The position numbers and the translations under genes were made by a program. 64,000 nt of DNA, taken from Mytilus galloprovincialis (lineage: Eukaryota > Mollusca > Bivalvia > Mytilida > Mytilidae). Below, piece by piece: positions 1 through 64,000 of the stretch. Below the pieces are notes generated by a model that did no database searches, was not told where the DNA came from, and saw only the letters and a program-made list of their open reading frames with translations. The first letter of the stretch is position 1, and each line of letters starts with the position of its first letter. The DNA lies in the NCBI RefSeq assembly GCF_965363235.1, contig NC_134841.1, positions 38,345,440-38,409,439 on the forward strand, read 5' to 3'.

Positions 1-1258
1 TGCTTAATGGACAGATTAAGAGATTGAGATGCATTTACATTTAGCAGTGTTTATACCGAAGTTACTAAGTTTGTATACAAATGAAACATTCGAAGGAAAA
101 TCAGTTTAAGTACCTAAATTGTTCATAAACTTAAATTTTTCATCTATGATGAGTTTATTTTATTATCAAATTTATTTATATTTAATGTCTTGTTTAATAA
201 GATTTCTCATCTTATTGTATTAATCATGTTTGTTTTATGTGAATCTATTTTTATTTTAACTTCTCTGTAACCTTAGTTCTCGCAAAGTTTTATGATTAAA
301 AAAATATACATCTAGTAGAAAATGTACAAGTAGTGTGTACTTGTTCTCATGAGGATATCGTTAGGTAGCTTTTCTAAACTCTCCGAATCCATTTTAATAG
401 CTTTTGGTACAATATTTTGTAATCTGTTTGATCATCGCCAAATGACCTTATTATAGGTTAGTCCTCAAAACGCACTGAAATCGATATCAATACGTTTTTC
501 CTTCAGTAGCAAAATTATGTTTAAATTCAAGACCAGCTTATGGGGAAACGAATTTTGAAATATGGTCCTAGTCTTTTAATATTTGAAAACTATCATAACG
601 AAAATGTGTAAAGAAACAAATAAACACTAAAAAAAACGATTTATTAAATCTGGCAAAAAGAGCATATCAACTATGTTGGAATTCAGAAAAGATAACAAAA
701 CCCCCCAATTTAATCAATGATGACATGAGGATTATGAAATTAGAACCATTGAAATTTCTATATGCACACAAATAAACTCATCATTGATACCAGGTTTTTA
801 TCAAATAGACGGTTATTACATGTATCGATTGAAAAGAAGGGATTGTATATATATGACAAGGACAAACATGTAAAAGTCCAGATAAAAGCAAATCAGATAA
901 TAATATACACATATATACGTACGAACCCGAGTTGTAATAAAATCGGAATGACAAATACTTTGGCTCGACAAACGGCCTTCTAGTTAATGCTTTTTTTAAT
1001 TGTTTTTAGATATCACAAACTAGTCAAAACATTAACTAAATTTTATCATCGGTACAAGGACATCATTTGTAAATATAAATCAAAATGCAGACATCTTATA
1101 CGTTCAAGTATGTCACATCCAATTTTTCATGGTAATATTCTATGCATAGCACAAAAAGTCGTCTTTCACCTCAAAAGCTAACCAAACCTTTAAATATACT
1201 TATGCAGAAGGGATATATATATTTACGATCAATCCAAGATTTTCAGGTCGTGAAATGT
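1..1258. other. AT-rich intergenic stretch, no gene seen
   Basis: I see no convincing coding exon, RNA gene or recognisable repeat. The short open frames here are AT-rich, have no homology I recognise and lack consistent splice context. Confidence 0.5.
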
Positions 1259-2470
1259 GGCATATTTTGGTATTAATGTTGATCCACTCATAGGGTCTTT
1301 GCATCGGAAATAAACACATTTACTCTAATCCCAGTTGTTGGCCTGATACGGGTTATATATTTCTCGTATATTTTATGATGATAATACTGAAACCCTAACA
1401 GGTGGGATTGTTCTTGATTTTCATATGATGAAGACATCATAGGCCAATCAGTTTAATTGAAGTCAAGAGCTTGCATGTCAGTAACTACTAGTTGTCCTTT
1501 ATTAATTAATAAAATTAACGGTACCAATTTTCATGCACCAGATGCGCATTTCGACAATAAATGTCTCTTCAGTGATGCTCGTGGCCAAAATATTTGAAAT
1601 CCAAAGCTTATATAAAAGATGAAGAGCTATAATCCAAAAGTTCCAAAACGTATAGCCAAATCCGTGAGTGGAATCAGAGCTTTGCATGAGGGAGATACAT
1701 TCCTTAATTTATAATCATTTCTATCATTTTGTAACAGCAAATTTTAATAACACTAAAAAATCCGTATTTTCATGCCAGTACCGAAGTACTGGCTACTGGG
1801 CTGGTGATACCCTCGGGGACTAATAGTCCACCAGCAGAGGCATCGACCCAGTGGTAGTAATAAAATTAACGGTACCAATTTTCATGCATCAGATGCGCAT
1901 TTCGACAATAAATGTCTCTTCAGTGATGCTCGTGGCCAAAATATTTGAAATCCAAAGCTTATATAAAAGATGAAAAGCTATAATCCAAAAGTTCCAAAAT
2001 GTATAGCCAAATCCGTGAAAGGAATCAGAGTTTTGCATGAGGGAGATACATTCCTTAATTTATAATAATTTCTATCATTTTGTAACAGCAAATTTTAATA
2101 ACACTAAAAAATCCGTATTTTCATGCCAGTTCCGAAGTACTGGCTACTGGGCTGCTGATACCCTTGGGGACTAATAGTCCATCAGCAGAGGCATCGACCC
2201 AGTGGTAGAAATAAAATCAACGGTACCAATTTTCATGCACCAGATGCGCATTTCGACAATAAATGTCTCTTCAGTGATGCTCGTGGCCAAAATATTTATA
2301 ATCCAAAGCTTATATAAAAAAAAACAATTAATGTATCATTGTCATTTCGCTTAGTTTCTTCTGTTACCCATTCTGACATCGGACTCGGACTTCTTTTAAA
2401 CTGAATTTTACTGTGCGTATTACGGTGTGTTTGTTTATTCTACATTGGTTAGAGGATATTCTAATGTGGA
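1259..2470 (-). repeat. Dispersed repeat (family called M2 here), split by a tandem array
   Basis: The outer parts (about 1259-1506 and 2325-2470) match, in reverse orientation, the repeat seen at 28950-29645 and 37075-37600. The centre is replaced by a three-unit tandem array. ATTAAT stands on both sides of the array, and uninterrupted copies elsewhere read straight through this point, so the array looks like a later insertion. Confidence 0.7.
1505..2325 (-). repeat. Tandem array, ~354-bp unit (about 2.3 copies)
   Basis: Near-identical units start near 1507, 1863 and 2216; the third is cut short after about 100 bp. Each carries a block resembling ATGCGCATTTCGACAATAA and ends near ATCGACCCAGTGGT. 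It is a diverged subfamily of the array at 47940-50270, whose unit carries GACGAAACGCGCGTCT, but in the opposite orientation. Confidence 0.8.
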
Positions 2471-2689
2471 CAATGATGGATTATACCGAGTTATCTGAAC
2501 AAACACTATATGATATGTGAGACTGACAGACAGCGGGGAAAATATATCAAGGGGTTATAAATATCTTGGACCATAAGATATCATTTTCAGAGCACTTTAA
2601 TTGTATATAGAGTATTTTTGAAGCAGAGAATAAGTTGTTCCTTCCTAAAAGAATATTGGTATCTTTGAACGAAATCGGATATTGTAATT

Positions 2690-2832
2690 TTAGAAATAAA
2701 AAACAGTAGTATACCGCTTTTCGAAATTCATAAATTGATTGAGAGAAAAATAAATTAGGGTTACAAACAAAAACTGAGAAAAAATCATCAAACATAAGAG
2801 GAGAATAACGACACAATAGAAACATTAAAATC

Positions 2833-2868
<36 letters not shown>

Positions 2869-2960
2869 TTAAGAAATAATGATGGGTTGAACCTGGTTTT
2901 GCGGCTAGCCAAAACTAACGCGTTTCTTATCAACAACATAAAGAATCCAATAAATTTAAT
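2690..2960 (+). repeat. Dispersed repeat (family M4)
   Basis: Shares ordered blocks (CATAAATTGATTGAGAGAAA, then TGGTTTTGCGGCTAGCCAAA) with copies at 22060-22330 and 62330-62990. A dinucleotide microsatellite lies inside it. Confidence 0.65.
2836..2867. repeat. (AC)16 microsatellite
   Basis: An uninterrupted run of sixteen AC dinucleotides inside the M4 repeat copy. Confidence 0.97.
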
Positions 2961-3289
2961 AATACATACAAACCTAAAAAATATATAAAATGCAATAATT
3001 TGTTGGAACACCTTATTTATATATATTTTCATCTTTTTTGAATACTTAAGCTTTCACTACATATCGTCAAGACCACTTTGATATGTATGAAAAGATATAA
3101 AGACATTTAAATTGTTGTTCAATATCAAAGCTGACCTTGTATTGTGTAATTTGATAATGGTCTCGAGTGCATCATTTCTTGAGACACATATCTTTATCAA
3201 GAAGCCGGAATGATATGTTTTTAAAACTACATGTATAACAAATTACGTAATATCCATTGTAGGAGATGTGATGTAACAATTTATGAAAA

Positions 3290-3544
3290 AATGAAAAAAA
3301 AGACAAATAAATCAGACTGATTAATATTAGTCAATACATTTACATCATAAGCAGAAGTAAATGTTTAAATTGTGGTTCAAAATCTTGTAACACACGACGT
3401 TTACAATTCCGTGTTAGTGTTAATGTGACAGCTCATGCCCGTGAATAAAAATATAAAACACGTACGCGCACTGATATAAACAAGAATATCCAAGGTCTTC
3501 CTCACTTTCTTCTGTCAGATCCACAGACAACCAAGAAAATAAAG
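3290..3544 (+). promoter_or_regulatory. Promoter and non-coding first exon of glycine-rich gene 1
   Basis: About 250 bp are clearly homologous to 16530-16778 and 63400-63645. The sharpest shared block is CACGTACGCGCACTGATATAAA at 3459-3480, a CG-containing element joined to a TATA-like GATATAAA. Transcription probably starts about 25-30 bp downstream. The non-coding exon ends ...AATAAAG at 3544, followed by a GTATGA donor, and the next exon begins just before the ATG at 5162. The start site is inferred; the homology between the three copies is direct. Confidence 0.72.
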
Positions 3545-3894
3545 GTATGATGTTTTATTGATAAAATATTTTATAACTTTTCAGGGCGTTCTGCTTCAAA
3601 TTTAAGCTTACTTCAACATGAAAATTGCATCAACTTGCATTATTTTAAAATAAACTTAGAAAGAAAAAAACATTGTCAGTATTTATTCTTTTGATTTGTC
3701 TAAGCATAATGAAACAACTGTGTGTGCGTATCCAAGCAGTATGCAATTCAGAGGTTGTCGTTGGTTCAGCTTTGTAATATTCGTATTTTCGCTATTTGTA
3801 TTCTTAAAAATAAGGCTATTAGTTCTTCGTATGAATTGTTTCACATTTAGCCTTTTATAATTGATCATTCTGTGCCGGTTTTCTCATTTGATGA

Positions 3895-4005
3895 GCTTAC
3901 GGTGACTTGTAATTACTTATATTCATTGCATTTGAGATCATTTGAATTCTGGTGAACGATTGTCTCATTGGCAATAATACCACATCACTTTATTTTATAG
4001 CAGGG
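3895..4005 (-). repeat. Fragment of dispersed repeat M1
   Basis: Ends in the reverse complement of the M1 5' motif (GTGGTATTATTGCCAATGAGA). It lies in intron 1 of glycine-rich gene 1. Confidence 0.6.
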
Positions 4006-4445
4006 TAGTATTGAGGTGAACGAAATGATGTTCGTTGCCAAAGTGGAGGTAATGTCGTGCTATTTTCAAAAATATAAACAACACTTTAGGTCAACGTGTG
4101 AGTGATTGATTTAAAAATTGAATGCTTTTTTTTTATTTGATTTGGATGTACAAGCGTTGACTGAAGCCTATTTTGTATGATGCGCTTTCTCTAAATATGT
4201 GCCCACATAAAACGCTTTTATAAGCATATGAAAATTACAAAAAAGTAGAATTCAATTCTAATAATTACTTTTTTTGCTAAAGTCATGAATTTTTTTTCAA
4301 AAGTTTTTCCTTTACAAAGCTGTGACGTTGCCATTTTCTGCAGTATACGAAAGGATATTCGTTGCAAAATATAAATATTATATTCATTTTATTTTCATAC
4401 ATTTTATTGAGAAATTTTTAATAGTACACTATTTGAAACTACGAT

Positions 4446-4765
4446 ATATAAGGTACATGTTTAACCCCACCACATTCTATATGTGTGTGTCTGTCCCAAG
4501 TCATGAGCCTGTTCTTCAGTGGTTGTGGTTTGTTTATGTGTTACCTATTTGTTTTTCGTTCGTTTTTTGTACATAAATTAGGCCGTTAATTTTCTTGTTT
4601 GAGTTGTTTTACATTGTCATTTCGGTGCCTTTTATAGATGACTATGCCGTATGGATTTTCATCATTGTTGAAGGGCTTAAGGTGACCTGTATTTGTTAAT
4701 GTCTGTGTCGTTTGGTCTCTTGTGTAGACTTGTCTCATTTGCAATCATACTACATCTTTTTTTAA
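4446..4765 (-). repeat. Dispersed repeat M1 in intron 1 of glycine-rich gene 1
   Basis: Shares M1 landmarks in order on the minus strand, ending with the complement of the GATTGCCAATGAGAC motif. Other M1 copies lie at 25190-25400, 34298-34575, 35560-35735, 44160-44295 and 61145-61430. Confidence 0.65.
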
Positions 4766-5161
4766 GTAATATCTCCTTACATGTATAATATAAAGAATAA
4801 TGTACAAATTTACTAGTATAACATTTATCTATTTTCAGGTGCAATAATATCAACAAGAATACATCATTTTTGAAATTTTCCTTTGATAAAATGATTTTGG
4901 GAAATACAATTTAAAGTTATTACCAATTCTTATCTAAATAAAAACTCAGTCTCTCACAAGTTAATTTCATTTCTCTTTTAATTTGCTAATTCTAGAAAAA
5001 AAAACAACTAATTATTTGTAGTTTTATGTTACCAAAAGAACTTTCTTCAACAAAGGGCCTTGATACCCTTTATATACAAAAAATGACCAAGAATAGAATG
5101 TATCAATTTTAAGATAAATTTTCCTAAACATTTCTACAATATATCTATCTTTGTTAAAGGC

Positions 5162-8100
5162 ATGATGATGAATAGTTGCATAACCTGTTTTGCTCTGTTG
5201 CTTACAAGTTCTCTTACTCATGCCAGTGGTAAATTTGGTGGCGGCAGAGGAGGTATGTTATACTTATTTCATAACTTTAAACACCACATTGATTCTGTAA
5301 ATTCAGAAATCTGAAATCTTAAATTAGAAAGTAAACTAACAATTGCTTATCCCAAGTACGAATAAAAATAAGTAAATCTTAAATTAACGTAAAAACACAA
5401 AGCCATGACATTTATCTGCATGTTTGGTCTTTATCAATTACAGGAGTATGTCCGAAGGGCAACGCCATTTTTGTAAAAATGTTCACATATATTAATGTAC
5501 TTTTTATCAGATGTTATTGTGATGGTTCTTTCAGTTTTATTCATATTCAAAAAACAAAACAAAAACACTTATCAATTATATACTTCCGAAGCACTTTTCT
5601 GGCTTTATCTTCACCAGAAACGTTCAAAGCCAAATGTTTGAAAGTTACAAGAAATCCTTTATGATCACAAGGGACCTAAAAATAATTGCTAAATCTTACT
5701 TGGGTTCAATTTTACTCGAGGGAGTAGTAAACTTAATTACTTCATAATTTCAAAATGATAAACGGACAGTCTTAGCAGGTATGTTAGGAATCATATCATT
5801 GCTGAAGCACTGGTTACCTTCTTCGAGGTCCAAAATCCTCAAGCAGCAGGTAGTATATCTACAATCGGACCTTTTTGCTTAACATCATAATTTAGTATAC
5901 AATATTTGATTAATATTTGTATGTTTTAAGAAGATTTTCTTTAAAAATATGTGATGTAATGATAATTTTCGTAAAAGATAAACTTGAAAGAGTGAAATCT
6001 TATAAATCCTTTGATATTTTAAAATTGCAGTCGCTGGTTTTGGAGGTGCATCTGTAAGTGGGTCAATTGGTAGCAACTTGGGTCTTGGTCTTGGCGGTGG
6101 AAGTGGTGGTAGTGGATTATCCGGTTCTCTGAGTGGTGCTCTAGGTGCTTCATTGGGAGGTGGAAATATTGGAATTGGTAGTAGTGGAGTATCAAGTTCT
6201 CTAAGTGGTGCTCTTGGTGCCTCATTGGGAAGTGGGATTGGCGGTAGTGGATTATCCAGTTCCCTGAGTGGTGCTCTCGGTGCCTCATTGGGAGGTGGAT
6301 TTGGTGGAAGTGGAATATCCAGCGCTCTGAGTGGTTCACTCGCTGCCTCATTGAGAGGTGGACTTGGTGGGAATGTCTTTGGAAGTGGTATCGGTCAATC
6401 AATTACCATCAGTTACAGTGCTTACATCAGATTGATGTATTATGTATCCGCTCTTCAACAAGCTTATTACACTAGTAGCTTAAGAGCTGGATTCGGAGGA
6501 TTTGGTAGTATGATTGGAGGTGGATTAGGTGGTGGTTTTGGCTCTGGATTTTCTGGTCAATTTGGTGGTGGATTCTCTGGTTTAGCTGGTAGAACTGGAT
6601 TCGGAGGTGTTGGTTCTGGGTTTTCTGGCCAATTTGGTGGTGGATTCACTGGTTCAGCTGGTAGAACTGGATTCGGAGGTGTTGGTTCTGGATTTTCTGG
6701 TCAATTTGGTGGTGGATTCACTGGTTCAGCTGGTAGAACTGGATTCGGAGGTGTTGGTAATGGATTTGCTGGCCGTTTTGGGGGAGGGTTTGCCGGACAG
6801 GTTAGAAGGTTTGGAGTAGGAACCGGAGGATTGACAGGAAGTTTAGGCGGTGGAATTTCTGGTGGATTCGGAAGTGCTTTCGCAAGAAGAACTAGTGGAT
6901 TTGGCAGTTCTAGCCTCTCAGGTAAATATTGAATCTTCGGCATTTTTCAGAACATGTCATAATAGTTGGAGATGCGTTTTATGAGGTGTTTGATCTATTC
7001 TTAAATGTCAGAATTTATTTACTTGCATTGAAAATGAAAGTGGCTTCAGTTGTAAAGAGGGGAAATGTGCACAAATAGGCAAAAATACAAATGTAAATTT
7101 CATGATGAACAAAAAAAAAAATTGTTTGACGTTGCTTTTCTTTAATTTCATGAAAAATGGCCAATAATAAGTTTCAGACACGAAAACACGTTCAACATTT
7201 AACAATAGAGAGTAAGATATCATCGACAACTGAATTGTAGCGCACACGAATTATTTGTTAATGTAACTGTAGATGTCCACCAAATACGCAATAAATATGC
7301 CAATGACATATTGATTTCCATGATGGTGACACATAAAAATACATTGAGAAAGATTTATCTGATCTTTCTACGCAACAGCTAATTTTTCATTGCTATATTA
7401 AATCAGTTTTCGATACATATGGGTTCTTCTATTCTAGTACATTCTTGTCCCTACAAAACAAAAAGAAAAAAGATTCCCGAACACTTCTATAAAGCTACAT
7501 TGTATACGCATAACACCAATTCAAATCCAATATAATCATACATTTTTTTCAATTTCAAAGGTCGCTAGATATTGTATCTGAAGTTAAACTTCATGAGAAA
7601 TCTGTATGTCTTTGAATATTTTAACATATTATATTTTAATATTTTAAAAGTTATAATATTTCAACAACCAATCAAGTGCAAATAGAATTAATCAAGCATT
7701 TTTACTTATAATTTTGGAATATGTTCATAAGTAAACCTTTGGTATCTTTCGTCTCTCCTTACGGTGTTTTCATTTTTCATCTAATATATCCTACTTTTCG
7801 TTGTTACGTTTTTGTGATTTGACGATTAGAAGTCTTACGGACATATACCAAACTCCTATTTCGATATACTTATTAATAACTGTTACATTAAATTATGAGC
7901 GGGCGAAAGCTACAAGAGGGACATTTAGACATATAGTCATTATGGTACATGTTTATATTTAGAATTTTTAGATGAAATCACTTAGATTAAACTCACGCTA
8001 TATTAATTGTTCCTTTTTTACAGGTTCCCTTCAAGGAAGTTTAAGAGCTGGATTAGGTGGTAGAGCATCAGGAAAAAGTAAGAATATAACCAGTTATTAT

Positions 8101-8415
8101 TAATACACTTTACCTTTTTTTAACGTTACGGCTACAATCCAGGCAAATCAAGTGTTAAAACAAATATATTAGATTTAAAATATTTTCAATAAAAAGGAAT
8201 GCTCAAATCTTCAATTTATATTTGATACTTAAGTCTATTGTACAAACATTTTTAATTAATATATTTAAATGTGGACTACCCATATTATATTTCAACATTT
8301 CGTTTAATATTTTATTGCTTCCGACTGCTAAAACGGAAACGTGACTTGGTATTTTTTTTCTATACATGTATATTCATTATTTGTCAATTTCTTTTTTACA
8401 GTTGCTGCCTACTAA
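5162..8415 (+). CDS. Secreted glycine-rich repeat protein 1 (349 aa, spliced)
   Basis: Coding exons are 5162-5252, 6031-6921, 8024-8077 and 8402-8415, all joined in phase 1 with GT-AG introns; total 1,050 nt. Residues 1-22 form a signal peptide (MMMNSCITCFALLL...THA). Residues ~48-150 hold four to five imperfect repeats of the type SGLSGSLSGALGASLGGG. A non-glycine core follows (QSITISYSAYIRLMYYVSAL), then four ~24-residue repeats of the type GVGSGFSGQFGGGF, and a tail ending GKIAAY. The start was chosen by the signal peptide and by identity with the second gene. It is probably an extracellular structural protein, for example of shell matrix or byssus/silk type, and resembles bivalve shematrin-like proteins in composition only. 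I do not recognise a named orthologue. A polyadenylation signal AATAAA lies near 8491. Confidence 0.88.
6081..6370 (+). repeat. Coding repeats in glycine-rich gene 1, N-terminal block
   Basis: Tandem units of about 60-70 nt encode variants of SGLSGSLSGALGASLGGG. Units differ by several substitutions, so this block is older than the C-terminal block. Confidence 0.8.
6530..6800 (+). repeat. Coding 72-bp tandem repeats in glycine-rich gene 1
   Basis: Near-identical 72-nt units encode GVGSGFSGQFGGGFTGSAG followed by RTGFG. Two central copies are almost identical in nucleotides, pointing to recent expansion or homogenisation. Confidence 0.88.
6922..8023 (+). other. Intron 3 of glycine-rich gene 1
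   Basis: Donor GTAAAT at 6922 and acceptor TTTTTACAG ending at 8023. The interior is AT-rich and I see no repeat or gene in it. If retained, the frame would end two codons in (SGKY then stop). Confidence 0.8.
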
Positions 8416-8484
8416 ATATATATTTACTAGACGTCTAAATTTGTTGAACAGATACCCTAACACTTACGTGGTGATGGTTACATA

Positions 8485-8500
8485 TCATAAAAATAAACGT
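8485..8500 (+). terminator. Polyadenylation signal of glycine-rich gene 1
   Basis: AATAAA lies about 75 bp after the stop codon. The 3' UTR (TATATATTTACTAGACG...) is conserved with that of gene 2 after 20480. Confidence 0.7.
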
Positions 8501-8635
8501 TTTCCTCCTAAATCATATTATTGTTTTTGTTTTCTTCCTTTTGCTTGCAGCCTTCTATATATTGATTTTTTTTCTAAAATAATTAAAATGCGTACGCACA
8601 TACTCTCGGGAAAAGGATCGGAAGTAGCTTGTTAT

Positions 8636-8835
8636 GAAAAAAGTAAAATAAAAAAAATACTGAATTCAGAGGAAAATTTAATCGGAAAGTCCATAGTCAC
8701 ATGGCAAAATCAAATGACAAAACACATCAAAAACGAATGGACAAAAGCTATCATATTCCTCACTTGGTACAAGCATTTTCAAATGTATAAAACGGTGAAT
8801 TAAACCTGGTTTTATATCGCTAAACCTCTCACTGA
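8636..8835 (+). repeat. Dispersed repeat (family M5)
   Basis: Shares an ordered block (AATACTGAATTCAGAGGAAA; CACATCAAAAACGAATGGA; AACCTGGTTTTAT) with 33090-33295, and in reverse with 30960-31180 and 34995-35080. The open frame across it is a chance product of the repeat. Confidence 0.7.
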
Positions 8836-9639
8836 ATTGCAGTCGTTAGATGGGTTTTTTAATAAGATATGTAGGTTTCGTATTAAAGATTATGACTGCA
8901 ATATTGGGGCTAAAGATACCTGAGGGGCAGTCATACTCGTATGATGCAAATGGTGTATGATGAAACTGAGGTGGAACTATTTTAGTTGGTCTAACATAAA
9001 GCACAAATGAGTAACATTCATGTGTCTCAACCAATAAGCATATCTTTTCAAAGTCTTACAAGTTGTTAATAAAAATAAAAACTAATAACTTCTACTAATA
9101 GATGTTTGTACCGCTTTATAGATTTCACTTAATTCTGAACACTCTAAGCCAAATAATTTAAGGTCCAGGACGTATAACTTCTTAAACACGCGGAGAGCCA
9201 TATAATGAAAAATAACAAAAACATGGCATATACTGAAAAATAGCAAAAACATATGGTGTATAATGCACAAGACCGGAAATGATATAGGATGACAAAATTA
9301 TATTTAATGGATTCAATACAGGATGCATATTTTCTTAAATGTTAATATTTTTGAACGATTTGAAGAAATTGTTGTTTGATGGCTTTTTTCTCTTCTGTTA
9401 AAACTGTTTATAACTTTTGTGGTGATATATGTTGCCTTTTCGAAGTCTTCTGGTTAGTTTAGTTGTTGGTTTGCCACCTTATTGAAGAACGTCAAACATA
9501 CCTTTTTTCGTATAAGGTAAAAGGAAACATTTTACTAAGAAACTGTTAGAAACAAATCTATAATCAATTAAGGAAGGGAATAGAACAAAAAAAAACCACT
9601 TGACATGAGAAACAATCGCATAACAATAATATATAAGTT

Positions 9640-11395
9640 CTAGGCGAAAGACAGGTACAAAAGGAAAACATCTTAAAACATGTTCTGTACACATTATTTC
9701 ATAATAAAACTAACATTATGATGACGTTGACCCATGACCAATGGAGTGTAGATCGTCAATAGTGATTGCCTTGAGGAAAGTCTCAATAGATAAATAAAGA
9801 AAAACATATTTAACCTTGAAATATACTGCAAATCAAATTAAATAGTTGATAAGTATAATGTTTTGTATATGGGAGGAGCTTTATGACCAGAACAGAAATA
9901 GAATGAATTAAATTCCTAAAAGTAACGAACAATTTTGCCATAGGAAGTTGACTCTTGAGTTTCTTTAGAAAAAATGTCTAGATCTTAAACAGAAAAAGTA
10001 AAATTGTAGGTATGTTTCGTTGCTTTCTTTATTAGTTTCAGTAAAAATAAGTTATTCATAGTCATTTCTTGTCAGGACAATATGGGTATCGCAGTTTAGC
10101 TTGTGCTTAAAAAATAGCACTCTTGTCTCCCTTTCATAAAATAGCGCAGTGGTTTCTGGAATTGATTAAAGAAACAGGCAATACATGTCCTTGTTCACTT
10201 AAATACAACTTTTTAAGTATTTAACAACTGGTTCAATAATGATCTCAAATCTAAATGCTTTCATTTCACACTTAAATCACCGTAATATGTATACATTTTC
10301 TGTGCAAAATATATACAACTGTTGTATATGTTCACCTGATTGGGCATGAATAAGTAGTTGTATACTATAACAAACTCATACTATATCACAAAATTATAAA
10401 TAAATGAAATCTCTCTAGTTAATCCAACAAGAAAACAGAAAACTGAACGGATTGCTGGCGGATTACAAGGTACACTAAACACAGTAACTAGTGTCTACTT
10501 TCTTTAATTACTTACGCTTACTTTTAGACTGGGTTCGACTCAAAGCTTTACATGGTGTATAATAGTTCTAAGTCATTTTTTGAAACCGTTATTTATTGAC
10601 GTGTAGATGAAGTTTAGTTGTTTCTGTCGTCTGGTCACTGGTTGCAAAAATATAAATCTGAAAAATTCTTAATTTTTGTTCAAGATGATGAATGGTTGAA
10701 TTTCTTTATCGCTAAAAGATGTTTCAGTTGACGAAATCGCAAACCAGAGTTCAGAGAAATTTCTTTGTTTGCAAAGTTATAAAGAAGTATAATTCCGGTG
10801 AAGTCCTACGTGGAAGTAAAACAAGATTATAACGTTTTATTTTAATCAATATTGGTTTATTTGACTTTATACTAATTAAAGTTGCTTAATAGAATAGCCA
10901 ATTTTTGGTGTTTGTTTTGTCGATCCTATTGTGCCTTTAAAACAAGATACGGACCATAATCTTAACACTTTATAAAGTAAGTTCGTTCATTAAAATATCA
11001 GAACGTTTCATAACTGTATAACCTTAAACAATGAGCAGGCGATACTGCATAGTAGGCTATAGAGGTTACAAAATGACAAAATGACAAATGTAAAACAATT
11101 CAAACGAGAAAAGTCACGACCTGGTTTATATTCAGTAAAGGAAAACAAAATACTATTAATACCAAAAAAGAAAAAAACTACAATGGCTGAATTACAGGAT
11201 CCGGACTATAATATTTCACCAGTGCTAGATTCTTGTTCTTATCATATCTCACTTACAAAAAAGGACACCTTTCATAGTTGTGTGTCCATCAAAAATTAAA
11301 CATTGCAGTGTCAGTTATTGTTTTTCTGAACAGTTATAGTTGTGAAGTAACTCTATTTATTGCTTAGCAGTGTGTGAATGGACAAACTATAGAAT
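9640..11395 (+). repeat. Segmental duplication, copy A
   Basis: Collinear with 11665-12740: shared pieces include GACAGGTACAAAAG, ATTATGATGAC, GTTATTTATTGACGTGTAGA and GAATTACAGGATCC, in the same order. Copy A carries about 700 bp (9860-10555) that copy B lacks, and a candidate small exon lies in it. A third, partial copy (21190-21425) follows glycine-rich gene 2. Confidence 0.75.
10419..10469 (+). other. Candidate extra exon of the glycine-rich family (phase 1-1)
   Basis: CTCTCTAG acceptor, 51 open nucleotides and a GTACAC donor. With phase 1 entry it reads NPTRKQKTERIAGGLQ, and the split last codon starts with G. It has the same phase behaviour as the 54-nt exon 4 of genes 1 and 2. It could be an alternative 3' exon of gene 1 or a remnant of a lost family member. 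Short exons like this arise by chance, so confidence is low. Confidence 0.3.
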
Positions 11396-11474
11396 GCTAT
11401 AGTTGATTGCAGGTATATGTATAAATTAGGCAATTCAGAAGAAAAACTAACCAGAACTAACCAGCCTATTTCAG

Positions 11475-11500
11475 GTAACTATCAACCAAAGAAACTGTAA
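11475..11500 (+). other. Candidate alternative terminal exon
   Basis: A CCTATTTCAG acceptor is followed by a phase-1 frame encoding NYQPKKL then TAA. It would complete a transcript using the exon at 10419-10469. No clear AATAAA follows closely. Inference only. Confidence 0.25.
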
Positions 11501-11664
11501 AAACCAATCTTTTTATAATGAATTAATGATGGGAATATGAGAAAAGGATATATCATTTGATATGATAAATTCGTTGCGTTCAAAGCGTTTTTCATTATCA
11601 TCAACACACTCAGTCTCAAGTACTCGAACGCCCATTAGAAACATTCGCAAAACAGTGAATGCTA

Positions 11665-12740
11665 AAATCTAGATGAATGACAGGTACAAAAGAAAAACTT
11701 GTAAAACAAATTATGTACACATTATCTTATAATACAAGTAATATTATGATGACATTGACCCAAGTGCACCAATGAAGTGTATTTTGCATTTATAGCAGAA
11801 AGCATAAAGAGTTGTTGCCTTAAGGAGAAGTCTCAATAGATAATTAAAATCATGTTTAACTGTGACTTATACTGCAAATCACATCGAATATTTCATACAT
11901 ATAAGTAATTAAATATATCAGCCGTATACCATTTTCTAAAACCGTTATTTGTTGACCTGTAGAAAAAAATTTGGTTCTTTCTGTCGCCTGGTTACTAATT
12001 GCAATAATATAAAACCACAATGATTTATCTTTATTCAAGATGATTATTTTTTTTATCTGTTTTAGTTTATTCAGAAATTTAATTCAGAAAAAAAATAAAT
12101 TGTAAGGAAATTATTTAGAAGTATATTTTGTGATTAACTTCAAAATGAACGTAAAACAAGAAAACTTGTTGTTCATTCATTATTGGATTATATAACTTTA
12201 TCTTATTTAAATTTGCATAATAAAATAGTATACTTTTGGGTTTGTATTGTTGATCTTGTGTATCACACGGGCGATAATCTTCAGAGTAAATGAATGTCGT
12301 TAGGATTAATGATCGGATACTCTAGATCTCTACCATAGATCAAATGACGTACAAGTCAATAACTATAGGTCACTGTATTATAGCCTTCAACGATGAAAAA
12401 AACCGATACCGTATAGTACGCTATAGAGGTTCCGAAATGATAAATTTAAAGAATTCGAACGAAAAAACATACAGCCTGATTTATATTCAATAAACGAAAA
12501 CCAAAAATATGTATAGCAGAGCAAACTACAACCGCTGAATTACAGGATCCCGGCTTTCTATAATATTCTACCAATGCCAATTTTTTTTCTGTTCCTCTCT
12601 ATCTCACTTATCTAACCGATACTGTTCACATGAATCAAGTATTCCTTGAGTGATTGTTTTTCTGAAGTCTTATAGTTTATATCATCATAATGGTGTGTAG
12701 TAATTCTATTTATTGCAAAGCAGTGTGTTTTTACTACCAG
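11665..12740 (+). repeat. Segmental duplication, copy B
   Basis: Second copy of the segment starting at 9640, same orientation, diverged by many substitutions and small indels and lacking about 700 bp from the middle of copy A. No coding potential seen. Confidence 0.75.
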
Positions 12741-13896
12741 GTGTCTTTTTGAAAATCTTGCAATATTAGGTCGCCAGATATCCCATATATCTTTTTTATT
12801 TAAATTTAGCTAATTTTGTTTATGATCCATATCTTTTGCTAGCATTTATAATTTCTCTATCCGTGAGATAATAATACATGATAACAATAATACAGGTTAT
12901 ATCATTTTCGGTCAAACTTCAGATACAACCAGTTTCTTTTAAAATTTGCAAATTTTAAAATATGCAGGATGCGTCCCTTCTTTGTCGTCAAGAATTCGTG
13001 CATCTTCGCTATCTAGGAATTAGGATCCGGCACCTCTTATACACCCTAGGTATATAAGGACAGAGCTTGAATATAGAACGGTGTGCCATTTAGTGGATAT
13101 ATAGTAATCACGCCTACTTAGACTACATAACTATTCACCATTGCAGAACGTGATTGTAAGAAGGTGTAAAACTTATACTTTGAAATTCAAGTATTTGCAC
13201 GAGTAACATGCCATCGCACTTAAATTAGTTTAAATATCACTAAAGATCCTCCTATATGTTTGCTGTTGTTTACTTTGATGGGTGGGGGTAAGTCTTGTTG
13301 CATAATCTGCAATTGACAATTGTTTATTTATATTCTACTAAATTCATCAATCCGAAAATATTCAGGGGAAGCTACGAGCATTTTAGATAATATCGAAATA
13401 ATTTTGATCAGCTCGGAAGAATCTTCAGCAGTTAAGAGCATATCGGAAAATATTGAGATAAGCTATGAGCAACTAATAAAATATCGGGAGCACTCATAAG
13501 TATCTCAAATAATGTTATAAAGGTACTAAAAACGATAGACAAGCGTGAGAAACTCGATAAAGAAGATGAAAGATTGTGGAACGACATGATGTTAACGAAG
13601 CAGGGTACATAAAGATCACAAGGCAAACTTCAATTACTTTTTTTTAGTACCTCCCAAAATAAAGACGTCACCATGATATGACATATGTATACCTGATAAT
13701 AAATCAACACCTAAATGTTTTGTATTTTTTTTTAATTTTTTTTTTAAAGAAAATGAAATGAACTATAGAAAAGCACAATACTTACATACATTGGTTAAGT
13801 TCTATTGCAGCATAATTGACATTTGATAAATAAAGCTATTGTTTTATGTCCTTTTTTGGCAGGCTTTCTAATTTTTAGCGTTCTAATTGAGGGTAA
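12741..13896. other. Intergenic, no supported gene
   Basis: AT-rich. A modestly open, charged stretch lies at 13366-13610 (readings such as SISENIEISYEQL and KREKLDKEDERLWNDMM in different frames) but it has stops and no homology I recognise. Confidence 0.45.
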
Positions 13897-14215
13897 ATAG
13901 TCATCAAAGGTACCAGGCTTATAATTAATAAGCCAGACGATTGTTTCGTCTACATAGAACTCAGCAGAGACGCTCAGATAAAAAAAACAGAAAACCAAAC
14001 AAATATGAAGTTGAAGATCATTGAGGACCCAAAATTCCAAAAAGTTGTGCCAAATACGGCTAAGGTAATCTTTGCCTGGGATGAGGAAAACCTTAGTATT
14101 TTTAATAATTCATAATTTTGCCAACCGTGAATTTATAAAAAGGACTATATAACTGATATACATGTCAACACCAAAGTTCTGACTACTGGTTTGTTGATCC
14201 AGCGATTTATGAAGT
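13897..14215 (-). repeat. Single copy of the ~360-bp repeat family
   Basis: Contains diverged forms of the family landmarks in order: GGTACCAGGC, GACGATTGTTTCGTCTACA, AGTTGAAGATCATTGAGGA and CTGACTACTGGTTTGTTGAT. Confidence 0.75.
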
Positions 14216-15894
14216 GGTGTTCTCATTTCTTATAATCTTGGATCAATACTGCTCTTGACACTTTCTATCCCAAAATTATCACCAGCTCATTATTTTTTAC
14301 ATCGATGCTACATTATTACTCCTCAGGAAAAAAGGACTTATATTGATTTGGCTATTGTTTAAGTCATTTTTTTGTCATAATGCTCATCACCTGTTTCGAT
14401 TCTTCCACTTCCTCGGCATTTACTTAAACGGCTTTGAGCGTTCCTGACGGCGGAAAATCCAGACATGTTCTCTGCATGCATGACTATAAAGTGTTGCTAT
14501 TATTAATAAATAGAATTTTTCTCAATCTGATTTTAATCTATTCAGTTCATAGAAAAATCTTAACCACTGGAAGACGCATTTGGAACAAGGATGAATATGA
14601 GCTCATGGAATCGTGCAAATACTGCAAACCAACTTGTTTTTGCCATCGATAGTTTTCCACGATTTGCGAGTAGAAAATTAACGCGAATATAAATCGTCAA
14701 AAATATGTTAAACTTGAATATTCCTGATTTAACTATAGCTACATGAAACTAATTGACAATAGCGACATTATATAGCCTCGTAAAGGACTATTAAAGCATC
14801 GACGCGAAATAAAGTTGGCCGTTGAAAAACGATAGATTAAAGTGCATGAACGTCTGAAATAATTCAAGCCGGAACATGAAGATGAAGTTAAGACTATATA
14901 TATTCTTTTACCAATAAAATATTCGTTAATGATACGACTTTCCTATTAGTAAATTCCAATTTTATCATACCTAATACCTAATGTATTATTACGTCCTTTA
15001 CGATTTACCTCCCCTGAAGCTTATCATTTTATCGAGCACTTCAAATCATTTTATTTATTGTCTTACTGACAAAATAAACAAAATACAAGTAAAAGTTGAT
15101 CAAAACCAGCAGCAACAGCAATACAGTTTTTCATACCCCGATGATCAGCAGAACAAATCATTTGAACAACAGCAGCTAAACAAAAACAAATTGGATATAT
15201 CTAAAACATGACACGGTTAAAACGAGCATGTGTTAACAGCAACAGCTGACAAACACTAAAACAAACTAAACCAGCATGACATGAGATGCGAGAGCATTTA
15301 AAATTTAGATCACAAAAACAAAGCGCGAATATCTTTAAACACATACTATAATAGAAAAACTGACAGCTACCTCCTTTAATTAGACGAAGAAACCATTTAA
15401 TCTGAAATTGTATTTATATCCACCTAGTTACCAAACATGAGAACGCAGACTTTATAGAATGCACTAGATATCTTATAAAAATAAAAAAATTCCGCAAGTC
15501 ACTTTCAATTCTCAGCAAAACAGTATACCGTTAAAACCTAAGGTAGTCAAGAATAATATAGCCACTACCTACCATGTCAAGAAATTGAAAACAAAAAATG
15601 CCGGTATTTTTTTGTCAATTTCTATTCCAAAAAACAGCGGGACGAAGGCTTCAATTCACGAACGCGCAGTAATCGCAAATAAAATGGCTTCTTATCACTG
15701 ATGTTACTTCCAGGCACGGTTGTAAAACAACTACTGTCCGTCTATTGATGGATGATTACATAGATGACGTCCTTTTCGGTACATGACGTCACGATGACTT
15801 TTCACTGAAAAATAAAATTGCAAAATACAAGCCCTACTAATAGCAACTGGACAGCAAAGATATTACGAAGGATAAAAAATATTCTGCTTCATAT
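14216..15894. other. Intergenic, low-complexity A/C-rich patch
   Basis: No gene supported. Around 15100-15260 CAG/CAA-rich sequence makes a short glutamine-rich frame that looks compositional. The remainder is AT-rich without recognised structure. Confidence 0.4.
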
Positions 15895-16260
15895 ATAATG
15901 TTATTTGAACATCCATAAAATAGGAGCGAAAGACACTAGAGGGACGGTGAAACTCATAGATCGAAAAGAAGCTGAAAAGCTTAGGCTAAAAATGAGGAAA
16001 AGGCAAACAGACTAACAACAACACAACATAAAAAAACTAAAGATAAGCAACAAGATCCACACCAAAAACAGGGGATAATTGCAGGTGCTACCGAATGGTA
16101 AGCAGATCCTACTCCACATGTGGCACCCGTCTTGTTGCGCATGTTATTACAAACCCGGTAATTAGTTCAATTCGGTTGGTCACATTCATAAAAAAAAGGA
16201 GGGGATTGTAGTTACGACGTAAGGAACATATCCGATAAGTATAATGCCGTCTTTGTCTTT
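15895..16260 (+). repeat. Dispersed repeat (family M3)
   Basis: Carries GAGGGACGGTGAAACTCATA, AGCAGATCCTACTCCACATG and TTGTAGTTACGACGTAAGGA in order, which I recognise as a common mussel repeat. Reverse fragments appear near 20140-20370, 21595-21690, 23660-23720 and 45570-45795. Confidence 0.65.
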
Positions 16261-16299
16261 TCAAGAGCAAGTTCTATCTGTATTCATGTTCTTCGTTAA

Positions 16300-16778
16300 A
16301 CATTTACAGTATAGTTTTTGTTCATTGTTGAATGTCGTACAGTGCCCTATAGTTGTTTACATCCTTTGTTCTTAGGTATGTCCTTTGATTGTGCAATTTA
16401 CATGTGGTCTCGAGCTAACCTAAAGTAGGGTATTCCAGATGCACATTCCGTTTCCGAGAAGCCACAATTATATGTTTATATAACCATTACATAAGATATT
16501 GAATGTTAAAATTTGTAAAAATACATGTAAAAATCGTCAAATAAAGCAAAATTTTTAATATTTGTCAATAAAATAAACTCTTAAGCAGATGTAAAATTAA
16601 TAATGTGGTTCAAGTGCATGTAAAACACGACGTTTACAATTCCTTGTTAGTGTTAATGTAACTGTTAGTGACAGTGATTAAAAATAGCAAGCACGTACGC
16701 GCAATGGTATAAAATTGATGAACAAAGGAAACTGGTTGCAAGCATCTAAAAGTACCACAGACACCGAAGGAAATACAG
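16300..16778 (+). promoter_or_regulatory. Promoter and non-coding first exon of glycine-rich gene 2
   Basis: Homologous to 3140-3544 and 63195-63645. The core block CACGTACGCGCAATGGTATA spans 16692-16711, followed by AAA. The first exon ends ...GGAAATACAG at 16778 with donor GTATGA. Similarity to the 63195 copy extends further upstream than to gene 1, suggesting those two promoters are the closer pair. Confidence 0.75.
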
Positions 16779-17591
16779 GTATGAAGTTTTATAAAAATAT
16801 TATTTTATTTTTTAGTGCACATAGGTGTTTTTTCAAACTAAGTTGAGTTTAAAATCAAAAGTGTACCAATTTCAATCATTTTCTTAGGAATAAAGAACAG
16901 AATTAATTGTAGTAAATTTCATGTTTTATTCATGATTATAATGTACATTGTGATACAACTTCATTTCAGGAAACATAATTATATCTTTTTATTATTATTC
17001 CAAAAACGCACTTTTTACGTTGAGACAATAACTTCTATTTGTAGATTTTATTTGAAATGTACGAAAAGCAATTTTTCTAAAAAAAATTATTGAAACAAAT
17101 ATGGGTTTGATTAAAAAAAATAAAATTATTATTTCCATACATGTATTTATATAAATTCAAAAGAAATTCTACATTATTATGATGTCTCAATTTTCTGCTT
17201 TTAATTTGCTAATTCAAGTATAAAAGATGAGCGGTCATTTGCTGTGACTGTGGAAGGATCTTGAATAAGATATTCTTTAGTTTGCACATGGGTCTGCATC
17301 AGATCGACAGCAGAAAAATTCTTGCAGTTATTCAATTTATGTTAAAAACCTTATTGCAAAACCAATTAAGATTTATCTTTTACGGTAATAAGATTTGTTG
17401 TATATAGTGAGCCTTGATAAAGACTGGCGTGAACGTTAGAATAAATACATGAAAAAGAATAAGATAGCACCTATGACCCCAAATATAATGGAATTTATGG
17501 TAAATGATCGACTTTTTAAAAAATGTCGATGTGTTGAAACTTTACAGTTCAGATTTTTTCAAACTGTAATACTTCTTTATTTATTTTAGGC

Positions 17592-20480
17592 ATGATGATG
17601 AATAGTTGTATAACATGTTTTGCTCTGTTGCTTGCAATTTCTCTTACTCATGCCAGTGGTGTATTTGGTGGCAGCGGAGGAGGTTTGTTACACTTATTTC
17701 ATAATTGAAAAACAACAGGTTGATTCTGTAAAATTAAATTTGATTTGATTTGATTTTTTTATGTTTAAACGCCCCTTTTAAGAATCGCTTTTTTGGCTAT
17801 TTCGTGGCAGTTAGTTGTTATCGATGGAGGAAGCCAGAGTGCCCGGAGAAAACTGACAATCCTATTTCATTAAGATTGGGTGGAGTGCACCCGCACGAGC
17901 CGTCTTCGAACACGAATGTCTAATACTCGTATTTTTGTCTATACTTAATCGCAATAATCAGTTCTAGTCTCAAAACAAAAAGTAAAAAACTGTTTAATTT
18001 AAAAAGTATAATGCGCTGTTCTTGATAAACTGACACCAGTAACTTTCAAAACAAAACAAAATATTTAAAATCCACGAGAATAGGTATTTGATAAATATGA
18101 CCTAAAATTAAAAGCAAATTACACCTAACGTCAACTTTGCCCAAGGTAGTTAAAACCTAGCTATCTTAATAATTTATCAATTTGTACGTGGATAATAAAG
18201 GAAAGTTTGTTATAAATTATATCACTGACTTTTCATCTGATGGTATTATCGGGAAAGTAATACTAATAAAGTTTTAAAAAAATATATATCTTTATTAGTT
18301 ATGCGCAATCGCATCTAATAAAACTATATGACATTATTTTAAGAATATTTTACAGACTGTAATCTAATACACTGTATGATTTTAATATTGCAGCCGCTAG
18401 TCTAGCAAGAAGAAACGTTGGTGTTGAACTTATTGGTGGTACTGGAATATCCGCTACTCTGACTGGAAGTGGTGCTAGTCAGTCAATCACACTCAGTATC
18501 AATGCATACCTCAGATTGATATACTATGTATCCGCTCTTGAAAAAGTTTGCTACAATGCTATCCAAGGTGGTTGGATGCCTAGAGGATTACTCGGTGGTC
18601 TTGGTTCTGGATTCACTGGTCAATTGGGTGGTGGAATTGCCGGACAGTTAGGAGGGTTTGGAGGTCTTGGTTCTGGATTCACTGGTCAATTGGGTGGTGG
18701 AATTGCCGGACAGTTAGGAGGGTTAGGAGGTCTTGGTTCTGGATTCACTGGTCAATTGGGTGGTGGAATTGCCGGACAGATAGGAGGGTTTGGAGGTCTT
18801 GGTGTGGGAGGATTAACAGGAAGTTTGGGTGGTGGAATATCTGGCGGATTCAACAGTGGGTTTGCTGGTAGAGCTAGTGGGTTTGGCAGTTCTAGTCTCT
18901 CAGGTAAATATAGAAAACTATAGTCAATAGTCAAAAGATATTATAGGATTTACACAATTAGAAATTAAAGGCTATGAAAGAAAATATTCTAACATGTTTT
19001 GTTTTTTTGTTAGAAATCGATTCAAATCTGTAATCTTAATAAAGAAATATCTCTTCGAAGTTATGTTCTGCCATACTTTTTTTTACATATTTGATGTATT
19101 GTAAATGTCAAGATTTGCTGTACTGCAATAAAACATAAAACAACGAAGCAAACGATATCAACCAATACTGTTTAATGATACCTGAATTATAGCGCACATA
19201 ATGTGGTTGTTAAAGCATCCATGTATGTCCCTCCAAATAAAACAAAAAAAATATCTATGACATATAAGTTTTCAAGGTACGTTTGTGACAAAAACATACT
19301 TTTATTAAGATTTACAATATTTGTCCTGCATAAAATATATTCTTCGACATTTTGGAAGATATTGGCATATATCTAAAAAATATATTAAAGATTCATTCAG
19401 CGAAACCAGGATAAAAAATCAGCAGAGAAAATCCTCATTCTGATTTAGACATTTATGCATTCTGTAAATCTGATGATATCTATGATTGTTTTTTTTTCTT
19501 TAACACCTCTATTTTTGATTAATGTATTTTGTTTGTGTGTTTCCTTCTGCTGGTTGTTATAGAATAAATAAATTTGCATTTTACAGGTTCCCTTCAAGGA
19601 AATTTAAGAGCTGGATTAAGAAGTGGGGCAATTGGAAAAGGTATGAATATGAACCTGTGATTATCAAATATTTAAACTTAATCTTTTTAGTTGTTTACCT
19701 TTGATATCACTTTTAATTTAATATATACAAGAGAACTTAAAATGAAAGATACTACCGACGAAAATAAATCTACTTCATATTTAGACCTTTTTTCGAAATG
19801 ACTACTGATGGTAGGTTAAATACCAAAATTTAAGACAAACGCGATGATTTTAATTTTCCTTTAGTCAACTTTCCATTTCTGTATAGCAACATTCCAGCGG
19901 CACCAGCGTATGGAGTATATGTGTCTCAATTGATACGTTACTCTAGATCTAGCTAAGTACGTTGATTTTGTTGAACGAGGAATACAGCTTCCTCAAAATT
20001 TGCTAACACAGGGCTATGAATCAATCAAATTAAGGTCATCACTCGAGATATTTTACGGTCGCCATCATGAGCTGATTGGCCATTATAAAAAGTGTGTCAG
20101 AAATCATATCTGATATTCTTCCTAAGTCATAATAACCTTCCATCATTACCGAACTGAACAAAGAAATAATACGACGGGTGCCGTATACGGGGTAGGAAAT
20201 ACTTACCCTTCCGGAGCACCTGATTTACCTGGTTTTTATTGGAGTTCGTGTTGTTTCTTATTTATTATTTGTAACTGTTGATGTAAATGTCTTTTGGTTT
20301 TATGAGTCTTTGCTTACACCTTGGTTTTGATTGTTATTGTCTTATTAACACATTATGTATTAAAGGAAATAGATCAGAATTAGAATGTTCTATAAGAAAG
20401 CTCCTTGTTTTCATTTTTTTTTCCTGTTGCGTAAGATTGCCATAGACAAATCCTTTCTATTTACAGGTGCTGCATATTAA
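17592..20480 (+). CDS. Secreted glycine-rich repeat protein 2 (222 aa, spliced)
   Basis: Coding exons are 17592-17682, 18394-18903, 19587-19640 and 20467-20480, phase 1 throughout; total 669 nt. Exon lengths 91, 54 and 14 equal those of gene 1, and only the repeat exon differs (510 against 891 nt). Residues 1-22 are a signal peptide nearly identical to gene 1. The N-terminal SGLSGSLSGAL repeats of gene 1 are absent, replaced by a short linker (ARRNVGVELIGGTG). The core SQSITLSINAYLRLIYYVSA is conserved. Three 22-residue repeats (GLGSGFTGQLGGGIAGQLGG) follow, then the shared tail ending GKGAAY. It is a paralogue of gene 1, probably an extracellular structural protein; the function is not known to me. 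AATAAA lies near 20560. Confidence 0.88.
17740..17945. repeat. Repeat fragment in intron 2 of glycine-rich gene 2
   Basis: Contains GGAGGAAGCCAGAGTGCCCG followed by GAGAAAAC, a motif I have seen in dispersed repeats of molluscs and fish. I do not assign it to a family. Confidence 0.45.
18594..18800 (+). repeat. Coding 66-bp tandem repeats in glycine-rich gene 2
   Basis: Three units of 66 nt encode GLGSGFTGQLGGGIAGQLGG plus two residues. They differ at only a few positions, so the array is young or has been homogenised. Confidence 0.92.
20045..20370 (+). repeat. Dispersed repeat, pair with 45483-45795
   Basis: About 320 bp nearly identical to 45483-45795 in the same orientation (TTTTACGGTCGCCATCATGA ... 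TTGTTTCTTATTTATTATTT). Its right part also resembles reversed M3. It lies in the last intron of glycine-rich gene 2. Confidence 0.85.
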
Positions 20481-20554
20481 ATATATATTTACTAGACGCT
20501 TAAAATTGATGAACAGATATCCTCATATCCTGATCTTCTTGGTGATTGTTATAA

Positions 20555-20575
20555 TTTATAAAATAAACTTATTCT
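20555..20575 (+). terminator. Polyadenylation signal of glycine-rich gene 2
   Basis: AAAATAAAC about 85 bp after the stop, in a 3' UTR matching that of gene 1. Confidence 0.7.
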
Positions 20576-21189
20576 TCTGAATCACAACATCGTCTTTCAA
20601 CTCCTTTATTCGCTTTTAACCTACTATTGAGCATGATTTTATAGAATATAACAGGAAGACACTATACGAAAAATGACTGCAAGTAACTTCAGTCGTAAGA
20701 TATTGTGTTACGTAAGAAAGTTTTGTTAGGAAGGATGAGAGTTCAAATTCAAAACATCCAAGTATAAAGATTCAGAGATGGGATTTTTTTTAACTTGGTA
20801 GACATAAGCACAATTAAGTTTGATATCGAGGTGTTTAAACTCATAATCATGCCATCGAAAAGTTTCACACCGTGGTATGAAAACAAAACTTTGTAATGTT
20901 TTTGTTATTTTTTTATTTACCAATATAAGGAAAGCCCAAAGTCATAGAATCAAAAGCCAACTATGATATCCGATAACCTTTAAACACGACAAACAAGTTA
21001 TGCAGGTTGACGATATTGGGCTTCAGAACAGAATGAATATTTTGTTTATAATGTTTTACTGATGAACTGGCGTTTGGTGGCCTAGGTATTTTCTGTTTGA
21101 ATTATTATCAGATTTTCTTGTTGCCATATATTTCCCTCAATCCAAAATGTTCACAAACCAATTCAAAACATTTGCAAAACAATAATCTA

Positions 21190-21425
21190 TACACTCTAGA
21201 CAAAAGACATGTGAAAACGATAAACACATCAAAACAAGTGTTGTACATGTCCTTATATAATAATACTAATGTTAATTTGACATTGACCCAAGTGCACCGG
21301 GGAAGAGTAATTTAACTATTGAATATACAAAAGACATAAAGAGTTCGTACATAAGGGAGATGTCTCTTCGGATAAGTTAAAAACATGGATAACTATACTG
21401 TATACGTCAAATCACATTAGATATA
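21190..21425 (+). repeat. Third copy of the 3'-flanking duplicated segment
   Basis: Matches 9640-9850 and 11665-11890 in order (GACATTGACCCAAGTGCACC, CATAAAGAGTT, then a shared AGTCTC/TGTCTC step). Its position after gene 2 suggests gene and flank were duplicated together. Confidence 0.65.
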
Positions 21426-22059
21426 GAAGACGTAAGGAGCCTTATTACTAATTCGATAATTGTTGATGTGAAGTAACTTAAGCTATATATAAATTATCAG
21501 CATATTTTGTAAGAATACCACTTCAGGTGTCATAGGTGTTTTAGGATATGCTAATCCATCCGTAGCACCTTAGATCACCTCAAACCGTTGGAGGGATCGT
21601 GTTGTTCAGTCTTTAGTTTTCTATGTTGTGTTTTGTGTACTGTGTTTCGTATGTTGGTCTTTTTTCTTTTGAGCCATGGTAATGTCAGTTTATTTTCAGT
21701 ATAGTCCACCATTTTCTACATAAGTCAATGCATGTTCCAAGTAGAGAATGGACAGATGCTTTTAATTTGTTTGCCGTTTTTGAGCTTCTTATTTAGAAAT
21801 TTGATAATAGACTTTCCGATTTAAATTTTCCTTCGGAGATCGGTATTTTTGTTAAATGTTTTAATCCCTAATTTAGAATATTAGAAAATATCGTTCAAAT
21901 AAATAAAGTCAACAGTAGTTTACCGCCATCGAAAAGTAAATACTCGATTAAGCAAAAAAAAAAATCCATGTAACAAACTTAAACGGAGGAATACAGCGGA
22001 AACAGAAAAACTGAATTACAACAAATGCTAAAGCCAAAACAGACATTGAAACTGACTAT

Positions 22060-22330
22060 GAACTTGGTATAGGACATTTTAAGACACATTAATGTGTTGA
22101 ACATGGTTTTATGGCTAGCCAAACCTTCTGTTTATCTAGCAATGTTAACAAATACTGCTAAAATATGCACTATATGATAGGAATACAATACAAACGAACG
22201 CAAGAACTCCCAGCACAGAGAAACACAGACATAAAATCATAATTATGATAGTACGTTATAACATATAAAACGCAAAATTACAACGGACACCTTCAATGAC
22301 AGCACATTAGGACATCACAAACGAAATATA
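22060..22330 (+). repeat. Dispersed repeat (family M4), diverged
   Basis: Contains ACTTGGTATAGGACATTTTA and GGTTTTATGGCTAGCCAAAC, as in the copies at 2690 and 62330. Confidence 0.6.
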
Positions 22331-23308
22331 ATCTGCGCGTCACATGAATCGATCAACGTCACAAAAAGTGACAATTGTTTTCTGACGTTTATATCATCAC
22401 AGGTAAATTTCTAAAAATAAAAAAGATTTGTCTTATTTATAATGTTATAAAGACGTACAAGAACATTAAAATGGGAATGATATTGTAAGGGTGTTATTTT
22501 ATGTATCTTCAAACGTTGGCAAGAATATTAAAATAGAAATGTGTTTGTAATTGTCTAATTGTAAAGACATTTTTCCGGAAAACAGAAACATCGACATTTA
22601 AAAGGACAATGAATTCACTCAGTGCAATTGATTATTTCAAGGAGTGATTTAAAACACTAAGGTAAATGTTGACCATAATTCTGATATTCCAGTTAAAAAT
22701 TTGCAGAAACTTTGTAGTGTTGAATCTCCAGTTGTCGAGGTTAATCCATCTACAGTGTCCAGTGTAGAGATTGAATTGAAATAATGCTGTTCCTGTGTAG
22801 AAGAGTCCATGAAAGTTTACGCACGATGTCTGAAGACACATTTAGTGTGAAAAAAGACGCAGTTGGCCTAAAATATGTTTATCAAACAATAATGAAATAG
22901 ACAAAAATAATGGGGCCAATACTAATCCATCCATATTACATACTACCAACAACTTGCTGGGTTTTGTAAGTTACAAAATGTATAAATATATAAATATATT
23001 ACTAGTAATGGAAAAGAAAGTATATGGACTGGCATTTTCATGGTATAAATAAGTATTGCTGACAAAAGAATCACCGTACAGACATGAACTTAAAAAGACA
23101 CAGATTTGTTATTACTGTTTTTCATCACACTGTAGTCTATAAGTCTGCTAAATAGATATTAAAGAATTAAAAATAAATCTCGGACAATTTTATGAAATAA
23201 AACAATTTAAAGAGAAATTATACATAATCAGTTAAATACAAATTTGAAATTGTAACATATTCATCAGATGATTAGTTCCAATTGATTGTGTTAGTTTCAT
23301 GCCTCCTT

Positions 23309-25752
23309 TTACTGCTTAAATATTTTTATAAATATCCACATGGATGCTACAAGCATTACTGACATCGTCATAGAATCTGAAACAAAATAAAAATGTATTT
23401 ATTATATCAAAACTTTTTTTTTTAAGATTTTTTATTTTAACAGACAAACATTCTCCTGAATATATGCACATTAACCTCAACTCACTGGTAATGGATTATT
23501 GGATGAAATGAACATGATGAAGGTTTTTAAAACATGGTGTTGAAAATAAGCATCGATTTTTTTTATACTACAAAATTAAACATAAATTCAAACAAATAAA
23601 GCTTAAATGTGTATACTTTGTTAATTGTTATGCAAAAAGTGTTATAGTCAAACGTTTCATCGTTCGTGTTGCTCAGTCTTTATTCTTCTGTGTCATGTTT
23701 GGTGTACTATTGTTGGTATTTTCCTCTTTCAGTTGTCCGTTTTTTTTTTCCACTGATAAATTTGAATGTTCCATTGGTAACTTTCGTCTCTCTTATACAA
23801 CAGATACTGGAAATGGGTGGTTTTTTTTTTATATCCGTTGCTTTAACTTTATTCATTTTGGCGTTTCTGATGGAAGTAAATCAAGAAAGGCTCATCGGAC
23901 GCACCAACATTATAAAGCGATATATTTATTTTTTACGGTAAGTGTCACATAAGAGCACTAGTTTATCTGACACTGACTGTTATATATGTACACATTGTTA
24001 GGAAATTTGTCACTTACCTGCTCCTGAACATGTTGTTACACAACCAGCATGTGTTAGATCTTCGTCACTGCCGTCGGAACAATCAACTGCTCCATCACAC
24101 CTTTTTGCACTGGTTACACAAGTCACTAAACCGGATACGCATCCATAGTTATCGGCACCACAATTCTAAAATATATAATTTTCTTTAAACTACATATTTA
24201 ATGTTATTACTAAAATGGTTTAGCATAATCTTCATATGCGTAAATCAGGCGAAAAAAGTATCTCTCCAATGTACGCATCGATTTATTTAATCATGAACAA
24301 CATGAAAATTGAAGCCGTTGTAGAGGTGACGCACTATCACTTATTTCGGTCTTTGAAATCTAAGCACTACCATTATAACATGAAAGATGTAGTTGAAAGG
24401 AAAATGCTTGATTATACATATTAAGGATCAATCTGTCACACTTCTGATTGATTGTCAGATATGATTATTACTAACGTAGTTTGTGAGAATTAGTCTCCAT
24501 TAAAAAAAATAATTTATATCTCATAGCTCCATAAGTATGTAAGATACAAAGTAGGATCCGCTAAACACAAATATTTGTTTTGTCAATTCAAAATTTAACC
24601 TTATCTAAGTTTCCAAGTTGATTGGGATAACAAGTTGAGGTCCAACAACTGTTACTTTCTGAATCGTCACCAGCACAGTCCGTTCCACCACCAGATGCAG
24701 CCGGGTTGTCACATTGTCTTGTCCGGGTGTATTGTCCATTACCACATGTCACTGAACATGATCCATAAGCAGACCACGATCCCCAGTTTCCATTGACTGA
24801 AATTATGTTATTTATTCGAAACATGAATAAATAGTAGGCATATCTCTATTTCTATTCAAAATGACGTTGGCTCGTAATAATCATAATTAAAAAATAAGTA
24901 CCAGCAATTTCTCAAAAGCAGCTTAGTGGGTGTCATACTACCATTCATATCGTTATACAATCAACCTTTTTTATTGACCACATATCTCTTAAAAATATAC
25001 CTTTAAATAAAAGTTAAACTTAATGAGAGAGAAGCAGTCCTGAATTGTTTATGTATCACATTTTTTTATTACAATTTTTAGCCGTGTTTAATACTTTTTT
25101 TACGAACATTTTTCACAGTGTACATTAAATTTTAAAATTTAATGCTCATTGGAGGGCAACATTTAAGTTTATTTATGAATGTAAAATTATATATAGCATG
25201 ATTGCCAATGACACTAATTTTAATCAGAGACAAAACATTACAAACAAGAAAACTATCTGCCTTACTTATGAACAAAATAATAAACGAAAACACAAATATG
25301 ATATACAGCAACAAACTACAACCTCTAAATTACTTTGTCCGGAATTGGTAATTGCACGTTCAGAATGTGGCGGGGTTATTCATGTTTCCTGGCGCTAAAC
25401 TCTTTGCTAGAGAGTACAGTGGTGTCAGAGTACATCATGTGTTTTGTCTGAAGCAATGGGACTGCGATTCATATAATTTTGCAGTTTAACGTCATGTCCG
25501 GACCTTTGATAGCTGTATATGCGTACCGTACCGTACGATAACCGATATTTGATTACAAACACGTAATTTGGACTCTAATAAATAGTTATCTAAGTAAAAT
25601 CAAACACCATAGATTATTTTATATAATATCCTTAAAGAAATATTAAAATTATTAATGTCCCTAGTATAAGAAAACTTGAAATACTTACCAACTTGACTTT
25701 TTGACAATTCCACCAAAGTGAATACTGTAACGGCAAATAATAACCGACTCAT
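23309..25752 (-). CDS. Short TSP1-LDLa surface protein (158 aa, spliced, minus strand)
   Basis: Coding exons on the minus strand are 25752-25689, 24796-24600, 24165-24018 and 23376-23309, with consistent GT-AG sites and phases 1, 0, 1; total 477 nt. Residues 1-20 form a signal peptide (MSRLLFAVTVFTLVELSKSQ). Residues 22-87 are a TSP1 domain beginning NGNWGSW, with six cysteines and CSVTCGNG. Residues 88-136 are an LDL-receptor class A domain with the calcium box CDGAVDCSDGSDE. Residues 137-158 are a hydrophobic tail (MSVMLVASMWIFIKIF). The exons correspond to exons 1, 7, 8 and 9 of the two larger genes downstream, same phases, so it is a paralogue without the IgGFc-binding part. Probably a GPI-anchored or single-span surface protein; ligand unknown. 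Confidence 0.86.
25140..25440 (+). repeat. Dispersed repeat M1 in intron 1 of the short TSP1-LDLa gene
   Basis: Landmarks GCATGATTGCCAATGACAC, ACAACCTCTAAATTACTTTG and AATGTGGCGGGGTTATTCAT in M1 order, opposite in strand to the host gene. Confidence 0.6.
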
Positions 25753-25776
25753 TTTTGAAACTTTAGCGATTAATTC

Positions 25777-25820
25777 GTTATTTTGCCTTGTATAAATTTC
25801 CTGTTGCTTTATATAAAAAC
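25777..25820 (-). promoter_or_regulatory. TATA-like promoter of the short TSP1-LDLa gene
   Basis: On the minus strand TTTTATATAAAG (about 25819-25808) lies roughly 60 bp before the start codon, which would give a short 5' UTR with no upstream intron needed. Predicted by position and sequence only. Confidence 0.5.
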
Positions 25821-28000
25821 GACATGCACTTCTATATCTGTCTATTGCTACTTGTTTCTGAATACTATTGACATTGTTTTGGATTCGCTTGTAGGTTTAC
25901 GTGAACCAACGTTTAATTATATTATTCATTTCAGAGCTTTAATGTAATATTTAATTTTTAAAGAATGGATCTCTATCTCTATCATAATATTTAATGTTAA
26001 GATAAATACACAATATGATATTGAACCGCAAAAATGCATACGTTAAAATTATATCAACTCAAAAAATAATATTTATAAATGTTATAAATATTTAGGCCGC
26101 GTATTTAATAATATAGGTCTAAAGCGGATTAAGCACACCTGTCCAGTTTACGGGAACTTAAATTGTCATGATGGGTAGCAAATCATATATGTGTACAGTC
26201 TTCTATGACACAACTTAGATCCTATGTATTGTCTTGCTTTCTTTTTCGTAAAAATGGAAGGTTGATCTACTAAGTTCAGTTTTAGCAAATGAAAATTTGA
26301 TTCTACGGCAAAAAATATAATAGCGTTTTTTTTTTCAACACTTAATGTCTTTTAGATAACGTACACAAGCAAGTCTTCAAACAGATATAATTTAATAATT
26401 CGATATCTTTAGGACAGAGAGATGCACCGATTATATTTACGTAAACAAACAAAATCTGACACACAAATAATCCAAATGTATCCCAACTCTATACCATACA
26501 TGAAACCTAATGATTCCAACGAAAAAGACTGTTTGGTACAGCTGATCATAATAAAGTTCAAATTTTTATACCAGATCTGTATGATATATCATACTCCATG
26601 TTCAGTAGGTTTTCAAAAAATCTATAATATCTCCAAGACTGATAGGTAGATCTTACAACCGCTTACAAAGAACAGCTCTTCATTATAAAGTTACATTATA
26701 GATCAATTTTATTATCAATCAATTTAACAGAAGCGGCAACAAAAATTATGTATGTACAAATACAGAATATCACCACCCCGACTGTGTGGTACATTATTAA
26801 TATTAAATCTACTTAAAATGCAAATAAAAAAAATGTAACAAGCAAATTCAGGAATAAACAAATAAAACCAAAAATATACAAGCTTATGGTGTCATTACAA
26901 ATGATACTGTGTCAAAATAGGGCTAGTTTAGTTTTATTTTCAAACGATTTCCAAGTTAAAGAAGGTCGAGGAAATAGTTGTGCTTTTCTCAAAATACATG
27001 GTTTATTGTATTCAATATACCAGTTCAATTTGAGCATGATTTTATAAGAGCTCCTTAAGTTTCCAGTGTAATGTCGCTCCTGCATTTTCAGTGTAATGTT
27101 GCTCCTGCATTTTCAATAATGTGGCTCATGCATTTACAAGCTTAAAAGACTTTTGAACTGCATGTATTGTGAAATTATCTTTATTCAAGACTCCAAACAT
27201 GCATTGAAATAAGTATGTAGACATTTAAGCCCTGATTTATCATTTATTTTCAAATATTTGAGTCGTGGGGTAAGGCAAGATGTGAAGATTTAATTTCTTT
27301 AGAACGTAACCTGGATTAATTAAATTTCTCTGTTTTTGTAACGACATTTTCAAAGAACGATATATTGTAGAGTAGAATAGTCATTATGATGATTTTTGAA
27401 ATTACTCTTATTTTGTAACAGTGACCCAGTCATAGAGGTAATCTGCTTAACGGGTAATAAACATTTGTTGATTCACCTGTCTGTTAAAGTAGGATAGTTT
27501 AATAACTCATCAAATAATAACTTTTATCAATATTTGATATATAAAAAAAATAATGAAAATAGGACGGAATGGAATTAACATTTCATTGACTTATCTTTTC
27601 AAATTCAAATTTTATATGAATTTCTTGTTTAAGGTCATGAACAGTCCTTTTTTTGTGAATAACTAGACTGATTAAAAACAAATGCTTCAAAAATGAATAA
27701 TCAAAATGCTAGACCTTGTGATCGACAACAAAATTGTTGAGTTTGGTATATTTACATAATTTCAAAGAGTCGGTATTACATTAGGTTGTAATTGTACAGC
27801 TTCTTCTGACTGCTTTGTTTTTGTACTCATCCGACCAGATTCATACGGAATTTTCTCATAACATAAAGCAATAAGAATCTTGCAAATCTGTAATTTAACT
27901 AAACGATATATTGATGATAACACCTGCCACTCATTTACCAACCTTGGATCTTATATAGCCATGTGAACTTGAGATTAGGAATAATACCAAATAGTTATCA
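25821..28000. other. Intergenic, between divergent genes
   Basis: No gene supported. A small imperfect triplicate (GTCGCTCCTGCATTTTCAGT type, ~30 bp) lies at about 27062-27135. Confidence 0.45.
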
Positions 28001-28004
28001 AAAG

Positions 28005-28140
28005 TACCAGAATAATAATTTAGTACGCCAGACGCGCGTTACGTCTACATAAGACTCATCAGTGACGCTCATATCAAAATAGTTATAAAGCCAAACAAGT
28101 ACAAAGTTGAAGAGCATTGAGGATTCAACTAGAATAGCTT
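28005..28140 (-). repeat. Fragment of the ~360-bp repeat family
   Basis: Carries GCCAGACGCGCGTTACGTCT and GACTCATCAGTGACGCTCAT, the family signature. Confidence 0.8.
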
Positions 28141-28637
28141 TACTATAACTTAATCGTTTCTATAACAAACGCACTGATTTAAACTTGTCACTAAGTAACA
28201 GAAGCAAATCATCTGACCAATCGTATATCTTTTTCCGTTTCACAGTACTTGCTTCATTCATTCGGGTTTGCTCTATACACAAACACTGTTGCAACATATT
28301 TAAGATATGAAGATCGAAGCAATGTCTATGTGACTAAAGTCAGTAGGGATACGATTTCGCGGTTTACATCTTTCGACATAGAAAAAGTCGTCTAACTTGT
28401 ATTCTACCGATTTTGTCTTATCACCTCATGTCACCTCTTGCTCATTTTTGGTTTCGTGTAATTCCTTCAGTCAGTGTTTGTTATCTTGATATTATGATAT
28501 ATCAACATTTGGGTGCAACCTAAAATAACCATCATAGGTTACTAAGTAATCAAGCAACTATTAGGATTCATCGACCAAAACTGTGTGAGATACAACACAG
28601 ACACACAACGTTAACACACATGGCTGAATAAATCAAA

Positions 28638-29645
28638 TAGACATGTTCTTCTCATATATTTTATGACGGTATAATACAAAACTATAATCAGTTTAAGTGA
28701 GGTCTTGATCAGGCATGCCAGTAACTGCCAATAGTTCTTTTTTAGTTTATGTATCATTTCCATTTTGCTTGGTTTCGTCTGTTTCCCATACTGACATCAG
28801 AATCAAACTTCTTGTAAACTGAGTGTTATTGCATGTATTGCAGTGTGTTTGTTTATTCTACATTGGCTAGAGGTAAAGGGGAGGATTGAGATCTCACAAA
28901 ACATATAAAACCCCACCGCAATTCTTCCTCTGGGGTTTGTTACTAATGTATAATAAAATTGAGAATGGAAATTGGGAATGTGCCAAAGAGACAACAACCC
29001 GACCATAGAAAAAACACAACAGCAGAAGGTCACCAACAGGTCTTCAATGTAGCGAGAAATTCCCGCACCCGGAGGCGTCCTTCAACTGGCCCCTAAACAA
29101 ATATATACTAGTTCAGTGATAATAAACGCCATACTAATTTCCAAATTGTACACAAGAAACTAAAATTAAAATAATACAAGACTAACAAAGGCCAGAGGCT
29201 CCTGACTTGGGACAGGCGCAAAAATGCGGAGGGGTTAAACATGTTTGTGAGATCTCAACCCTCCCCCTATACCTCTAGCCAATGTAGAAAAGTAAACGCA
29301 TAACAATACGCACATTAAAATTTAGTTCAAGAGAAGTCCGAGTCTGATGTCAGAAGATGTAACCAAAGAAAATAAACAAAATGACAATAATACATAAATA
29401 ACAACAGACTACTAGCAGTTAACTGACATGCCAGCTCCAGACTTCAATTAAACTGACTGAAAGATTATGATTTCATCATATGAACATCAGGCACAATCCT
29501 TCCCGTTTGGGGTTTAGTATCATACCATCATAACATATATGAGAAGAACATAACCCGTGTCATGCCAACAACTGTTTTTTGAATAAATGTGTTTAGTTCC
29601 GATGCACCTATAAGTGAATCAATATTAACGCCATTATCAATATAA
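28638..29645. repeat. Foldback made of two head-to-head M2 copies
   Basis: 28950-29645 is a long M2 copy on plus. 28638-28905 is the reverse complement of its second half, matching 29250-29550 (for example TTCTACATTGGCTAGAGGTA against TACCTCTAGCCAATGTAGAA). Arms are roughly 260-300 bp, around a ~350-bp centre. Confidence 0.75.
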
Positions 29646-29830
29646 TGTATGTTTTTTTTTTTCATTTTGGTTCATTTATATGTTTCGGTTTTTATTGTGA
29701 CGTACATTTTCGCTGGACTAGTACACACTTTTTGGCCTCCGGCAGAGGGATTCTTTCGCTGGGTTGTTTTCACATTGACACATTCTCCGTTTCAATTCTC
29801 TGGTTTTTTTTTCAAATAAATTTAACAAAA
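29645..29830 (-). repeat. M2 fragment, reverse orientation
   Basis: Carries TGTGACGTACATTTTCGCTG and a reversed form of the M2 start. It abuts the preceding foldback and has a partner at 53130-53440. Confidence 0.55.
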
Positions 29831-29914
29831 TGTTTATAACGAATAATATATGACGTTTGTCATCTTCCTTTTTAGCTAGGGTATAAGGTAAGTTGAACCC
29901 TTTTCGACTTCTGT

Positions 29915-30195
29915 GCTGACATGAATTATCATTGATATGGTTATATTTATAAATTAACAGTTTACAAAACTTTTGAATTTTTTAAATACTAAGGCTTTTT
30001 CTATCCCTGGAATAGATTACCTTAGCTGTATTTAGCAAAACGTTTAGGAGTTTTGGTCCCTAATGCTCTACAACTTCGTACTTTATTATGCCTTTTTAAA
30101 CTTTTTGGATTCAAGCGTCACTGTTGAGTCTTTTGTAGACGAAACGCGTATCTGACGTAAATACAAAATGTAACCCTGGTATCTATGATTAAATT
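29915..30195 (+). repeat. Copy of the ~360-bp repeat family
   Basis: Ordered landmarks TAGATTACCTTAGCTGTATT, GCGTCACTGTTGAGTCTTTT and GTAGACGAAACGCG, in the orientation of the array at 47940-50270. Confidence 0.8.
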
Positions 30196-30959
30196 ATTTA
30201 CTGTTCACAGAAGTTAAAAAAATGCGGTATTGTTCTTGTATGTTATAACATTTTCAAAAAAACTAAAGAAAAGATATATATACGCATTTTTACAGATCTT
30301 TTATTGAAATGGAAGTATAACACTGAAAGGAGAACTGTTTGTCAGACTGTTGTATATCTATTGATTTTTTTGTGATAAAATGTGTGGTTAACATTTTTTG
30401 AAATTCTTATATTTTTGTCAAAGGGTCAAAGTAAATAATTTGTCAAAATTGTATAATAAACACGCCAAATTAAATTTAGTCAAGGTGTTTGGTACTACCT
30501 TAAGAGGAGGTTTCGAGCCTTCCATGGAATAAATTCATATCCATTTAAAAAGTGTATTGGGATAATTATAATGGTAAATAGATATCTTAGCCTGTTGAAA
30601 TTGCGTTAAATGATTGACATAAATTTGGTGACATAAATTCTTTTAAAAGATATGATAAGTTGTTAGAATTAAAACCCATAGCTTTCTTGACCAGTAAGAA
30701 AATTTAAATTTCGAAGGATAATGAAACGATATGTAGTGTCAATATTGAGTACTTACCAATACATTATTAATATTATAAATAAAACATCATAACAATTAAT
30801 AAGCTTAGCATACTGAGGGTTGGCAATATACATACTTTTGCAATCACCATTATGGTTCATTAGTCTTCTATTCGAGTGGCACGCATGAGGTAAATATAAT
30901 TACATGTATATAAGTGACAAACATATTTGCATTGATGGTATACAAGTTAAGCAGTAAAT

Positions 30960-31180
30960 GAAGTTACAACTGTCATACAAGTAAGAGTTTTAGCTAGCTA
31001 TAAAACCAGGTTTAATCCACATTTTTTTAATTAAAAAAATGCCTGTACCAAGTGAATGTCAAGTTTATGACAGTTGATATCCATTCGTTTGATGTTTTTG
31101 AGCTTTTGATTTTGCCATTTGATTAGGGACTTTCCTTTTTTAAATTTTTCTCGGAGTTCATTATTTTTTGTTATTCTACA
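30960..31180 (-). repeat. Dispersed repeat M5
   Basis: Reverse copy: AGCTATAAAACCAGGTTTAA, CATTCGTTTGATGTTTTTGA, then a CTCGGAGTTCA block. Confidence 0.65.
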
Positions 31181-31874
31181 GTACTATCGTTAAACGAAAT
31201 TGCTACGTTTCGACTATCTTGTAAGAAAGTTGCTAAACATGTTGACAGAAATCAACATATTGTTATAACTTAGTAATGGAATTCATGAGGAGATATATCT
31301 TATCGATTGATTGTTTTTGGCAAATAGTATATGCATGTTGAGGATGAGAACAAATCAACACTTAAGGATTAATGCAATAGGAAGTAGATAATGCAATAGG
31401 GTTTTGACTGAGATGAGGGTATATCAGATAGGGACAAAATTGTTTTCCTCGCAACAGACCAAACATGGACCCCTCAACAAAATGATGTATGAGCTCTGTG
31501 CACTCTATGTGAACGAGGCAGCGGAATTACCGTTTCCACTTTGACCGCAAGTGACTGTGTATTTATTCGTCCTGCAAAGCCAAAGGGATATTAGTAGAAT
31601 TTAACCAGTTATTCCTCAATTCTTACATTTAAAACATATCTCCGTGTTCTTCTTGATTCATTTTTGTGTCCAAGTTTTGAATATGACATACGAAAAAGAA
31701 AGAATATTTACCCCATATTAAAATCTGCTCAAGTTGTTTTTGATAAGATGAGATGCGAACATTTATTAGTGAGACAACAGTTTTGTTTGGCTGGTACTTA
31801 TCAATTTCTATCTACAATATCTGAATTAGAGTAAAAAAATATTTGTATTTTTTTTCTAGATCTGCTCAGCGAAC

Positions 31875-34800
31875 ATGAAGACTCTTTTATATTTGACAGT
31901 CCTAGTAGGGATTTGCTATGGACAAGGTAAATATATATATGAACAATTACATTTTGTTATTCTTACGTATTTTTCTCTCTCCTAGATTTACATAATATCA
32001 ACAGAGATTCGGTATTACAATGGGTAGTAAGTGTACACCATCTTCTGGCTGTTTTGTTTTTGTACTAATTTGAACTGATTCATACAGAATTTTCTCAAGG
32101 CTGAAAAAATGTAAGCTTCGAACAAAATTCTGTAATTCATCATTTAGATATATTGACGATAACACCTGCCACTCATTTTCCAACCTTGTATCTCATATAT
32201 CCATGTTAACTTGAGATAAAGGTTACTACCGAATCTAGAATGTCTTTTCTACGTCTTAATCTTTTCTGTGACAAAATGATTTCATCTTCCAATTACGCAA
32301 CAGAAGCATATATCCTCTGGCCAATCGTATATCTACTTTGGTAGACGAAACGCACGTCAGTCGTACACAATTTCAATCTTGGTACGCATGATGAGTTTAT
32401 TTACTACTAAAGTTTAAATATTTGTTTTATAATGGTCAACAAAACTACGTGCATATACCATTTGTTTGGTACACAATATATACTTTATATATTTTTTAAA
32501 TCAATCTTAAATTTATTTAATTTTTTGTTTTTAGGTTTGCAAAAAAGTATGAACTTGATCTTGTTTTTTTTTTTTTTTACTTTTATGAAATTTTCCAGGC
32601 ATTATGTTGCCATTTTGTGTTCTCTGAAAAGCTACTTGAAAGAGCTTTAATTGGATGTACGAGTATAACTAATTTTATTTGCTAATTGGAAATTAAGCGG
32701 AATAAAATAATTTAAGACAGCAGAGAAGATAATTCTGTTTTAATTGGTTATTACTTACCGACTTAAATAAAAGAGTGAGCTATTAATACTGTAAATGTAT
32801 GATGTCTCTAGTCTGATCAAAGGGTCAGAGTGTCCTACTTAATTAAACGATAAATTGTTGAAATTAGATAACATGTTTTCACGTGCAGAGAAATTTCACT
32901 TATGACCAATGCATCTTTCTTATTGGTCAATGATCTTGCGGGTCAGTACGAGTTCACGTGTAAGTGTATTGTGGTCACTTCCTTTTATCATCAGCATTTG
33001 ATGTGTTAACTTGTGATTCTTATCAAACAATTTGTTCAAAATTTCCACCCACATACCGCCCTTAATGTTATCTTTTGAAGTAGATATGTATATATAAAAA
33101 GTAAAATCACAAAAATACTGAACTCCGAGGAAAATTCAAAAAGGAAAATCAAAAATCAAAAGGCAAAATCAAAAGTCCAAACACATCAAACGAATGGATA
33201 ACAACTGTCATATTCCTGACTTGGTACAGGCATTTTCTAATGTAGAAAATGGTGGATTGAACCTGGTTTTATAGCTAGCTAAACCTCTATGTTTATTTAT
33301 GGGGCAGATTTTTCTCCCCACCTTTGCTATTCTTTGTCATGACCAATAAGAAAGATGCATTGGTCATAAGTGAAATTTCTCTGCACGTGAAAACATGTTA
33401 TCTAATTTCAACAATTTATCGTTTAATCAAGTAGGACACTCTGACCCTTTGACCAGAATAGAGACATCATACATTTACAGTATTAATAGCTCACTCTTTT
33501 ATTTAAGTCGGTAAGTAATAACCAATTAAAACAGAATTATCTTCTCTGCTGTCTTAAATTATTTTATTCCGCTTAATTTCCAATTAGCAAATAAAATTAG
33601 TTTTAAGACAGACAGCTAGATATCATAAACATACTATGTATACACAAGCCAGAGTCTGAGCTTGATTTGCTATATGATATAAAAACTAAACTGACGAAAA
33701 AAGGTCATTTATTCAAAATCATAAAATGCAAAAAATACATTTTGCAAATAAAACATTTGACATAAAAGTTCATATCTAATATGAAATAATAATACATAAT
33801 TAATACGAAATTACATCAACTAATATCATGTCAATTGAATAAATGACAAAGAATAGCAAAGGTGGGGAGAAAAATCTGCCACAAATCCACTCTTAGGCTG
33901 AAAGAGTGGATCTGAAATCCACTTTAAGGCTGAAAGAGCGGATCCCCCACCCGAGGACTCTGGCGACGTGAATACAATTATATATGACTTTAAAAAAAAA
34001 AATACATTCACATACATGTACACCAAACACATATCACTTTATTATGTAAAACGTTTCCACATTTAGCAGAAATATTAAAAGTTCATATTATCATATACTA
34101 AGATATTACTGGTAAAAATGATTAAAGGTGTAAATCTTATTCCGGCCAGTGAAAATTCAAACAAAACTAAAGTTCATTTTTACGAAGCCCTGGATCCTTC
34201 CTAAATACGAAGTTTTATATCTAACTATTTCTGTAAGGGATCATGAGCAAAGGATTCTCATACTACACTTAACATTTTTCAATCGAAAATGTATAAATAT
34301 AAAAAAGAAGATGGTATGATTGCCAATGAGACAGTTCCCCACAAGAGACCAAAATGACACGGAAATTAACGACTATAGGTCATCGCACGGCCTTCAACAA
34401 TGAGCAAAGCCCATATTGCATAGTCAGCTATAAAAGGCCCCAAAATGACCATGTAAAACAATTCAAACGAAAAACTTAAATGTTAGACATAAACAAACGA
34501 CAACCACTGAACTACAGGCTCTTAACTTGGGACAGGCACATACATACATAATGTGGCGGAGTGAATTCCATAGGGTAAAAGTTTTTAAATTAAAATTAGT
34601 AAATAAGTATTTAGTTTAAACCTTATTTAACTCTCAGTTAATTTTGTTGTGATCCGAATTGATATGAGACTATAGAAATAATTTTTGTAACTCATGATAC
34701 GGTAAAAAGAAAAGTTTTAGTCACAATTTTTAATATACAGCTTTGTAGAAATTTAATGACTGGTGAACATCACCATTCAATATTAATAGTAATAATATCA

Positions 34801-37800
34801 CTATAAAAAGGGGGTATACACCAAACTTCAGTCCGGGTTAAATAACAAAATGCAATCAAATTTAGAAAATGTGATACATTGTAATTGTCGCCTATGGTAA
34901 CAGAAAGCTGCAAACAACGCACCACTGATGTACACAGATTTTTATAATTTTTGCCTATTATGTCTGTTTGTTTTTTTGACACATCGTTGTCAATATAATG
35001 AAATTTTATACGACTGTCATACAAGAGAGAAGTTTACCTAGCTATAAAACCAGGTTAAATCCACCATTTTCTATATACACATGTAAGAACTTTCCGTCTT
35101 GGATTTTACTCGGATATAACTTAATTTGAAAAACAATACAAGAAAATAATTCATTGGTCTGGATGAATATAGAGCGATATTTAATCATAAATAATGAATA
35201 AATGTACATTATTTAATTTAGTTGGCAGTGTAAATGTGTTAAATACATAAATTGTATAGTTGTAGTATATTAATATTATAACAGCGATTTCGCAAGTATC
35301 CTGTTGTTGTTTTAAAGCAGACACATTAACTGTAAGGTTCCACCAATAGAAAGTACTGCCGACAACGGCATCAAATGTAAGAAAACGTCTTTGGAATATT
35401 GCCACACTAGCTTTTCTAGGTGCGGAAAAGATGTGATATAAGAATGGTCTCTATCTAAATGTAAGTTGTCCATTGTTTATGTGGTTCATAAGTGTTTCTC
35501 GTTTCTCATTTTTTTTATATACATTTAGATAAGACCGTTGGTTTTCCCATTTGAATGGTTTTGCACTAGTCATTTTTGGGACCCTTTATAGCTTGCTGTT
35601 CGGTGTGAGCCTAGGCTCCGTATTGAAGACCGTACCTTGCCCTATAATGATTTACAATTATAAATTGTGACTTGGAGGGAGAGTTGTCTCATTGGCACTC
35701 ATGAGCACTCATAGTCTCATACCACATCTTCCTATTATCTTATTAATTAGTTTTCCCAGTACTCGTTTCAGTAACAGTCTGAGACTCAAAGAGCTGTTCA
35801 GTCTATTTGAATTTGAAATAAAAATATAAAATAAAACCTATAAAAGATTTCCCCGGATCTGAGCCCCGGATCTTTGCTTAAATATCAAGATGATTCATGA
35901 ATGTGCTTATTAATACTGACAAGTTGCCAAATTGCAGTCATTAAGTCTCGTTTCTGAATATATAATTCAATCTTTAGAAATACGACATTTTTTTTGTTAG
36001 AACATCAAAGTACATACTTGATGCTAAGTTACTGTAAATTTTAAAATGGAACTAGATGACTTTTCTATTAATAGTCCTGACGTAAAGAGAGCCTGTGCAT
36101 ATAGGCGGTTTGTTATTTCTCTTTGTCAAGTTAGATAACACGTTGAATGTATAATTATATACTTGTTCTTTTAGTGTAACAATATGGTTTTTAGCATTAT
36201 AAATAACTGTTCAATATTTCTAGACGACGTATTCAACGTGACAAACACAGTTCCCCTCTTTTTTTTTTAAATAAATGGTAGTTTTTATATTGTTGATTTT
36301 AAATGCAGAGAATGTTGTAAAGACAAGACGGCGCGAATAGCGCACTAATTAAAGTCTTACATCTGTGATGCGGTTTAACCCTTGTCAAAGAGATATGATC
36401 AATCAAGAAATGTCAATCAGTAAATATTTCTTATAAATGTTATTTTATTAATTACAGGAAGAGATAACCAAGGCACAGAGTTTTTGCTTGGTTTTATGAA
36501 CAACAGAGGTAGGTAGTTTACAAACTGTCAAATGATACAGTAGAAAAATCTAAACAATCCTCTGTATATCAAAATGATATTCAATAGGATTGCAAAAGGT
36601 ACATAAGGCAGTTTCGAATCCAGAGGGCAATGGGTTTTGGGATTCGATGCGTCCTTTATTTTTCCTCCCTTTTTTCCTCTTTGAAAGAAACACATTGAGG
36701 AGAATTTCATGTTTTAAATTGTACACTTAACTTCCCATTTTATCTATATAAAAATAAGTTGCTGTGGTATGATTGCCAACAGTAATCAACGAGGAAGATA
36801 AGATTAAATAATATACGTCACCGACGGCCTTTAACAATGAGCAACCCCTATTCTATATAGTTACCCTGGCTATAAAAGGTACCGACGTAAGCACTATGTA
36901 AATACACATCTTATGATAAACAAACTTCCAATTTTACTGGTTTCTGTGATCTTGATCAGGTTGATAGCTACGGATCATAGCTTCCATCAGTCAAATGCCA
37001 TCGAAATTAAGGGCATCTCATTTTTTTGACAAACTTGAAGTCCTAAAAAATGTGTATGCAGTGATAGAATTAAAATTGAGAATGGAAATGGGAATATGTC
37101 AAAGAGACAACAACCCGATCAAAGAGCAGATAACAGCCGAAGGCTACTAATGGATCTTTAATGTAGCGAGAAAAGCCCTCATTCAGTAGTGGGCATCAGC
37201 TGGCCCCTAAATAAAAATGTGTACTTATTCAGTGAAAATTGTCATCAACTAAACTCAGAAATATATTATTAAATGAACTAAAATTAAAAAACATACAAGA
37301 CTAACAAAGGCCAGAGGCTCCTGAATATGGACAGGCGCAAAAATGCGGCGGGGTTAAACATGTTTTGTACGATCTCAACCCTCCCCCTTTAACTCTCGAA
37401 AATGTATAATAAATAAACTCATAGCAAAACGATGAGTAAAACTCAGTTAAAAAGAGAGACGAGTCCAATTTCAGAGTAGGTAACAAAAGCAACTGAGCAA
37501 AATGACAATGATACATAAATTAACAAAGGACTACTAGTTACTAAAATGTCAACCTTAGACCTCAATTAAACTAATAGAAAGTTTATCTCTTCATTATAAG
37601 TACATTTATCTTTAAAATATTTATATTACTTGGTGCTTCCGCATTTCCAGAATACTAAAAATGCTCTCATCGTTGTTTAAATGTGCAAGCGTTTGTATTA
37701 AACTTTCTTTTCATCTTAACAAGAGGCGGCCAGAGCGACAGCAAACCGGATTTTATCACTTACATTAACAACATATAAAAATTTTAAAAATTTGGTTAAA

Positions 37801-40800
37801 CAATCCACGAGTTAAAGTACGGACATGACTTGAAACACCACTTTTCAAATTCTTAAGGACCATAACTCCTAATATCAAATTTGACTTCCATTTTGTCATC
37901 AATAACAATATATCAACATTTGAAAAGCTTTGATTGTATGGTTCATGAGTAAATGCAACGACATGACTGGAGACACCATTTTTTCAATCTTTCAAGAGCC
38001 ATAACTCCTGAAAAGTAAAAGTCAAAATCGTCATTATTTAACTTGACCGCCATTTTGTCATCAGTAACAATATATTCAAATTTGAAAATCTTTGGTTGAA
38101 CGGTTCTTGAGTAAATACACGGACACAACTGAAATCGCCTATTTTCAATTTTTCAAGACTCATTACTCCTGTAAGGTAAAAGCCAAAATCGTCATTATTG
38201 AACTTGACCTCCACTTTGTTGTCAGTAACAACATATTAAAATTCAAAAAAACTTTGGCTAAACGGTTCACGAGTTAATGCACGGACAACATTATGCTGCC
38301 GTCCACCCGACCACTGTGCGCCCCAAAATCAGAAACCGACATTTTCGACGAAAATCCGGTTAATAATAGAATCCTCAAGGCCATTAATATATATTTATAC
38401 CTTACACATTCTTACTAGTTGAAATGGTATGTTTTCTATAGTTTCAGGATCATCAACTAATGACCTTGAACTCTTTGTGACCACAAGCTCTAACGCAGCA
38501 GTAGATGTAACGGTAACAGCCCCTTTATATTCACCCGGAAGTACACTTGCGTCTACAACTGTTACTCGTGGTAATATTGAAAAGATAACCATAACGATGA
38601 ACCTTCGCGGGGCAGATGTAGAACTAGGAAATAAAGGTGTCTTGGTCGAAGCAACAGACGAAATCACCGTATTCGCTGTAAACAAAGAGTTATACTCCAC
38701 AGATGGATTCGTAGGTTTTCCGACCGACACATTAGGAACAGAATATGTACTGATCACATGGTCTGAAGACGGACAGTTTATGGTTGTTGGCGTAACTGAT
38801 GGAACCACTTTAACCATTACACTTCCGACATTTGTATCTACTACCTTATCCGTTACATACAACGGCAATACATATACTAATGGTGATTCATTCACCGTTG
38901 TTCTTGATCGCTACCAAACATTTCATTGTCATCAAACCAATGGTGACTTCACCGGAACAAGGATCCAATCAACTCATCCAGTATCAGTTTTCAGCGGAGC
39001 TAAAAAGGTAGCAGTAGAAGATACAATGACAGGTTCAAGTTCTGACCATCTTGTAGAACAGCTAATGTCAGTGGACACTTGGGGCAAAGACTTCTTCACC
39101 ATAAGTACACCAGAAAGAACTATTGGTGATTACTTCAGAATAGTCGCAAGTGAAGATTCTACCACTGTGTCATTGGCCGGTTCAACACATGGAACCATCA
39201 ATGCATATGAATACATTGAACTGAACGTCGACACAGGGGATTATAAAACCATTACATCTGACAAAGCAGTCATGGTCGTTATGTTCGGGAAAACCGTTAG
39301 TTCCCAGGTTGGAGATGCACCTAATGGTGGTGATCCACAGATGACGGTGATACCACCTCTTCCCCAATTTCCGTCAGACTATACCTTTAGCACAGTTGAA
39401 ACACCAAGCGGTGATTTTACAAATTACGCCCTGATTGTTATAGATACATCAAAAACTTCCGATTTAATGGTTGACAATGTTGCTGCAAGCGCATCATGGA
39501 CATCGATTGCTGGGTCAGCCAATTTGGTCACTGCAACGTTTGATATAAGTCCTGGTTCACACTCAGTCTTCAGTAACGACCCGGCTGCAACTTTCATGGC
39601 AATAGCCTTCGGCAACGCTCAGACTAATTCATATGCTTATGCATGTGGTTTTCGATTAGCACAAATCAATGCAGTAAGTATATAGATTTAGCCGTTTCAG
39701 AATCTAATGCATTCTGGGTAATATTTCCAAAAGTGTATACCAAAACGTAGTGATTGGTTTAAAACGTGATATACAATAGAAATTCAACCAATGACGTCAT
39801 GCTATTTTCAATTTGGTGTACGAACAATGAGATTACCCATAGTCCTTTAGATTTTGGAAAGGTGAATAAATACAAAAAGTAGATAAAAAAAAAAGAAAAC
39901 ACTGATGGTTTTAATCCATGTAATTTGTACTTCAGCGCTGTGTAAAAAAAAACATGTCGTCACCTCTTTGCCTATCAAAACTTATTGTTTCGCCGTGTGA
40001 TATTATTTGTTTTCGAGAAATTCTGCTTTTAATTGCATTCGATGAATTAGTATTTCCTTTTTGTATATATTTCAACACCAGAAATCCTGATGTGATGCTT
40101 ACTTTCACTCGCTAGGTTTTTTTTAACAAATTTAATTATTTCTTTGAATTTAACAAAAAGAAAAAAAGAAATATCAGAAAGTAGATAGCTTTCTTAGACG
40201 GTGTCATCACAATGCCTTACTGTCTTGTAGTGTCTGTAGTTCGTTAAAAAGTATTATTCGAAATATCATTTTAAACAATTGTAGCTTTAGTAAGTATATT
40301 GATATCGAAATGTATTATATTTCAAATGAAAACCCAGTGCCCAATTCTTGTTTTTTCTTTCTTGTATAAAATGATACAAAACAACTTCGTTATACCATCG
40401 AAGTATTGTATACACTAATGAATATAACTCTTTCATGGTTAAACGAATCTTAAATGCCATTAAAAAAGAGGATCTGTAGGTGATAAAAAGAATGCATTAC
40501 ACAAAAAATACATAGATAAAAAAATAATTAATCGATGTGAAACCGACTTAATACGAAATACAATGTATGTAATAGAGTAATTTTTGTATTTTGGGTTTAT
40601 GAAATAATATTTACCCTTTTTTTTTACAAAACTTATGCTTATCAACGATTTTAAGTTAGATTATATAATTTGCCTGCATTGAAAAAATATTTTCTGTCAG
40701 ACTTTAAACGAAAAATAATTAAACCGTCAAATTTGGCAATATTATAGACATATGCAAGGGATTAACAAATATCAGTTTGTATGTGAATCCTGCCCTCAGT

Positions 40801-43800
40801 CATAAATTCAAGAGTTAATATAATACATTTGTATTTATCATAGCCATGTAGCACCACATCAACAGTTGCCGGTGACATCTTGGATAACGATTGTGATGGA
40901 TGGATTGACGAAGAGACCGACAACGGAATAGGTAATGTAATACAGGACCCGGATAATAATCAAAACCCCACGAGGAGGCTCAATATGTGTAGTTATAATT
41001 TGAAGTGTTACTTATATAGCTGAAATGTAGCACAATTATGTAACAATATGAATCAAATGAAGAAAGTGGTTATGTAATTCAAGTAATACACAACGAAACT
41101 TGCATCAAATCAATGATATCCACTTGATAGTTGCTGTCAATATTTTAAAAAGATTCAAGTATTTACTGTTCTCGTCTAGATTTAAAACAAAAAGACTGGT
41201 AATTGCTAAGGCATTGTATACATGTTCGACAGATGACTAAGGGACGACATCAAAAGATCAATGTAAGATAAAAAACTTAATTCAAATAGTTTGGGGGTGG
41301 GGGGGTTGAACTGCTGCAAGATTTGGTTATCCGACATTGATTTTTACATATACCTATATGGGTCAATCGATTTTTCCCAAATTAAGTTAAGAGGGGGGGG
41401 GGGGTCAGTGAAAAAAGTATGTGAATTAAGTTTTTTATCCTTCATTGAACTTTTGATGTCGTCCCTAAAATAGCCTATATCCAGAGAGTCATCACAGAGT
41501 GTGGTTTCAATTTTGTTTAAAGATTCTTTGTGTCGTACATGTACATTGTACCATATATATTTCATACCTAACGTTAAGCAGTTTGCAGCTGTACAGATAT
41601 AGATAAGATCGAAATCAATTATAAATAGTTTGTATTTTATTTTTCGAAATAAAATTTTGTCTTTTTTCAATTGTATGAATTCAAATTTCCCTTCTCGGCA
41701 TTTTATCCAAGGGTGGGTTTCGTTTTTTAATGTGATTCTTTGAAGAACTTTCCTCTAGGCTAACTTAATCAATTAATAAAAATAACAAAACAATAACACA
41801 TGCATCTTGATATCGGACATTTTTTTTATAATTGCAGACGATGACGGTGATGGATTGATAGATGAAGATTTAGCTACTGCTCCACGAGGTAATAATTGTA
41901 TCATATTTATAAAATGATGATTTTCCACGTTCAAGTTCCATATTTACACATAGAAACTTATTTAAAATGTACGCTTGATAATTCCAAGATTAAAAAAAAA
42001 ACTTTCCTGTTAATGTCTCACGTGGGAATAAATATTATTCTGTCAATTGTATACGTTTCTTTTCTTTTTTTCAGTTGACGGAAACTGGGCAGCTTGGGCT
42101 GCTTGGAGCGCATGCTCCGTAACTTGCGATTCTGGATCCGGTTCACAGATCAGAACGAGAGCATGCACAAACCCTGCTCCTGCGAACAATGGATTGGATT
42201 GCACTGGTGATTCATCCGAAACACAGTCCTGTTCATCTGTCACGCCTTGCCCAAGTGCGTATATCCATAATAAGTCAATAAAATTTTGCAAGATAACCTA
42301 AATTACACGAATTCAGAATTGTAATCATTGTAACCCCTTAATATTTGTAGAAATAGTAAAAGTTACTTGAAAGATCAGATAGAAATATTGTAGGTACATG
42401 TATTGTGTAGACGTAAGAAAAATTGTGTGTTTCGCGGATATATATATATCAATACATTATTTAAAAAAAAATATTCGCAACTTATCTCGACACGGGCTGA
42501 TTAAGAACTCCCCCATACATGTACTTTGCTATTGTCTATGACAGCATTCTGACCCATTGACCTTTTGTTAGAATTTTTTATTATTTTTTTAATTGATTTT
42601 TCAAGGTTGCCTTATCCGTAACGTATATCGCTCATCGATGTTTACCGTAATAAAACTGAATAATTTAAACAAAGAATCATACACTAGCTGTGACAACATT
42701 TCTATCATTACAGTTGATGGAAACTGGGGATCATGGGCAGTATGGACTGACTGTATGGTGTCATGTGGAACTGGTGAAATCAACAGAACACGTGAGTGTG
42801 ACAGTCCAGCTCCTCAATATGGCGGGGACAACTGTACTACCGGAACTGCTGTAGAAACTGACAGCTGCTGGAATGGAACCTGTTACCCGTCAGTTATTGG
42901 AAATATTGATAGAGTATGTTTGTTATTATATATTACTCCATTTATTGGATTTTCTAATGTGGTTTAGATTTTTAGAAACGTTCTCTGATTGAAAAAAACA
43001 ACAGTCCATTATACAGCGTTTCAACAGTTGACAACACTGAACCATCAATTTAACATTGCAATTGAAGCTTCTTTAAAGTATTAAAAAACACAACAATCAT
43101 ATAAAAACAAGATTTGATGCTTTTTTATTGGTTGTATGCAAGGTTACTCAGTATAAAAATATATATCAACCTCGACATAAGACCTCGGTTAATATTAATT
43201 TTCTTGGGTCACCAATTGTATATTATGACATGGTAGAAAAAAATGACATTTTCAACTTTTACTGTGTACAATTTCGATAGCAGTTGGATAAACTTTAGAG
43301 GCCCCTCATGGGGGGGTCCTAGTAATCACATAATCACCATTTTTTTGCCAATATAATCACATAATCATTAAATATTTGCTTATCTTTAGTAATCAAATAA
43401 TCATAAACTAAAAATGCAGTCCTAGGTAATCAAATAATCATGAAATATTTGGCTTAATAATCAAATAATCATTAAAAAAACGGCCAAGTAATCACATAAT
43501 CAAAAACCCCATGAGGGCCCTCACTTTATAAGTGTTGACCTACATGTATATATGTTAATATAGTGCCTTTGTGTTATATAGGCGTGCTCGAATTCTCAAG
43601 GGAGGTCAAATATCAAATATATGTTTTTGGCATGATAGTTTCTTAATGTATGAAGGGTGAATTTCAATAGACAAATATAATCTAAATAATGTAATTGTTG
43701 TGCTTGTTTGGTGGTTCTACACGCAGCGTTCAAAACCCCTTTCAAACGCGTATTAATCTTGTCTTATGTTGGTATGAATACAGTTTTACCACTAATTCCT

Positions 43801-44983
43801 TCAAAAAAGATTACACAATTTTGTACCTTCTATTGCCCATAATTCAAATTATATGTCGCGCTTAATTCCATATTGCTTTGAGTGAAACGCTTACGAAAAC
43901 GTGCACTGTTTCATGTTTGTATACATCGATTTCAGAATTGTTCTTGGACATGGTTTGGATGTAAAGATGGTGCCATTACATGTATAGATTTCTCCTTCCG
44001 GTGTGATGGATCCGAGGACTGTGACGATGGCAGCGATGAGTCAGCAGAAATTGCAGGATGTCCAACACAGTGTAACGGAGCAGGTAATTTATTTTTAACG
44101 TGAGGTAACTGATCCGATTACGAAATGATATGATGGACAAGGTTTGTGATCACTAAACCAAAAATAAGTCGATGTAGTGAGATTGCCAATGAGGCAATTA
44201 TTGACAAGAGACCAAACGACGTATATATGTAAGCAACTATGGGTCACCTTACGGTCTTCAACAATGAGCAAAACCCATATCATATAGCTATAAAATCTCC
44301 CCGACAGAATAGAAAGTAATACAATTTAAAAATGTTGCTTTATCGGAGCGGATATCCTTCTCGAATAGAATTTGATAGATGTTTTGTTTTCATTATACAA
44401 CGGAGAAGGTCTGTAATTTTAAACAGGGTGTAACATAATTGTTGTTTTAATAAGGATGCAAAAGAAACATTGTTTTATTTCATTAATGATACGCAAGGTA
44501 TTATGAGCGCGAGGAAAGAATATAAACTAAAGAAATATTGAGCATTCGTTAATGAGACAAGAGCCTAACGAATCTAGACAACTTAATAAATGTCGAAGAG
44601 CTTTTCCAGATTTACTTTCACTAGGAACGTTCAAACTCTAGAACATTTTAAAACCAGGCTTGTGTAATACGTAGAAGCGTAAGAATCTTTATGACAGAAA
44701 CGGAGGAAAGAATAGACGAATTCAGTTAACATATGGTCGTCCTTTAATTAGTTATATCTCATTTCACGTTCTTCATTGCCATTAGCCTTAATGAAGTTAT
44801 GAATACTAAAGCGCAAAAACGAAAAATGACGTTATGTAAGTTATGGTACAGTTTCCAAGTATTTTTAAACGAGTAAGTGCTTAATTTGTCATCTTCTTAT
44901 TTTTAGGTACCATGTCAGTATCCAGTATTTTGATTGGTACGATTATCTGCTTCCTATATGTGACAATGATGGGACACTTTTAA
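31875..44983 (+). CDS. IgGFc-binding / TSP1 / LDLa surface protein A (690 aa, 9 coding exons)
   Basis: Coding exons: 31875-31926, 36458-36508, 38448-39673, 40844-40931, 41838-41888, 42075-42254, 42714-42913, 43936-44083, 44907-44983; total 2,073 nt, phases 1,1,0,1,1,1,0,1. Signal peptide 1-17 (MKTLLYLTVLVGICYGQ). Residues 18-443 resemble the IgGFc-binding N-terminal domain (Pfam PF17517): [33 protein letters not shown]. Residues 444-489 hold two acidic metal-binding motifs ([22 protein letters not shown]). TSP1 domains are at 490-549 and 550-616 with W..W..W tracts, and an LDLa domain at 617-665 has [13 protein letters not shown]. The hydrophobic tail 666-690 after CNGAG suggests a GPI anchor or short membrane span. 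An AG just before the ATG suggests a non-coding upstream exon. It is probably a cell-surface adhesion or recognition protein. Domain names are family recognition; anchoring and role are inference. AATAAA lies at 45085. Confidence 0.88.
32667..33603. repeat. Large inverted repeat in intron 1 of gene A
   Basis: Arms 32667-32929 and 33340-33603 (about 263 bp) are reverse complements with only a few mismatches. The ~410-bp centre contains an M5 copy (33090-33295). Arms include CACGTG and paired GACCAAT/ATTGGTC boxes. Transcribed within intron 1 it would fold into a very long hairpin. Confidence 0.93.
33303..33880. repeat. Second inverted repeat interleaved with the first
   Basis: 33303-33340 and 33843-33880 are a perfect ~38-bp inverted pair (GCAGATTTTTCTCCCCACCT ...). 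The left copy ends exactly where the right arm of the 263-bp inverted repeat begins, so the two pairs interleave and cannot both pair in one simple hairpin. Confidence 0.9.
33885..33960. repeat. Two tandem copies of a self-complementary ~30-bp unit
   Basis: ATCCACTCTTAGGCTGAAAG-AGTGGATC occurs, then a second slightly changed copy. Each unit is itself an inverted repeat (GATCCACT/AGTGGATC). Confidence 0.75.
34298..34575 (+). repeat. Dispersed repeat M1, long copy
   Basis: Full run of M1 landmarks: GGTATGATTGCCAATGAGAC, CCTTCAACAATGAGCAAAGC, GTAAAACAATTCAAACGAAA, CTTGGGACAGGCACATACAT. Used here as the reference for M1. Confidence 0.8.
34995..35085 (-). repeat. M5 fragment
   Basis: Contains TAGCTATAAAACCAGGTTAA, as in other M5 copies. 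Confidence 0.55.
35560..35735 (-). repeat. Dispersed repeat M1
   Basis: Reverse-strand landmarks including GAGTTGTCTCATTGGCACTC and ATACCACATCTTCCTATT. Confidence 0.65.
37075..37600 (+). repeat. Dispersed repeat M2 in intron 2 of gene A
   Basis: Matches 28950-29470 in order (GAGACAACAACCCGATCAAA, GACTAACAAAGGCCAGAGGC, GGGGTTAAACATGTTTTGTA). Its segment CATAAATTAACAAAGGACTA shows the undisturbed sequence at the point where the array at 1505-2325 interrupts M2. Confidence 0.8.
37785..38300 (+). repeat. Tandem ~140-160-bp repeat just before exon 3 of gene A
   Basis: About four diverged units, each with CCATAACTCC, CATTTTGTCATCA-GTAACAA, TTTGGTTAAACGGTT-type and ACGGACA blocks; starts near 37790, 37925, 38088 and 38250. 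It ends about 150 bp before the exon 3 acceptor. Confidence 0.8.
39700..39855. mobile_element. Possible small inverted-repeat element after exon 3 of gene A
   Basis: TTCTGGGTAATATTTCCAAA ... TATACC at the left roughly pairs with GGTGTAC ... GAGATTACCCATAG at the right. The match is imperfect, so it is only a candidate. Confidence 0.35.
41239..41468. mobile_element. MITE-like element with ~48-bp terminal inverted repeats (intron 4 of gene A)
   Basis: The left end AGGGACGACATCAAAAGATC continues to AACTTAATTCA. The right end is its reverse complement with few changes, finishing at GTCGTCCCT. About 230 bp in all, no coding capacity, with two long G runs inside. TA could be the target duplication but this is not clear. 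Confidence 0.85.
43298..43522. mobile_element. Small element with GAGGGCCCTCATGGGG-type ends, intron 7 of gene A
   Basis: GAGGCCCCTCATGGGG at the left and CCCCATGAGGGCCCTC at the right flank about 190 bp made of repeated AATCA(C/A)ATAATCA words (five to six copies), strongly AT-rich and strand-asymmetric. Confidence 0.75.
44160..44295 (+). repeat. M1 fragment in intron 8 of gene A
   Basis: Contains GAGATTGCCAATGAGGCAAT and CTTCAACAATGAGCAAAACC, in M1 order. Confidence 0.7.
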
Positions 44984-45084
44984 CCTTTGAACTTCAACTA
45001 ATTAAGTTATTTAGTTGAAATGTATGTTATTGATTTGTATATTTATTTATTTTCTAAAATGTATTTTGTATTATTAATTTATGT

Positions 45085-45090
45085 AATAAA
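45085..45090 (+). terminator. Polyadenylation signal of gene A
   Basis: AATAAA about 100 bp after the stop codon at 44983. Confidence 0.7.
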
Positions 45091-45482
45091 CTCTACCATT
45101 TATACGTAGCTAGTAGCATTTTACTTAATTGTTCTTTTTGTACTCTTAGTTAGTAGAGGCGTCTTAGTATAGTTAAGTCTGACTGTACTTTTACGATTTA
45201 TTGTTATGATTGGTCTCTGTTTTTTCTTATCGATCCAAGCATATCATCCATAGAGATACCAAGATGCAGGTTGTATCGTCGTCATGTCGATAAGCGTTTA
45301 TTTAACTGTCATGATTTGGTGCTAAGGGCGTGATTAAGTTAGGTCACTCCTCCAAATGGTATAAGTTCTCTAAAAATAACAAAACAGACAAGATTATGAT
45401 TCTAATCAGTAGTTGACATTAAGGACCATCAAGGTTTCAGTATTGAACTTGTGTTTGTTGAAACAATATAGAAAATTGACAT

Positions 45483-45795
45483 GGTTTTACGGTCGCCATC
45501 ATGAGCTGATTGGCCATTATGACAAAAGTGTGTCAGAAATCATATCTGATATTCTTTTCAGTCATATTAACCTTCCATCATTACCGAACTGAACAAAGAA
45601 ATAACACGACGGGTGCCGTATACGGTGCAGGAAATGGTTACTCTTCCGGAGCCCCTGATTTCACTCCCGGTTTTTAGTGGAGTTCGTGTTGTTTCTTATT
45701 TATTATTTATAACTGTTGATGTAAATGTCTTTCGGTTTTATGAGTCTTTGTTTACTACTTGGTTTTGATTGTTATTGTTTGTTTAAGCAATTGCC
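45483..45795 (+). repeat. Dispersed repeat, pair with 20045-20370
   Basis: Near-identical, same orientation. Differences are scattered substitutions and small indels. Confidence 0.85.
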
Positions 45796-46439
45796 ATGGC
45801 GCAGCTTATTATAAGTGTTCCTAATTTTATCATGGTTAACGTTTAGATAAAATTGAGATTATTTTACGTAGATATTTTTAAAAAGCGTCTGTCTAAAAAA
45901 CACCCAATTCACAATGTATACCAAAACGACTATGAAGCAACGTTACATTAATCCCGTTTTTTGTGAGAGAAAAATCGCCATCAAGGCCTCGAAATTGTGT
46001 GCTAGCAAGGGAGTTTTCTAACCACCAAGAAATATACAAATACATGTAGAAAGAAATGTAGTATCTCATCATCAATACCAACCAATGAGCCAATGGATAG
46101 AGTATAATTGTTTTTAAAAATCGTCGTCAAAATACGTTTCTTGTGACAGTATCACCATATCAACATAAGGGATCGGTTTGGATGCCGACGGGACAAATAT
46201 CCGCCAAAGTTTAAATGAAGAGTATATAAGCAATTTTACGCCATGTATGTTTCGTTGTTATTTTGGGTTTATTTGTTTTTTTCTGCGTCAATCAAAAACG
46301 GAAATCAAGTAAATAAATCAAACTAGCTAGCTAGGCATGGGAAAACACTCCTGAATATATAACAGACATATTCATTTTTAAACATGCCAAACAGTCTGAA
46401 GCCAAAAATGAAACTAAAACCATTCTTCTTCATTTCATT

Positions 46440-47140
46440 ATATATAAGAAGATATGGCGTGATTGCCAATGAGACAAGATGAGATATGGCGTGATTGCCA
46501 ATGAGACAAGAGGAGATATGGCCTGATTGCCAATGAGACAAGAGGAGATATGGCGTGATTACCAATGAGAAAAGAGGAGATATGGCGTGATTGCCAATGA
46601 GACAAGATGAGATATGGCGTGATTACCAATGAGACAAGAGGAGATATGGCCTGATTGCCAATGAGACAAGAGGAGATATGGCGTGATTACCAATGAGACA
46701 AGAGGAGATATGGCCTGATTGCCATTTCATTATAAATTAGGAGATATGGCGTGATTGCCAATGAGACAAGATGAGATATGGCGTGATTACCAATGAGACC
46801 AGAGGAGATATGGCCTGATTGCCAATGAGACAAGAGGAGATATGGCGTGATTGCCAATGAGACAAGACGAGATATGGCGTGATTGCCAATGAGACAAGAG
46901 GAGATATGACGTGATTGCCGATGAGACAAGAGGAGATATGGCGTGATTGACAATGAGACAAGAGGAGATATGGCGTGATTGACAATGAGACAAGAGGAGA
47001 TATGGCTTGATTGCCAATGAGACAAGAGGAGATATGGCGTGATTGCCAATGAGACAAGTATTCACCGGGGACCAAATAATGTAGAAGTTATCAACTATAG
47101 GTCATCGTATTGCATTCAACAAATAGCAAAAATCCAGACC
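46440..47140 (+). repeat. 32-bp minisatellite grown inside an M1 repeat
   Basis: About nineteen copies of a 32-bp unit (GAGATATGGCGTGATTGCCA + ATGAGACAAGAG) with GCGTGATTGCC, GCCTGATTGCC and GCGTGATTACC variants. The unit is the first segment of M1, and the rest of M1 continues at 47060-47140 (ACTATAGGTCATCGTATTGC). The array therefore arose by local expansion within an M1 copy. Open frames across it are by-products. Confidence 0.95.
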
Positions 47141-47935
47141 ATCAAGCAAACTGTTTTTTTTTTTGCAAACTACACTTATTTTTATTAGAACCTGACAATG
47201 TTTAAGAACAAACAAAGATACATGTACCAGTTAGTTCACAACACCCCGTTAACGAATAATTTCTTAAATTTGTATAGATTTTCTCAATTTGAACTAATGG
47301 AAATGTGCAGTTTCAGTTAATAAATTTAAGTGCCACCTAAATCAAATGACTCTAGAAATAAATACATTAACTTTTTCAACAGTAGGCATATGTAGTCTAT
47401 ACAGTATGGCTGGCTCTAAATCTATAAAAGTGAATAAATTAAACAGAAACAATCAAAAGATTTATGTATATTGTAATATTTGTATATTTTTGTATTGGTT
47501 TCACACCATAGACAAAAGAAGCTACGGCAAGTTAATGCACAGTCTTTACATGGAACGAAGAGGTAGAGTCAACTTCCCAGGAATTTATGTCAAAGCAGGG
47601 TCATTTTCAAAAGGTCTTTCAACTCGTGTCCAAAAACAGTATTATATGTGTTGTAAAAACGTAATGGCTTAATTCTAAACAAATAGCTCAGTTGTAAGGC
47701 ATGAAAGATAGTCCAAAAACACAGCTTTTGAGACAGGTTTTATTTATTAATTATCTTTTATTCTGTTGAACCAAGAGTTCCAAGTGCTGAAGTTAAAAAT
47801 TCTTATCTTATATATGCATTTTTTCTAAATAACCCTTCACCATCGTTTCGACTACTCTGTATTTTATGAGACAATCTGGCGGATCGAAGAAGTTAGATGT
47901 CACATAGTGTAAAGTAATGCACTTTGCACTCAACC
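47141..47935. other. Intergenic, unsupported open frame
   Basis: A 108-codon frame at 47346-47672 has no recognisable domain, signal or splice context, and I do not call it a gene. Confidence 0.4.
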
Positions 47936-49605
47936 TCTTCAACTTTGTTTTTTATTTGGCCTTTTTAACATTTTTGATTCGAGCGTCACTCATAAGTCTT
48001 TTGTAGACGAAACGCGCGGGTGGCATCAATATAAAATTTCAATCCTGGTATCTATGATGAGTTTATTTAAAACCACTGGGTCGATGCCACTGCTGGTGGA
48101 GTTTTAATTCCCCGATGATATCACCAGCCAAGTAGTCAGCACTTCTGTATCACTGATGAATTTTTTTTAGACGAAACGCGCGTCTAGCGTAAATATGAAA
48201 TTTCAATCCTGGTATCTATGATGAGTTTATTTAAAACCACTAGGTCGATGCAATTGCTGGTGGAGTTTTAGTTACCCGAGCGTATCACCAGTCCAGAAGC
48301 AGCACTTCTGTGTTGACTTGAGTTACCATTGATATGTTCATAATTGTTAATTAACTGTTAACAAACTTTGAATTTTTGAAATACTAAGGCTTTTCTACCT
48401 CAAGAATAGATTACCTTAGCTGTATTTGGCATAACGTTTAGGATTTGGTGGTCCTCAATTCTCTTCAACTTTGTACTTTATATGACCGTTTTAACATTTT
48501 TTTATTCGAGCGACACTGATGAGTCTTTTGTAGACGAAACGCGCGTCTAGTGTAAATATAAAATTTCAATCCTTGTATTTATGATGAGTTTATTTACAAC
48601 CACTTGGTCGATGCCACTGCTGGTGGAGTTTTAGTTACCCGAGGGTATCACTAACCCAGTAGTCAGCACTTCTGTGTTGACTTGAGTTACCATTTATATG
48701 TTCATAATTATAAATTAACCGTTAACAAAACTTTGAATTTTTTAAATACTAAGGCTTTTCTACCTCAAGAATAGATTATCGTAGCTGTATTTGGCAAAAC
48801 TGTTAGGAAAGTTTTGATCCTGAATGCTCTTCAACTTCATTCTTTTTTTGGCCTTTTTAACATTTATGATTCGAGCGTCACTGATGAGTCTTTTGTAGAC
48901 GAAAGGTGCGTCTGGCGTAAATATAAAATTTCAATCCTGGTATCTATGATGAGTTTATTTAAAACCACTGGGTCGATGCCACTGCTGGTGCAGTTTTAAT
49001 TCCCCGATGATATACCAGCCAGCCAAGTAGTCAGCACTTCTGTTTCACTGATTAGTTTTTTGTAGACGAAACGCGCGTCTAGCGTAAATATAAAATTTCA
49101 ATCCTGGTATCTATGATGGGTTTATTTAAAACCACTGGGTCGATGCAATTGCTGGTGGAATTTTAGTTACACGAGGGTATCACCAGCCCAGTAGTCAGCA
49201 AGGCATAAATATAAAATTTTAATCCTGGTATCTATGATGAGTTTATTTAAAACCACTGGGTCGATGCCACTGCTGGTGGAGTTTTAATTCCCCGATGATA
49301 TCACCAGCCCAGTAGTCATCACTTCTGTGTTGACTTGAGCTATCATTGATATGTTCATAATTATAAATTAACTGTTAACAAAACTTTGAATTTTTGAAAT
49401 ACTAAGGCTTTTCTACCTCCAGGAATAGATTACATTAGCTGTATTTAAAAAAAACTTTAGGATTTTTTTATCCTCAATGCTCTTCAACTTAGTACTGTAT
49501 TTGGTCTTTTTAACATTTTTTTATTCGAGCGTCACTGATGAGCTCTTTGTAGACGAAACGCGGGTCTGGCGTAAATATAAAATTTAAATCCTGGTATATA
49601 TGATG
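47936..49605 (+). repeat. Tandem array of the ~360-bp repeat family
   Basis: At least six copies of the signature GACGAAACGCGCGTCT or close variants (near 48006, 48170, 48535, 48898, 49066, 49553), each followed by ATATAAAATTTCAATCCTGG and GGTCGATGCCACTGCTGGTG. Full units are about 361 bp; some are shortened to ~170 bp, so the array is irregular. Confidence 0.92.
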
Positions 49606-50110
49606 AGTTTATTTAGATCGCGTTGTATTTTAACAGGATGCATAGCCTATTTTGTTTTCTGCGGTCTTGAAGGCTTTCCCATTTTAATGATTTTACCATA
49701 TTTGTTACACAGCCAGATGTGCAGTCTGTAAACTTGTTGTTTGCAAATCTGGCTGTTCTTTTTTTGCAACATCAGTTGTCTTTATTTGGTCTGGGTTGTT
49801 TTGGGGGGTCCCATACGAAGCATGCATATTCAACTGAAGGTCTTACTATTGTTGAATATGCTGCTGCTTTAACGGGTTTAGAGAAATCTTTTACGTTTCT
49901 TCTTATGAAGCCTAGTGTTTTGTTGCCTTCACTCACTATGTTGTCAATATGTCTGTCCCAGGTTAGGTTATCACTTATTGTTACTCCTATGTATTTCCTG
50001 GCTTCCATGGTGTTGGTATTACTGGACGGTTGAATTGTATTTGGATTACAATGCATTTTTTTTGGCATTGAAGCTCATTTATTTTCCCAGTCCTCTTGTG
50101 ATGTCACCAG
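49606..50110 (-). mobile_element. LINE reverse-transcriptase fragment, C-terminal part
   Basis: Minus-strand frame 50068-49772 reads KYIGVTISDNLTWDRHIDNI then TLGFIRRN and STIVRPSVEYACFVWDP, typical of the post-palm region of CR1/jockey-type non-LTR reverse transcriptases. After a stop it continues RTARFANNKF, SGCVTNMVKI. Broken, with internal stops. Confidence 0.88.
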
Positions 50111-50270
50111 CCCAGTAGTCATCACTTCTGTGTTGACTTGAGCTATCATTGATATATTCATAATTATAAATTAACTGTTAACAAAACTTTGAATTTTTGA
50201 AATACTAAGGCTTTTCTACCTCAGGAATAGATTACCTTAGCTGTATTTTGCAAAATTTTAGGAATTTTTA
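50105..50270 (+). repeat. Part of the ~360-bp family lodged inside the LINE
   Basis: Matches 49300-49445 and separates two consecutive pieces of the same LINE protein. TGATGT occurs at both borders (about 50099-50104 and 50279-50284) like a 6-bp target duplication. Confidence 0.75.
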
Positions 50271-50425
50271 GTCCTCTCATGATGTTAGGTCTTTCTGTAG
50301 TAGGTTGCTTTCTGCTTGGTTACTTATTGTTCTGTGGAGGAGGCTGTCATTCGTAAATAGTTTGGTCTCTGATGATGTTGCTGTCTCTGGCATGTCGTTT
50401 ATGTAGGCCAGGAACAACAGGAGTC
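50271..50425 (-). mobile_element. LINE reverse-transcriptase fragment, palm region
   Basis: Minus-strand reading GLLLFLAYINDMPETATSSE then TKLFTNDSLLHRTI and LLQKDLTS fits the RT palm. FTND stands where active enzymes have F-A-D-D, so catalysis is lost. It continues into the fragment ending at 50110 once the intervening repeat is ignored. Confidence 0.88.
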
Positions 50426-50426
50426 C

Positions 50427-50840
50427 AACACACACTCATTCACTGTCCAACGCACATTCACTCATCTACTCTTCCTCCTTTTTTTACTCACTTACTCACA
50501 TTTCCACACTCTCTTACACTACCTCGCTTACACTCACACCGACTCGCTTACTATCTGTCCCACATTCACTCACTAACTCTCTCTCCCACACTCAGTCTTT
50601 CTTCTACACTTACTATTTCTTCCTCCTATACTCACTCTCGCGCTCTTCTTTCTCCTACTGAAACTTTCTTTTACAGTCACTCTCTCTCCTTTCCCCACAC
50701 TTTCTCTCCTCTTCTCCTGTCTCTCCTACTCTCATTTACTCTCATTCTATCTACTCTCTCACCCCTACACTCACTCTCTCTCCTACATTATCTCACTTGG
50801 TCTCACTCACTCCCTCCCTCCGTCCATCCTTCACTATCCA
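50427..50840 (+). repeat. ~400-bp polypyrimidine, G-poor tract
   Basis: Plus strand is dominated by CACTC, TCTCTC and TTCCTCC words with very few G. The long frame across it (H, L, S, P, T-rich) is compositional. It begins beside the LINE end. Confidence 0.85.
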
Positions 50841-52540
50841 CTATGTCTAATGTTGGATAATCTTCAAATGGTTGGTTAAATTTAGCGTCCTTTTTATTTA
50901 CATTTTACTATAACACACCCGCCCATTCGTCACTTTTACAATAAATGTAGAAATTTAAGATGTTTTATTGTTAAAATTATGTTCTCTTCATTCAAACTGC
51001 TACCCACGCATCTAATAGTTACATCACTAGATTAAAATGAAAATCCCATGATTTTTTTTTTATCAAAGAATCTTTATCATATTCTGAGATTTAAAAAACC
51101 GATGTCGTACACCAATTTTATTTTTTAAATGTTTCTTAATTATTCATTTTAAAACCGAAAGATTATTTCGTTTATTGACTTGACAGTTTCACATTTGTAC
51201 GTCATTTTTTTTACATTTAATTCCTTAATTTTTTTTATATTGGTTTCTCAATTGAAATATGCTTAGATCACATATTTTTGTACCATTAATTAAAGAATCG
51301 AATTCTTTTGTACAGCACAACGATCTTCGTATTAAAAATATTAAAAATGTACACGATCAACCCTTTAACAACCCTATAAAATTATAAAAAGAAGCATTAA
51401 ATTTCATTCTTACAATTACATGTTGTTCAGTCGACAACCAAGAACTAAGAGTTATTCATACTTAAATTATTTAAGATAGTCATGGAGCGCATGTGAAGTC
51501 AAAGCTGTCAGTGTATTTCATTTGAGAAAAATAGGAGTATCTAGCGATTGTTGTTATCCAATCAAAATTACGGATTCTAATAAATGCCTTATAGGTAATT
51601 ATTTATAGATATGACTGTTTGTTCAAATGATATTGTCGCACAAATTCATATTCGCTGTAAATACACATTCTTCGGTTATTATAATTCCTTCACAAAATTA
51701 TTGGTTTTAGATTAAATAAAATTCATAATGATCTGCAGTATTTGGATTATTTATTAAATATTCAAATATCTTTTTAAATTATAATATTAAAGTTAAATAT
51801 TTTGGTTTCGAATTTCATAATTATTTCATTAAAATACGACCAAAAGTTCGAAGTATATTAACTAGTAAAGAAGATTACAGCAATAAAAATTGGGATCTTT
51901 CTAAAACTCTTCATCTTCAAGTCTAGGAACACAAACGGTATGTATTATAATGCTTTTGTTTTTGTTTTTTTTTTTTTTTTTCGCTTTCAAACATATTGAG
52001 GCTAACAGTTTAAACAAAAGGACCTCTGGTCCAAAAAGAACAGAACGGTAGGTATATAGTTATATCATTAGTCTTACACATTAAAACAAGGTACTAGTCA
52101 GAAATTTTCCTTATGGAATTTAACAGCGAGTACAAATGTACAAGTTGACGCCTGACGTTTTTGTTTATTTAAATTGCGCTTCTGTGTTTCATTTTCTACC
52201 CCTAACATATATAAGGGAATGTGAAATCCATATATATTCATTATTTATCATATTATATTTACATTGTCACAAGCTTCAGAAAAGAGAGTTAACACCGGAG
52301 GGAAAATATGATACAAACCCAAACGAAAAAATATAAACGAGTCTAAATGAAAACTACGTTTAAACCTATGATTGCGTTGGATAAAAATAAATATATATTC
52401 TGAAACTGCTACATTTTGAAACAACGGTAGTCGATTTTCTTAGACATAGACCATTAAGATTAGAAGACACGATGTATAGTATATTCTGTATTTGTTCATG
52501 AAAGCTTTCGCCTTTTTGAAATAATAACATTTGCATTTGT
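50841..52540. other. AT-rich upstream region of gene B
   Basis: No coding exon recognised. ACACAAACG|GTATGT near 51937 could be the donor of a non-coding first exon for gene B, whose ATG exon has a TTATTACAG acceptor just before it. The promoter itself is not recognised. Confidence 0.35.
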
Positions 52541-52542
52541 TG

Positions 52543-52765
52543 CCAATAGCTATTGCAATTGCTGATAATAGCTTTTACATTTGTTGATTATAGCTTTTGC
52601 ATTAGTTGATGCAATTGAATTGCATTTGCATTTTATGATAATTCCATTTACATTTGTTGATAATTCCATTTACATTTGTTGATAATAGCTTTTTCATTTG
52701 TTGATAGTAGTTTTTGCATTTGTTGATTAAAAACTTTTGTATTTGTTAATTATAGCTTTTGTGTT
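52543..52765 (+). repeat. ~22-26-bp minisatellite just upstream of gene B
   Basis: About eight to nine imperfect copies of GCATTTGTTGATAATAGCTT-type units, ending ~70 bp before the gene B start codon. Confidence 0.8.
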
Positions 52766-52834
52766 TGATTTTATCTATTTCCGTTGACCTTACTTGTTAG
52801 GCATGCTTATTTATTACAGATTTAAAAGCGAGTT

Positions 52835-55800
52835 ATGAGGACAGCTTTGGTTTTGGTGGCCCTCTTTGGCGCTTGTCTTGGACAAGGTAAGCTAAATAAC
52901 AAAACTATAAGGGAAAATTTACAAAGCTTTTGGGAAAATTATATAAAAAATAAAATATGCTAAATGCATTGTTCTTTACATAACAATACTACTGTGTCAT
53001 GATTAATATTATGTTAAACAATAACTCATTTTTTCAGGTCGGGATAATCAAGGCACAGAATTCTTGTTTGGTTTTATGGATAATTTAATATTTGGTGGTA
53101 AGTAATGACCCTTCTTTCAAAGTATAACACTAGAGGTATCGGGGGAGAGTTGAGATCTCACATAAAATGTTTAACCCAACCGCATTTTTGCGCCTATCCA
53201 AAAATAGGAGCCTCTGGTCTTTGTGAGTCTTGTCTTTTTTTTTAGTTCATTTGTATGTTTTGGAGTTTAGTATGACGTCTATTTTCACTGAACTAGTAAA
53301 CATTCTCATTTAAGGGGCAACTGAAGACCACCTCCAGGTGCGGGATTTTCTCGCTGCGTTGAAGGCCCACTGATGGCATTCGGCTGGTATCTGTTCTTTA
53401 GTCTGGTTGCTGTCTCTTTGACATATTCCCCAAATTAACTATACAATTATATCAAATATAGAGAATACGTAAAGAAAAATAAAAAAAAATCAACAATTAC
53501 ATTATTTATGTATATTCTGATGAAAATAATCAAAAAGAATAAAATTGATACAGTTGTAAAATTATATTCGTCATTTTTTACTTTTTACTAAAAAAACATT
53601 ATAATTCAAATAGATCAGGTTCTTTTCATCTTTTTATCTCTTAAAAGGTACAAACGGAAATGACCTCGAGTTGTTTGTAACAACATCTTCAAACACACCT
53701 GTAGATGTAACTATTACCGCACCACTTTACTCACCCGGAACAACTCTTGGATCAACCACTGTCAGCAGAGGAAATATAGAAAAAATAAGTCTATCTTACA
53801 ATCTGAGAGGGACTGGCGTTGAACTAAGCAACAAAGGAATTTTGATTGAGGCTACAGAAGAAATAACAGTGTTTGGAGTTAACAAGGAAACGTACTCTAC
53901 CGATGGCTTCGTTGCTTTTCCCACCGATACACTTGGAACAGAATACATACTGATCACGTGGTCCTCCGATGGACAGTTTATGATCACTGGTGTAACCGAT
54001 GGTACTACTGTGACTATTACACTTCCGACATTTGTTTCCACCACCTTATCAGTTAATTACAATGGGAACACATATTCCAACGGCGATTCGTTCACAGTTG
54101 TCCTTGATCGCTACCAGACATTTCACTGCTACCAAAGCAACGGTGACTTCACTGGAACAAGGATCGAATCGACGAATCCTGTAACAGTTTTTAGTGGTGC
54201 CAGAAAGGTTGGCGTCACTGATACCATGACAGGTAGCAGCTCTGACCATCTTGTAGAACAGATGATGGCAGTGGACACTTGGGGCAAAGACTTCGTCACC
54301 ATAAGTACACCAGATAGAAACGTAGGTGATTACTTCAGAATAGTGGCAAGTGAAGATTCTACCACCGTTTCATTTGGCGGTACAACACATGGATCCATAA
54401 ATGCACACGAATACATTGAACTGAATGTTGACACAGGGGATTATAAAACCATCACATCTGATAAAGCAGTCATGGTCGTTATGTTCGGAAAAACTGTTAG
54501 TAACCAGAATGGAGATGCACCTAATGGCGGTGATCCACAGATGACAGTTGTACCACCTCTTCCCCAATTTCCCTCTGACTATACATTTAGCACTGTAGAA
54601 ACTCCTACTGGCGATTTCACAAATTATGCAGTGGTTGTCATAGATACGTCAAAAGCTTCCGATTTGATGGTAGATAATGTTGCGGCCAGTACAAGTTGGG
54701 CTTCTATCTCTGGATCAGCAAGTTTGGTTGCTGCAACGTTCGATATCACACCCGGTTCTCACTCAATCTTCAACAACGACCCTTCTTCAACTTTTATGTC
54801 CATAGCATTTGGCAATGCTCAGACCAACTCATATGCTTACGCATGTGGATTCAGACTTGCAACTATTAATGGGGTGAGATTTATCTTTATTAAACAATCA
54901 AAGGAGTAGGTCCGGTAAGGACCGATTTTGGCTTCAAATTTCAGGTTCATCTGACGAAAGATTTTGACCACTTTTTAAACACTCAAGTATCTATTTTATT
55001 TGAATTAATTAGTTTATGTGAAAGATTTTAACAGATTTAGTCATTAAAAACGATCCGATTCAAGCTCAAATATGAAAAATCTACCTAATATGCCGAAAAT
55101 TGTCACTTTTCAGATGGTTTTTGGTAAAAATGAAAGTGGCCGCATCCGTGTTCATCCTCAACCTTTATATATGTTATGTATTATCATAAAATACAACTTA
55201 CATTTCAATATTAAGGATGAACACGAATGCGGCCACTTTCTTTTTACACGAAAACCGTCTAAAATTTAACTAAAATGCTAGAATTATGAGGATTTCAGTA
55301 ATTTAGCATGACTTAATGGTGCTAGCACCGGATATATGTGCATTGTATTGTCAAAAACAGCCCATATTTATGTAGCAGAAGCATTCTACTGTCCAATAAA
55401 TAACTAAAGGTTTACATTTTAACAATTTTGTAAAACTGCTATATTTTGGGGCCAAAAAGGGGTCTTACTGAACCTACTCCTTTGAGACGTTGTTTAAATG
55501 TCTGTTTAATTATTTTTTGGTTTGGTTTTGATTAAATCCTCATACAATTAAGAATATTTCAGTTTGTATTCTGTTGAAAACATCTTCGTTTCCGAACTAG
55601 CTACAATGTATGTCATACACATTTGTCATAATGATCCAATTGTACGTCTTGCGCATGTGTAACATATTTTTTGTTTGCTGCTTACTTGATATATGAGATG
55701 TGTTCGGGAGTTTTGTTTGTCTCTTCCTTATTACATTTATCAAAAAGTTATTCTTTTATAATTCAGCCATGTAGCACCACATCGACAGTGGCTGGTGATA

Positions 55801-58800
55801 TAGTGGATAACGATTGTGATGGATGGATTGACGAGGAAACTGACAATGGCATTGGTAAGTCATATATCTATTTTTTCTTTTAAATGCGATTTACTCATTC
55901 TTACTGTATGATACGAAAACAGTTTTTGAGATTATTGTTATGTCTTGTAAAATAGAAAAAGAAGAGATATAATGCATCTGCTGCAGCCAAGAGTGTACTT
56001 CTTTCTCAGTAATCAGTTTTGATATATTTGAGTTTTCGATTTTGTGTAGTTTTTTTTTCATAGTTTTGTATGTCTTTGTTTCAAGTTTTTCTTTCAGTCA
56101 TTGTCTGTTGTTGCTTAAAGATTACTTAAAAGTAAGGAACTATAGACACTTATTTAAGATACATTTTCATTGAAGTATGTGTAATATAGAATTAACCTCT
56201 TCCATTCCAATGTAGGTGCATGGATAACAATTCTACATTAACATCTAAAATTGTATCATTTAATTATAGATGATGATGGTGATGGATTAATAGATGAAGA
56301 TTTAGCAACTGCTCCACGAGGTGAGTCTTATTTAATTGATTGATTGTTTGTTGCTTCTTGTCCAGTGGCAAATATTTCATGCATGTTCAGGACGATAGTT
56401 TTATTTGATGTCAGAGCCGTATAATAATAATATTTTTTGTTATTTATAAAGATAAAAGCAGCTGATTTTTACAGTTAGCTATGTGTTGTGATATTAAAAG
56501 CACAACCACAGGTTACATGTTATCCCCAGCATGTGCTTAATGTGTCAGTCCCAAATCAGGAGCCTGTAATTCAGTGGACTTATTATTTATCAAATTAATT
56601 CGTGTCTGTCGTATTGTTTTTTTTTTTTTTTAATTGAATTACTATAATTTAACCCTTTACTACTCTCATTATAATCGTTTCACAATATAATTCATGACAG
56701 GCCTTTTATAGCTAAATAACGGTATTTGTTTAACTCGCTGTATGTTCACACTGTTTTGGTGTAGCTAGGTCGTATATGGAAATATACAAATAAGAAGATG
56801 TGGTATGATTGCCAATAAGACATCTCTCCACAAGAGAAAAATGACAAAAGGACACAAAAATTAACAACTATATATATATGCGTTTTTATCGATAAAAATG
56901 ACACAAAAATTAACAACTATATGTGTTTTTATATATCGATCATTGACCTTGCTTGCTGCCATTGGTAGCCTTTTACTCGTTTTAGAGAGAAATTCACTTT
57001 TCGCTATAGGATCATTATGGTTTTGGGTGGTTCCTTGCTGCTAAATCTAGTTTTTTTATTTTTATTTTGTGTTGGGGAATTATTACATGCAATACATACT
57101 GTGTCAAGACTAGATACACTCCTGTAACTATTCTTTGTCGAAATAACTGCATTCTGGTTGTGTCAGGCTACAACTGCCTTAGAAATGTGTTGATCAGATG
57201 GATTTAATCTACCATTACTTAATAAAACATGTTATTTCGTTCAATGGATTTTTGTATTTTATTTAAGTTAATGGAGACTGGGCAGATTGGAGTACTTGGA
57301 GCGCATGCTCATTGACATGTGATTCTGGTTCCGGAAGCCAATCTCGATCAAGAACATGCACAAATCCGGCACCAGCTAATAATGGATTAGATTGTTCTGG
57401 TGACTCGACAGAGACGCAGTCTTGTTCTTCAGCAGTACCGTGTCCAAGTAGGTATTCTATACTTTGTTTGAAAAGGAATTCTGTCGATATTAAATAACCA
57501 AAGTTAAACATACTCTAAATTTGAAACTGAAAACCCTGAATATTAAAATTTGTCATGTTACATTTTAGACTGTAAGACCAAAAATAAGTCAATCGTGTAT
57601 ATGAATAAATACACTAAAAATAAACCACCGGGTTAGAAAAATTAGCTTGTTATTTGCTTTTTTGTAAGCAGACATTCAAAAGATGGTAATTTATGACAAA
57701 AAACATGTTTTAACTCATTCGTCAATGAATTCTCCTTTCAATACAATTAACAATAGACTCATCCACTTCATATCATCTTTCCGTGGAATATTTAAGATAC
57801 AAACATCATGCCAAGAATAAAGATTAAATTGTAGACCTCACCACGAGGGTATAAAAGTGTTGAATTGAAAAGAAAAACACTCCAAAAGAATGTTTTCAAA
57901 GTGCAATATGCATTTCAGTTAGATGGAAAGTCAATATGTCTAAAAAGTCAGGTCAAAATACATACCTAGTCATATACGAGGGTCGTAATGGGGGTACCTT
58001 CATGATGAATAACGGTAAAAATTCTTGCCAAATTACGTTAACGGTAATTTTTGGTGTATGACAATAAAATGTACATTCCATTCTCAATTTTACTTTCTTT
58101 TAGAAGATAAAAATATCGACTGCATTTTTCAAACATATTTTCCAAAAATGACGGTAACGATGATTATTTGAGACCTCTAACACGATAAGGATTTTTTCAC
58201 GAATCACGGTAAAATTTTACACAGTGAATTTGACGCTAACGGAAGCCGAAAATGACTGTTTGACGCCTGGCGTTATAGGGCATTACTATAAAATATATCA
58301 TAACAAATACTATAAGAAATTATAGTTGTATTCATAGTCATAACTTTGTTACATCGACTAGTTTTTCTTATCAGCTAGGCTATTTCTACCCTCATATACG
58401 CAGTAACATAAATTAATCGAACATACATACGTAATTGATCATACAACTTTCTTCGAATTGCTTTTTTGAGATTGTATATTTCAATAATTATCGTGATTAC
58501 AGTTGATGGAAACTGGGGATCGTGGACTGGATGGTCTGACTGTATCGTGTCATGTGGAACTGGTGAAATCAACCGAACACGTGAGTGTGACAATCCAGCT
58601 CCTCAATATGGCGGCGCAAACTGTACTGGAACTGCTATAGAAACTGACAGCTGCTGGAATGGAACTTGTTATCCGTCAGTTATTGGAAATATTGATAGGG
58701 TATGTTATAAGTTATAATCTAGACAAAAAAAAACTTAAATTAGAAAATTGTATCAAAAGAGAAAAGAGAGAAAAAATTATGAAATAAGCATTCAATTCTA

Positions 58801-59547
58801 AATATAACATTTGTATGCTACCACTGTGAAATGACGAGTTTTGTCAAATATTGTATTTGAATGTTTCCTATGCATTGCTGTGACGGTGTAACGAGAACGA
58901 CGCGCTATCATGAATGCTACAATATGCTCTAAATGGTTGTCATCCAATCAAAAGTATAATTTTTTTCCGGCATGAAGCATATATGTAATGTAATTATATT
59001 GTCATACATAACTATTTTATTGTAGAATTGTTCTTGGACATGGTTTGGATGTAAAGATGGTGCCATTACATGTATAGATTTCTCCTTCCGGTGTGATGGA
59101 TCCGAGGACTGTGATGATGGCAGCGATGAGTCAGCAGAAATTGCAGGATGTCCAACACAGTGTAACGGAGCAGGTATGTGTATAAGATATATGTAGTATG
59201 AATCTCTAGAAAATACGACTTGTGTTGCTATATTTATAATTAAAAATCTTGTTTTTTAATGGATAATGACAAGTACTACAATCCTACCCATTTATTATTT
59301 TTTTCAAACTAGTGAAACATATTTAAAAGTACATAAATATAATATAAAGAAAATGAAAAAGGAGACCATACAAAAATATTAATTGCCATCACTACACCCC
59401 CCTCCCACACACACACAACGAATAAACTTATGACTTATAACAATTACTGTTAATTTTATTTTTTCAGGCGAATTGAAGCTCTCAACCATGTTGGCAGGTA
59501 CACTGTTAATGTTGCTGATAACGCTTAGTTTCAACAGCCGAATATAA
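52835..59547 (+). CDS. IgGFc-binding / TSP1 / LDLa surface protein B (693 aa, 9 coding exons)
   Basis: Coding exons: 52835-52886, 53038-53097, 53648-54873, 55767-55854, 56270-56320, 57268-57447, 58503-58699, 59026-59173, 59468-59547; total 2,082 nt with the same phases as gene A. Signal peptide 1-17 ([17 protein letters not shown]). The IgGFc-binding-type region 18-446 includes [11 protein letters not shown] and a large exon of exactly the same length (1,226 nt) as in A. Two DxDxDG motifs are at 447-492, TSP1 domains at 493-552 and 553-618, an LDLa domain at 619-667, and a hydrophobic tail [18 protein letters not shown] after CNGAG at 668-693. Introns are much shorter than in A. Exon 8 is almost identical in nucleotides to A whereas other exons differ clearly. 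Same probable role as A: a secreted-pathway, membrane-anchored adhesion or recognition protein. AATAAA lies at 59701. Confidence 0.9.
53130..53445 (-). repeat. M2 fragment in intron 2 of gene B
   Basis: Reverse copy of the first half of M2: GAGTTGAGATCTCACA, AGGAGCCTCTGGTCTTTGTG, AGTCTGGTTGCTGTCTCTTT. Confidence 0.75.
54898..55485. mobile_element. 588-bp MITE-like element 25 bp after exon 3 of gene B
   Basis: Ends are inverted: TCAAAGGAGTAGGTCCGGTA at the left, TACTGAACCTACTCCTTTGA at the right, with similarity continuing ~30 bp. An internal inverted pair (GAAAGTGGCCGCATCCGTGT at 55131; complementary near 55217-55242) makes a second hairpin. No coding capacity. Absent from the matching intron of gene A. 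Confidence 0.85.
56785..56945 (+). repeat. M1 fragment with internal duplication, intron 5 of gene B
   Basis: GTGGTATGATTGCCAATAAG then a doubled GACACAAAAATTAACAACTA. Confidence 0.65.
57955..58285. repeat. ACGGTAA-rich repeat in intron 6 of gene B
   Basis: Words AACGGTAA, TTACGTTAACGGTAATTTTT and ACGGTAAAATTTTAC recur five or more times on a 30-100-bp scale. Possible dispersed repeat; termini not clear. Confidence 0.5.
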
Positions 59548-59700
59548 AAATGCATCTGACGACGGCTACACGTGACAGCCGAAGATGATTGAATTGAGGA
59601 TGTTAAGGAATTTCAGCAGTTACTAATTTTTTGTAAATATATGTTGCGTATCCACTTGAGATTAATTGGATTTTTTAAACGTATTGTCATTTTTAAAATG

Positions 59701-59706
59701 AATAAA
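59701..59706 (+). terminator. Polyadenylation signal of gene B
   Basis: AATAAA about 155 bp after the stop codon. Confidence 0.7.
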
Positions 59707-59868
59707 GTACATCTTTCTTTTCAATGTGTTTACTAAAAAAATCTACTTATTCAACAATTTCATCCAATAAAGCCTAGTGTACAATTGTTCTCATCCTAGT
59801 CCTTTGGTCTCGGATGAATCGCTTGATCGTTGGAAATCATACCACCTTTCGCTTTCTAAAATATGTGG

Positions 59869-60082
59869 TACTGTATAGCGGGTTATTTTCTCGGGTGTAA
59901 AATATCGCGATTTTCATTGATATACAAGATATTTTGGAGGCTATTATTTTGGCGGATTCAAAACTTTATCAATACCTTTGCATGTGCACTTTTAAATTGG
60001 CGGAATTTATTTTGGCGATTTTGTTCTATCCGCGAAAATAAGCGAAAATTTATACCCCGCGTAAATAACCCGCTATACGGTA
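59869..60082. mobile_element. 214-bp MITE-like element, TA-flanked
   Basis: Left end TACTGTATAGCGGGTTATTT; right end AAATAACCCGCTATACGGTA is its reverse complement with one change. Similarity continues ~40 bp inward. TA at both edges fits a Tc1/mariner-type non-autonomous element, which is inference. Confidence 0.88.
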
Positions 60083-60159
60083 TACATAGTGACGTGAGAG
60101 TCCGTCCTACATTTGGTTATAGTTAGTCCGTTCGTTCGTTCTTGTCTGACACACACATA

Positions 60160-60430
60160 TATATAAAACTGCTCTCTTGTACTGCTAAGCAGAATTTTGT
60201 GAAAGTTTCATAGAATCTTAGCCTTTGGTGTACCTTCAATCAGGAACCATTTGTTCAGTGGTTGTCGTTTGTTGATGTTGTTCTAAATTGTTTCACGTTT
60301 CAAATAGTACACTCATTTTCCAGTTGCAGTCTCAGTGGCTTTGTATGTAATGACTATCTGTTGTACCTGACTCCGATTGCTAATCTATACTGTATATATA
60401 TATATAAACAACATTGTTGGGTTGATGTTT
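60160..60430 (-). repeat. Strongly diverged M1-like sequence
   Basis: GTTCAGTGGTTGTCGTTTGT and a decayed reversed M1 start near the right side. Weak. Confidence 0.4.
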
Positions 60431-60451
60431 AGACGAGTTGTATATTCATTA

Positions 60452-60625
60452 TGTACACAGCCATGTATCACCATCATTGATGGCGATCCGATGGATACAT
60501 CTGTTGTAGGGTTGTCACTGACTCAGACGTACTTATAAATATAATTATTTTCTGTGACTGTATCTTACATTCATTTGTAGGATCCTTTACTATAGATAAT
60601 TTAGCTGATCTGTAACAATAACATC
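60452..60625 (+). pseudogene. Possible remnant of exons 4 and 5 of a third IgGFc/TSP1/LDLa gene
   Basis: ACAG|CCATGTATCACCAT resembles the start of exon 4 in genes A and B (CCATGTAGCACCACATC) at a splice-acceptor-like site. About 110 bp later TTGTAG|GATCC... carries ATAGATAATTTAGC, resembling exon 5. The metal-binding codons are not preserved. The match is short and could be chance. Confidence 0.2.
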
Positions 60626-60679
60626 TTCATGCCTTATATATCATGTACTGCAGTACGCCGCTAGATTAAAACTGACGTG

Positions 60680-61130
60680 GAAAGGTAACACACGGCCAGC
60701 AAAAGCTCATTTTTTGAGAGCCCAGGTGGTCGTGTGGTCTAGCGGGACGGCTGCAGTGCAGGCGATTTGGTGTCACGATATCACAGTAGCATGGGTTCGA
60801 ATCCCGGCGAGGGAAGAACCAAAAATTTGCGAAAGCAAATTTACAGAACCCAACAATGTTAGATCTGTAAATTTGCTTTCGCAAATTTTTGGTTCTTCCC
60901 TCGCCGGGATTCGAACCCATGCTACTGTGATATCGAAGCAAATTTACAGAACCCAACAATGTTAGATCTGTAAATTTGCTTTCGCAAATTTTTGGTTCTT
61001 CCCTCGCCGGGATTCGAACCCATGCTACTGTGATATCGTGACACCAAATCGCCTGCACTGCAGCCGTCCCGCTAGACCACACGACCACCTGGGCTCTCAT
61101 AAAAAGAGCTTTCGCTGGCCGTGTGTTACT
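60680..61130. mobile_element. Foldback element with tRNA-like Pol III boxes (tRNA-derived SINE-like)
   Basis: Left arm on plus: box A TGGTCTAGCGG at 60735-60745 and box B GGTTCGAATCC at 60794-60804. Right arm is the reverse complement: box B at 61010-61020, box A at 61069-61079. A partial third copy lies between (box B 60907-60917). Outer ends GTAACACACGGCCAGC / GCTGGCCGTGTGTTAC are inverted. A hairpin-forming GCAAATTTACAGA / TCTGTAAATTTGC pair sits in the middle copies. Confidence 0.88.
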
Positions 61131-61144
61131 TATATATATATCAA

Positions 61145-61430
61145 AAATTAGATGTGGTATGATTGCCCATGAGATAACTCTCCATAAGAGAACAAAAGAC
61201 ACAGAAATTTACAACTATTATGATATAAGTCACCGTATGGTGTTCGACAATAACCAAAGCCCATACCACATAGTCAAATAGAAGAATGACAAATGTAAAA
61301 CAATTCAAACGAGAAAACTAACGGCCTAATTTATGTACAAAAAAAGAACGAAAAACAAATATGTAACACATCAACAAACGAAAACAACTGAATGAGAGGC
61401 GATAGCAACCAAGATCCATTTCAAATAAGC
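61145..61430 (+). repeat. Dispersed repeat M1
   Basis: GATGTGGTATGATTGCCCAT, GTAAAACAATTCAAACGAGA, AAGAACGAAAAACAAATATG in order. Confidence 0.75.
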
Positions 61431-62329
61431 TCATAAAATTTAAGAGCGGAGTTCTTAAACCACCTGCAATAATAGAAAAGTATTTCAGCTACTTCCTTTC
61501 AAAAAATCAACTAACCGTTACCCTACGGTATTAAATTTTATCTTTTTTGCATGAGAATGCCGACCATATAGAAGGCACCAATACCTAGTAATACGGTCTA
61601 CGATTAACTGAAATTTTCCGTAATATACCTTCTTACTTGTGGAATTTTCGTTCATTTTTATTGCCAATCCAACCACCTTTACAGTTTGTACGAGGGTGTG
61701 TCTTTCAAACCTAAGAAATGAAGTTCCGAGAATCAGAGACAATACCCACCAGACATAAGAGACCAGAACAAAAGACTGGAGTGAAATATCTTGTGTTCCT
61801 TATTGTTGGAGGGCTTAAATGCTGGATATTGAAAAAAGTCATAAGGGTCAAATTAACATTGATTTGACGATTTTCAAAACAACCAAGTAGAAAATAAACA
61901 ATAATTAGAATTGAAAAAAGTAAAATAACAAAAATACTGAGCTCGGTAAGTCCCTAACAATCTTATATTTTGATATGCATAATTAGAAATATCTTATATG
62001 TAGATCCAACAAACATACTATACATGTAAAACAAACAATCTGCATAATGCTTACATCAATCCGATTGTCGTTTCTCCTGTTGTTAATATATTGTTACTGT
62101 TTAGCATGTTTCATAAAAACTATTCAACTTTTTGTTATTTGTTTTTCTGATACTTTGTTCTTGAAAACTCAATAAAACAGAATCGAATATGTTTTTGTCC
62201 TCATAACTATTTGTTTTCATTGAATAAGCGTTCTGCTTTTCGTTGTCCGTGTCCATCTCGTCTAAATGATGTAGTCTTTGTGAAAATTTTAGATATTAAC
62301 AAGAAAATCATAAGCTGAAGACGGACAAA
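61431..62329. other. Intergenic, no supported gene
   Basis: AT-rich; an M5-like scrap (AAATACTGAGCTCGG) occurs near 61932. Nothing else recognised. Confidence 0.45.
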
Positions 62330-62990
62330 CATAAATTAAAGGCAACAGTAGTATCCCGCTGTTCGAGACTCATAAATCGATTGAGAAAAACAAATCCGGA
62401 CTTAAACTGAGGGAAACACATCAAATATAAGGTGTCAGACCACCAATTAAAAATCCCTATCTGTTCAACCAAATTTTGCAATTTTCACAGCTTTCTAAAT
62501 ATTTTACCTTAAGTTTAACTTCAAGGAAACCAGGTATATCCTGAATTGTACATGTATCACCATCCTACATGCCAATTTTCAACCAATGTTTAAAGTCTTG
62601 TAACAAATTTCTGATTTTGAAAAGACAGGTACTACCAAAATAACTCCCGGTTTTCTGGAAATCTTAAATTAGTGTACTATGTAGCGCATTAATCCTGAAT
62701 TTTTAATGCAAACTCATAGACAAGTGAATTTTGGCTCAAAATGGTCTAAATATATTTCCCTTTCACCAAAAGTTTCATTTCTGCAAATTTGTTGGTTAGT
62801 TTAAGTAAACAATGACATCAAAAGCACTATTTTGTGTCAAAGTACGTTCTAAATTGGAGGGAGTAATTGGTGGTCTGACACCATAAGAGAACTACGACAC
62901 CACAGAAACGAACTATAATAATATAACAATGGCCACTTCCCTGACTTGGTACAGGACATTTTAAGAAAAAATGGTTGGCATTTCCTGACT
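62330..62990 (+). repeat. Dispersed repeat M4, split by a terminal-inverted-repeat element
   Basis: Left part to 62430 and right part from 62883 join to match the uninterrupted copy at 2690-2960 (CATCAAACATAAGAGGAGAA). The right end also contains a ~57-bp direct duplication around CTTGGTAC-GGACATTTTAAGA. Confidence 0.8.
62431..62882. mobile_element. 452-bp MITE-like element with ATAA target duplication
   Basis: Ends GGTGTCAGACCACCAATTA and TAATTGGTGGTCTGACACC are perfect inverted repeats. ATAA stands on both sides (62427-62430, 62883-62886), and the undisrupted M4 copy has a single ATAA. No coding capacity. Confidence 0.92.
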
Positions 62991-63194
62991 TGGTACCGGA
63001 CATTTTAAGAAAAAAAAACGCGATCATACAAACAAAAAAGTATTCACAAAACATTCACGGAAAACAAAATTGAATAACACAAGCTGTACTGATAACATCG
63101 AGGCAGACTGGGGTGATAAGTAGGTGACTTATGCAACCACATCAATCTGGCTATAGGTTAACAATATTCAAGATCTATTGTAGCTAATATACGT

Positions 63195-63645
63195 TTTCCT
63201 CATCGTTGAATTTAGGACAATGACCTATAGTTGTTTACGCCCTTTTCCTGTGGTATGATCTTTGATAGAGCAATTTATATTTGGTCTTGAACAAACCCAT
63301 TCCAGAAGCACATGTCGTTTCTAGGAAGTCTAAATTACATGTTCGTATTATCATAATATAGGAAATGTAATGTTAAAATTAGTAAAAACATGTAAAAAAC
63401 GACAAATAAATCAGAAAGTTTAATATTTGTCAATTAAATAACTTCTCAAGCAGAAGTAAATATTTATATTGTGGTTCAAATGCATGTAAAACATGACATT
63501 AACAATTGCGTGTAATTGTTTAGGTGACGGTTAGTGCCGGTGAATAATAATAGAAAACACGCACGCGCAATGATATAAAAATGACGAACAAAGGTGCTGT
63601 TTGCATATTCTCATTCCAGTTAACCAGACATCAAAGGAAAAACAA
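63195..63645 (+). promoter_or_regulatory. Promoter and non-coding first exon of a third glycine-rich gene
   Basis: Homologous to the promoters of glycine-rich genes 1 and 2. The core CACGCACGCGCAATGATATA spans 63558-63577. The exon ends GGAAAAACAA at 63645 with donor GTAAGA, matching GGAAATACAG|GTATGA of gene 2. No signal-peptide exon appears before 64000; in genes 1 and 2 that exon lies 0.8-1.6 kb after exon 1, so it is expected outside the window. Confidence 0.72.
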
Positions 63646-64000
63646 GTAAGATCTGTTATAGCCAAAATAATCTGTAATTTTAATTAAAATTTAATTCGAC
63701 CAAACTATTGCAATTATTTGGATATTTAATGAAAAAAACATATTTTCAATATTAAATCTTTATATAAAAAATATACATAATTCCACAACCATGGTTTTAT
63801 TTTAGTATTTAGTATTTTTCTTTCTAAATACTCATTTGTCTAATTTATACTTGTGAATGAAATATTTTTTAATAAATCCTCGCGGTGAAAGAAAATGCAA
63901 CTCTTCCCAAATAAGCACTAATTAAGGTGCATAGTCAAGGACTTTACAGATTTTATTCTACATATAAGAAAAGCAAAAACTTGTTTTGAAAATTGAAAAA
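63646..64000 (+). other. Probable intron 1 of the third glycine-rich gene, partial
   Basis: AT-rich sequence following the predicted donor; no exon seen before the window ends. Confidence 0.5.

Follow-up and report, generated by a model that had tools for sequence, protein, structure and literature searches.

A tandem pair of Mytilus galloprovincialis genes joining an IgGFc-binding head to TSP1 and LDLa domains and a tail that resembles a GPI signal

IgGFc-binding proteins of the FCGBP type are mucus proteins, in which a PF17517 head lies near the N-terminus of a secreted protein and is followed by VWD-C8-TIL repeats. The two genes described here, A and B, place the same head near the N-terminus of a predicted secreted protein, but continue instead with TSP1 and LDLa domains and an anchor-like tail. 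For the TSP1 part, the best matches among solved structures are the TSP1 repeats of properdin (1w0r, E 1.6e-53) and thrombospondin-1, two proteins which, to our knowledge, carry neither an IgGFc head nor an LDLa domain. Complement C6 sets TSP1 beside LDLa as A and B do (its match, 3t5o, spans query residues 53-210, from TSP1 through LDLa), but it also contains a pore-forming MACPF domain, for which Pfam gave no match in A or B.

In molluscs, the available portions of the published reports describe IgGFc-binding proteins from adhesives and from shell matrix, list them among immune genes, and treat them as mucus-type proteins (among PMC6337334, PMC7333891, PMC6003135, PMC7430831, PMC11817969, PMC12055684). 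An oyster protein named 'Hemicentin-1' (CGI_10005627) has one LDL receptor domain and three TSP-1 domains, and thus resembles the C-terminal part of A and B as far as a comparison by description goes; unlike A and B, it has no IgGFc domain mentioned in the available part of that description (PMC6337334). Abalone shell-matrix proteins named as IgGFc-binding bear, in the accessible text of their report (PMC6003135), chitin-binding repeats like those of one mussel relative considered below (L014), whereas Pfam matched no chitin-binding domain in A or B. The preliminary description of this DNA had been made subject to there being no earlier account of the IgGFc-TSP1-LDLa architecture, and we found none in the literature searched (subscription papers lay outside its scope), where PF17517 is named in a single paper.

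The window, that is, the whole stretch of DNA analyzed, comprises 64,000 nucleotides of M. galloprovincialis (NC_134841.1, positions 38,345,440 to 38,409,439). By exon modelling on the sequence, gene A (31875-44983, plus strand) encodes 690 amino acids and gene B (52835-59547, plus strand) encodes 693, each in nine exons, with stops at 44983 and 59547, respectively. The exons, all on the plus strand, are as follows.

31875-31926, plus: gene A exon 1, signal peptide MKTLLYLTVLVGICYG, by eye
36458-36508, plus: gene A exon 2, from the gene model
38448-39673, plus: gene A exon 3, IgGFc_binding head (Pfam and PF17517 genome search)
40844-40931, plus: gene A exon 4, first DxDxDG motif, by eye
41838-41888, plus: gene A exon 5, second DxDxDG motif, by eye
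42075-42254, plus: gene A exon 6, TSP1 (Pfam)
42714-42913, plus: gene A exon 7, last TSP1, ending in phase 0 and first exon of the cassette (Pfam)
43936-44083, plus: gene A exon 8, LDLa, with C-terminal CNGAG (Pfam)
44907-44983, plus: gene A exon 9, hydrophobic tail with the stop codon; AATAAA follows at 45085
52835-52886, plus: gene B exon 1, signal peptide, by eye
53038-53097, plus: gene B exon 2, from the gene model
53648-54873, plus: gene B exon 3, IgGFc_binding head (Pfam and PF17517 genome search)
55767-55854, plus: gene B exon 4, DxDxDG motif, by eye
56270-56320, plus: gene B exon 5, DxDxDG motif, by eye
57268-57447, plus: gene B exon 6, TSP1 (Pfam)
58503-58699, plus: gene B exon 7, last TSP1 (Pfam)
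59026-59173, plus: gene B exon 8, LDLa
59468-59547, plus: gene B exon 9, hydrophobic tail with the stop codon; AATAAA follows at 59701

The outer limits of 31875-59547, the tandem layout and the nine exons per gene had all been given exactly in the preliminary description. Exons 1-9 enter in the same phases in both genes (0, 1, 1, 0, 1, 1, 1, 0, 1) and every internal junction has AG/GT; the predicted splicing is backed by this agreement of two parallel copies. Over 686 aligned codons, dN between A and B is 0.11, dS 0.91 and dN/dS 0.12, and because dN is low relative to dS, we consider the two genes to have been under constraint since their duplication. The same ratio rules out chance open reading frames, and pseudogene status was rejected since neither gene is interrupted by a stop. 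Judged from these data, A and B are intact tandem paralogues.

Between the two genes lie a minisatellite (46450-47058; 32-base unit, about 19 copies) and, at 48150-49043, an interspersed repeat (unit about 365 bases) present in tandem copies. Elsewhere in the window, glycine-rich, secreted-looking open reading frames with internal repeats occur at 6015-6932 and 18363-18923, both on the plus strand; neither has a Pfam match. Relatives of the 18363-18923 frame are found just to the right of the window (C4:38411755) and at C4:38246746. Our guess is that these frames are of shell or byssus type.

The domain content proposed in the preliminary description was borne out by the Pfam profiles, with every score above the gathering cut-off. 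IgGFc_binding (PF17517) scored 184.6 bits in A and 186.6 in B (cut-off 25.6), with nearly the whole 297-position profile covered (positions 2-297 in A and 1-296 in B). TSP_1 scored 67 and 75 bits over the whole proteins of A and B, respectively (cut-off 21.6; two stretches in each), and Ldl_recept_a scored 31.4 bits in both (cut-off 24.1), with all six LDLa cysteines present by eye. The two DxDxDG motifs claimed for each gene can also be recognized by eye. No Pfam model covers them at E up to 10, and at that threshold neither protein matched an EF-hand-like or MopE/TSP3-like calcium-loop family. The contrast that had been drawn with vWD-repeat proteins likewise stands: up to E 10, neither protein has a reported VWD, C8 or TIL match.

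The last three exons, encoding TSP1, LDLa and a short tail, behave as a cassette, which is found in genes lacking an IgGFc exon as well. Two such genes flank the pair: C, within the window, and D (L029), which sits about 8 to 10 kb past its right end.

23309-25752, minus: gene C, four exons, 158 amino acids, no IgGFc exon
25752-25689, minus: gene C, signal peptide exon
24796-24600, minus: gene C, TSP1 exon
24165-24018, minus: gene C, LDLa exon
23376-23309, minus: gene C, tail exon
C4:38417598-38419578, minus: gene D, 158 codons in four exons, for signal peptide, TSP1, LDLa and tail

Along the chromosome the four genes run C(-), A(+), B(+), D(-), and C and D differ at 36 of 477 nucleotides. In all four genes, a phase-0 junction separates the final TSP1 exon from the LDLa exon, whose other end is in phase 1; the same cassette phases can be read by eye in two genes elsewhere in the genome, L015 and L022, at sites that the donor pattern used had missed. 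The TSP1 exons farther upstream enter and leave in phase 1 in A and B, and have phase-1 donors in L015 and L022. From two genome searches we count twelve cassette-type LDLa exons: those of A, B, C and D, another four at C4:61.4-61.6 Mb, one at C9:24.38 Mb and three on C3 (two C10 matches, with E about 3e-4 and absent from the second search, are excluded from this count). Eight of the twelve come after an IgGFc exon, and four have no PF17517 match nearby (C, D, C3:40.75 Mb and C3:7.65 Mb). The genome search with the Pfam LDLa profile scored the best 150 of 993 candidates, which makes it unusable as a census, and that for TSP1 scored the best 150 of 776, its counts being lower bounds (at least that many).

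Divergence between A and B is uneven along the gene. In exon 3, which encodes the head, dN/dS is 0.104, and exon 7 is closer than exon 3, with a dS of 0.23. The LDLa exons (43936-44083 and 59026-59173) are identical at 147 of 148 nucleotides; they differ at 1 of about 30 synonymous sites, compared with 167 of 293 in exon 3 (binomial, 4e-10). In the 60 nucleotides of intron on either side of the LDLa exon, 21 and 20 positions match in ungapped comparison. Since the LDLa exons are nearly identical and the adjoining introns are not, exon-limited gene conversion is the simplest reading, and the pattern suggests a recent, exon-bounded conversion between A and B. Exon 9 does not share in this pattern.

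We then have to ask how widely the arrangement is shared. The genome from which the window comes contains 95 stretches matching PF17517, all above the cut-off, a figure that includes some stretches with stops and some exons counted as two stretches. One IgGFc exon copy with stops lies at C6:65015964-65016670, with an exon-4-like motif persisting at C6:65017799. When gene A exon 3 was used as the query, 19 loci, including A and B, scored above 200 bits, the next scoring 123. Bodies for the 17 close heads other than A and B were sought within 10 kb downstream from exon 3. TSP1 exons follow the head in nine of the 19 (A, B, L009, L013, L014, L015, L016, L017 and L022), and no TSP1 was found within 10 kb downstream in the other ten. 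LDLa follows within that distance in A, B, L015 and L022 and, by coordinates, farther downstream in L009, L013, L016 and L017. Eight genes thus have, by coordinates, the order IgGFc, two DxDxDG exons, TSP1s and LDLa on one strand. That the combination is special to the pair is not supported, given the recurrence of the full order in eight genes and the existence of its C-terminal half in genes without an IgGFc exon, such as C and D; uniqueness of the A/B pair was accordingly rejected. The architecture is real, recurrent in this genome and apparently undescribed.

Other close heads carry other bodies. In L014 (C6:10582368-10592367), TSP1 and CBM_14 come after the head (two of the four ORFs reported exceed the cut-off); VWA bodies are present in L010 and L011, with EGF confirmed in L010, and L025 has an EGF body (two ORFs given). 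Body types were assigned for 12 of the 19 close heads, with L012, L018, L019, L020, L021, L023 and L024 left out, and the more distant L026-L028 gave no match to any exon query. Gene A exon 4, as a query, found 19 matches in the genome at E up to 1, including A and B, and in 18 of these a same-strand PF17517 exon precedes the match by no more than 15 kb, the longest distance being about 14 kb (C8:72211531). The one exception is at C1:114141330. Because 18 of 19 matches trail a PF17517 exon, we regard the DxDxDG exon as belonging to the head.

In the ingroup tree, the heads of A and B group with the EGF and VWA heads (100/99), apart from the other six TSP1-LDLa heads, and a three-residue gap common to A, B, L010, L011, L023 and L025, seen by eye, agrees with this placement. 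When the distant L026-L028 rows and a bacterial row were added, the placement of A and B was weak (87/90). The ingroup tree does not show a single inherited TSP1-LDLa architecture: it requires two changes of that label or more, though its rooting with L026-L028 and the bacterial row is weak. The TSP1-LDLa body would therefore appear to be either old and replaced in some lines, or joined to heads twice. The bacterial relative (L030, from a Bacteroidales MAG) is 25% identical to the head and was the 1 relative among 88 stretches searched with one pattern, a number that does not imply rarity; none of 27 stretches from viral contigs was related. Neither single-sequence nor profile comparison gave a solved-structure relative of the head, and a structure model built from three rows (mean pLDDT 48.4) was too poor for fold comparison.

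The hydrophobic C-terminus noted in the preliminary description is real as sequence, its anchoring role being a matter of interpretation. The hydrophobic stretch is about 17 residues long in A and about 15 in B; the tail of C reads CSGADSMTMSVMLVASMWIFIKIFKQ, and a lysine lies inside the stretch in both C and D. Just before the last intron there are small residues (CNGAG, CSGA, CPNGS, CPSGAD, CPSAAP, CPSSAH). We applied a simple home-made GPI rule, distinct from a trained predictor, which looks for small residues, a spacer and a hydrophobic core near the end. Six tails fit it, from A, B, C, D, L015 and L022, as do 37 of the 572 remaining window frames that end in a stop; the fit of L015 and L022 is weak evidence, because their tail exons were picked as hydrophobic. 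Among further loci, L035 has a candidate tail that also fits the rule, L032 and L034 gave ambiguous candidates only, and no tail exon was found for L031 or L033. The tails of A and B have diverged strongly (exon 9 dN 0.68), with their hydrophobic character kept, and GPI-type signals often diverge while retaining their character. By this home-made rule the tail resembles a GPI signal, and A and B may well be GPI-anchored.

Taken together, a surface anchor is the reading we favour from sequence, and we give about an even chance to the fuller proposal that A and B are GPI-anchored adhesion or recognition proteins that arose by exon shuffling. The signal peptide would route a protein of about 690 residues into the secretory path, with a predicted layout of IgGFc_binding head, two acidic DxDxDG loops, two TSP1 domains, one LDLa domain and the hydrophobic C-terminal peptide. 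DxDxDG-type motifs and LDLa typically bind calcium, and probably do so here. The C-terminal peptide would probably be cut off as the GPI anchor attaches, the anchor then keeping the protein on the membrane. Sulphated glycans are common ligands of TSP1 domains, which also often form stalks, and the TSP1-LDLa part may be such a stalk for a head whose ligand, we guess, is a glycan or a glycoprotein. It is unlikely that the head literally binds IgG Fc, since this animal has no IgG. The head and DxDxDG exons would be one building block, and the TSP1-LDLa-tail, reused by C and D, another; the likely site of action is the cell surface or an extracellular coat, in adhesion or recognition.

It is possible, if rather doubtful, that A and B are instead secreted matrix or adhesive proteins, with the tail cleaved and the remainder becoming part of the byssus, mucus, cuticle or shell matrix, a fate put forward for other molluscan proteins bearing the IgGFc name. 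The glycine-rich, secreted-looking genes nearby, with the relative just right of the window, would suit such a role, but they were judged by eye and neither ORF is matched by Pfam. The TSP1-CBM_14 body of L014 also points this way, as do, in the available text of the reports, the six IgGFc-binding proteins and 'Hemicentin-1' of the oyster pediveliger-stage set (PMC6337334) and the chitin-binding abalone shell-matrix proteins (PMC6003135). Against it, the tails of all four genes at the locus fit the anchor rule, and the tail exons of C and D differ at only 2 of 68 nucleotides.

A diversified innate immune recognition family, in line with the immune receptor suggested in the preliminary description, is, in our view, unlikely. 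The expansion of PF17517 to 95 stretches would accord with it, as would a clam IgGFc-binding protein among genes changed by LPS/PGN, with negative values in the part of the list available (PMC7430831), but the A and B heads are under purifying selection (exon 3, above) rather than diversification. A single-pass transmembrane receptor whose cytoplasmic end is very short is quite improbable, for although the stretch in A could reach the length of a short helix and the L015 and L022 tails finish with a few basic or polar residues, that of B is shorter and followed by almost nothing, and small residues precede the hydrophobic stretch in every tail inspected.

More speculatively, and with little confidence in the scheme as a whole, the pair may belong to a combinatorial system in which a constant block of IgGFc and two DxDxDG exons is combined with interchangeable bodies (TSP1-LDLa-anchor, TSP1-CBM_14, EGF and EGF-VWA). 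The anchor cassette, present on its own on both flanks of the pair, would feed new fusions by exon-bounded gene conversion or shuffling, giving a repertoire for recognition or adhesion.

If confirmed, these findings would place the IgGFc domain on the cell surface and would mean that one head serves many bodies. The four genes C, A, B and D would then offer a compact locus for studying exon joining together with exon-limited conversion, and the family would caution against taking the name 'IgGFc-binding' as a sign of immune function.
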